Below are positions 1 to 41,407 of a stretch of 41,407 nucleotides of DNA, piece by piece; the stretch's first letter is position 1; every line of letters starts with the position of its first letter. The stretch lies in NCBI GenBank assembly GCA_029884335.1, contig JAOUIA010000032.1, forward strand, positions 1-41,407, written 5' to 3'. This DNA comes from Betaproteobacteria bacterium (GTDB lineage Bacteria > Pseudomonadota > Gammaproteobacteria > Burkholderiales > Casimicrobiaceae). The position numbers and the translations under genes are program-made. The notes beneath the pieces were generated by a model. It made no database searches. It was not told where the DNA came from and saw only the letters and a program-made list of their open reading frames with translations.

Positions 1-14
1 GCCGCGGGGGTTCC

Positions 15-1184
15 ATGTATCTCGACCGACTCTTCAAGCTGATGGCGGAGAAGCAGGCCTCGGACCTGTTCATCTCCTGCGGGGCGCCCATCAACATCAA
101 GGTCAACGGCGCCGTCCAGCCCGTCTCCACGCAGCCGATGGACGTCGAGACCGTGCGCCGCATCGCCTACGAGCTCATGAGCAAGGAGCAGGCGCGGGAG
201 TTCGAGAACGAGATGGAGATGAACCTCTCGCACCTCGACCGCGCGGTGGGCAACTTCCGGATCAACATCTTTCGCCAGCGCGGCACGATCTCGCTGGTCA
301 TCCGCTTCGTCCGCAACCGCGTGCCGCCGTTCGAGCAGCTGCGCCTGCCCTCGGTGCTGCTCGACCTCGTGATGGAGAAGCGCGGGCTGATCCTCGTGGC
401 CGGCGCCACCGGCTCGGGCAAGTCGACGAGCCTCGCGGCGATGATCGACCACCGCAACAACACGCGCTCGGGCCACATCCTGACCATCGAGGACCCGATC
501 GAGTACCTGTTCGAGCACAAGCAGAGCCTCGTCAACCAGCGCGAGATCCACGTCGACACGCAGAGCTACCAGCTCGCGCTGCAGAACGCGCTGCGCGAGG
601 CGCCCGACCTCATCATGATCGGCGAGATCCGCGACAAGGAGACGATGCAGTCGGCGCTGCTGCACACGCTGACCGGCCACCTCTGCCTGTCGACGATCCA
701 CGCCAACAACAGCTACCACGCGCTGTCGCGGATCATCAACCTGTTCCCCTACGACGCGCGCTCGGCGGTGCTCTCCGACCTGTCGATCGGGCTGCGCGCC
801 ATCGTGTCGCAGCGCCTGATCAAGAACCGCGACGGCGAGCTGCAGCCCGCCGTCGAGATCCTGCTCAACACCTCGCTCATCGCCGAGCTGATCAAGAGCG
901 GCGAGTTCGCCCAGATCAAGGAAGCGATGGAGCAGTCGCTCTACCCGGGATCGCAGACCTTCGAGCAGGCGCTGTGCCGCATGTACATCGACGGCGCGCT
1001 GAGCTACGAAGAGGCGATGATCGCCTCCGATTCGCCGACGAACCTCGCCTGGCTCATCAACCAGAACAACCCGAACTCGCGCGTCGACTCGATGGAGTCC
1101 ACGACCGACGGCAGGCGGACCAAGCGGCCCGAGGCCGACTTCGCGACGCTCGCGATCGACGCGGGGATGCTCGAGCGCGGCTAG
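15..1184 (+). CDS. pilU: PilU-type type IV pilus retraction ATPase
   Basis: This 389-residue protein belongs to the PilT/PilU family, cytoplasmic hexameric ATPases that depolymerise type IV pili for twitching motility. The Walker A motif GATGSGKST lies at residues 130-138. The Walker B/Asp-box region (PDLIMIGEIRD) follows near residues 196-206, and then the His box (TGHLCLSTIHANN). The C-terminal tail beyond residue 345 is longer than in PilT and, with the divergent N-terminus (MYLDRLFKLM), favours PilU, a PilT-dependent accessory retraction ATPase. The ATG at 15 follows a GGGGG ribosome-binding site. The usual partner pilT would lie just left of the window. The PilT alternative cannot be fully excluded without seeing that neighbour. 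Confidence 0.9.
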   Translation: MYLDRLFKLMAEKQASDLFISCGAPINIKVNGAVQPVSTQPMDVETVRRIAYELMSKEQAREFENEMEMNLSHLDRAVGNFRINIFRQRGTISLVIRFVRNRVPPFEQLRLPSVLLDLVMEKRGLILVAGATGSGKSTSLAAMIDHRNNTRSGHILTIEDPIEYLFEHKQSLVNQREIHVDTQSYQLALQNALREAPDLIMIGEIRDKETMQSALLHTLTGHLCLSTIHANNSYHALSRIINLFPYDARSAVLSDLSIGLRAIVSQRLIKNRDGELQPAVEILLNTSLIAELIKSGEFAQIKEAMEQSLYPGSQTFEQALCRMYIDGALSYEEAMIASDSPTNLAWLINQNNPNSRVDSMESTTDGRRTKRPEADFATLAIDAGMLERG

Positions 1185-1234
1185 GTGTCGACTGCCAAGA
1201 CGCTGTTCCGGCCGAGCATGCGCCTGGTTCATCC

Positions 1235-1326
1235 GTCGTCCCCGCGCAGGCGGGGACCCAGCGTCTTGTACGCTCGCAGGTCGCCTCAAGAGGACGACAC
1301 TGGGTCCCCGCCTGCGCGGGGACGAC
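1235..1326. repeat. REPIN-like element: two REP palindromes in inverted orientation
   Basis: Two perfect 27-nt inverted arms (1235-1261 and 1300-1326) flank a 38-nt spacer. Each arm contains its own hairpin, GTCCCCGC-GCAG-GCGGGGAC (8-bp stem, GCAG loop), followed by CCAG. A pair of small palindromes in opposite orientation is the REPIN architecture, mobilised in trans by RAYT transposases. Translated in several frames it gives the VPAQAGTQ and VPACAGTT strings that often appear as false small proteins in proteobacterial genomes. No RAYT gene is present in the window. The element lies between pilU and dapE. Confidence 0.8.
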
Positions 1327-1574
1327 CACGGTTGTGTGCTTGCGACGCATGCAGGGCGGAAACTGCGTCTTGACACTTCGCAGCTGGGCCGAGCGCGGTT
1401 CGCCTCCCCGCGCACCCGGTCCCGGGCGGGCAGGCGCCCCGCAGGGCGCGATCTGCGCAGGCTTGGCGTACGGGTCGCAAGGCTAGCCCGCGCCACCCGC
1501 CCCTGTCCCGGGCGGGGCCGGTACCGCGAACGGGGCGCAGGCGGGCGCCGCCGGCTTTGTTACCATCGGCGACC
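1327..1574. other. Gene-free GC-rich stretch upstream of dapE
   Basis: I find no convincing gene here; the open frames have shadow-like composition. Visible structure is a direct repeat of GTCCCGGGCGGG (1419-1430 and 1505-1516) and a small hairpin GCGCCC-CGCA-GGGCGC (1434-1449). A -10-like TACCAT at 1561-1566 ends only 8 nt before the dapE ATG, so dapE may be transcribed with almost no leader. Confidence 0.45.
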
Positions 1575-2738
1575 ATGCAAGACCGCGCGCAACCCACGCT
1601 CGCGCTCGCCTGCGAGCTCATCGCGCGGCGCTCCGTCACCCCCGACGACGACGGCTGCCAGTCGTTGATCGCGCAGCGCCTCGCCCCGCTCGGCTTTCGC
1701 GCCGAGCCGCTGGCGAGCAACGGCGTCGCCAACCTGTGGCTGCGGCGCGGCGAGGCCGGGCCGCTGGTGTGCTTCGCCGGCCACACCGACGTCGTGCCCC
1801 CCGGCCCGCTCGACGCCTGGCACGGCGACCCGTTCCGCCCCGAGGTGCGCGACGGCTGGCTCTACGGGCGCGGGGCGGCCGACATGAAAGGCTCGATTGC
1901 GGCGTTCGTGACCGCCGCCGAGGCGTTCGTGGCGGCAAACCCGCGGCACGACGGGTCGATCGCGCTGCTGCTCACCTCCGACGAGGAAGGTGTCGCGACC
2001 GACGGCACCGTGAAGGTCGTCGAGCGGCTGGCCGCGCGCGGCGAGCGCATCGACTACTGCGTCGTCGGCGAGCCCTCCTCCGCGAACCGCCTCGGCGACA
2101 CGATCAAGAACGGCCGGCGCGGCACGCTCTCGGGCTCCCTCCGGGTGCGCGGCGTGCAGGGTCACGTCGCCTACCCGCAGCTCGCCCGCAACCCGATCCA
2201 CCTCGTCGCGCCCGCGCTCGCCGAGCTTGCCGCGGTCCGTTGGGACGACGGCGACGGGACGCTGCCGCCGACCACGTTCCAGTGCTCCAACATCCACGCC
2301 GGCACCGGCGCGACGAACGTCATCCCCGGCGTGCTCGAGCTGCAGTTCAACTGGCGCTACTCGACGCGCAGCTCCCGCGAAAGCCTCGCGGCGAGGCTCG
2401 AGGACGTGCTGCGGCGGCACGGCGTCGAGTACGAGCTCGAGTTCCCGTCGTCGGGCAGGCCCTACGTCACCCCGCCCGGCAGGCTCGTCGACGTCGTCGC
2501 CGAGGCGGTGCGCGCCGAGGCCGGCATCGAACCCGAGCTGTCGTGCACGGGCGGGACGTCCGACGGGCGCTTCATCGCCGACATCTGCCCCGAGGTGGTC
2601 GAGCTCGGGCCGGTCAACGCGACGATCCACCAGGTCGACGAGCGCGTCGCCGTCGCCGACCTCGAGCCGCTCGCGCGCATCCACCGCGGCGTGCTGGAGC
2701 GGCTGCTCGCGGCACCTGACGCCAGGACGCCGGCATGA
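1575..2738 (+). CDS. dapE: Succinyl-diaminopimelate desuccinylase
   Basis: DapE hydrolyses N-succinyl-LL-2,6-diaminopimelate to LL-diaminopimelate and succinate in the lysine and peptidoglycan-precursor pathway. The 387-residue product has the M20 metallopeptidase signatures: GHTDVVP with zinc ligand H70, DMKGS with bridging D103, and SDEEG (137-138) with the catalytic Glu. A GEPSS segment and the C-terminal NATIHQVDE with a further His ligand follow. Length matches the family (about 375-390). I chose ATG 1575 ([12 protein letters not shown]) because it aligns with the usual DapE N-terminus; an in-frame TTG at 1557 would add six atypical residues. The stop overlaps the prmB start as ATGA, implying translational coupling. 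Confidence 0.95.
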
Positions 2739-3634
2739 GTGCGCCTCCCCCGGAGCTCGTCACGCTGCGCGACTGGCTGCGCTGGGCCGTGTCGCGCTTC
2801 GCCGAGGCCCGACTCACGTTCGGCCACGGGACCACGAACGCCTACGACGAGGCCTGCTACCTGCTGCTGCACGCGCTGCACCTGCCGCTCGACCGGCTCG
2901 AGCCCTTCCTCGACACGCGGCTGACCGGAGCGGAGCGCCAGGCGGTCGCCGACCTGCTCGCGCGTCGCATCGAGCAGCGCATCCCGGCCGCCTACCTGAC
3001 GCGCGAGGCCTGGCTCGGCGACTTCCGCTTCTACGTCGACGAGCGCGTCATCATTCCGCGCTCGCACATCGCCGAGGCGCTCCCCGACGTGCTGACGCCC
3101 CTCCTCGGCGACCCTGCCAACGTGCGCGAGGCGCTCGACCTGTGCACCGGCTCGGGCTGCCTCGCCATCCTGCTCGCCCACGCCTACCCGAACGCCGACG
3201 TCGACGCGGTGGACATCTCCGCCGACGCCCTCGCGGTGGCGCAGCGCAACGTCAGCGAATACGGTCTCGCGGACCGCATCAACCTCGTGCGCTCGGACCT
3301 GTTCGCGAACCTGCCCGACAAGAACTACGACCTCATCATCTGCAACCCGCCCTACGTGCTCGCGGGCGCGATGGAGTACCTGCCCCAGGAGTACCGCCAC
3401 GAGCCGGGCATCGCGCTCTCCGGCGGCGACGACGGCATGGACCTCGTGCGCACCATCGTGCGCGACGCGCCCCGCTTCCTCGCGCCGGACGGCGCGCTGG
3501 TCGTCGAGGTCGGGCACAACCGCATGCAGGCCGAGGCCGCTTTTCCGCGGCTCCCTTTCACGTGGCTCGCCGTGCCCGGCGCGGAAGACGGGATCTTCTT
3601 CCTCCGCCGCGAGGAACTCATCGCGGGGCGCTAG
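2735..3634 (+). CDS. prmB: Ribosomal protein L3 N5-glutamine methyltransferase
   Basis: PrmB is a class I SAM-dependent methyltransferase that methylates a glutamine of ribosomal protein L3. The 299-residue protein carries the SAM-binding motif LCTGSG (137-141) and the catalytic NPPY tetrapeptide (204-207) that binds the target glutamine amide. The long N-terminal helical domain and the stretch [20 protein letters not shown] are typical of PrmB rather than the release-factor enzyme PrmC. The start overlaps the dapE stop by four bases. The dapE-prmB order is common in betaproteobacteria. PrmC is the only realistic alternative. Confidence 0.92.
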
Positions 3635-3679
3635 CGCCCCGCGCCGGCCCACCCGCACCCCCCTGCGAAGAAGCACACG

Positions 3680-5437
3680 ATGCCGCACGACGTCTCGCTC
3701 ATAGCGCTGTTCGCCGTGGCCTTCATTCTCGCGTCGGCGTTCGGCTACGTCGCCTCGCGCCTGCGCCTGCCGCCGCTGATCGGCTACCTCGTCGCCGGCG
3801 CGCTGATGGCAAGGTCGGTTCCGGGGTTCCAGGCGGACGCCGGGATGGCGGGCCAGCTGGCCGAGATCGGCGTGATCCTGCTCATGTTCGGCGTCGGCCT
3901 GCACTTCTCCGTCGGCGCACTGCTCGCGGTGCGCCGCGTCGCCATCCCGGGCGCCGTCGCGCAGATCGTCGTCGCCACGCTGCTCGGCGCCGGCATGGTG
4001 ATGCTGTGGGGCTGGTCGCTCGGGGCGGGCCTCGTGCTGGGCCTGTGCCTGTCGGTGGCCTCGACGGTCGTGCTGGTGAAGGCGCTGGAGGAGCGCAACG
4101 CGCTCGGCACCACGAACGGCCGCATCGCCGTCGGCTGGCTGGTGGTCGAGGACCTCGCGATGGTGCTCGTGCTGGTGCTGCTGCCGGCGCTCGCCGAGGT
4201 TCTCGGCGGCCAGGCGCCGGGTGGCGGTCACGCCGCCGAGCGCGGCCTGCTGGCTTCGCTGGCGATCACGCTGGTGAAGGTCGCCGCGTTCGCCGCGCTC
4301 GCGCTCCTCCTGGGTCCGAAGGTGATGCCGTGGATCCTGCGCCAGGTCGCCCGCACCGGCTCGCGCGAGCTCTTCACGCTGTGCGTGCTGACGCTCTCCG
4401 TGGGCATTGCCTTCGGCGCAGCGGCGCTGTTCGACGTCTCGTTCGCGCTCGGCGCGTTCTTCGCCGGCATGGTGCTGAACGAGTCGGACCTGTCGCACAA
4501 GGCCGCGCAGCAGTCGCTGCCGCTGCAAGACGCGTTCGCCGTGCTGTTCTTCGTGTCCGTCGGCATGCTGTTCGACCCGTCGATCGTCGTGCGCGAGCCG
4601 CTGCTGCTCGCCGGCGTGCTGTTCCTCGTGCTCATCGGCAAGTCGCTGATCGCCTTCGGGCTGGTGATGCTGCTCGGGTTCCCGGTGAGCATGGCGCTGA
4701 CCATCGCGGCGGCGCTCGCGCAGGTCGGCGAGTTCTCGTTCATCCTCGCCGGCCTCGGCATCACCTACGGTCTGCTGCCGAAGGAGGGGCTGAGCCTGAT
4801 CGTGGCCGCCAGCCTGATCTCCATCACCCTCAACCCGCTCGCGTTCTCGCTCGCCGCGCGCCTGGCCGGGCACATCCACGGCCACCGCAGCCTGGGCCCG
4901 CGCCTCGAGACGGCGCGGCACGCGCCGCTCGGCCACCTCGAGCGCGAACTCGAGCAGGCCCGCCTGCGCGCGGAAGAGAAGGCGGCGAAGCACCGCACGC
5001 TGTCGCCGCAGGAGCTCGCCGAGCGCTTCCCGATGTTCGCCGTGCTCACGCACGACGAGCGCGAGCTGGTGATGCTCTACTTCCACCCCCACCACGTGCG
5101 CCCGGGCGAGCGCATCATCCAGAAGGGCGCGAAGGCGGACGCCGCCTACTTCCTCTCTTCGGGCGAGGTCGAGGTGGACCTGGGTCGCGCCCGCCGCATC
5201 AAGCTCAAGCCGGGCGACGTCTTCGGCGAGATGGCGCTCATCAGCGGCCAGCCGCGCTCGGCGAACGTCACCGCGCTCGACTTCTGCACGCTGCTCAAGC
5301 TGACCACCAGCGACTTCCGCGAGATCATGCGGCGCTTCCCGCAGGTGCGCGCGCCGCTGGCCGAGCTCGCGGCCGCCCGCAACGAGATGAACCGCCGGCA
5401 GGCCGAGGAGCCCGACCCGCGCGACCTCGCGTCCTGA
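3680..5437 (+). CDS. CPA2-family cation/proton antiporter with C-terminal cyclic-nucleotide-binding domain
   Basis: Residues 1 to about 400 form a polytopic membrane domain of the Kef/CPA2 type, beginning IALFAVAFILASAFGYVASR and containing long hydrophobic helices. It predicts exchange of K+ or Na+ for protons across the inner membrane. In many Kef/YbaL proteins a TrkA-N nucleotide-binding domain follows. Here a charged linker (about 410-450) leads instead into a CRP-like cNMP-binding fold. Its phosphate-binding cassette FGEMALISGQPRSA keeps the Glu and Arg that contact cyclic nucleotide in CRP and PKA. Ligand (cAMP, cGMP or none) is unknown. The gene converges on a channel with a similar C-terminal domain, separated by 7 nt. 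Confidence 0.85.
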   Translation: MPHDVSLIALFAVAFILASAFGYVASRLRLPPLIGYLVAGALMARSVPGFQADAGMAGQLAEIGVILLMFGVGLHFSVGALLAVRRVAIPGAVAQIVVATLLGAGMVMLWGWSLGAGLVLGLCLSVASTVVLVKALEERNALGTTNGRIAVGWLVVEDLAMVLVLVLLPALAEVLGGQAPGGGHAAERGLLASLAITLVKVAAFAALALLLGPKVMPWILRQVARTGSRELFTLCVLTLSVGIAFGAAALFDVSFALGAFFAGMVLNESDLSHKAAQQSLPLQDAFAVLFFVSVGMLFDPSIVVREPLLLAGVLFLVLIGKSLIAFGLVMLLGFPVSMALTIAAALAQVGEFSFILAGLGITYGLLPKEGLSLIVAASLISITLNPLAFSLAARLAGHIHGHRSLGPRLETARHAPLGHLERELEQARLRAEEKAAKHRTLSPQELAERFPMFAVLTHDERELVMLYFHPHHVRPGERIIQKGAKADAAYFLSSGEVEVDLGRARRIKLKPGDVFGEMALISGQPRSANVTALDFCTLLKLTTSDFREIMRRFPQVRAPLAELAAARNEMNRRQAEEPDPRDLAS

Positions 5438-5448
5438 CGGCGCGTCAG
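5434..5448. terminator. Palindrome containing both convergent stop codons
   Basis: CTGACG-GCG-CGTCAG is a perfect 6-bp inverted repeat. It contains the TGA of the antiporter gene on the plus strand and the TGA of the channel gene on the minus strand. It may act as a weak bidirectional hairpin, but no T-tract follows on either side. Confidence 0.35.
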
Positions 5449-6971
5449 CGCGGTCCGGCGGACGGCGACAGGGAGAAGAACTTCCGGATGCGCAGCATCA
5501 GCTCACGGGCGCGCCCGTGCTCGCGCGCGCCGCGCTCCTGCACGCCGAGCGCCTGCAGCGTCGCGTCGTTCTCCGCCTGGCGGCGGGCGAGCACCTGCGA
5601 CAGCTCGTCGACGATCTCGGGCCGCGCGCGCAGGACCGCGTCGAACGCCGCCTTGTCCACGCGCAGGCACTCGACGTCGCTCTCCGCCACCACGGTCGCG
5701 CCGCGGGGCTGTCCGGTCAGCAGCCCCATCTCGCCGACGTAGCCCGGCGCGTCGAGCTCCGCCAGCCGGCGCCTCGCCGCGCCGTCGCGCTCGTCGTACA
5801 CGCCGAGCCGCCCGCGCGCGAGCACGAACAGCGAGTCGGCCGGCTCGCCCTGCCGGAACAGCGCCTCGCCGCGCACGAAGAGGCCGGGCTGCACCGCGGC
5901 GGCCAGCGTCCGCCGCTCGGTCTCCGTGAGCAGCGCGAACAGCTCGACCTGCGCGAGCGCGACGAGGCGCCGCTCGACTTCGCGCCGCAGCCGCTCCTCG
6001 GGGCCCGCGGCGCGGAACACGTGGACGTCGCGCTGCGGGAACGGGATGACCATCCCGGCGCGCTGCAACGCCGCGTAGACGATCCCCAGCATCGTCGAGT
6101 CCGTGTCGCGCGAGCGGCCCAGGTCGACGATGCGGTAGAGCAGCTTGTAGGTGATGCCGCTGTCGTCGAAGCTCGCGCACACGCTCCACGGCGGCGGGTC
6201 GCGCCCCACGTTCGGCAGGTCGGCGCGCTGCACCGCCTCGTCGACGACGGCGACCACGCGGCTCGGCACCTGGTCGTAGGCGACCGAGAACGGGATCTCG
6301 CGCAGCGCGAGCTCCGGCGTCCCGGCCCGATAGAGCACGTGGATCTTGTCCTTGATCAGCGACGCGTTCGGGATGATGATCGTCTCGTAGTTCTTCGTCC
6401 GGATGCTCGTCGTGCGCCAGCGGATGCCGACGACCTGGCCCGACTTGCCGTCGAACAGGATCCAGTCGCCGATGCGCAGCGTGCGGTCGGCCTGCAGCGC
6501 GATGCCGGCCCACAGGGCGCCCAGCACCTCCTGCGCCGAGAAGGCGATCGCGCCGGTGACGATCGCCGAGGTGGTGACGATGCCGGCGAGGTTCACGCCG
6601 ACCGCGTCGAGCCGGAAGAGCGCGTAGACGATCAGCGCCAGCCCCTGCAGCACGTCCGACACGATCGACGGCACGTTGAACCGCGCGAGCGCGATGCGCG
6701 TGGCGAACAGCAGCACCGAGCGGATCACCGCCAGCGCGAGCAGCGCGAGCAGCGCCTCGCGCACGACCTCGTAGAGCGTGCGGTCGCCGAAGCGGCCGCC
6801 GTAGTTCGCCAGCAGCCAGACGCCCGCGAGCGCGACGAGCGCGACGACCGCCATCAGCAGCAGGCCCCGGCGCCGGACCGGCGGGGCGAGGAACGACAGC
6901 ACGCCGAGCAGCACGGCGATGCCCGCGTACAGCGAGGCGTCGCGAAGGGTCGCTTCCATCACGGCGGGCAT
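5445..6971 (-). CDS. MscS-family channel with C-terminal cyclic-nucleotide-binding domain
   Basis: The 508-residue protein starts with hydrophobic helices (about 10-150). It continues into the MscS pore and beta domain, with ITSSAIVTGAIAFSAQEVLG-like pore-lining helix features, DWILFDGKSGQVVGIRWRTT and TIIIPNASLIKD. From about residue 340 a cNMP-binding domain follows, with the cassette GEMGLLTGQPRGATV retaining the key Glu and Arg. This architecture matches described bacterial cyclic-nucleotide-gated MscS-like (bCNG) channels, some of which respond to cyclic nucleotide and little to tension. The start at 6971 has no clear Shine-Dalgarno site; ATG 6959 is an alternative. It converges with the antiporter gene and diverges from the ThDP enzyme gene. 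Confidence 0.87.
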   Translation of the reverse strand: MPAVMEATLRDASLYAGIAVLLGVLSFLAPPVRRRGLLLMAVVALVALAGVWLLANYGGRFGDRTLYEVVREALLALLALAVIRSVLLFATRIALARFNVPSIVSDVLQGLALIVYALFRLDAVGVNLAGIVTTSAIVTGAIAFSAQEVLGALWAGIALQADRTLRIGDWILFDGKSGQVVGIRWRTTSIRTKNYETIIIPNASLIKDKIHVLYRAGTPELALREIPFSVAYDQVPSRVVAVVDEAVQRADLPNVGRDPPPWSVCASFDDSGITYKLLYRIVDLGRSRDTDSTMLGIVYAALQRAGMVIPFPQRDVHVFRAAGPEERLRREVERRLVALAQVELFALLTETERRTLAAAVQPGLFVRGEALFRQGEPADSLFVLARGRLGVYDERDGAARRRLAELDAPGYVGEMGLLTGQPRGATVVAESDVECLRVDKAAFDAVLRARPEIVDELSQVLARRQAENDATLQALGVQERGAREHGRARELMLRIRKFFSLSPSAGPR

Positions 6972-6979
6972 GGCCGGCG

Positions 6980-6985
6980 ATTATA
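6980..6985 (-). promoter_or_regulatory. -10 hexamer for the MscS-like gene
   Basis: On the minus strand this reads TATAAT, a perfect -10 hexamer ending 8 nt before the ATG at 6971. It predicts a nearly leaderless transcript, or initiation at the inner ATG at 6959. No good -35 is visible. Confidence 0.5.
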
Positions 6986-7028
6986 CGTAGTACGGCGCGT
7001 CCCGACCGGGAACGTGCGGCCGGGTCGC

Positions 7029-7034
7029 TACAAT
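7029..7034 (+). promoter_or_regulatory. -10 hexamer that decides the ThDP-enzyme start
   Basis: TACAAT is a strong -10-like hexamer. It overlaps the first possible ATG (7033), so that ATG cannot be in the mRNA if this promoter is used, and translation must begin at ATG 7063. Confidence 0.5.
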
Positions 7035-7062
7035 GCACGGTCCAGCAGCGCACGACCTGCCC

Positions 7063-8727
7063 ATGACCGCACGCACCGGTGGCTCCCTCGTGGTGGCGAG
7101 CCTGCTCGCCCACGGGACGACGCACGTCTACGGCGTTCCCGGCGAGTCCTTCCTCGCCATCCTCGACGCGCTGCACGACGTCGCCGGCCGGATCGCGTTC
7201 GTCGTCTGCCGGCAGGAGGGGGGCGCCGCCTACATGGCGGAGGCGCACGGCAAGCTCACCGGGCGGCCCGGCGTCGCGCTCGTCACCCGCGGCCCGGGCG
7301 CCACGAACGCGGCGATCGGCGTACACACCGCCGCGCAGGACTCCACCCCGATGGTGGTGCTCGTCGGCCAGGTGGGCACCGACGCGCTGGACCGCGAGGC
7401 GTTCCAGGAGATCGACTACCGCCGAATGTACGGGTCGGTGGCGAAGTGGGTCGCGCAGGTCGATCGCGTCGAACGCATTCCCGAGTACCTGTCGCGGGCG
7501 TTCGTCACCGCGATGTCGGGGCGGCCGGGCCCGGTCGTGCTGGCGCTGCCGGAGGACGTCCTCTCCGCGACGGCCGACGCGCCGGACCTGCCGCGCGCGT
7601 TCCACGTCAACGCGGCGCCGGCGAGCGCCGACGTCGCCGCCGCGCACGACCTGCTCGCAGGGGCTTCACGCCCGCTCGTGCTGGTCGGCGGCAGCCGCTG
7701 GGACCCGGACGCCTGCGCGACGCTGCGCGCGTACGCCGAACGCAACGACCTTCCCGTCGCGTGCGCGTTCCGTCGCCAAGACCTGTTCGACAACCGGCAT
7801 CCGCTCTACGCGGGCGACGTCGGCATCGGCATCAATCCGAAGCTCGCGCAGCGCGTCCGCGATGCCGACGTGCTGCTGGTGGTCGGCGAGCGGCTGGGAG
7901 AGATCGTCACCGCCGGCTACACGCTGCCCGCGCCGCCGCTGCCGCCGCAGGCGCTGGTGCACGTGCACCCCGGCGTCGAGGAGCTGGGCCGCGTGTACCG
8001 GCCGCGCATCGCGATCTGCGCCACGCCCGGAGCATTCCTCGAGGCCCTCGCCGCCTTGCCGCCGTTGCCTGCGCAGCGCTGGCGCGACGCTGCCCGCACG
8101 GTGCGCGACGACCTCGCGGCGTGGCGCGCGCCGCGACCGGTGCCGGGCGACGTCGACCTGTGGCAAGCCGTGCGCTGGCTCGACGAGCGCCTGCCGGACG
8201 ACGCGGTGATCGCCAACGGCGCCGGCAACTACGCGACGTGGATCCACCGGCTGTTCCGCTACCGGCGCTTGGGCACGCAACTGGCACCCTACTCGGGATC
8301 GATGGGCTACGGCGTTCCCGCGGCCATCGCGGCCAAGCTTCTCCACCCCGACCGCATTGTCGTCTCGTGGAACGGCGACGGTTGCTTCCTGATGAACGGG
8401 CAGGAACTCGCCACTGCCGTGCAGTACCGCGCCGCCGTGGTGTTCGTCGTCGTCGACAACGGCATGTACGGAACCGTGCGCATGCACCAGGAGCGCAGCT
8501 ACCCCGGCCGCGCGTACGGCAGCGACCTCGTCAATCCGGACTTCGCGGCGCTGGCGCGCGCCTATGGCGCGCAGGGGGAAACCGTCGTCCGCTCGGGCGA
8601 GTTCGCGCCCGCCTTCGAGCGCGCGCTCGCCGCCGGCCGCCCTTCGCTGCTGCACGTCAAGCTCGACCCGCAGGCGCTCACGATGAACGCCTCGCTGGAT
8701 GCGATTCGCGCGGCTGCCAGCAAGTAG
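7063..8727 (+). CDS. Acetolactate-synthase-like thiamine-diphosphate enzyme
   Basis: This 554-residue protein is a member of the ThDP-dependent POX/AHAS/benzoylformate-decarboxylase family. The N-terminal domain has the activating glutamate in FVVCRQEGGAAYMAEA and the glycine-rich RGPGATNA loop. A central Rossmann-like domain follows. The C-terminal domain has the ThDP-Mg motif, starting NGDGCFLMNG and ending in DNGMYG. Family members decarboxylate 2-oxo acids or ligate aldehydes. No acetolactate synthase small subunit (ilvH) follows, so a catabolic role is more likely than branched-chain amino-acid synthesis. The exact substrate cannot be told. ATG 7063 is preferred over 7033 because a -10 hexamer covers the latter. 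It stands alone, divergent from the channel gene. Confidence 0.85.
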   Translation: MTARTGGSLVVASLLAHGTTHVYGVPGESFLAILDALHDVAGRIAFVVCRQEGGAAYMAEAHGKLTGRPGVALVTRGPGATNAAIGVHTAAQDSTPMVVLVGQVGTDALDREAFQEIDYRRMYGSVAKWVAQVDRVERIPEYLSRAFVTAMSGRPGPVVLALPEDVLSATADAPDLPRAFHVNAAPASADVAAAHDLLAGASRPLVLVGGSRWDPDACATLRAYAERNDLPVACAFRRQDLFDNRHPLYAGDVGIGINPKLAQRVRDADVLLVVGERLGEIVTAGYTLPAPPLPPQALVHVHPGVEELGRVYRPRIAICATPGAFLEALAALPPLPAQRWRDAARTVRDDLAAWRAPRPVPGDVDLWQAVRWLDERLPDDAVIANGAGNYATWIHRLFRYRRLGTQLAPYSGSMGYGVPAAIAAKLLHPDRIVVSWNGDGCFLMNGQELATAVQYRAAVVFVVVDNGMYGTVRMHQERSYPGRAYGSDLVNPDFAALARAYGAQGETVVRSGEFAPAFERALAAGRPSLLHVKLDPQALTMNASLDAIRAAASK

Positions 8728-8728
8728 C

Positions 8729-8761
8729 GGGGCCGGATCCGCGACCGCCGGATCCGGCCCC
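8729..8761. terminator. Strong 12-bp inverted repeat after the ThDP-enzyme gene
   Basis: GGGGCCGGATCC (8729-8740) and its exact complement (8750-8761) flank a 9-nt loop, starting one base after the stop codon. No T-tract follows, so it is a terminator-like or 3'-end-stabilising hairpin rather than a classic intrinsic terminator. Confidence 0.5.
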
Positions 8762-8798
8762 GGCGCGGCGCCGCCCGGAACGGGAAGCACCGCGTCGC

Positions 8799-8816
8799 GC
8801 GCCCCGGCCGGGGCGC
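8799..8816. terminator. 18-nt perfect palindrome downstream of hsp20
   Basis: GCGCCCCGG-CCGGGGCGC is a perfect palindrome 4 nt beyond the hsp20 stop codon on the minus strand. With the 8729-8761 hairpin it separates the two convergent transcripts. Confidence 0.4.
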
Positions 8817-8820
8817 CCGA

Positions 8821-9258
8821 TCAGTGGACCGGCAGCTTCCGCGACTCGCCGCCCGGCGACTTGGGCAGCGTGAGCGTCAGCACGCCGTTCTCGAACTTCG
8901 CGTCGGCGCGATTGAGGTCGATGTCGTCGGGCATCGTCATGCTGCGCGACACCGAGCCGAAGTAGCGCTCGCTGCGCAGCACCTTCTCGCCTTCCTTCTC
9001 TTCCTTCTCGCGCTTCACTTCCGCGGTGATCGACACCGTATTGCCGTCGACCGAAACGTTGACGTCTTCCTTCGCCACGCCCGGCAGCTCGGCCTTGACG
9101 ACGTACCCGGACGCCGTCTCGGCGACGTCCATCTTCATCGTGGGCTCGGGCTCGGGCATCGCACCCATCGCAAACTCCTTCCACAGCGGCGCGACGTCCG
9201 TGAACGGATCGTAGCGAAGCATCTCGCGGAACGGATTCCAACGGGTCATTGCCTTCAT
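8821..9258 (-). CDS. Small heat-shock protein (Hsp20/alpha-crystallin family)
   Basis: This 145-residue ATP-independent holdase would bind unfolding proteins in the cytoplasm and keep them refoldable. A short N-terminal arm (RWNPFREMLRYDPF) precedes the alpha-crystallin domain, about residues 40-135. The family motif appears as AKFENGVLTLTLPK, and a short tail ends KLPVH. I place the start at ATG 9258 (MKAMTRWNPF), preceded by AGGAGA; the open frame extends further upstream, but those codons look like untranslated leader. The leader can fold so that part of the ribosome-binding site is paired, and an FNR-like box with a well-placed -10 lies upstream (separate entries). Confidence 0.93.
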   Translation of the reverse strand: MKAMTRWNPFREMLRYDPFTDVAPLWKEFAMGAMPEPEPTMKMDVAETASGYVVKAELPGVAKEDVNVSVDGNTVSITAEVKREKEEKEGEKVLRSERYFGSVSRSMTMPDDIDLNRADAKFENGVLTLTLPKSPGGESRKLPVH

Positions 9259-9259
9259 A

Positions 9260-9322
9260 CCGTCTCCTGTGCCACAGACGGCCGCCGGCCCAACCGACCG
9301 GTTGACATGCACCCGGCGGCCG
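9260..9322 (-). promoter_or_regulatory. Structured hsp20 5' leader, possible RNA thermometer
   Basis: On the minus strand the predicted leader begins with CGGCCGCCGG (9322-9313), which pairs exactly with 9288-9279 around an inner AACCG/CGGTT hairpin. Next to the start codon, CCGTCT (9281-9276) pairs exactly with AGACGG (9265-9260), and that stem takes in part of the AGGAGA ribosome-binding site. Small heat-shock genes in proteobacteria are often controlled by thermometers such as ROSE or fourU. This does not match a named class by eye, so the role is inferred. Confidence 0.45.
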
Positions 9323-9329
9323 CAGCATA

Positions 9330-9370
9330 AGAATACCCCCGCTGCGCGCCTGCGTATTGCCCGCGGTCAA
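9330..9370 (-). promoter_or_regulatory. FNR-like box and -10 for hsp20 (box A)
   Basis: The 14-bp box at 9357-9370 reads TTGCC-CGCG-GTCAA on the plus strand and TTGAC-CGCG-GGCAA on the minus strand, against the family pattern TTGAY-N4-RTCAA. A -10 hexamer TATTCT occupies 9335-9330 on the minus strand, 21 nt from the box. That spacing is what class II FNR/ANR promoters show (box centred near -41.5). The predicted transcription start, about 9322, coincides with the base of the leader hairpin. Confidence 0.6.
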
Positions 9371-9439
9371 CGAACGGCGCGATGGTGCGCTCGGTTTGCG
9401 GCAGGCAACGCGCGCTCCCCCGCGCCACAGCTCGCGGGC

Positions 9440-10594
9440 CTACCCGAGACGCTCGTCGAGCCCCGGCGCCACCGGAGCGTAGGAGTGCGCTGCGAGGACG
9501 GCCGCGTCCAGTTCCGCGGCCCACCCGGGACCCTCAGGGGCGACGAACGCCCCGTCCACCAGCTGCGGCTCCACGCCGCCGACGACGTCGCGCGCGAGGT
9601 CGCTCTCGCCCAGCTGGTACTCGAGACTGTCGACCGCGGGCGCCGCCAGCGCGACGTGCAGGCTGGCCAGCGTGCACACCGGCCCGGTGGGGTTGTGCGG
9701 CGAGAAGAGCACGCCGTGCCCCTGCGCGAACGCCGCAATGCGCAGCATCTCGACGGGACCGCCGCAGTACTTCACGTCCGGCATGATCGCGTCGACGCGG
9801 CGCGGCAGGGCGAAGGGGCGGAATCCGTCCACCGCCGTCTGCCGCTCGCAGGCTGCAACGAGGATGCCGCGCTCGTTCGCCGCCTGCCTGATGCGCGCGA
9901 GCGCGTCGTGCGCGTGCGGCTGCTCGGAGACCGGGCACTCGAACCAGTGAATGCCCGCCGTCGCCAGCCGATCCAGCACGCGCAGCGCCGTCGGCTCGTC
10001 GAAGCGCCAGTGACAGTCGACCATCAGGCGCGGCAGCGGGCCCACTGCGGCGCGCATCGCCTCGACGCGCGCGACTCCAGCCTCGATCGCCCGCCGCGTC
10101 GCGGGCTCGTGCAGCGCGTCCGGCAGCACGCCGTCGAAAGGCGCGATCTTGACCGCGCGAAAGCCGCGCTCGACCGCCGCGCGCGCGCTCGCCGCGCAGC
10201 CTTCGGGCGAGCGGTCGCGGGTCGCGCGGTTGACGTTGGCGTACACCGGAACACGGTCGCGGCGGCGCCCGCCGAGCAGCTGCCACGCGGGCACGCCGGC
10301 CGCCCGTGCCCGCGCATCGACGAACGCCTGGCGGATGGCGCTGCGCACCGCGTGGCCGACGAGACCGGTGGGGGCGTGCGGATGCGTCGCCAGCGCCGGA
10401 TGGTCGTCGTCGAGCGGCGCGCCGAGCAGCAGCGGACGCAGCTGCGCGAGGCACGCTTCCAGCAGCGGCTCGTGGCCGTTGAGGGAAGCCTCGCCGATCC
10501 CTTCCACGCCCTCGTCCGTGCGCACGCGCACGAAGTGCCAGTTGGTGCGCTCGTTGACGTGCAGCGTGCGGGACTCGACGGCGGCGACGCGCAT
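9440..10594 (-). CDS. Mandelate racemase/muconate lactonising enzyme family protein
   Basis: This 384-residue enolase-superfamily protein would abstract a proton next to a carboxylate, as a sugar-acid dehydratase, racemase or cycloisomerase. The capping domain (1-110) is followed by the barrel. Candidate active-site residues are K149 (AVKIAPF), metal ligands D193 (MVDCHW), E219 (WFECPVSE) and E250 (AACERQ), and H300 in SPHNPTGP. Only one Lys is seen where some members have a KxK pair. I chose ATG 10594 because the upstream extension runs through the divergent promoter. It is divergent from a TctC-type binding protein gene, which suggests that the two may handle the same organic acid. The substrate is not assigned. 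Confidence 0.85.
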   Translation of the reverse strand: MRVAAVESRTLHVNERTNWHFVRVRTDEGVEGIGEASLNGHEPLLEACLAQLRPLLLGAPLDDDHPALATHPHAPTGLVGHAVRSAIRQAFVDARARAAGVPAWQLLGGRRRDRVPVYANVNRATRDRSPEGCAASARAAVERGFRAVKIAPFDGVLPDALHEPATRRAIEAGVARVEAMRAAVGPLPRLMVDCHWRFDEPTALRVLDRLATAGIHWFECPVSEQPHAHDALARIRQAANERGILVAACERQTAVDGFRPFALPRRVDAIMPDVKYCGGPVEMLRIAAFAQGHGVLFSPHNPTGPVCTLASLHVALAAPAVDSLEYQLGESDLARDVVGGVEPQLVDGAFVAPEGPGWAAELDAAVLAAHSYAPVAPGLDERLG

Positions 10595-10595
10595 G

Positions 10596-10624
10596 TTGAC
10601 AGTTTGCCGAAGGCGGACGATAAA
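10596..10624 (+). promoter_or_regulatory. Sigma-70 promoter for the TctC gene
   Basis: A perfect -35 TTGACA (10596-10601), a 17-nt spacer, then GATAAA (10619-10624) as -10. This is the clearest housekeeping promoter in the window. It starts 2 bp from the divergent enolase-family start codon, so the two genes share one control region. Confidence 0.7.
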
Positions 10625-10653
10625 CTCGCCCGATTCTAAGCCCGGGAGCACCA

Positions 10654-11622
10654 ATGCGCCTCGCCGCCGCCATCCTCGCCGCCACCTGCGCGCTGCTCGC
10701 GCCGCCCTCGTTCGCGCAAGGCGCGTATCCGCAGAAGCCGATCCGGCTCATCGTGCCGAGCCCCCCGGGCGACGGCTCGGACCTGATGGCGCGCGCGATC
10801 GGCGACAAGCTGACGCAGGCGCTCGGCCAGCCGATCGTCGTCGACAACCGCCAGGGTGCGGGCGGCCGCGTGGGCACCGAGGCCGCGGCCAAGGCCGCGC
10901 CCGACGGCTACACGCTGATCATGGGCAACGCCGGCTCGCACGGCATCAACGCCGCGCTGTACCGCGACCTCCCCTACGACATCGAGCGCGACTTCGTCGC
11001 GATCACGCAGGTGATGCGGGCGCCCAACGTGCTGGTCATCAACCCGTCGCTGCCTGCGAAGAGCGTCGCCGAGTTCATCGCGCTGCTCAAGGGCAGTCCC
11101 GGCAAGTACAGCTACGGGTCGGGCGGCAACGGCAGCTCCGCGCACTTCACCGCCGAGCTCTTCAAGTCGATGGCCGGCGTGGACATCGCCCACATCCCGT
11201 ACAAGGGCGCGACCCCCGCGCTCACCGACGTGATCGGCGGGCAGGTCGCCATGTTCATGGGCAACCTCCCGCCGGCGATGGGCCACATCAAGGCCGGGCG
11301 CGTGCGCGCGCTCGCGGTGACCACCGCGCAGCGCTCGTCGCTCGTGCCCGACCTGCCGACGATCGCCGAGGCGGGGCTGCCCGGCTTCGAGACCGTCGCC
11401 TGGTTCGGGCTGTTCGCACCGGCGGGCACGGCGCCCGAGATCGTCGTGCGCCTGCGCGACGAGGTGGCGAAGATCGTGCAGCAGCCCGACATCCGCGAGC
11501 GCATCGTCACGCTCGGCGGCGAGCCGGTCGGCAACACGCCTGCCGAGTTCGCCGCCATCGTGCGCGGGGACGTCGCCAAGTGGAAGGGCGTGGCCAAGGC
11601 GGCGAACATCGTCGCGGACTAG
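10654..11622 (+). CDS. Bug/TctC-family periplasmic solute-binding protein
   Basis: The 322-residue protein begins with a signal peptide (MRLAAAILAATCALLAPPSFAQG, cleavage probably after SFA, near residue 21). The mature part opens with YPQKPIRLIVPSPPGDGSD, the hallmark of Bug proteins, and has the family segments PDGYTLIMGN and HIPYKGATPAL. These bind small carboxylates or similar compounds in the periplasm, usually for the tripartite tricarboxylate transporter TctAB. No tctA or tctB is nearby; orphan Bug proteins are very numerous in Burkholderiales. It has its own strong promoter and is divergent from the enolase-family gene. Confidence 0.92.
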   Translation: MRLAAAILAATCALLAPPSFAQGAYPQKPIRLIVPSPPGDGSDLMARAIGDKLTQALGQPIVVDNRQGAGGRVGTEAAAKAAPDGYTLIMGNAGSHGINAALYRDLPYDIERDFVAITQVMRAPNVLVINPSLPAKSVAEFIALLKGSPGKYSYGSGGNGSSAHFTAELFKSMAGVDIAHIPYKGATPALTDVIGGQVAMFMGNLPPAMGHIKAGRVRALAVTTAQRSSLVPDLPTIAEAGLPGFETVAWFGLFAPAGTAPEIVVRLRDEVAKIVQQPDIRERIVTLGGEPVGNTPAEFAAIVRGDVAKWKGVAKAANIVAD

Positions 11623-11636
11623 CTGGCCGCGTGCCC

Positions 11637-12905
11637 TCAGCGCGGGGCAAGCCGGCGTCTCGAGACCCTGCCCCCCGGCGGCAGCAGGCCCCGCAGCATC
11701 TGCTCGCACGTCGCCGCCGACATGTAGCGCGGCACCGGGTAGCTGGTGTCGGCCTCCCAGCAGGCCGCGCCGGCGAGCGCCGGAATGTCCTCCGCCCGCA
11801 ACGGTTCGACGCACGACGGGATGCCGATGTCGCGGTTGAGCACGTCGATCGACGCGATGAACTTCTTCGCGAGCGCGGCCGGCCGCTCGCGTTCGCTACC
11901 CACGCCGGCGCGCAGCGCGAGCGCCGCGAGCCGGCTCGTGACGGCAGGCGCCAGGAAGCGCAGCACGTGCGGCAGCACGATCGCGTTGGCGAGTCCGTGC
12001 GGCACGTGGTACTTCGCGCCGAGCTGGTGGGCGATCGCGTGCACGTAGCCCACGTTGGCCCGCGTGAACGCGAGGCCGCCGTACGCCGCCGCGAGCGCCA
12101 TCTGCTCGCGCGCCTCCAGGCTGCGGCCATTCCGGACCGCGCGGCGCAGGTGCGCGAAGACGAGCCCGACGCACGCGAGCGCCATGCGGTCGGACTGCGG
12201 CGTGGCCCACTGGCCGAGGAACGCTTCGATGGCGTGGGTGAGCGCATCCATCCCGGTCGCCGCCGTCACGTGCTTCGGCAGCCCCGTCATCAGCGCCGCG
12301 TCGAGCGCCGCCATCGCCGGAACGAGGCGCGTGTCGGCGATCACGAGCTTGCGCTCGGCATCCGGATCCGAGATCACCGCGGCGACGGTCACCTCGGAGC
12401 CCGTGCCCGCCGTCGTCGGGACCGCATAGAGCGGCTCCGGCGGGCGCAGGCCCCGGAAGTAGCCGACCAGCTTGCGCGGGTGCTTGCCGTTGCCCACGGC
12501 GTGCGCGATCGCCTTCCCCGCATCCATCGGCGATCCGCCCCCGAATGCGACGACGGCGTCGCAGCGCCGCTCCCGGTAGAACGCGATGCCCCGCTCGATC
12601 TGGGGGATCGGCGCATCGGGCGAGACATCGTCGAAGACGACGTGCCGTACACCGCCCGCCGACAATGCCTTCACCAGCGCGCCCGGAAGTCCCAGGCCCG
12701 CGACCCCCCGGTCCGTGACGATCAGGACGTTCCGATGCCCGAAGCCTGCGATCGCCTGCCCCAGCCGGGCACTCGATCCGGGGCCCACCAGCAGCACCGG
12801 CTGCGGAATCGGCAGCATCCCCGTCACCACGCCGGCCGCCCGCATCGCCGTCGACAACCCGACCGACCGTACGACCGTCCCCACGACGCCTGCCATCGCG
12901 ACCAT
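11637..12905 (-). CDS. Iron-containing alcohol dehydrogenase family protein
   Basis: This 422-residue protein belongs to the group III (iron-type) alcohol dehydrogenases, which interconvert aldehydes or ketones and alcohols with NAD(P)H. It shows the nucleotide-binding loop AFGGGSPMDAGKAIA, the TTAGTGSEVT motif, and metal-binding regions around GMDALTHAIEAF and VPHGLANAIVLPH. An N-terminal extension of about 30 residues precedes the usual beginning. ATG 12905 has GGAGG six bases upstream. It is divergent from the acyl-ACP-reductase-like gene, which would produce an aldehyde, so it may reduce that product to an alcohol; this is inference. Its promoter does not have the FNR-like geometry. Confidence 0.88.
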   Translation of the reverse strand: MVAMAGVVGTVVRSVGLSTAMRAAGVVTGMLPIPQPVLLVGPGSSARLGQAIAGFGHRNVLIVTDRGVAGLGLPGALVKALSAGGVRHVVFDDVSPDAPIPQIERGIAFYRERRCDAVVAFGGGSPMDAGKAIAHAVGNGKHPRKLVGYFRGLRPPEPLYAVPTTAGTGSEVTVAAVISDPDAERKLVIADTRLVPAMAALDAALMTGLPKHVTAATGMDALTHAIEAFLGQWATPQSDRMALACVGLVFAHLRRAVRNGRSLEAREQMALAAAYGGLAFTRANVGYVHAIAHQLGAKYHVPHGLANAIVLPHVLRFLAPAVTSRLAALALRAGVGSERERPAALAKKFIASIDVLNRDIGIPSCVEPLRAEDIPALAGAACWEADTSYPVPRYMSAATCEQMLRGLLPPGGRVSRRRLAPR

Positions 12906-12985
12906 CCCGCGCCTCCGAAGCGCACTGCGAACGCCGACAGCTTGCGCCTTCCCGCAGGCCGGCGCAGCGCTGCCGCGCCTGCTTG

Positions 12986-13052
12986 TCGACCAGGATCAAG
13001 GGCGCGTCGACGCAGGCGCGGCTTACTTGCAGGTGCGGCGGACACGCGCCGC
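12986..13052 (+). promoter_or_regulatory. FNR-like box and leader hairpin before the reductase-like gene (box B)
   Basis: The box at 12986-12999 reads TCGAC-CAGG-ATCAA, one mismatch from TTGAC-N4-ATCAA. A weak -10 (CTTACT, 13022-13027) lies 22 nt downstream. A GCGGCG-GACACG-CGCCGC hairpin at 13035-13052 would sit at the predicted 5' end of the transcript. Geometry favours the rightward gene, not the alcohol dehydrogenase. Confidence 0.45.
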
Positions 13053-13072
13053 GGGTTGCGGACGAGGGCGTC

Positions 13073-15160
13073 ATGGCAACGGTGGTAGGCATCAGCCTGG
13101 GGGCAAGCGACAGGGACTTCGCGCTGGCCGCGCGGTTCCTCGGCCGGCCGCTGGAGATCCGCAGGCTCGGCACGGACGGCAGCGCGGCGCGCGCCCTGAA
13201 GCTGCTGAAGCACTGGGACAGCCGCGCCGACGCGATCGGGCTCGGCGTCGTGAAGGACAGCTACACCGTCGGATCGCGGCAGTTCGTCGACAAGGACAGC
13301 GCGCGCCTGAAGGGGGCGGTGCTGCGGGCACCGGTCACGACGGGCGGGCGGCTCGGGGACATCCTGCAGGAGTGGGCGCTGCGCCACGTGCAGGGCAAGC
13401 TGGGCGACTACTTCAACAACGCCAACGTGCTGTTCTTCTCGGGCCGCACGAACTACAAGCTCGCGCTGGCGATGGCCGAGTACACGCCGAACCTGCTGTT
13501 CGCCGACGCGTTGATGCAGCTGGGGATCCCCAAGCTGATCACGTCGCTGGGCGCGCTGGAGCTCTACGCCAGCGGCGCGCACTACGTGCTCGACTGGACG
13601 CCGGAAGCGCTGATGGCCTCGGCGCCGGCGCGCAAGTGGACGCGATACGTCCTGCGCCAGGCCATGCGCGACGCCAGCGTGATCGTGGCCCCGGTCCACG
13701 AGCTCGACCGCTTCGGCGCCCGCGATCTCGCCGGCAAGACGATATTCACGTCGACGGTCAACGACGCCCGCCTGGCCGCCTTCAAGGCGAAGGGCGTGGG
13801 CACGGTGATCGACGGCGCGCCGGCGCTGTTCGGGCACGTGCTGGACCCGAGCATGCTCGACGCCATGATCGTGGCCGCGACCGGCAAGGCGCCGGAGGCG
13901 ATCCTCGAGGACGACTACCTCGAGATCATCACCGGCCTCGCGCTCGAGCCGCGCATCCTGTATCCGAACGGCTTCCGGCGCGTGAACCGCTTCGCGTTCG
14001 TCATCCACCCGCTGTCGCAGGAGTACTTCAAGAACGTCAAGCCGATCGAGCTGCTCTCGCAGGTGTCGCCACCCGTGTTCATGGACGCGGTCGAGAAGGT
14101 CATGGCCTACGCGCCCCCGTTCGTCTATTCGAAGGTGACGGGGATCAGGTCGCCGACGGGCGTGGAGGCGGAAGGCTGGCTGATCTCGGTGGGCGGGACG
14201 CCGGGCGAGATCATGGGCCACGGCCCCGAGTTCACCTACCGCCGGCTGCTCGACGCCGCGCGGATCGCCAGGCGCCTCGGCGCGCAGATCATGGGCCTGG
14301 GCGCCTTCACCAAGGTCGTCGGCGACGCCGGGCTCACCGTGGCGCGCCGCGCGCCGCTCCCCATCACGACGGGCAACAGCTACAGCGCGTCGGGCGCCCT
14401 CTGGGCGGCGCACGACGCCGTGCTGAAGCTCGGCCTCGTGCCGAAGCCGAAGCGCGGCGAGAAGGTCGCGATGAAGGCGATGGTGGTCGGCGCCACCGGC
14501 GCGATCGGCTCGGTGTGCGCGCGCCTGCTCGCCATGGTCGCCGACGAGGTCTACATGGTCTCGCCGGAGACCGCGAAGCTCCTGTCGCTCAAGGAGTCGA
14601 TCCTCGCGGAGACGCCGGACGCGAAGCTGTTCCTCTCCGCCCGCGCCGACAAGGACATCGCGGGCATGGACATGATCGTCACCGCGACTTCCGGCGCCGG
14701 CAAGAGGATCCTCGACATCACGCGGGTCAAGCCCGGCTGCGTGATCACCGACGTCGCGCGGCCGCTGGACCTGCCGCCGGACGAGGTGGCGAAGCGGCCC
14801 GACGTGCTGGTGATCGAGTCGGGCGAGATCCTCCTCCCGGGGAAGGTGTCGATGAAGAACATCGGGCTCCCTCCCAACGTGGCCTACGCCTGTCTCGCCG
14901 AGACGATCGTGCTGGCGCTGGAAGGGCGTTTCGAGAACTTCACGGTCGGCCGCAGCATCGAGTGGGAGAAGGTGCGCGAGATCTACCGGCTCGGCCGCAA
15001 GCACGGCATGAAGCTCGCCGCGATCTCCGGGGTGAACGGGCCGTTCACGGACGCGGACATCCGCCGCGTGCGCAAGCTTGCGCTCGCCGCGCGCGCCGCC
15101 GCCAGCGGCGTGCCGCGCGCATCCCCGCGCCGACGCTCCACCGCGCGCCGCGCTCGATAA
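13073..15160 (+). CDS. Two-domain protein with a C-terminal acyl-ACP-reductase-like (AAR) domain
   Basis: The 695-residue protein has two parts. From about residue 304 it resembles cyanobacterial acyl-ACP reductases (COG5322), which make fatty aldehydes from acyl-ACP with NADPH. Matching segments are GLGAFTKVV, ITTGNSYSASG, the Rossmann motif VVGATGAIGS (about 471-480), YACLAETIVLALEG and NFTVGRSIEWEK. Cys607 aligns with the catalytic Cys of the cyanobacterial enzyme. Residues 1-300 (VVGISLGASDRDFALAARF and on) look like proteins labelled quinate 5-dehydrogenase in Firmicutes; their function is unclear. ATG 13073 follows GAGGG. The gene is preceded by an FNR-like box, faces away from an alcohol dehydrogenase gene and is 65 nt before maeB, a possible NADPH source. 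Acyl substrate is inferred. Confidence 0.7.
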   Translation: MATVVGISLGASDRDFALAARFLGRPLEIRRLGTDGSAARALKLLKHWDSRADAIGLGVVKDSYTVGSRQFVDKDSARLKGAVLRAPVTTGGRLGDILQEWALRHVQGKLGDYFNNANVLFFSGRTNYKLALAMAEYTPNLLFADALMQLGIPKLITSLGALELYASGAHYVLDWTPEALMASAPARKWTRYVLRQAMRDASVIVAPVHELDRFGARDLAGKTIFTSTVNDARLAAFKAKGVGTVIDGAPALFGHVLDPSMLDAMIVAATGKAPEAILEDDYLEIITGLALEPRILYPNGFRRVNRFAFVIHPLSQEYFKNVKPIELLSQVSPPVFMDAVEKVMAYAPPFVYSKVTGIRSPTGVEAEGWLISVGGTPGEIMGHGPEFTYRRLLDAARIARRLGAQIMGLGAFTKVVGDAGLTVARRAPLPITTGNSYSASGALWAAHDAVLKLGLVPKPKRGEKVAMKAMVVGATGAIGSVCARLLAMVADEVYMVSPETAKLLSLKESILAETPDAKLFLSARADKDIAGMDMIVTATSGAGKRILDITRVKPGCVITDVARPLDLPPDEVAKRPDVLVIESGEILLPGKVSMKNIGLPPNVAYACLAETIVLALEGRFENFTVGRSIEWEKVREIYRLGRKHGMKLAAISGVNGPFTDADIRRVRKLALAARAAASGVPRASPRRRSTARRAR

Positions 15161-15225
15161 GGCGACCGTCCTGAGGTAGGCTTGCAGGCGGCCCCGATCC
15201 GGCCGCCGACCTTGGGGGGATGACG

Positions 15226-17538
15226 ATGGGCAAGCCGCTTGCACCCGCGGAACAGGCGCTGAGCGACGCCGCGCTCGACTACCACCGCTCGCCGACGCGG
15301 GGGAAGATCTCGGTCACGCCGACCAAGCCGCTCACCAACCAGCGCGACCTCTCGCTCGCCTACTCGCCCGGCGTGGCCTACGCGTGCCTCGCCATCGAGG
15401 AGGACCCCGCGCGCGCCGCGGAGTTCACCTCGCGAGCCAACCTCGTCGGCGTGGTGACCAACGGCACCGCCGTGCTGGGCCTGGGCAACATCGGCGCGCT
15501 CGCGGCCAAGCCGGTCATGGAAGGCAAGGGCTGCCTGTTCAAGAAGTTCGCCGGCATCGACGTTTTCGACATCGAGCTCGCCGAGAAGGACCCGGACAAG
15601 CTGATCGAGGTCATCGCCGCCCTCGAGCCCACGCTCGGCGGCATCAACCTCGAGGACATCAAGGCGCCGGAGTGCTTCCACATCGAGAAGGCGCTGAAGG
15701 AACGCCTGCGCATCCCGGTCTTCCACGACGACCAGCACGGCACGGCGATCATCTCCGGCGCGGCGTTGCTCAACGGCCTCGAGCTCGTCGGCAAGGAGGC
15801 GAGCGGGATCAAGCTGGTCTGCTCGGGCGCCGGTGCGGCGGCGATCGCCTGCCTCGACCTCATGGTCGGCATGGGGGTCGCGCCCGCGAACGTCTACGTC
15901 GTCGACTCGCGCGGCGTCGTGCAGGACCAGCGCGAGGACGCGCGCAACGGCACGCTCGACCCGAGCAAGCGCCGCTACTGCCAGAAGACGGCCGCCCGCA
16001 CGCTGGCCGACGTGTGCAAGAACGCCGACGTGTTCCTCGGCTGCTCGGCGGCGGGCGTGCTCACCGCGGACATGGTGGCGAGCATGGGCTCGCGACCGAT
16101 CATCCTGGCGCTCGCCAATCCCGAGCCGGAGATCCGTCCGGAGCTCGCGCGCAAGGCCAAGCCCGACTGCATCGTGGCGACCGGGCGCTCCGACTATCCG
16201 AACCAGGTCAACAACGTCCTCTGCTTCCCGTACATCTTCCGCGGCGCGCTCGACTGCGGCGCCACGCGGATCACGGAGGAGATGAAGCTCGCCTGCGTGC
16301 GCGAGATCGCCGCGCTGACCAAGGAGGAGATCAGCGACGAGGTGGCCGCCGCGTACGCCGGGCAGGAGCTGCGCTTCGGCCCCGACTACCTGATCCCCAA
16401 GCCGTTCGACTCGCGGCTGATCCTGCGCATCGCGCCCGCGGTGGCCCGTGCCGCCGCCGAGTCGGGCGTCGCCACGCGGCCGATCAAGGATCTCGACGCC
16501 TACCGGCAGTCGCTCACGCGTTTCGTCTACCAGACCAGCATGGTCATGCGGCCGGTGTTCGCCGCGGCGAAGGCGCGGCCGATGCGCGTGGTCTACGCCA
16601 ACGGCGAGGACGACCGCGTGCTGCGCGCAATGCACGTGGTGCTCGAGGAAGGGCTCGCGGTGCCCAACCTGGTCGGGCGCCGCGCGGTCATCCAGATGCG
16701 CGTCGAGCGCGCCGGGCTGCGCCTGAAGCCGGGTGTGGACTTCGAGGTCACCGATCCCGAGGACGACCCGCGCTTTCGCGCCTACTGGGAGGACTACCAC
16801 CGGCTCATGGGGCGCGAGGGCGTGACCGCGGAGATGGCGAAGGCCGCGCTGCGGCGCTCGAACACGCTGATCTCGGCGATGATGGTCCGCCGCGGCGACG
16901 CCGATGCGATGCTCACCGGGCTGGTCGGCCGCTTCGACGCCCACCTCGACCACGTGCGCGACGTCATCGGCCTCAAGCCCGGCGCCAAGGGCTTCGCGAC
17001 GATGAACGCGGTCCTGCTCGAGAATCGCACGCTTTTCATCGCCGACACCTTCGTCAACGAGGAGCCGGATGCGGCCTTCCTGGCGGAGATCGCGCTGATG
17101 GCCGCCGAGGAGGTGCGCCGCTTCGGCATCCCGCCGAAGGTCGCGTTCGTCTCGCACTCGATGTTCGGCTCGTCGAAGCGCGCCTCGGCGCGCCGCATGC
17201 GCGAGGCGGCCAGCTTGTTCAAGCAGCGCGCCCCGGACCTCGAGTGCGACGGCGAGCTGCACGGGGACGCCGCCCTGTCGCAGGAGGTCCGCGACCGCTT
17301 CCTGCCGTCGAGCACGCTGCGCGGCGAGGCGAACGTGCTCGTCCTGCCGAACCTCGACGCCGCCAACATCCTGTTCAACGTGCTGAAGGTCGTCGGCGGG
17401 CACGGCGTCACCGTGGGGCCCGTGCTGCTCGGCGCGGCGCTGCCCGCGCACATCCTGACGCCGTCCTCGACGATGCGGCGGGTGGTCAACATGACCGCCC
17501 TGGTGGCCGCGGAAGCGGCCGCGCGGGCCACGGGCTGA
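15226..17538 (+). CDS. maeB: NADP-dependent malic enzyme with C-terminal phosphotransacetylase domain
   Basis: MaeB decarboxylates malate to pyruvate and makes NADPH. The 770-residue protein has the malic N-terminal domain ([29 protein letters not shown]), the active-site region [10 protein letters not shown], an NADP-binding GAGAAAIA, and from about residue 430 a phosphate-acetyl/butyryltransferase-like domain that is regulatory in E. coli MaeB. Full family length. The GGGGGG ribosome-binding site (15214-15219) touches an in-frame ATG at 15220, so ATG 15226 ([10 protein letters not shown]) is the better start. It follows the reductase-like gene by 65 nt on the same strand with no obvious terminator and could be co-transcribed, linking NADPH supply to aldehyde formation; that link is inference. 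Confidence 0.94.
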
Positions 17539-17540
17539 CG

Positions 17541-20000
17541 CTACGCCTTGATGCGACTCATCGACGGGTCGTAGAGCGGCCGCAGCGAGGCCGTCGCCGG
17601 GTACTCGCGTCCGGCGATGTCGACCGTCCACGCGCCGCGGTCGAGCCACGCCTGGTCGATCGGCGCGTCGGCCTCGATCATCGCCAGGCCGACCGCGCCG
17701 CCCAGCGTGTGGCCGTAGGACGCCGCGCGCACGTAGCCGAGCGCACGGCCGTCGCGTTTCACGATCTCGGCGTGGTACATGAGCGGCTCGGGGTCGCGCA
17801 CCAGCACCTGCACGAGCCGCTTGCGGAGCGGGCCAGCCGCCTTCTGCGCGAGGACGGCGTCGCGGCCGATGAAGCCGCCCGGCTTGTCGAGCGCCACCGC
17901 GAAGCCGAGCCCCGCCTCCAGCGCCGTGTCGGTGTTGTCGAGGTCGTGGCCGTAGTCGCGGTAGCCCTTCTCCATGCGCAGGCTCGCGAGCGCCTTGAGT
18001 CCCGCATGGCGCAGTCCAATGCCCTCGCCCGCGGCGACGATGCGCTCGTAGACGTGCACCGCCTGCTCGGCGGGCACGTACAGCTCGTAGCCCAGCTCGC
18101 CGAGGTAGGTGATGCGCACGCACAGCGCGCGCGCGAAGCCGACGTCGATCTCGCGCGCGGCGCGATACGGGAATGCCGCGTTCGTCATGTCGGCCGTCGT
18201 CAGCGCCTGCAGCAGCTCGCGCGAGCGCGGGCCCTGCACGTTGATCTGCGCGTACGCCGACGTCACGTCGGTGACGAATGCATGTGCTTCGCGTGGCGTG
18301 TGCCGCCGGAGCCATGTCTCGACGTGGCGGTGAGCGGTGTCGGTGGCCACCACCCAGAAGCGCTCGTCGTCGAGCTTGGTGACGGTGAGGTCGGCCTGCA
18401 GCTTCCCGGCCCCGTCGAGCCACTGCGTGTAGGTGATCGTGCCGGCCGCGCCGTCGACGGCGTTCGCGGAGACGCGGTCGAGCACCCGGCCCGCATCGCG
18501 TCCCTGCACGAGGAACTTGGACATGAACGACATGTCCATGACGATCACGCCCTCGCGCGCGGCGCGGTGCTCGGCTGCCCACCAGTCGAACCAGTTCTGC
18601 CGGCCCCACGACAGCCGCTCGACCTTCGGCTCGCAGCCTGCCGGCGCGTACCAGTCCGCGCCCTCCCAGCCGCTCACGTCCTTGAAGTACGCGCCGCGCG
18701 CGGCGAGGCGGTCGTGCAGCGGCGAGCGCTTCGCGCCGCGCGCCGTCTGCATCGAGCGCGTCGGGTAGTGGCACTGGTACACCATGCCCAGCGACTCCAT
18801 CGTGCGCGTGCGCCGGTACTCGGGATTCGCCTGGTGGCGGTGCAGCCGGTCGACGTTGAAGCCCGTGACGTCGACGTCGGGACGGCCGTGGACGATCCAG
18901 TGGGCCAGCACGCGGCCGAGCCCCCCGCCGGTCAGGATGCCGATCGAGTTGAGCCCCGCCGCGACGAAGTAGTTGGCGAGTTCGGGCGCCTCGCCGACGA
19001 TGGGCGCCAGGTCCGGCGTGAAGCTCTCCGGGCCGCAGAAGAACTTGCGCACGCCCGTCTCGAGCGCGATCGGCACGCGCTTCATCGCCGCCTCGACGTA
19101 GGGTCCCATGCGCTCCCAGTCGGGCGCGAGGTCGCCGAACGAGAAGTCCTCCGGCACGCCCTCCACGCGCCAAGGGGCGCACACGGTCTCGAACAGGCCG
19201 ATCATCAGGCCGCCGGTCTCCTCGCGGAAGTACCCGTACGAGGCCGGGTCCTCGATCACGGGCAGCGTGTTCGGCAGGCCGGCGATCTTCTCCGTGATCA
19301 GGTAGTAGTGCTCCGCGGCCTGCAGCGGCACCGCCACGCCCGCCTGCTCGCCGAGCTGACGCGCCCACATGCCCGCGCAGTTGACGACGTACTCCGCCTC
19401 GACGTCGCCGGCGGTCGTGCGCACGCCGGTCACCGCGCCGCGACGCTTCGTCACTCCGGTGACGCGCACGCCCTCGACGACGGTGGCTCCCTGCTGCCGC
19501 GCGCCCTTCGCCAGCGCCATCGTCACGTCGACGGGGTCGGCGCGGCCGTCCTCCTTGACGTAGAAGCCGGCCAGCACGTCGTCGGTGCGCGCGAGCGGGA
19601 AGAGCGCCTTCACTTCGGCGGCGGAGATCTCGTGAACGTCCACGCCACAGTGGCGGTTGAACGCCGCCACGCGCCGGTACTCCTCGAGCCGGTCGCGATC
19701 CGCCGCCAGCTCGATGAAGCCGACGGGGCGGAAACCCGTGGCCTGCCCGGTCTCGGCAGGCAGGCGCGCGTACAGGTCGCGCGTGTACTTGCGCATCTCG
19801 GTCGAAGTCTCCGACAGCGAGCCGAACGTGACGATCAGCCCGGCCGCGTGCCAGGTGGTGCCGGAAGTGATGCGGTCGCGCTCGATCAGCAGCACGTCCT
19901 TCCACCCCATGTGCGCGAGGTGGTAGGCGACCGAGCAGCCGATGACGCCGCCGCCGATCACGACGACGCGGGCGCGCGCAGGAAGCGAAGGCGCGGTCAT
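17541..20000 (-). CDS. FAD-dependent dimethylglycine/sarcosine dehydrogenase-like protein with GcvT domains
   Basis: The 819-residue protein fuses an N-terminal FAD-dependent amine oxidoreductase domain (VVVIGGGVIGCSVAYHLA, Rossmann motif) to C-terminal folate-binding aminomethyltransferase (GcvT) domains from about residue 430. The segment TSGTTWHAAGL contains the His that carries covalent FAD in dimethylglycine and sarcosine dehydrogenases. Such enzymes demethylate N-methyl amino acids and pass the one-carbon unit to tetrahydrofolate. The exact amine is uncertain, since this family is broad. ATG 20000 starts MTAPSLPARARVVVIGGG; a -10-like TATCAT lies at 20011-20006. It converges with maeB with a 2-nt gap and has no partner subunits nearby. 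Confidence 0.87.
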   Translation of the reverse strand: MTAPSLPARARVVVIGGGVIGCSVAYHLAHMGWKDVLLIERDRITSGTTWHAAGLIVTFGSLSETSTEMRKYTRDLYARLPAETGQATGFRPVGFIELAADRDRLEEYRRVAAFNRHCGVDVHEISAAEVKALFPLARTDDVLAGFYVKEDGRADPVDVTMALAKGARQQGATVVEGVRVTGVTKRRGAVTGVRTTAGDVEAEYVVNCAGMWARQLGEQAGVAVPLQAAEHYYLITEKIAGLPNTLPVIEDPASYGYFREETGGLMIGLFETVCAPWRVEGVPEDFSFGDLAPDWERMGPYVEAAMKRVPIALETGVRKFFCGPESFTPDLAPIVGEAPELANYFVAAGLNSIGILTGGGLGRVLAHWIVHGRPDVDVTGFNVDRLHRHQANPEYRRTRTMESLGMVYQCHYPTRSMQTARGAKRSPLHDRLAARGAYFKDVSGWEGADWYAPAGCEPKVERLSWGRQNWFDWWAAEHRAAREGVIVMDMSFMSKFLVQGRDAGRVLDRVSANAVDGAAGTITYTQWLDGAGKLQADLTVTKLDDERFWVVATDTAHRHVETWLRRHTPREAHAFVTDVTSAYAQINVQGPRSRELLQALTTADMTNAAFPYRAAREIDVGFARALCVRITYLGELGYELYVPAEQAVHVYERIVAAGEGIGLRHAGLKALASLRMEKGYRDYGHDLDNTDTALEAGLGFAVALDKPGGFIGRDAVLAQKAAGPLRKRLVQVLVRDPEPLMYHAEIVKRDGRALGYVRAASYGHTLGGAVGLAMIEADAPIDQAWLDRGAWTVDIAGREYPATASLRPLYDPSMSRIKA

Positions 20001-20076
20001 GGCGCGATGATACCGGCGCCCGGACGCGTAGGAGCGCGTCCCCCGGCGGCGAGACTCCTCGCCGCCTGCACGCAGG

Positions 20077-20160
20077 CTGACCCGGATCAAGCGCCCGCGG
20101 CCTCCCGGTGTCAGGATTGAGGGCTGCCGCGCTGCTGCAGCAGAAGCAGGCTGTGCCTGC
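20077..20160 (+). promoter_or_regulatory. FNR-like box and leader before pncB (box C)
   Basis: The box at 20077-20090 reads CTGAC-CCGG-ATCAA, one mismatch from the consensus. A -10-like CAGGAT (20112-20117) lies exactly 21 nt downstream. The predicted leader contains CTGCTGCAGCAG and a GCAGGC-TGT-GCCTGC hairpin (20146-20160) ahead of the start codon at 20191. Confidence 0.5.
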
Positions 20161-20190
20161 CGCGCGCGACCATCCGGCCAGGGCGACTCG

Positions 20191-21531
20191 ATGACCCCAG
20201 CGGGCGCGCTACTCACCGACCTCTACGAGCTCACCATGCTCGAGGCGTACCGGGCGGAGCGCATGCGCGGCACGGCAGTGTTCGAGATGTTCGTGCGCGC
20301 GCTGCCCCCGCAGCGGCGCTTCCTCGTCGCCGCCGGGCTCGCGCAGGTCGTGGACGAGCTCCTGGCCCTGCGCTTCACCGCCGGCGACCTCGCGTGGCTC
20401 GCCTCGACCGGGCGCTTCCGTCCGGACTTCCTCGAGTGGCTGCAGGGCTTCCGCTTCACCGGCGACGTCGACGCGCTGCCCGAGGGCACCGTGTTCTTCG
20501 CCGACGAGCCGCTGCTGCGCGTGAGCGCGCCCATCCACGAGGCCCAGCTCGTGGAAAGCCGCGTCCTCAACCTGCTGCACTACGAGACGATCGTGGCGAG
20601 CAAGGCGGCGCGCTCCGTCCTCGCCGCGTGCGGCAAGCCGCTGATCGACTTCGGGATGCGCCGCGCGCACGGTGCGGAAGCCGCGCTGCTGTCGGCGCGC
20701 GCGAGCTACCTCGCCGGCTTCGCCGGCACCGCGACGGTCGAAGCCGGGCGCCGATACGGCATCCCGGTCTACGGCACGATGGCGCACTCCTACGTGCAGG
20801 CGCACGCGACCGAGACGGAGGCCTTCGAGGCCTTCGCGCGCGCGCAGCCGCGCAACGCGGTCCTGCTGATCGACACCTACGACACCGAGCGCGGTGCGCG
20901 CAGGGTCGTGGAGCTTGCCCGGAGGCTGGCCCCCGAGGGGCTCCCGATCAGGGGCGTGCGCATCGACAGCGGCGACCTCGCCGAGCACGCGCGCCGCGTC
21001 CGGGCGATCCTCGACGACGGAGGCTTCCCCGCGATCACGATATTCGCCAGCGGGAATCTCGACGAGCACCGCATCGCCGATCTCGCGGCAGCGGGCGCGC
21101 CGATCGACGGCTACGGCGTCGGCACGCGCATGAACACCTCGGCGGACGCGCCCTATCTCGACTGCGCCTACAAGCTGCAGGAGTACGACGGCTTGCCGCG
21201 CCGCAAGCGTTCGGAGGGCAAGGCGACGTGGCCGGGGCGCAAGCAGGTCTACCGGCAGCGCGACGCGTCCGGTGCCTGGACGGGCGACGTGGTCACGCTC
21301 GCGTCACAGCCCCTCGACGGCCAGCCGCTGCTGGCGCCCGTGCTGCGCAATGGGCGACTCCTGCGCGCCATGCCGACCCTGCAGGACTCCCGGGAGCGAG
21401 CCAGCCGCGAGATCGCCGCGCTCCCGCCGGCGCTGCGCCGGCTGGAACCCGCCGGACCCGGGGAAGCGGTCGCGGCGCGGATTGCCGAGCCGCTGCGAGC
21501 ACTCGCCGCCGAGCTGGACGCGTCGGCCTGA
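20191..21531 (+). CDS. pncB: Nicotinate phosphoribosyltransferase
   Basis: PncB joins nicotinate to PRPP to form nicotinate mononucleotide, the entry step of NAD salvage. The 446-residue protein opens LLTDLYELTMLEAYRAERM, a family signature. It has H199 in GTMAHSYVQ (the His phosphorylated during catalysis in this family), RIDSGDL and GVGTRMNTS, where the ribose-phosphate is held. The rest, including YKLQEYDG and KATWPGRKQVYR, fits bacterial PncB. It converges with the GroEL gene (6-nt gap). An FNR-like box lies upstream. The second salvage enzyme, PncA, is encoded at 27390-28025 and also lies behind such a box. Confidence 0.93.
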   Translation: MTPAGALLTDLYELTMLEAYRAERMRGTAVFEMFVRALPPQRRFLVAAGLAQVVDELLALRFTAGDLAWLASTGRFRPDFLEWLQGFRFTGDVDALPEGTVFFADEPLLRVSAPIHEAQLVESRVLNLLHYETIVASKAARSVLAACGKPLIDFGMRRAHGAEAALLSARASYLAGFAGTATVEAGRRYGIPVYGTMAHSYVQAHATETEAFEAFARAQPRNAVLLIDTYDTERGARRVVELARRLAPEGLPIRGVRIDSGDLAEHARRVRAILDDGGFPAITIFASGNLDEHRIADLAAAGAPIDGYGVGTRMNTSADAPYLDCAYKLQEYDGLPRRKRSEGKATWPGRKQVYRQRDASGAWTGDVVTLASQPLDGQPLLAPVLRNGRLLRAMPTLQDSRERASREIAALPPALRRLEPAGPGEAVAARIAEPLRALAAELDASA

Positions 21532-21537
21532 ACGAGG

Positions 21538-23154
<1,617 letters not shown>

Positions 23155-23189
23155 CGCCATCTCCCGTGATCGCGGTATTGCGCTTGATC

Positions 23190-23230
23190 AGCATGCGCCT
23201 TGCGCGCCCGGACCTCTTGCCCTCGATCAA
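23190..23230 (-). promoter_or_regulatory. FNR-like box and -10 for the groEL paralogue (box D1)
   Basis: The box at 23217-23230 reads TTGCC-CTCG-ATCAA on the plus strand, thus TTGAT-CGAG-GGCAA toward groEL. A -10-like CATGCT at 23195-23190 (minus strand) lies exactly 21 nt away. A weaker half-matching site, TTGCG-CTTG-ATCAG (23178-23191), overlaps the predicted start of transcription. Confidence 0.5.
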
Positions 23231-23281
23231 GCGTCGTCGCTCAGGGCGCCCGGCGGCAGCCCCGCACGCTCGCGCCGACGC

Positions 23282-23323
23282 TTGCCCGCGATCAACGCCC
23301 CGCTCCTTGCGCCGCCGCAGACT
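23282..23323 (+). promoter_or_regulatory. FNR-like box before the Lon-like protease gene (box D2)
   Basis: The box at 23282-23295 reads TTGCC-CGCG-ATCAA, 65 bp from box D1, so the divergent groEL and protease genes each have one. A weak -10-like CAGACT (23318-23323) lies 22 nt downstream. The protease start codon is at 23379. Confidence 0.5.
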
Positions 23324-23378
23324 GACCGCATCGGATGGAGCCGCCGCGACCGCGCGCACGGCCTTCGGGAGCTTGCTC

Positions 23379-25847
23379 ATGACGCAGGGCGAAACGCAGC
23401 GCGATCCCGACCTGCCCGCGGGGCGCATGGCGCCGGAACGACTGGCCCGGCGCTGCGAGGCCGGCGCCATCCCCTTCGAGACCACTGCCGGGATCGACGA
23501 CGGCGGCGAAGTTCTCGGCCAGCGACGCGCGATCGCGGCGATCGAATTCGGCATCGGCATGCGCGACGAGGGCTACAACCTCTTCGCGATGGGTGCCGAA
23601 GGCGTGGGCAGGCGGACGCTGGCTCGCCGTTTCCTCGACCGCGCCGCGGCAGCCCGCCCCGTCCCCGCCGACTGGTGCTACGTGTTCAACTTCCGCGTCC
23701 CGCACCGGCCGACCGCCATCGCCCTGCCCGCCGGCCGCGGCGCGGCGTTCCAGCAGGACATGGCGCGCCTCGTCGACGACCTGCGCGCGGGCATTCCGGC
23801 AGCCTTCGAGGCCGACGAGTACCGCAACCGCCGCCAGGAGATCCTGAACGACCTCTCCGAGCGGCAGGAATGCGCGATCCGCGCGATCGGCGACCGGGCG
23901 CGCGAGCAGGGCATCGGGCTGCTGCGCACGCCCGGCGGCTTTGCGTTCGCGCCGCTCAAGGGCGACGAGGTCATGCCGCCCGAAGCGTTCCAGGAGCTCG
24001 GCGACGAGCAGCGCTCCGCGATCGAGAACCGCATCGCGGCGCTGCAGAAGGAGCTCGAGCGCGTCATCGAGGAGATGCCGAAGTGGCGGCGCGAAGCGCA
24101 GCACAGGCTGCGCGAGCTGGACCGCCAGGTCACGCGCAGCGTGATCACCGGCCTCATCGACGAGATCGTCGCGGCCTACCGCGACGTCCCCGCCACGCAG
24201 CGCTACTTCGACGGCCTGCGCGAGGACGTGCTCGACAATGCACAGCACTTCCAGCAGCCGAAGGAAGGCGAGGCGCACGCGCTGCTCGGGCTGCTCGGCG
24301 CGCGGCCGGACGCGGGCGACGCCGCGTTGCGGCGCTACGCCGTGAACCTGCTGATCGAGCATCCCGCGGCGGGAAGCGCCCCCGTCGTCGACGAGGACAA
24401 CCCCACGCACGACGCGCTCGTGGGGCGCATCGAGCACGTCTCCCAGCTCGGCGCGCTGGTGACCGACTTCACGATGATCAAGGCCGGCGCCCTGCACCGT
24501 GCCAACGGCGGCTACCTGATCGTCGACGCGCTGAAGCTCCTCTCCCACCCGCTCGCGTGGGAGGCGCTCAAGCGCGCGTTGCGATCCCGGGAGGTGCGCG
24601 TGGAGTCGCTCGGGCAGGCGCTCGGGCTGATCAGCACGCAGGCGCTGGAGCCCGAGCCGGTCCCGCTCGACGTCAAGGTCGTCCTCGTGGGGCAGCCGCG
24701 CCTCTACCACCTCCTGCACGCGCTCGACCCCGAGTTCGCCAAGCTCTTCAAGGTGGCGGTCGACTTCGAGGACGACGTCGAGCGCACCGCGGAGACGGAA
24801 GCGGGCTACGCGCGCCTGATCGCGTCGATGGCGGGCGCCCACGCGCTCCGCCCCCTCGATCGCGCGGCGGCGGCGCGCGTCGTCGAGCAGGCCTCGCGCG
24901 CGTGCGGCGACGCCGAGCGCCTCTCGGTCGCCATGGAGCCGCTGCTCGAGGTGCTCCGCGAAGCCGACCACTGGGCGGGCCTCGCCGGCCGCGACGTGAC
25001 CTCGGCCGCCGACGTCGACGCCGCGCTCGGCGCGAGGCTGCGGCGCGCCGACCGCATCCCGGCTCGCCTGCGCGAGGAGATGATGCGCGGCCGGCTGCTC
25101 GTCGCGACGTCGGGTGGCCGCGTGGGGCAGGTCAACGGGCTCTCGGTGGGCGACTTCGGCGGCGTGCTGTTCGGCATACCGGTGCGCATCACCGCACGCG
25201 TGCGCCTGGGCGGCGGCAGCGTGGTCGACATCGAGCGCGAGGCCGAGCTCGGCGGGAGGATCCACTCCAAGGGCGTGATGATCCTCGCCGGCTACCTCGC
25301 CGCGCACTACGCGCCGCGCTACCCGCTCTCGCTGGCGGCCACGCTGGTCTTCGAGCAGACGTACGGCACCGTCGAAGGCGACAGCGCGTCGTGCGCCGAG
25401 CTCTGCGCGCTGCTGTCTGCGCTTGCCGACGTGCCGGCCTCCAACGCGATCGCCGTCACCGGATCGGTCAACCAGCACGGCGAGGTGCAGGCCGTGGGCG
25501 CGGTGAACGAGAAGATCGAAGGCTACTTCGACCTCTGCCGGCTGCGCGCGCTCGACGGCAGCCAGGGCGTCGTCGTCCCGGCGGCGAACGCAGCGCAGCT
25601 CATGCTGCGCGAGGACGTCGTCGACGCCGTGGCCCGGGGGCTTTTCGCGGTCCACGCCGTGCGCACCGTCGACGAGTGCCTGGAGATCCTCGCGGGGACG
25701 CCCGCCGGCGAGCGCGACGCGCTCGGCCGCTTCCCTGCCGGGACGCTCAACGCGCGGATCGAGGAGCGCCTGGCCGACTACGCCGTGCGGGCGCGCACGT
25801 TCGCCGTGCCTGGGCCGCGCCGCGGCAAGCGGGGCGAGCGGTCATGA
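23379..25847 (+). CDS. Lon-like ATP-dependent protease (LonB/AAA_32 type)
   Basis: This 822-residue protein would unfold and degrade substrates in the cytoplasm. A short N-terminal part leads to a degenerate Walker A, GAEGVGRRT at 72-80, with Arg where Lys is usual, and a Walker B-like YLIVDALKLL lacking the usual Glu. The C-terminal Lon protease domain carries the catalytic dyad S669 (EGDSAS) and K712 (VNEKIEG); the 43-residue spacing equals that of E. coli Lon. It resembles the heat-shock-linked AsrA-type proteases of Pseudomonas more than LonA. ATG 23379 is chosen because GGGAG sits 8 nt upstream; the frame is open back to 23166 but that stretch holds the FNR-like boxes. It is coupled to the next gene by an ATGA overlap. 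Confidence 0.9.
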   Translation: MTQGETQRDPDLPAGRMAPERLARRCEAGAIPFETTAGIDDGGEVLGQRRAIAAIEFGIGMRDEGYNLFAMGAEGVGRRTLARRFLDRAAAARPVPADWCYVFNFRVPHRPTAIALPAGRGAAFQQDMARLVDDLRAGIPAAFEADEYRNRRQEILNDLSERQECAIRAIGDRAREQGIGLLRTPGGFAFAPLKGDEVMPPEAFQELGDEQRSAIENRIAALQKELERVIEEMPKWRREAQHRLRELDRQVTRSVITGLIDEIVAAYRDVPATQRYFDGLREDVLDNAQHFQQPKEGEAHALLGLLGARPDAGDAALRRYAVNLLIEHPAAGSAPVVDEDNPTHDALVGRIEHVSQLGALVTDFTMIKAGALHRANGGYLIVDALKLLSHPLAWEALKRALRSREVRVESLGQALGLISTQALEPEPVPLDVKVVLVGQPRLYHLLHALDPEFAKLFKVAVDFEDDVERTAETEAGYARLIASMAGAHALRPLDRAAAARVVEQASRACGDAERLSVAMEPLLEVLREADHWAGLAGRDVTSAADVDAALGARLRRADRIPARLREEMMRGRLLVATSGGRVGQVNGLSVGDFGGVLFGIPVRITARVRLGGGSVVDIEREAELGGRIHSKGVMILAGYLAAHYAPRYPLSLAATLVFEQTYGTVEGDSASCAELCALLSALADVPASNAIAVTGSVNQHGEVQAVGAVNEKIEGYFDLCRLRALDGSQGVVVPAANAAQLMLREDVVDAVARGLFAVHAVRTVDECLEILAGTPAGERDALGRFPAGTLNARIEERLADYAVRARTFAVPGPRRGKRGERS

Positions 25848-26677
25848 GATTTCGGCGCATCGTCGCCGCGCTGGACACGGCGCGGCCGGCGGCCCTTGGC
25901 ACGGCCATCGGGCTCGCCCGCGCCCTGGAGGCCGAACTGGTCGGCCTGTTCGTCGAGGACGCCGAGCTGCTCGACCTGGCCGCGCTTCCGTTCGGGGAGG
26001 TCGGCTACCTCTCGCCGATGCGGCGCGAGCTCGACGTGGGACGAATGGAGCGCGGATTGCGGGCGAAGGCCCGGCGCATCGAGCAGCAACTCGGTTCGCA
26101 CCTCGCCGGCCTGCCGGTGAAGTGGTCGTTCGAGGTGGTGCGCGGGCGCTTCGCCGCGGCCGTGACGACGATCGCGACGGCCGACGACATCGTCGTGGTG
26201 GCCACCCCGCACGGCGCCACCATCGGGTCGGGCCGCGGCGCGGACCTCGCGCAGGTGTTCCGTGCCCTGCGCTCGCCGGTGCTCGTGGTTCGCGATCCCT
26301 TGCCGGCCGCCGGCCGCCTGGCGGTGATCGTCATGCAGCGATCGCCCGACGAAGCTGCGCGCGCGATCGCGGCGTTCGCGCCCAGCCACGGCAATTCCGC
26401 GCTGATCGCCCTCGAGGGGCGCGAAGAGGAAGAGCCTCAGCCTGGAATGCACGATCTCGAGCGAATGCTCGCCAGCCGCGGCGTCCGCGTCGGCACGCGC
26501 GTGCTCCCCCGCCGCACGCGCGCCTCGCTCGAGCGCCTGCTCGCCGAGGAGCCGCAGGCAGTCGTCGTCGTGACGGCGGGATCGCGCGAGGCGCGAAGCG
26601 AGCTGCTCGACCTGCTCCCCTGCCCCGTCCTCGTGCTGCCGGAGCTCGCGCCCGACGCCACCGACGAGCGCCGGTGA
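25844..26677 (+). CDS. Tandem universal-stress-protein-like protein
   Basis: The 277-residue protein begins FRRIVAALDTARPAALGTAIGLARALEAEL, the Usp fold's first strand and helix. Its first half ends in IVVVATPHG and SPVLVVRD, the usual end of a Usp domain. The second half (about 155-277) repeats the pattern more weakly, ending CPVLVLPEL, so it is probably a degenerate second Usp unit. The usual ATP-binding Gly-rich loop is poorly kept. Its start overlaps the stop of the Lon-like gene (ATGA), so the two are translationally coupled and probably act together. The role of this pair is not known to me; the protein may tune or guide the protease. Confidence 0.75.
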   Translation: MRFRRIVAALDTARPAALGTAIGLARALEAELVGLFVEDAELLDLAALPFGEVGYLSPMRRELDVGRMERGLRAKARRIEQQLGSHLAGLPVKWSFEVVRGRFAAAVTTIATADDIVVVATPHGATIGSGRGADLAQVFRALRSPVLVVRDPLPAAGRLAVIVMQRSPDEAARAIAAFAPSHGNSALIALEGREEEEPQPGMHDLERMLASRGVRVGTRVLPRRTRASLERLLAEEPQAVVVVTAGSREARSELLDLLPCPVLVLPELAPDATDERR

Positions 26678-26731
26678 CGGCGCACGACCGCGGGTTGCGC
26701 CGGCCCGGCGCGCGGGTCTTCGGGGAGGTCG

Positions 26732-26772
26732 TTGACAGCCGTCAATGGGGCGTGTCGCCCCCGGCGTAGATT
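26732..26772 (+). promoter_or_regulatory. Perfect FNR/DNR-like palindrome and -10 before usp (box E)
   Basis: TTGAC-AGCC-GTCAA at 26732-26745 is a perfect palindrome of the FNR/DNR/NNR type. The -10 hexamer TAGATT (26767-26772) begins exactly 21 nt downstream. The predicted start of transcription is about 26779-26780. Confidence 0.65.
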
Positions 26773-26778
26773 GGGATC

Positions 26779-26840
26779 GGTGCCTGGGACATGCGATGCG
26801 CCCGGCCGCGCGCGGCGCCGGGCGCATGGCTGCAGGCACC
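26779..26840 (+). promoter_or_regulatory. Nested hairpin at the predicted 5' end of the usp-pncA mRNA
   Basis: An outer stem, GGTGCCTG (26779-26786) with CAGGCACC (26833-26840), encloses an inner stem, ATGCGCCCGGC (26796-26806) with GCCGGGCGCAT (26817-26827). All 19 base pairs are exact. The structure begins at the predicted transcription start. A 5'-terminal hairpin of this kind could protect the mRNA from RNase E or RppH, or act as a regulatory leader. Confidence 0.55.
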
Positions 26841-26905
26841 GAAGGCTGCGCGCGGGTTGCCGGCGAGCCGTTCCGCATCGCCGGGACGACTACGGGAGAT
26901 CCTAC

Positions 26906-27352
26906 ATGTACAAGCGCATCCTCATCGCAACCGACGGGTCCGATCGTTCGCCCAAGGCGATCGCGGAAGGGATCGCGGTCGCGAAGGCGCACGGCGCCGC
27001 CGTGGTCGGCTTCCACGCACGTCCTCCGGCACCGCCGCTCTACTACGGCGAAGTGGCGGTCATGGTGCCGCGCGACGTCACCGAGGCCTTCGAAAAGGAG
27101 AGCGTGGCGACCGCCGAGCGCTACGTCGCGGCGATTGCCGGAGCCGCGAAGCAGGCAGGCGTCCCGTTCACGGGCCTGCAGTACCCGAGCGCATCGCCCG
27201 CCGACGCCATCCTCGAGACGGCCGAGAAGGAGAAGTGCGACCTCATCGTAATGGCGTCGCACGGCCGCAAGGGCCTGGCGCGGGTCGTGCTCGGCAGCGA
27301 GACCGTCAAGGTCCTCACGCACTCCAGGGTGTCGGTGCTCGTGACGCACTGA
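26906..27352 (+). CDS. Universal stress protein (UspA family)
   Basis: This 148-residue protein is a typical single-domain Usp. It opens YKRILIATDGSDRSPKAI and ends in the nucleotide-binding loop ASHGRKGLARVVLGSETVKVL. That loop fits the G-2x-G-9x-G(S) pattern, except that the first Gly is Ala. It closes with the final strand VSVLVTH. Such proteins bind ATP or AMP and support survival under starvation, hypoxia or other stress. ATG 26906 follows GGGAGA. It is preceded by a perfect FNR/DNR-like palindrome and a long leader hairpin, and followed after 37 nt by pncA, probably in one operon. Confidence 0.93.
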   Translation: MYKRILIATDGSDRSPKAIAEGIAVAKAHGAAVVGFHARPPAPPLYYGEVAVMVPRDVTEAFEKESVATAERYVAAIAGAAKQAGVPFTGLQYPSASPADAILETAEKEKCDLIVMASHGRKGLARVVLGSETVKVLTHSRVSVLVTH

Positions 27353-27389
27353 GCCCGGGCGGCCGGGACGCACGGCCGCGCGGCAGCGC

Positions 27390-28025
27390 ATGGGCATAGT
27401 CACTACGCCGCGCGACGTCCTGCTCGTCGTCGACCTGCAGAACGACTTCCTGCCGGGCGGCGCGCTCGAGGTGCCCGATGCCGGCGCGGTGGTGCCGCTG
27501 GCCAATCGGCTGGCGGGGGCGTTCGCGCACGTGCTGCTGACGCAGGACTGGCACCCGCCCGGCCATCGCTCGTTCGCCTCGGGCCACGCCGGCCGCGTGC
27601 CCTTCGAGGTGGTCGAACTGGACTACGGGCCGCAGGTGCTGTGGCCGGATCACTGCGTGCAGGGCACGCGGGGAGCGGAGTTCGCCGCGTCGCTCGCGAT
27701 CCCGCAGGCCGAGCTGGTCATCCGCAAGGGCTGCCGTCGCGACGTCGACAGCTACTCCGTGTTCTGCGAAGCGGATCGCAGGACGCGCACGGGCCTCGCC
27801 GGCTACCTGCGCGAGCGCGGCTTCACGCGCGTCTTCATCGCGGGGCTCGCGACCGACTTCTGCGTGGCGTGGTCGGCGCTGGACGCGCGCGCGGACGGTT
27901 TCGACGCGCTCGTCGTCGAGGACGCGTGCCGCGCGATCGACAAGGGCGGCTCGCTGGCCGCCGCGTGGGAGCGCATGAGAGCTGCGGGCGTCGCGCGGGT
28001 CAGGACCACGGACTTCCCCGCCTGA
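27390..28025 (+). CDS. pncA: Nicotinamidase
   Basis: PncA hydrolyses nicotinamide to nicotinate and ammonia, feeding PncB in NAD salvage. The 211-residue protein has the isochorismatase-fold catalytic set: Asp in VVDLQNDFLPGGAL, metal-site residues in TQDWHPPGHRSF, Lys in VIRKG, and the nucleophilic Cys in GLATDFCVAWSA. LWPDHCVQGTRGAEF and VDSYSVF are characteristic of true nicotinamidases. It lies 37 nt after usp on the same strand with no terminator between, so it likely shares the FNR-like promoter. A general isochorismatase-family hydrolase is the less likely alternative. Confidence 0.92.
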   Translation: MGIVTTPRDVLLVVDLQNDFLPGGALEVPDAGAVVPLANRLAGAFAHVLLTQDWHPPGHRSFASGHAGRVPFEVVELDYGPQVLWPDHCVQGTRGAEFAASLAIPQAELVIRKGCRRDVDSYSVFCEADRRTRTGLAGYLRERGFTRVFIAGLATDFCVAWSALDARADGFDALVVEDACRAIDKGGSLAAAWERMRAAGVARVRTTDFPA

Positions 28026-28056
28026 CCGCCTCGAGCGGTGGCAGGTGCCGTTCAGG

Positions 28057-28085
28057 CAAGCAAAGGGCCCGCGGTCTCGCAGGCC
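28057..28085 (-). terminator. Intrinsic terminator of tRNA-Arg
   Basis: On the minus strand the tRNA is followed by GGCCTGCG-AGAC-CGCGGGCC (28085-28066, one G-U pair) and then CTTTGCTT. It lies 11 nt beyond the tRNA 3' end and between the convergent pncA and tRNA genes. Confidence 0.6.
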
Positions 28086-28095
28086 CCTGGGTGAT

Positions 28096-28172
28096 TGGCG
28101 CGCCCGGCAGGATTTGAACCCACGACCCCCTGGTTCGTAGCCAGGTACTCTATCCAACTGAGCTACGGGCGC
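28096..28172 (-). tRNA. tRNA-Arg(ACG)
   Basis: The 77-nt minus-strand gene folds into a full cloverleaf. The acceptor stem is GCGCCCG with CGGGCGC, the anticodon stem CCTGG/CCAGG with loop CTACGAA gives anticodon ACG, and the T-loop is GTTCAAATC. CCA is encoded (28098-28096). The A of the anticodon is normally edited to inosine by TadA, letting it read CGU, CGC and CGA. Confidence 0.96.
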
Positions 28173-28182
28173 GAAGCAGGGG

Positions 28183-28188
28183 ATTATA
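28183..28188 (-). promoter_or_regulatory. -10 hexamer of tRNA-Arg
   Basis: On the minus strand this reads TATAAT, a perfect -10 hexamer 10 nt upstream of the tRNA 5' end. The -35 region (TTACGG, 17 nt further upstream) is weak. Confidence 0.6.
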
Positions 28189-28285
28189 TCAGCGGGCGTC
28201 CTGTCCCGTAAGTTCCGCAGAAACGGGAGCGGATGAGCTCCGCCGGCGAGCCAGGGGCGCGGCCGATGCCAATGCCGGTGTGACG

Positions 28286-28307
28286 AAGTGGCCGAGCAAC
28301 GCCACTT
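28286..28307 (-). terminator. Hairpin downstream of the PLD-family gene
   Basis: AAGTGGC (28286-28292) and GCCACTT (28301-28307) form a 7-bp stem with an 8-nt loop, about 50 nt beyond the stop of the PLD-family gene. It could end that transcript before the tRNA-Arg promoter. No T-tract follows. Confidence 0.4.
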
Positions 28308-28356
28308 GGCGGCCGATCTCGCTTCGGGCTGCCGAGCGAACTTGCGGGACGGGACG

Positions 28357-29901
28357 CTACTTCGGAGGCCCGCCGACGCGGTCCCCGGCGCCCTCACCGC
28401 GCGCCAGTACCTCCGCCTCGCGCACCGACTCCTCCGCCGCGTGCTCGGCGGCGTGGCGCCGCGCCGCGCGATGCAGTCCCCACGCCTTGCCGAGCCAGGC
28501 GAGCCCCATCCATGCCGCGAACACGGCCGCCGGCCAGGCGAGGACGGCCGGCCACATTGCGCCCACGGCGCCGAGTGCGATGGCGGCCACGGCCATCTTC
28601 GCCAGCAGGCCCGATTCCGCCGGGCCGAGCGCCCGGCGGTTGGTCAGCGCGGCGCCGAGCGCGCTCCCCACGCTCACCGCGCCGGCCGCGGCGCGCCCTG
28701 CGCTGCCCGAAGGCGCGCGGCGCACCGCTTCGCCGTCGTCGTGCCGCCGGTCCGCGCGGCGCACGCGGTTGCCGGCGGTGAGCACGATCTCGGTGGAGTC
28801 GCGCAAGTCGCGCTCGAACTGCTCGGCTGTCGCGCGGGCGAACGCCTCGTCCTCGATGGCGACGTCGAGTTCGTAGTTGCCGAGGAAGCTCGCCAGGTTG
28901 AGGTTCGTCGAACCCACCCTCGCCCACTGGTCGTCGGCGACCGCCGTCTTCGCGTGCAGCATCGTGCCGTTCCACTCGAACACGCGCACGCCCTTCTCCA
29001 GGAGCACGCGATAGCCGGCTCGCGACAGCACGGAAACCGCGGGCAGGTCGCTCGCGCCGGGCACGAGCAGGCGCACGTCCACGCCGTCGCGCGCAGCGGC
29101 CACCAGCGCCTGCACGTAGGGCGCGGTGCCGACGAAGTAGGCGTCGGTGAGCCACAGGCGCTCGCGGGCGATGGCGGCGATCATCAGGTCGAGGCGCAGC
29201 ACGCCGGCACCGCTCGGCTGGCCCTGGATCACGCGCACGCGCGTCGTGCCCGCACGGGGGATCGCCGCGACGGGCGTGAGCAGCTCCACGGGCAGCGGAC
29301 CCTCGTCGCACGCCTCCCACACGCGGGCGAACGCGTGCTCGAGCTCGGCCACGGCCGGGCCGCGGATCTCGACACCCGTGTCGCGCCACGGCTCGAGGCG
29401 CTTCTCCGGGCGGCCGAGCCACTTCGCCGACACGCACAGGCCCGACACGAAGCCGACGTGCCCGTCGATCGCGATCATCTTGCGGTGGTCGCGCGTCGTC
29501 CAGCCGAGCGGGCTCGCGAACTGGAACGGATTGAACGCGGCCACGCGCACGCCCGCCTCGCGCAGCGGGCCCCACAGCGCGTCCGAGCGGAACGAGCCGA
29601 GCCAGTCGTAGATCACATAGACGTGCACGCCGTCGCGCGCCCGGTCGGCGAGCGCGCGCGCGAACTCGTGGCCGACCTCGTCGTCCTCGACGATGTAGCA
29701 CTCGAACAGGATCAGCCGCTGCGCTCGGCGGATGGCGTCGAGCCAGGCGGGGAAGTTCTCGCGCGCGTCGAGCAGCATGCGCGCCGCATTGCCTTCCGAG
29801 GATTGCGCGCCCGTCGCGCGGCCGAACGCCCGGGTAGCCAGCGCGATGACGTCGGCGTCGAGCGCGTCGGCGTAGGGGCGACCGAGCGGCGGGCGAGGCA
29901 C
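28357..29901 (-). CDS. PLD-superfamily phosphatidyltransferase, cardiolipin-synthase-like
   Basis: The 514-residue protein has two HKD motifs: DHRKMIAID (H139, K141, D146) and LHAKTAVAD (H316, K318, D323, followed by GSTNLN). That pair is the active site of cardiolipin synthases and related phospholipase D enzymes. A ClsB-like role is likely: there is no N-terminal membrane hairpin, and the start is GTG. Unusually, a hydrophobic segment occurs near the C-terminus (about residues 430-475, MAVAAIALGAVGAMWPAVLA and on), followed by a basic and then acidic tail. The gene has no FNR-like box and is divergent from a GDSL hydrolase, 45 nt away. Other phospholipid transphosphatidylations are possible. 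Confidence 0.85.
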   Translation of the reverse strand: MPRPPLGRPYADALDADVIALATRAFGRATGAQSSEGNAARMLLDARENFPAWLDAIRRAQRLILFECYIVEDDEVGHEFARALADRARDGVHVYVIYDWLGSFRSDALWGPLREAGVRVAAFNPFQFASPLGWTTRDHRKMIAIDGHVGFVSGLCVSAKWLGRPEKRLEPWRDTGVEIRGPAVAELEHAFARVWEACDEGPLPVELLTPVAAIPRAGTTRVRVIQGQPSGAGVLRLDLMIAAIARERLWLTDAYFVGTAPYVQALVAAARDGVDVRLLVPGASDLPAVSVLSRAGYRVLLEKGVRVFEWNGTMLHAKTAVADDQWARVGSTNLNLASFLGNYELDVAIEDEAFARATAEQFERDLRDSTEIVLTAGNRVRRADRRHDDGEAVRRAPSGSAGRAAAGAVSVGSALGAALTNRRALGPAESGLLAKMAVAAIALGAVGAMWPAVLAWPAAVFAAWMGLAWLGKAWGLHRAARRHAAEHAAEESVREAEVLARGEGAGDRVGGPPK

Positions 29902-29946
29902 GTTGGGCGGGCGGCTGGCAGCGACACCCTACGGTACCATGCCCCG

Positions 29947-30570
29947 ATGGCATTGCCCGTTCCGCGTCGCCGCTTCCTCGCGTCGCTGGGCGCGCTCGTG
30001 CTCGCGGCGTGCGCGCCCGACGCGCGGCACGCTGCGTTGCCGCGCGGGGCGCGCGTGATCGCGTTGGGCGACAGCCTGACCTACGGCACCGGCGCGTCGC
30101 CCGCGGAAAGTTGGCCGGCGCTGCTCGCGCAGCGTTCGGGTTGGCAGGTGGAGAACGCCGGCGTGCCCGGCGAGACCGCGGCGCAGGCGTGCGAGCGTCT
30201 CCCCGACCTGCTGGCGGCGAATCGTCCTGCGCTCGTGCTCGTGCTGGTCGGCGGCAACGACTTCCTCCGGCGCACGCCCGATGCGGGCGTGCGGGACGCG
30301 CTCGCGGCCTGCGTCGCGGAGGCGCGCGCCGCCGCGGTGCCGATCGTCCTGCTTCCGGTGCCGCGGCTCGGCGTCGGAGGATTGGCCAACGCCCCGCTCT
30401 ACGCGGAGGCGGCGAAGTCGCTTGGCACTCCCCTCGTCGACGCGGGCCTCGCCGACGCATTGGCCAAGCCTGCGCTGCGCGCCGACGCCGTGCATCCGAA
30501 CGCCGCCGGCTACCGAGCCGTGGCCGAGCGGATCGGCGCGGGGCTCGCCAAGCTCGGTTTCCTGCGCTAG
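29947..30570 (+). CDS. GDSL/SGNH-family esterase, probable lipoprotein
   Basis: The 207-residue protein resembles the TesA-type arylesterase/lysophospholipase group of SGNH hydrolases. Block I is IALGDSLTYGTGA with nucleophile S43, block III is GGND, and block V is DAVHPNAAGY with the catalytic Asp and His. The N-terminus RRRFLASLGALVLAAC has a twin Arg and a lipobox ending at C22, so it is probably exported and lipid-anchored; whether by Tat or Sec is unsure. It may hydrolyse lysophospholipids or acyl esters in the envelope. It diverges from the PLD-family gene, and its stop overlaps that of hpf: CTAG (30567-30570) is read as TAG on both strands. Confidence 0.87.
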   Translation: MALPVPRRRFLASLGALVLAACAPDARHAALPRGARVIALGDSLTYGTGASPAESWPALLAQRSGWQVENAGVPGETAAQACERLPDLLAANRPALVLVLVGGNDFLRRTPDAGVRDALAACVAEARAAAVPIVLLPVPRLGVGGLANAPLYAEAAKSLGTPLVDAGLADALAKPALRADAVHPNAAGYRAVAERIGAGLAKLGFLR

Positions 30571-30917
30571 GCCGTGGTTCCGCGCGCCGTTGCGTGCTGC
30601 TTGACGCGGCCGCGCACGACTTGCGTGTGCTCGTCGGTCTCCCGCACCGCGACGTCGAACGCGTCGCGCAGCGCCACGTACACGTCCTCGTGGCGGTCGC
30701 GCGTGATCGCGATCTCGTGGCCGGGCACGCGCAGGTCGATGCGCACGGAGAACTCGCGCCCCTGGTGGCTGTGCCGGTGGGGCGAGTCGACGGTCACCGT
30801 GCAGCTGACGATGCGCCGCCCGAGCGCCTCGAGCTTCGCGACGTGGTCGCGGATCTTCGCCGTGAGGGCCGGCGAGGCGGGAATGTTGCGGAGCGTGATC
30901 TGGAGGGGAACTTGCAT
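30567..30917 (-). CDS. hpf: Short ribosome hibernation promoting factor (S30AE family)
   Basis: The 116-residue protein begins MQVPLQITLRNIPAS and continues with LTAKIRDHVAKLEAL and a core ending in EDVYVALRDAFDVAVRE, the single S30AE domain of HPF/RaiA (YfiA)-like proteins. These bind the 30S decoding centre and hold ribosomes inactive during starvation or dormancy. The C-terminal dimerisation domain of long HPF is absent. ATG 30917 is chosen because GGAGG sits 8 nt upstream; ATG 30923 is only 2 nt from it. A perfect FNR-like palindrome lies upstream. It is not next to rpoN, where the housekeeping hpf usually is, so this is probably a second, stress-specific copy. Confidence 0.85.
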   Translation of the reverse strand: MQVPLQITLRNIPASPALTAKIRDHVAKLEALGRRIVSCTVTVDSPHRHSHQGREFSVRIDLRVPGHEIAITRDRHEDVYVALRDAFDVAVRETDEHTQVVRGRVKQHATARGTTA

Positions 30918-30997
30918 TGACATCGCCTCCGTTTCGGGGGTCGGACCCGCCGCCTCGCTCGGAGATGCCACGCCGCGGCGCCGGCCCCTCACTTGTC

Positions 30998-31040
30998 ACG
31001 ATACGTCTCCCCGGGGCGCGCCTGGATTGACGGGCGTCAA
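30998..31040 (-). promoter_or_regulatory. Perfect FNR/DNR-like palindrome and -10 for hpf (box F)
   Basis: TTGAC-GGGC-GTCAA at 31027-31040 is a perfect palindrome, matching box E in both half-sites. Toward hpf, the minus strand shows TATCGT at 31003-30998, 23 nt from the box. The opposite direction would serve the tetR-type gene, over 230 nt away, which is less likely. Confidence 0.6.
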
Positions 31041-31171
31041 CGGGACGCCGAGGTCGACCGATCGACCCGGCCGTGGTCAGAACGGCGTCAGATTTGCGGC
31101 TCCAGGCACAAATCCGCTGCTTTCGCGCCGGAAATGGCAATCAACTCCACGCCGACCGTGGCTCGCCATAG

Positions 31172-31184
31172 GCACATGGTGTGC
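31172..31184. promoter_or_regulatory. Small palindrome upstream of the TetR gene
   Basis: GCACA-TGG-TGTGC is a perfect 5-bp inverted repeat in a rather AT-richer stretch about 90 nt before the TetR start. It might be an operator, but a site this short can occur by chance. Confidence 0.25.
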
Positions 31185-31273
31185 ATCCGGTAAGCACCTT
31201 TATCACTTCTTTGTGCACTTCGGGCCCGGATGTGGTGCAATTCCCCCTGACGCAAACAGCTTTCCCCGCACAA

Positions 31274-31894
31274 ATGACGCTAGACAAGCCGCCGCGGACC
31301 TCGGGCGACTCCGCGCAAGCGCGCCGCCCCCGCAACCGCGAGGCGACGATCCACGCCGTGCTCGAGTCCGCGCAACGCCTTTTCGCGACCAAGGGCTTCG
31401 ACCGCACTTCGCTCGTCGACATCGCGGCGGAGACGCGCCTGTCGCCGCGCGGCGTGATCCTGCACTTCAGCTCGAAGGCCGACATCGCGGCCGAACTCAT
31501 GCTGCGCGAGCTTCGCGCCCGCGCGTCGACCTTCAAGCCCGCCAGGGAAGGCACGCCGGCCGTCGAGCGCATCGTCGCGTTCTTCGCCTGGATGGCCGAC
31601 GGCGACAAGCGCACGTTCATCAACTTTCCCGCGCTGTGGGGCTTCGCCGCGCGCTGGTCGCTCAAGGTCGAGGCCACCTGCGAGCTGGCGATGCAGGAGT
31701 TGCTCTCGCCGGTGCGCCGCGCGGTCGAGGATGGCGTGGCGAGCGGCGAGTTCCGCGCCGTGGACGCCGACCTCGCCTGCGACGTGCTGTGGCGCGCCTA
31801 CGTGTGCGGGCAACGCCGCGCGACGATCCGCGGCGGCAAGCCCAGCGACGCGCTGCCGCAGGTCGAGCGCGCGCTGACGCTGCTGCGCGCCTGA
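31274..31894 (+). CDS. TetR/AcrR-family transcriptional regulator
   Basis: The 206-residue protein has an N-terminal TetR helix-turn-helix (ESAQRLFATKGFDRTSLVDIAAE, then RLSPRGVILHFSSKADI) and a less conserved ligand-binding C-terminal domain (AFFAWMADGDKRTFINFPALWG). It would repress a target gene until a ligand binds. The long open frame reaches back to 31181, but ATG 31274 (MTLDKPPRTSGD) fits the family better; no clear ribosome-binding site is seen at either. No efflux or enzyme gene sits beside it, so the target is unknown. It shares its upstream region with hpf. Confidence 0.85.
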   Translation: MTLDKPPRTSGDSAQARRPRNREATIHAVLESAQRLFATKGFDRTSLVDIAAETRLSPRGVILHFSSKADIAAELMLRELRARASTFKPAREGTPAVERIVAFFAWMADGDKRTFINFPALWGFAARWSLKVEATCELAMQELLSPVRRAVEDGVASGEFRAVDADLACDVLWRAYVCGQRRATIRGGKPSDALPQVERALTLLRA

Positions 31895-31941
31895 CGCGCG
31901 TCACCGTTCACCGCGCGGTGGCGTCGCGCACCCCGCCCCGG

Positions 31942-31947
31942 TAGAAT
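31942..31947 (+). promoter_or_regulatory. -10 hexamer for tRNA-Ser
   Basis: TAGAAT lies 68 nt before the tRNA 5' end, in the 121-nt gap after the TetR gene. The -35 is not obvious. Confidence 0.4.
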
Positions 31948-32015
31948 TGCCAGCTTGCCTTGCCGGGCCCTGCGCGGCCCCGCGGGCGCCCCGGCCGCAG
32001 CCGGCCGGGCGATCC

Positions 32016-32109
32016 GGAGACGTGGCCGAGTGGTCGAAGGCACTCCCCTGCTAAGGGAGCATGCGGGCTAAAACCTGCATCGAGGGTTCGAATCCCTCCG
32101 TCTCCGCCA
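32016..32109 (+). tRNA. tRNA-Ser(GCT)
   Basis: The 94-nt gene is a class II tRNA with the long variable arm of serine tRNAs (GCATGCGGGCTAAAACCTGCAT region). The acceptor stem GGAGACG pairs with CGTCTCC. The anticodon loop CTGCTAA gives GCT, reading AGC and AGU. The T-loop is GTTCGAATC and CCA is encoded at 32107-32109. Confidence 0.96.
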
Positions 32110-32198
32110 TTCCAGCTGGGTACGGACCGGACCCATGGGTGACCGGATGCACACCGGTTGCATCTGCCCGCCCCGTCCCCGCGGGCTTCGGCAAGGAG

Positions 32199-32223
32199 CG
32201 AGCCCCGCAGGATGCGGGGCTCG
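32199..32223 (+). terminator. Hairpin terminator after tRNA-Ser
   Basis: CGAGCCCCGCA-GGA-TGCGGGGCTCG is a perfect 11-bp stem with a 3-nt loop, followed by TTCACTT. It lies 90 nt after the tRNA and 55 nt beyond the katG stop, and may serve both convergent transcripts. Confidence 0.6.
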
Positions 32224-32277
32224 TTCACTTGCAGCAAGCGCGGCTCGCTAGCGCCGAGGACGCGCCGTTTCACGGGA

Positions 32278-34564
<2,287 letters not shown>

Positions 34565-34850
34565 ATTGACGCTAAACGCCGCGTCGCCGGGAGCCCCCCC
34601 GGCCGCGCGGCCGGATCGTGCGGTGTACCATCCGTCAGGCCGTCACGTCGTGGGACAGGGGCTGCCTGCCACACCTTCGCACGCACTGCTTCGCGCTTCC
34701 CTTGTTCGACTCCGCTATCGCCGCCGGCGCTCCGTCCGCCGATTGGCCGTCCAACGGGCGGCCGGCATCGTTGCCGGATACGCCTGCGGGCCGGGTCCTC
34801 CGGCCGTGCCCCAACCGAGCTCCGGACCGGCCGCGGCGGGATCGCTCGTC
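34565..34850. other. Gene-free stretch between katG and the HAD gene
   Basis: The reading frame of the HAD gene stays open here, but its translation (Pro-, Arg- and Ala-rich) has no family resemblance. I treat this as untranslated DNA. I see no RNA gene or strong promoter in it. Confidence 0.4.
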
Positions 34851-35486
34851 GTGACGCCTCCAGCAGTGGCCCGGAGCGTCGCGATCTTCGACCTGGGCGG
34901 CGTGCTGGTCGAGTGGAACCCGCGCCACCTCTACCGGAAGCTGTTTGCGGGCGACGAGGCGGCTATGGAGGATTTCCTCGCCAACGTCTGCACGACCGAT
35001 TGGAACGAGCGCCAGGACGCCGGGCGCACGTTCGCGGAAGCGACTGCGGCGCTGATGCCGAGGCACTCCGACAAGCGGGAGCTGATCGAGGCGTGGTTCA
35101 GCCGCTTCGGCGAGATGGTCCCCGGCGCGATCGACGGCACGGTCGCCATCTTCGCCGAGCTCAAGGCGCGCGGCGTGCCCGTCTACGGCATCTCGAACTG
35201 GTCGGCCGAGACGTTCCCGACGCAGCGCGGCCGCTTCCCGTTCTTCGCGTGGTTCGACGACCTCGTCATTTCCGGTGACGTCGGCGTGATCAAGCCCGAT
35301 CCGCGGATCTTCGCGATCCTGCTCGAGCGCAATGCGCTCGACCCGGCGACCGCGGTCTTCGTCGACGACGTCGAGAAGAACGCGCGCGCGGCCGGCGAGC
35401 TCGGCATCCACGGCATCCACTTCCGCTCGCCCGACCAGCTGCGGCGCGAGCTCGCGGCGGTCGGCCTCCTCCCCGATGCGCCGTGA
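34851..35486 (+). CDS. HAD-superfamily hydrolase (subfamily IA, YihX-like)
   Basis: The 211-residue protein starts with the HAD motif I SVAIFDLGGVLVEWNP, with nucleophile Asp14. The usual second Asp is replaced by Gly, as in the YihX/epoxide-hydrolase-like HAD group. Motif II is YGISNWS, motif III is GVIKPDPRIF, and motif IV is AVFVDDVEKN. It probably dephosphorylates a small sugar phosphate; the substrate is unknown. The GTG at 34851 is chosen because everything conserved lies after it; the frame is open back to 34497. It converges with the SDR gene. Confidence 0.8.
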   Translation: MTPPAVARSVAIFDLGGVLVEWNPRHLYRKLFAGDEAAMEDFLANVCTTDWNERQDAGRTFAEATAALMPRHSDKRELIEAWFSRFGEMVPGAIDGTVAIFAELKARGVPVYGISNWSAETFPTQRGRFPFFAWFDDLVISGDVGVIKPDPRIFAILLERNALDPATAVFVDDVEKNARAAGELGIHGIHFRSPDQLRRELAAVGLLPDAP

Positions 35487-35555
35487 CCGCGGGGCGCGGG
35501 ATCGGCCAGGCGACGGCGGAAGCGCCCCCCGCGCCCGCCAGGAAACGGCGGCCGC

Positions 35556-36347
35556 TCAGCGCCAGCCGGCGTCGACGACGAACGTCTGCGCCGTGCACAT
35601 CCGGCTGTCGTCCGCGGCGAGCCAGAGCACCATCCGCGCGAGGTCGGGCGGGTAGAGCTTCTCCTTCAGGCACTGGCCCTCGAGCATGCGCCGCTCGCCC
35701 TCCGGGTCGAGCCAGAGCCTGACCTGCCGCTCCGTCATGACCCAGCCGGGCACGACCGTGTTCGCGCGGATCCGGTCGGGACCCCAGTCGCGCGCCAGGC
35801 CGCGCGTCATGCCGTGGACCGCCGCCTTCGCCGTCGTGTAGACGTTGTAGCCGCCCATCCCGAGCATCCAGCTGATCGAGCCGAAGTTCACGATCGAGCC
35901 GCCGCCGGCGGCCTTCATCTGCGGGTGGACCGCCTGCGCGGCGAAGAACTGGTGGCGCAGGTTGACCGCGATCCGGTCGTTCCAGTAGTCCACGGTGACG
36001 TCTTCCGTGCGGTGGCGGTCGTCGTTGGCCGCGTTGTTGACGAGCGCGGTGACCGGCCCTGCCTCCTCGCCCACGCGGCGCACGATCGCCTGCAGCGCGG
36101 CGACGTCGCGCAGGTCGCAGCGGTGGTAGTGGGGGGCGCGCAGCCCGGCGCCGGCAATGCGCCCGCACAGCGCCGTCGACGCCGCGTCGTCGACGTCGAC
36201 GAACGCGACGACGGAGCCCTGCGCGCAGAAGTGCTCGACGATCGAAGCCCCGATGCCGGAGCCGCCCCCCGTGACGAACACGACCTTCCCGGCGAGGCTC
36301 GGGTAGCGCGCGAAACGCCGGTCCACCGCCGCGTTCTGCTCAGACAA
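35556..36347 (-). CDS. Short-chain dehydrogenase/reductase
   Basis: The 263-residue classical SDR has the NAD(P)-binding TGGGSGIG (residues 26-33), NNAAN, the catalytic Ser in FGSISWM, and the YTTAK active-site motif. Asp residues at the end of beta-2 (VDVDD) favour NAD over NADP. Family members oxidise sugars, polyols or hydroxy acids. Its start overlaps the end of the ABC permease gene by 8 nt, so it is the last gene of the importer operon and probably acts on the imported compound. Confidence 0.88.
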   Translation of the reverse strand: MSEQNAAVDRRFARYPSLAGKVVFVTGGGSGIGASIVEHFCAQGSVVAFVDVDDAASTALCGRIAGAGLRAPHYHRCDLRDVAALQAIVRRVGEEAGPVTALVNNAANDDRHRTEDVTVDYWNDRIAVNLRHQFFAAQAVHPQMKAAGGGSIVNFGSISWMLGMGGYNVYTTAKAAVHGMTRGLARDWGPDRIRANTVVPGWVMTERQVRLWLDPEGERRMLEGQCLKEKLYPPDLARMVLWLAADDSRMCTAQTFVVDAGWR

Positions 36348-37986
36348 ACTCGCCCTCCTTCCGGTCGGAAATCCGCAGCACGACGAACACCGCGAGCCCG
36401 GACGCCGCGAGCAGGATCGTGGACAGCGCGGAGGCCGTGCCGAACTCGCCGTCGAGCACGGAGAGGTAGATGCGCACCGGCATCGTCATCGTCCGGCCGA
36501 CGTAGAGGATGAGCGAGCTCGACAGCTCGTTGATCGCGGTGATGAAGCTCATCAGCGCGCCGGCGACGACGCCGGGCAGCATCAGCGGCAGCGTCACCTT
36601 CGCGAACGCGCGCCCGGGCGGCGCTCCGAGGCTCAAGGCGGCCTCCTCGATGCCGCCCTTGATCTGCTTCAGGATCGACGCGGCGGAGCGAACCGCGTAC
36701 GGCAGACGCCGGACGAACAGCATCAGCACGATGATTGCCGCCGTCCCCGTGATCTGCAGCGGAGGCACGTTGAAGGTCACGACGAACGCGAGGCCCATCA
36801 CGACGCCCGGGACGATGTAGGGGACGAGGAGCAGGCTGTCGAGCAGGCCCGTCGCCTTCGTCTCGCGCCGCGCGAGCACGTAGCCCACGAGCGTGCCGAG
36901 GACGACGATCAGCAGCACGGCCGCCACCGAGTAGGTGAAGCTGTTGGCGATCACGTGCGGGACCTCGCCGACGATCTTCGTGTAGCTGTCGAGGCCGTAT
37001 CCCGGGTGGAACACCGGGCCGCGGGTCTTGCGGAACGAGGTCCAGATCACCACCAGCGACGGCAGCGAGCCTGCGAGCACGATCGCGTAGCAGACGGCGT
37101 GCGCGGCGGCCGACGCGAGCGGGGACAGCCGCACGGGCTGCGGGCGGCGCACGAGGGAGCCCGCCACCTCGCGGCGCCGCACGGCCCAGCGCTGCACCGC
37201 GACGACGGCCAGGCAGACGGCGATCAGCACCACGCTCGTCGCCGACGCGAGCCCGGGGTTGCCCCCCATCTCCGACGTGTAGAGGTTGTAGGCGGTCGTC
37301 GCGAGCAGGCGCACCTTCCCGCCGACGATGGAGGGCGTTCCGAAGTCCGCGATCGACAGGACGAACGCGAGCAGCGCGCCGCTCGTCACCGCCGGGAACA
37401 CGAGCGGCAGCGTCACCTTGAAGAATCGGCGCCACGGCCCCGCGCCGAGGCTCTCGGCCGCCTCCTCGACCGACGGGCTGATCGCGCGCAGCCCGCTCGC
37501 GGTCAGCAGGAACACGAACGGGTAGAACTTGAGGCTGAACACGAGCAGGATGCCGAAGAATCCGTAGATGGGCGGCAGCCCGATGCCGAGGTCGGCGAGG
37601 AACGCGCGCATCCACCCGTTCGCGCCCAGCATCATGATCCACGCATAGGCGCCGATGAAAGGCGGCGAGACGAGCGCGAGCACGGCGAACGTCGCCAGCG
37701 CGTCGCGCCCGAAGATGACGTAACGCGTGGTCAGCACTGCGAGCGGGATCCCGAGCAGCATCGCGCCGGCCATGCCGCCGGCTCCGACCAGCAGGCTGTT
37801 GAGGAGCGCGGTCCGGTACGCGGGCTGCCCCAGGACCTGCGCGAAGTTCGCGAACGTGAGCGCGCCGGTGCGGTTGTCCGTCACGCTCGCCTCGAAGACC
37901 CCGAGCAGGGGCCAGGCGAGCAGCACCGCGATCACGGCGAACGCCGCGACCAGCACGAACGTCCAGAAGTCGACGCCGCGCCTCAC
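36340..37986 (-). CDS. ABC transporter permease with two fused permease domains
   Basis: The 548-residue inner-membrane protein has about 12 hydrophobic helices and two copies of the permease signature contacting the ATPase: EEAAESLGAGPWRRFFKVTLP and EEAALSLGAPPGRAFAKVTLP. This duplicated form is that of the FbpB/ThiP (iron or thiamine) type. I place the start at GTG 37986 (RRGVDFWTF), overlapping the ATPase stop as GTGA; the longer open frame upstream is only the antisense reading frame through the ATPase gene. Confidence 0.9.
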   Translation of the reverse strand: MRRGVDFWTFVLVAAFAVIAVLLAWPLLGVFEASVTDNRTGALTFANFAQVLGQPAYRTALLNSLLVGAGGMAGAMLLGIPLAVLTTRYVIFGRDALATFAVLALVSPPFIGAYAWIMMLGANGWMRAFLADLGIGLPPIYGFFGILLVFSLKFYPFVFLLTASGLRAISPSVEEAAESLGAGPWRRFFKVTLPLVFPAVTSGALLAFVLSIADFGTPSIVGGKVRLLATTAYNLYTSEMGGNPGLASATSVVLIAVCLAVVAVQRWAVRRREVAGSLVRRPQPVRLSPLASAAAHAVCYAIVLAGSLPSLVVIWTSFRKTRGPVFHPGYGLDSYTKIVGEVPHVIANSFTYSVAAVLLIVVLGTLVGYVLARRETKATGLLDSLLLVPYIVPGVVMGLAFVVTFNVPPLQITGTAAIIVLMLFVRRLPYAVRSAASILKQIKGGIEEAALSLGAPPGRAFAKVTLPLMLPGVVAGALMSFITAINELSSSLILYVGRTMTMPVRIYLSVLDGEFGTASALSTILLAASGLAVFVVLRISDRKEGEFV

Positions 37987-39074
37987 GCCGCGCCGTCGAT
38001 GCGCACGCCCGTGGCCGGGTCGAACAGGTGGAGGCGCGCAACCGGCAGCGCGAGCGCGAGACGCGCGCCGGGAGAGGCGAGCGTGCGGCGCTCCGGCCGG
38101 TGCACGTGTGCGGCGAGTTCCGCGCCCGAGTCGAGCCTCAGCCGGTAGAACGCCTCGCGCCCGGCGAAGCTCACCTTCTCGACGGCGCCTTCGACGACGA
38201 GCGCGTCGGGCGACGCCGCGGCGCCAGGCCCGGCGACCGCCATGTCCTCCAGGCGAATCGCGAGCGTCACGCGGTCGCGCCCCGCGAGCGCCGGCAACGC
38301 GCGCGGCGACGCGCCGAGCGCGACCTGCCCGCCCGGCGCGACCGGCACGTCCGCGATCACGTTCATCGCGCCGACGAAAGAGGCCACGAAGAGCGTCGCC
38401 GGCCGGTCGTAGACCTCCCATGGCGTGCCGACCTGGTGGACGCGGCCGGACTGCATCACGCAGATGCGGTCGGAGAGGACCAGTGCCTCCTCCTGGTCGT
38501 GCGTGACGTAGAGCGTCGTGATGCCGAGCGCGTGCTGCAGGTCGCGGATGTCGTCGCGCATCTCGATGCGCAGCTTCGCGTCGAGGTTCGAGAGCGGCTC
38601 GTCCATCAGCAGGACCTTCGGCTCGATCACGATCGCCCGCGCGAGCCCCACGCGCTGCTGCTGCCCGCCGGAGAGCTGATGCGGCATCCGCGCGGCGAGG
38701 CCGGGCAGCCGCACGAGCTCGAGCGCGCGCGCGACGCGCTCCGCGGCCTCCTGCCGGGGGCGGCGCCGGTTCGCGAGGCCGAACGCGACGTTGTCGCCGA
38801 CGCTCATGTGGGGAAAGATCGCGTAGTCCTGGAACACGAGCCCGATGTCGCGCTTCCAGACGGGCACGTCGTCCACGCGCCGGCCCCCTATCCACACCTC
38901 GCCCGCGTCCTGCCGGACGAAGCCCGCGACGGTGCGCAGCAGCGTGGTCTTGCCGCAGCCCGAGGGCCCGAGCAGGGTGAAGAACTCGCCGGACTCGACC
39001 GCCAGGTCGACGTCCGCGAGCGCCTGCACGCCGGAGAAGCGTCTGGAGAGATGCCGCAGCTCGACGCGGGCCAT
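37983..39074 (-). CDS. ABC transporter ATPase (FbpC/PotA type)
   Basis: The 363-residue nucleotide-binding subunit has Walker A GPSGCGKTT (about 36-44), Q-loop VFQDYAIFPHM, signature LSGGQQQRVGLARA, Walker B VLLMDEP and the H-loop YVTHDQEEA. A C-terminal TOBE-like domain (about 240-355) follows. It powers the permease encoded by the next gene, with which it is translationally coupled (GTGA). The substrate cannot be read from the ATPase. Confidence 0.92.
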   Translation of the reverse strand: MARVELRHLSRRFSGVQALADVDLAVESGEFFTLLGPSGCGKTTLLRTVAGFVRQDAGEVWIGGRRVDDVPVWKRDIGLVFQDYAIFPHMSVGDNVAFGLANRRRPRQEAAERVARALELVRLPGLAARMPHQLSGGQQQRVGLARAIVIEPKVLLMDEPLSNLDAKLRIEMRDDIRDLQHALGITTLYVTHDQEEALVLSDRICVMQSGRVHQVGTPWEVYDRPATLFVASFVGAMNVIADVPVAPGGQVALGASPRALPALAGRDRVTLAIRLEDMAVAGPGAAASPDALVVEGAVEKVSFAGREAFYRLRLDSGAELAAHVHRPERRTLASPGARLALALPVARLHLFDPATGVRIDGAA

Positions 39075-39139
39075 CGGCGCAACCGGTCAGCGGCGGCCGC
39101 GCGCCCGGCGCGCGGCGGGTCGGCGGGCGGCGCGCGCGG

Positions 39140-40120
39140 TCAACGGGCGAGCATCAGGGCGCGCCACTTCTCGAGGTATTCCTGCCGCTTGTCGGCCGCG
39201 TTCTTGATGTTGTACTTGACGAGCTTGATCTCGCCCATCGGCTTCAGCGCGGCGAGCGGCTTCGCGTCCTTGCGGATCGGCCGCCGCCCCAGCTCCTGCA
39301 CGACCATGTCCTGGACCGGCGCGGACAGCGCCCAGTCGATGAACGCCTTGCCCGCGGCCGCGTTGGGCGCGCGCTTGCACAGCGCCATCCCGTCGGCGAT
39401 CGCGGAGGTGCCGTCCTCCGGGTACACGATCGCAACCGGCCCGCCGTTCTTGAGGTACAGGTACGCGTTGTCCTCGAGGGTGACGCCGACCGCCGCCTCG
39501 CCGTCGTTGACGAAGCGCGGAACGGCGCCGGAGCTGTTCGAGACGTTGAGGTTCGCGAACACGGGCTTGAACCTGTCCCAGCCCGGCTGCTTGTCGCCGT
39601 AGATCGTCAGGAACGTATTGAGCTGCATGTAGGCGGAGCCGGACTTCTCGGCGTCGGCCATCGAGACCTGCCCCTTGAACCGCGGCTGCCCGAGGTCGGT
39701 CCACGTCCTCGGGTATTCCTCGGGCTTGAGCTTCTTCGTGTTGACGACGAAGACGTTGAGAATGCCGGTGTACGGGAGCCACGCGCCGGACGTCCTGAAA
39801 GCGTCGGCGATCATCGCGGCCTCCTTCGGCTGGTACGGCTCGAGGAGGTCGGTGTTGGCTTCGAGCAGCTCGGCGCCGATGCTCCAGATCACGTCGCACT
39901 TGGGGTTGGCGGCCTCGGCGCGGGTGCGGTTGACGATGTCGCCGGAGCCGGCCTTCACCACGTCGGCCTTGATGCCCGTCGCCTTCTCGAATTCCGGGAT
40001 CAGGCGCTCGACGATGTTCGCCGTGTGGGCCGTGTAGACGCTGACGCGCTGCTGCGCGAGGGCCGGGGCGGCGAGGCTGGCGGCCCCGAGCGCGACGACT
40101 GTGATTGTGCGAAGCTTCAT
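39140..40120 (-). CDS. ABC transporter periplasmic substrate-binding protein (AfuA/FbpA-like family)
   Basis: The 326-residue protein begins with a signal peptide (MKLRTITVVALGAASLAAPALAQ, cleavage probably after ALA, near residue 22). The mature part, RVSVYTAHTANIVERLIPEF and on, belongs to the COG1840 binding-protein family, which includes ferric iron, 2-aminoethylphosphonate, thiamine and organic substrates. ATG 40120 has GGGGG upstream; the frame beyond it crosses the intergenic region. It is the first gene of the importer-SDR operon and is divergent from the PP2C-like gene. The adjoining dehydrogenase gene argues for an organic substrate rather than iron. Confidence 0.88.
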   Translation of the reverse strand: MKLRTITVVALGAASLAAPALAQQRVSVYTAHTANIVERLIPEFEKATGIKADVVKAGSGDIVNRTRAEAANPKCDVIWSIGAELLEANTDLLEPYQPKEAAMIADAFRTSGAWLPYTGILNVFVVNTKKLKPEEYPRTWTDLGQPRFKGQVSMADAEKSGSAYMQLNTFLTIYGDKQPGWDRFKPVFANLNVSNSSGAVPRFVNDGEAAVGVTLEDNAYLYLKNGGPVAIVYPEDGTSAIADGMALCKRAPNAAAGKAFIDWALSAPVQDMVVQELGRRPIRKDAKPLAALKPMGEIKLVKYNIKNAADKRQEYLEKWRALMLAR

Positions 40121-40229
40121 GGTTTCCCCCGGGGCGATTGGCGGCCGCATTCGCGTCCGCGCGGCCTGCCGGGCGATCCTATAACATGGCCACCCGCGCC
40201 GCAATCGCGCGCGCCGCGCCGCCCGCCGG

Positions 40230-41222
40230 ATGAGGATCGAGGCCTTCACCCAGGGAAAGCACCTGGACGACCCGGAAGCGAACGAGGACCGCTTCCTCGT
40301 GCTGCCCGGGCGCGGCTACGCCGTGATCGACGGCGCCACCGACATCGGCGGCAAGCTCTTCGAGGGCCGGCGCGGCGGGTGGTGGGGAGCCGAGACGACG
40401 ATGCGGGCGGTCGCCGGCTTCCTCGCCGCCGCGACGCCGCGCGAGATCTCGGCCCAGGCTCTCGTCGAGGAGGTCGGCTCCGCGCTCCGCGGCCTCTATG
40501 CCAGGCAGGGAACCCTTGCTGCGATGCGCGCCGATCGGGCCCGGCGCTTCGGCGCGACGCTGACGCTCGCCGCCGATCTCGGCGACGCATTCCGCTTCGT
40601 ACTCATCGGCGACAGCGGGCTGCGGATCAACGGCGCCGAGGCGTTCGTCGAGGACACGGGACTCGACCTCGTCACGGCGAGCCTGCGCGTGGCGGCCTAC
40701 CGCTTCGTGTCGGCCGCCGGGGGCGGGGTCGACGACTGCCGGCGCGTCGGCCGCGCGCTCTCGTTCCACGGCGCCGCACGCCTCCACACCGACGCGCGGC
40801 CGTGGCTCGACGACGAGAGCCTCGCGGCGCTGCGCGCCGAGAGCCTCGCGTGGTCGCAGGCGCGCCTGCCCGCAGTCCCCGAGGCGGACCTTCGCGCGCT
40901 CGTCGACGGCGGGATCGAAGGCCAGGCGCGCTTCGCGAACAACACGTCGAGCCCGCTTTGCTACGCGGTCCTCGATGGCTTCGAAGTCCCGCCGGCGCTC
41001 GTGCGCGTCTTCGAGCGCCCGCGCACGGCGGTCCGGTCGATCGAGCTCCACAGCGACGGCTACTTCGCGCGCGGCGCGACGCCGTCGCTCGCCGACTGGG
41101 AGACGGCGGCGGACGAGGTCGAGCGCGTCGATCCCGAGAAAGTCGGCGCCTACCCTTCGGTCAAGGGGAGCGCCGGGCGGATGCGCACCGACGACAGGAC
41201 CGTCGTGATCATCCGGCCCTGA
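40230..41222 (+). CDS. PP2C-like protein of unknown role
   Basis: The 330-residue protein shows features of metal-dependent PP2C phosphatases: NEDRFLV and YAVIDGATDIGG near the N-terminus (first metal-binding Asp), IGDSGLRI in the middle, and SDGY and DDRTVVII near the end. The classical RxxxED and DGHGG motifs are altered, so activity on phosphoproteins is uncertain. No partner kinase, sigma factor or anti-sigma gene is adjacent. ATG 40230 gives the family N-terminus. A -10-like TATAAC sits at 40180-40185. Confidence 0.7.
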   Translation: MRIEAFTQGKHLDDPEANEDRFLVLPGRGYAVIDGATDIGGKLFEGRRGGWWGAETTMRAVAGFLAAATPREISAQALVEEVGSALRGLYARQGTLAAMRADRARRFGATLTLAADLGDAFRFVLIGDSGLRINGAEAFVEDTGLDLVTASLRVAAYRFVSAAGGGVDDCRRVGRALSFHGAARLHTDARPWLDDESLAALRAESLAWSQARLPAVPEADLRALVDGGIEGQARFANNTSSPLCYAVLDGFEVPPALVRVFERPRTAVRSIELHSDGYFARGATPSLADWETAADEVERVDPEKVGAYPSVKGSAGRMRTDDRTVVIIRP

Positions 41223-41297
41223 GGCCGCGGCGGGGCGTCGGCCCGCAGCGCTGCGCGAATCGCCCGGGCACGATCGCGCCGCAGGGCCCCACGCGGC

Positions 41298-41407
41298 CTA
41301 CGCGACCTCGCCGGCCGCCTTCTCGAGCTCGAAGGCGCGATGCAGCACGCGCACCGCGAGCTCCATGTACTTCTCGTCGATGACCACCGAGATCTTGATC
41401 TCGGAGG
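41298..41407 (-). CDS. lysC: Aspartokinase C-terminus (partial, cut by window edge)
   Basis: The last 36 codons and stop of a minus-strand gene are present. The translation SEIKISVVIDEKYMELAVRV, then LHRAFELEKAAGEVA, matches the C-terminal ACT domain of bacterial aspartate kinases (lysine/threonine-sensitive first enzyme of the aspartate family pathway). The 5' end lies beyond the window. Confidence 0.85.
   Translation of the reverse strand, partial: SEIKISVVIDEKYMELAVRVLHRAFELEKAAGEVA

Follow-up and report, generated by a model that had tools for sequence, protein, structure and literature searches.

The 41,407-base stretch of DNA analysed here (the window), probably from a betaproteobacterium, contains eight matches to the pattern TTGAY-N4-RTCAA, scanned exactly or with at most one mismatch. 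Seven of them, two exact (26732 and 31027) and five with one mismatch, lie where an earlier note had placed FNR/ANR-like boxes, and codon-usage gene calls uphold its statement that all seven fall between genes (Table 1). Its description of 26732 and 31027 as perfect palindromes holds for both 5-base arms, not for the 4-base spacers, which are non-palindromic. The eighth match, absent from the note, lies at 24468 within the Lon-like gene, and no −10 element was found there in either direction. By the same gene caller, intergenic sequence makes up 8.9% of the window, giving a binomial P of 3e-7 for at least seven of eight matches being intergenic.

The view that every box precedes a stress or survival gene stands for hsp20, pncB, the GroEL paralogue, the Lon-like gene, usp1–pncA and hpf; for the acyl-reductase-like gene behind the 12986 box, a survival role is a guess. 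The product of that gene, which has no Pfam match, resembles PigE and acyl-ACP reductase in part, from residue ~306 on and with scores under the curated cut-offs, its first ~300 residues being unmatched. The proposed pairing of a Lon-like protease with a Usp protein is borne out for the protease, the partner being only distantly Usp-like: the usp2 product matches no Pfam family at E values up to 0.1, two of the six homologues scanned pass the Usp cut-off, and at 44 of 93 loci the Lon-like gene is accompanied by a usp2 homologue. Codon-usage calling showed nothing of groES size beside the GroEL paralogue, which is 65% identical to the genome's other GroEL match (C103). The hpf product scores under the cut-off of NCBIfam TIGR00741.

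Table 1 Boxes and genes of the seven units (distances of −10-like hexamers are bases downstream of the box)
Feature	Position	Strand	Remarks
FNR-type box TTGACCGCGGGCAA	9357..9370	-	One mismatch; hsp20; TATTCT at 21
hsp20, small heat-shock protein	8821..9258	-	PF00011, scanned from upstream GTG; gene caller
FNR-type box TCGACCAGGATCAA	12986..12999	+	One mismatch; acyl-reductase-like gene; TTACTT at 23
AAR/PigE-like reductase, 695 aa	13073..15160	+	Partial similarity, below curated cut-offs; gene caller
FNR-type box CTGACCCGGATCAA	20077..20090	+	One mismatch; pncB; weak CAGGAT at 21
pncB, nicotinate phosphoribosyltransferase	20191..21531	+	Profile matches
FNR-type box TTGATCGAGGGCAA	23217..23230	-	One mismatch; GroEL paralogue; CATGCT at 21; nothing −10-like on + strand
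GroEL paralogue	21538..23160	-	Profile matches; gene caller
FNR-type box TTGCCCGCGATCAA	23282..23295	+	One mismatch; Lon-like/usp2 operon; CAGACT at 22; nothing −10-like on - strand
Lon-like protease	23379..25847	+	LonC helical, LonB-type AAA, Lon_C
usp2, 277 aa, distantly Usp-like	25844..26677	+	Gene caller; 4-base overlap with Lon-like gene
FNR box, exact TTGACAGCCGTCAA	26732..26745	+	usp1–pncA; TAGATT at 21
usp1, universal stress protein	26906..27352	+	Pfam, scanned from upstream TTG; gene caller
pncA, nicotinamidase	27390..28025	+	Profile matches
FNR box, exact TTGACGCCCGTCAA	31027..31040	-	hpf; TATCGT at 23; nothing −10-like on + strand, the side of a TetR-type gene
hpf, short hibernation-promoting factor	30567..30917	-	Ribosomal_S30AE above Pfam cut-off, scanned from upstream GTG

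Promoter context and density of the boxes

Each of the seven boxes is followed, 21–23 bases downstream and toward its stress gene, by a −10-like hexamer. Scored with an E. coli-like matrix, the −10 signal peaks 20–24 bases past the box at a mean of 5.0, with all other bins at or below 1.2 and the opposite directions of the boxes at or below 0.6; the two boxes of the groEL–lon region were assigned to their genes after inspection of the sequence. The peak was reached by none of 20,000 resamplings, and again by 0 of 20,000 under a null that takes the better direction at random positions (null mean −0.55). Individual hexamers are strong only at usp1, hpf and hsp20, and weak (2.2–2.8) at pncB, groEL and lon. 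The spacing of box and −10 element is that of class II FNR promoters, with a predicted site centre near −41.5.

The boxes exceed chance density on both scales: the eight window matches stand against a mean of 0.67 (maximum 4) in 100 dinucleotide shuffles, and against 2.5 expected from the genome's own density of such sites (P 0.004), the corresponding figures for exact sites being 2 and 0.33 (P 0.04). Corrected by multiplication for all stretches of this kind in the genome, P for the 21.7-kb stretch is ~0.01. Enrichment over the genome is modest, and less dramatic than over the shuffles, so that the strongest evidence lies in the position and promoter context of the boxes rather than in their number.

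Sites across the genome and in its relatives

A genome-wide scan with the same pattern, the first check suggested for these boxes, found 29 exact sites as against 1 in a reversed control. At no more than one mismatch there are 218 sites (including the 29 exact ones) as against 59, so roughly one quarter would be expected by chance genome-wide. The looser pattern TTGM-N6-KCAA is not enriched (117 sites genome-wide, 155 in the reversed control), and TTGAT-N4-ATCAA occurs once in the genome. Outside the window, 26 of the 27 exact sites have, at no more than 350 bp, a gene start that they might control, and the −10 signal peaks, less strongly, at the distance seen in the window. Their targets include NrdD, HemN, POR, a CcoI-like ATPase, Usp, NiFe hydrogenase and FeoB, as identified by a Pfam scan of 10 of the 33 candidates, picked by eye for low-oxygen-like first residues; nrdD, hemN, hydrogenase and feoB are typical FNR targets. 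The genome encodes an FNR (E 3e-57 to a solved FNR), and alignment to the solved protein places in it four cysteines and a helix that we take to be the cluster ligands and the FNR-type recognition helix.

Homologues of hpf, hsp20, the Lon-like gene, pncB, the reductase and the GroEL paralogue were scanned for boxes within 300 bp. Exact boxes were found at 9 of 26 hpf loci (0.02 expected; 17 without), 13 of 29 hsp20 loci (0.07 expected; 16 without), 5 of 26 Lon-like loci (0.00 expected; 21 without; L048, its start missing, is left out) and 2 of 13 pncB loci (0.00 expected; 11 without). At the reductase, three of five loci have a one-mismatch box (0.02 expected) and none an exact one. An exact box is absent from 28 of 29 GroEL loci, most of which are probably ordinary GroEL; the hsp20 and GroEL loci are the best 30 of longer match lists. 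The 31 exact boxes at homologues again show a −10 peak at 20–24 bases, and the 300-bp upstream regions of 80 Lon-like loci not selected for boxes hold seven exact boxes, where 0.46 would be expected. Conservation is far above chance, yet in each family exact boxes occupy a minority of the loci.

The relatives counted in support of FNR control are G015, G016, G004 and G073. The genus-mate G015 has an exact box ahead of CBS–Lon–usp2 and another at −124 from pncB (−111 in G073), a one-mismatch box at hsp20 at nearly the same distance as in the window, and at the reductase the identical one-mismatch box, with similar boxes in G009 and G025. The G015 reductase promoter has no −10 at the expected spacing, the −10 of its groEL-like promoter is weak (score 1.8), and its second reductase copy (72%) has no box. 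Taken with the 29-to-1 genome-wide excess, the −10 spacing and the encoded FNR, this recurrence indicates that the boxes are very probably of the FNR/ANR type, as first supposed.

A putative anoxic-survival sub-regulon

It is quite likely that the seven window promoters are of class II and belong to the genome's FNR regulon, seven units of which would thus lie in 22 kb. The best reading of the set is an FNR-controlled sub-regulon for anoxic survival, with the response to oxygen and dormancy as predictions. As oxygen falls, FNR would retain its [4Fe-4S] cluster and dimerise, and the dimer would bind the TTGAY-N4-RTCAA boxes centred near −41.5 and contact sigma-70 RNA polymerase over the −10 element 21–23 bases further on, turning on hsp20, the acyl-reductase-like gene, pncB, the GroEL paralogue, Lon-like–usp2, usp1–pncA and hpf. 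The non-growing anoxic cell might then park its ribosomes via HPF, hold or remove damaged proteins with Hsp20, GroEL and the Lon-like protease with its Usp-like partner, and rebuild NAD from nicotinamide through PncA and PncB. We infer FNR binding, activation, oxygen as the signal and the survival role from features obtained directly: the boxes, their positions, the promoter architecture, the genome-wide enrichment, the recurrence in relatives and the FNR gene.

The units may be true members of the FNR regulon while their packing into 22 kb is an accident with no meaning of its own, which we regard as possible though rather doubtful. Unrelated metabolic genes, as identified by Pfam in the window, separate the units, site density is only modestly above that of the genome, and the G015 homologues examined keep their boxes while sitting on five separate contigs; the conserved thing is therefore the regulon, although G015 is a draft of 30 contigs, whose ends may conceal some linkage. 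Against an accident, subsets of the genes cluster again elsewhere: pncB–Lon–usp2–hpf form one row behind one exact box in G073, hsp20–Lon–hpf are clustered in G068 and G117, hsp20–groEL–pncA–pncB–Lon–hpf lie together in L095, and a Cupriavidus plasmid carries usp, pncB, Lon and hsp20. Twelve Lon neighbourhoods hold 14 exact boxes as against 1.75 from genome density, 5 of the 12 having been known beforehand to have one. The term 'island' used in the earlier note thus holds in part. A mobile genomic island was considered and rejected: no integrase or transposase is found among the 30 genes called in the window, two of which have no Pfam match, and GC is flat across it (0.69–0.74).

As had been proposed, the seven units probably share one type of activator, although sequence does not separate FNR from DNR. 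Mainly a DNR-like protein (or L021) might use the boxes, with NO or another signal in place of oxygen. The genome does encode a DNR-like protein, L020 (best match DNR 3dkw, 2.5e-33), as well as a third CRP/FNR-like protein, L021, whose apparent E-x-x-S-R recognition helix is similar by eye, and DNR sites resemble FNR sites. We consider this reading unlikely, and the oxygen-responsive FNR the more likely regulator, because exact sites elsewhere lie ahead of genes classically tied to FNR. It is less probable still that the one-mismatch boxes are chance matches and FNR controls only usp1 and hpf: the noise in the one-mismatch class, the restriction of exact boxes to two sites and that of strong −10 hexamers to usp1, hpf and hsp20 would fit such a reading, and against it stand the correctly spaced −10 at all seven boxes and the G015 boxes at pncB, CBS–Lon–usp2 and the reductase.

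Relation to known low-oxygen systems

Anoxic survival of non-growing bacteria outside mycobacteria is poorly mapped. For the proposed FNR sub-regulon, sequence evidence connects ribosome hibernation, NAD salvage and the Lon-like protease, together with its conserved partner, with a classical oxygen sensor, in relatives as well, and it yields a short list of testable promoters and genes. In betaproteobacteria, the lxa locus of Burkholderia cenocepacia J2315 (BCAM0275–BCAM0323) is a cluster of low-oxygen genes, those for Usp and heat-shock proteins among them, with a role in anoxic persistence, for which the Anr-like CRP/FNR protein BCAM0049 is the proposed oxygen-sensing regulator (PMC6127331, PMC9104464, PMC3759415). 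Its ~50 genes include those for acetoacetyl-CoA reductase, phosphate acetyl/butyryl transferase and alcohol dehydrogenase and six Usp genes (PMC6127331). Going by the lxa proteins listed, which are part of the locus, it has in common with the window cluster the clustering and the Usp and heat-shock protein types, whereas a Lon-like protease, pncB, a GroEL paralogue and hpf are not named among them. Strain H111 is without lxa, yet survives anoxia (PMC9104464, PMC3759415); among the rows listed from its anoxic-survival Tn-seq, the most negative value in the first column belongs to a nicotinate phosphoribosyltransferase gene (PMC9104464), which fits the pncB part of the survival reading.

Fnr of Herbaspirillum seropedicae acts at a class II promoter whose fnr1 site has its centre at −42, and usp genes are among the most highly expressed genes that it activates; site position and usp targets are as in the window, whereas the targets given belong to the respiratory chain and usp and do not include a Lon-like protease, pncB, hpf or a chaperonin (PMC5934665). 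In Candidatus Accumulibacter, nar, nos, cco, hemN, uspA and pta have an FNR motif, common to the window, and expression that agrees with it; the text available for that study does not describe a survival cluster (PMC6446978). Among the literature matches listed, judged by titles and the starts of abstracts, no paper on FNR control of such a cluster is evident.

The mechanism is familiar, and the survival gene set is unusually clear. In spirit, the window sub-regulon may be likened to the lxa locus and to the mycobacterial DosR regulon, the latter by analogy and not by membership: DosR, which controls the hibernation factor RafH, differs from FNR as a regulator and in its DNA site. The DosR regulon includes six Usp proteins (PMC2914252), and RafH is induced by hypoxia (PMC10799931). 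We suggest tentatively, as a proposal a little short of even, that a widespread proteobacterial counterpart of DosR exists: an FNR-controlled growth-arrest module of hpf, pncA/pncB, the Lon-like protease with its Usp-like partner, Hsp20 and a GroEL paralogue, whose members keep the oxygen switch while their order is rearranged, some under scattered promoters, others in compact clusters or in single operons, and at times on plasmids. If so, ribosome hibernation and NAD salvage would be direct outputs of oxygen sensing.

FNR-type boxes and their promoters

Taken together, the evidence gives good support, at the level of sequence, to reading the units behind the seven boxes as an FNR sub-regulon of recognised type, and the observation made in the earlier note was real and its interpretation largely correct. 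In the window (GC 0.72, from a draft genome of 3.66 Mb in 120 contigs), the TTGAY-N4-RTCAA pattern with at most one mismatch has 8 matches, compared with 0.67 in shuffles. Seven of the eight are intergenic as judged by a gene caller that learned from the window's own genes, although intergenic DNA makes up 8.9% of the window (P = 3e-7); pattern search and gene caller place these seven where the earlier note had put them, all between genes.

A −10 hexamer was sought after each box at the distance expected for an activator site centred near −41.5, and the best hexamer sits 21–23 bases past the box in all seven cases. The mean −10 score peaks sharply at 20–24 bases (5.0; the second-best bin reaches 1.2 and 11 of the 14 bins lie below −2), a peak reached by 0 of 20,000 resampled sets of intergenic positions. 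Because the box directions in this test were chosen by us, it was repeated with the better direction for boxes and random positions alike, giving an observed 5.0 against a null mean of −0.55, again with 0 of 20,000 reaching it. The reverse directions score 0.6 at the hsp20 box and below −2 at the other six, and in the divergent groEL–lon region each box has a −10 hexamer towards its own gene only. These promoter features go a long way towards meeting the criticism that most of the boxes, five of the seven, are imperfect.

On the far side of the exact hpf box, a gene for a TetR-family regulator is transcribed divergently; no −10 hexamer towards it was found at FNR spacing from that box. Elsewhere in the window, the adjoining, convergent genes for a sodium/proton exchanger and a mechanosensitive channel each encode a C-terminal cyclic-nucleotide-binding domain.

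Positions of boxes, genes and related loci, with −10 scores (highest at hsp20, lowest at pncB)
Feature	Sequence	Position	Detail
Box, hsp20	window	9357	one mismatch; −10 score 8.5
Box, AAR/PigE-like reductase	window	12986	one mismatch; −10 score 4.2
Box, pncB	window	20077	one mismatch; −10 score 2.2
Box, GroEL paralogue	window	23217	one mismatch; −10 score 2.8
Box, Lon-like/usp2	window	23282	one mismatch; −10 score 2.6
Box, usp1-pncA	window	26732	exact; −10 score 8.1
Box, hpf	window	31027	exact; −10 score 6.8
Eighth match	window	24468	within Lon-like gene
Sodium/proton exchanger	window	3680-5437	
Mechanosensitive channel	window	5445-6971	
PigE/acyl-ACP-reductase-like gene	window	13073-15160	
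TetR-family regulator	window	31274-31894	
Three-box region	C29, own genome	26907-27091	
L021, CRP/FNR family	C89, own genome	13709	
L095 cluster		1887-13299	
L260, Cupriavidus sp. USMAHM13 plasmid	NZ_CP017753.1	4590-24000	
L141, gammaproteobacterial		2157-22246	

Boxes at homologues and across the genome

Homologues of each protein were sought in 119 genomes, own genome included, and exact boxes were counted within 300 bp upstream, leaving out the window, with some genomes contributing two loci. This test upstream of orthologues, which the earlier note had proposed, found exact boxes far above shuffling at hpf (9 of 26 loci; 0.02 expected), hsp20 (13 of 29, from the best 30 loci; 0.07), Lon-like (5 of 26; 0.00) and pncB (2 of 13; 0.00) homologues. 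The −10 peak at 20–24 bases recurs in the 31 exact homologue boxes (4.3, every other bin below 0). Among 80 named Lon-like loci, the best 80 of 586 and selected without regard to boxes, the upstream 300 bp hold 7 exact boxes versus 0.46 expected from the remainder of the same DNA, or 15 versus 3.66 at up to one mismatch; two of the closest genes in this set (59–60% identity) come from metagenome genomes labelled Betaproteobacteria and Burkholderiales, so the window is probably betaproteobacterial.

The reductase gene, found in 5 of the 119 genomes (own included) and patchy within the family, has homologues of 72–85% identity in the other four; no homologue has an exact box (0 of 5), but 3 of 5 have one at one mismatch (0.02 expected), one of these letter-identical to the window's own. 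The first 300 residues of the reductase gave no family match. Of the GroEL homologues, just 1 of 29 loci has a box within 300 bp, and most of these loci are probably ordinary GroEL. In the two close orthologues, from genomes G016 (81%) and G004 (80%), groEL follows a CBS-domain-like gene as the second gene; there is an exact box 596–600 bp upstream of groEL, in front of the CBS-domain-like gene and next to a divergent one.

The genome-wide scan, also proposed in the earlier note, shows enrichment, with 29 exact sites versus 1 for the reversed pattern (218 versus 59 at up to one mismatch). The rest of the genome holds 27 of the exact sites. For 26 of them a gene begins no more than 350 bp away in a servable direction; no site is contained entirely within a called gene, and two (L161, L162) overlap a gene end by 4 bases. 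Across the 36 directed promoters of these sites the −10 peak is weaker (2.0 at 20–24, the remaining bins below 0). Ten of their 33 distinct neighbours, chosen by eye, were scanned, and this part of the target set looks like an ordinary anaerobic regulon: NrdD, POR, HemN, a CBS protein, a CcoI-like ATPase, Usp, a ferredoxin-type oxidoreductase, a NiFe hydrogenase small subunit, a multihaem cytochrome and FeoB. In contig C29, three exact boxes fall within 185 bp between divergent genes, one of which encodes a ferredoxin-type oxidoreductase.

Seven CRP/FNR-type proteins in the genome lie above the family cut-off. The genome's FNR (L016) aligns to solved FNR at 3e-57, with an N-terminal C-x2-C-x5-C motif and a later cysteine in register, and the best match of L020 is DNR (2.5e-33). 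L021 has, by eye, an FNR-like recognition helix, and two nearby cysteines in its sensor domain; it is a possible third user of the boxes.

Island or scattered regulon

The 'island' of the earlier note survives as a tendency of subsets to cluster, but not as a requirement. In the draft genome of genus-mate G015, the units lie on five contigs (reductase C1, hsp20 C6, pncB C9, hpf C15, GroEL-like and CBS-Lon-usp2 C21), each with a box, exact at pncB, hpf and CBS-Lon-usp2 and with one mismatch at the reductase, hsp20 and GroEL-like genes; packing is therefore unnecessary for co-regulation. The GroEL-like protein of G015 is 54% identical to the window paralogue and may be a different paralogue. The reductase promoter of G015 lacks a −10 hexamer at the right spacing from the box, and a second reductase copy (72%) has no box upstream.

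Clustering is seen in G073, where pncB-Lon-usp2-hpf are consecutive with one exact box ahead, in G068 and G117, where hsp20, Lon-like and hpf genes are grouped, and in L095, where hsp20, groEL, pncA, pncB, Lon-like and hpf fall within 13 kb. The L095 cluster has no exact FNR box and one near match ahead of hsp20; perhaps a different regulator took over. On the L260 plasmid, usp-ftsH, pncB, Lon-like and hsp20 lie within 18 kb, with exact boxes ahead of usp and of hsp20 (gene starts as annotated); the plasmid also carries an alanine dehydrogenase gene, and an IS30 transposase gene between Lon-like and hsp20. Twelve Lon-like neighbourhoods of relatives contain 14 exact boxes versus 1.75 from the density of their genomes, a count biased by the 5 of 12 with an exact box known beforehand. 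In L141, the richest of the 80 loci and chosen after the fact, a 22-kb stretch contains 8 exact boxes versus 0.3 expected, amid genes for Usp, thioredoxin, an encapsulated-ferritin-like protein and wax ester synthase.

Across 93 Lon-like loci, many clipped by contig ends, 13 of them fetched separately from the set of 80, and with possible duplication between unnamed and named genomes, the companions are usp2 (44), usp1 (10), hpf (9), pncB (8), hsp20 (6), groEL (4) and pncA (2). The usp2-like gene is mostly directly 3′ of the Lon-like gene, including in records labelled Chloroflexi, Chlorobiaceae and Polyangiaceae; judged from this gene order, the two form a conserved two-gene unit with a distantly Usp-like partner.

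Proposed function and known systems

Without oxygen, FNR proteins retain their cluster, bind DNA and activate transcription. The genome's own FNR would, under the same condition, keep its cluster, bind the boxes and activate these units, whose products would serve maintenance, not growth: HPF would park ribosomes in hibernation, PncA and then PncB would salvage NAD from nicotinamide, Hsp20 and the GroEL paralogue would hold or refold proteins, and the Lon-like protease would act with its distantly Usp-like partner. A dormancy role for the gene set is our hypothesis. A limited literature search found no description of FNR control of this gene set (hpf, pncB/pncA, Lon-like-usp2 and the GroEL paralogue).

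Excerpts of published work provide parallels. Burkholderia cenocepacia H111 dies under anoxia when it has lost both copies of anr, and its anoxic fitness genes include one for a nicotinate phosphoribosyltransferase (PMC9104464, in part); in mycobacteria, hypoxia is coupled to the hibernation factor RafH (PMC10799931, in part). In Herbaspirillum, Fnr targets include usp genes, and the centre of the fnr1 site is at −42 (PMC5934665, in part). The closest known system in spirit to the window sub-regulon is lxa, the low-oxygen-activated locus of B. cenocepacia.
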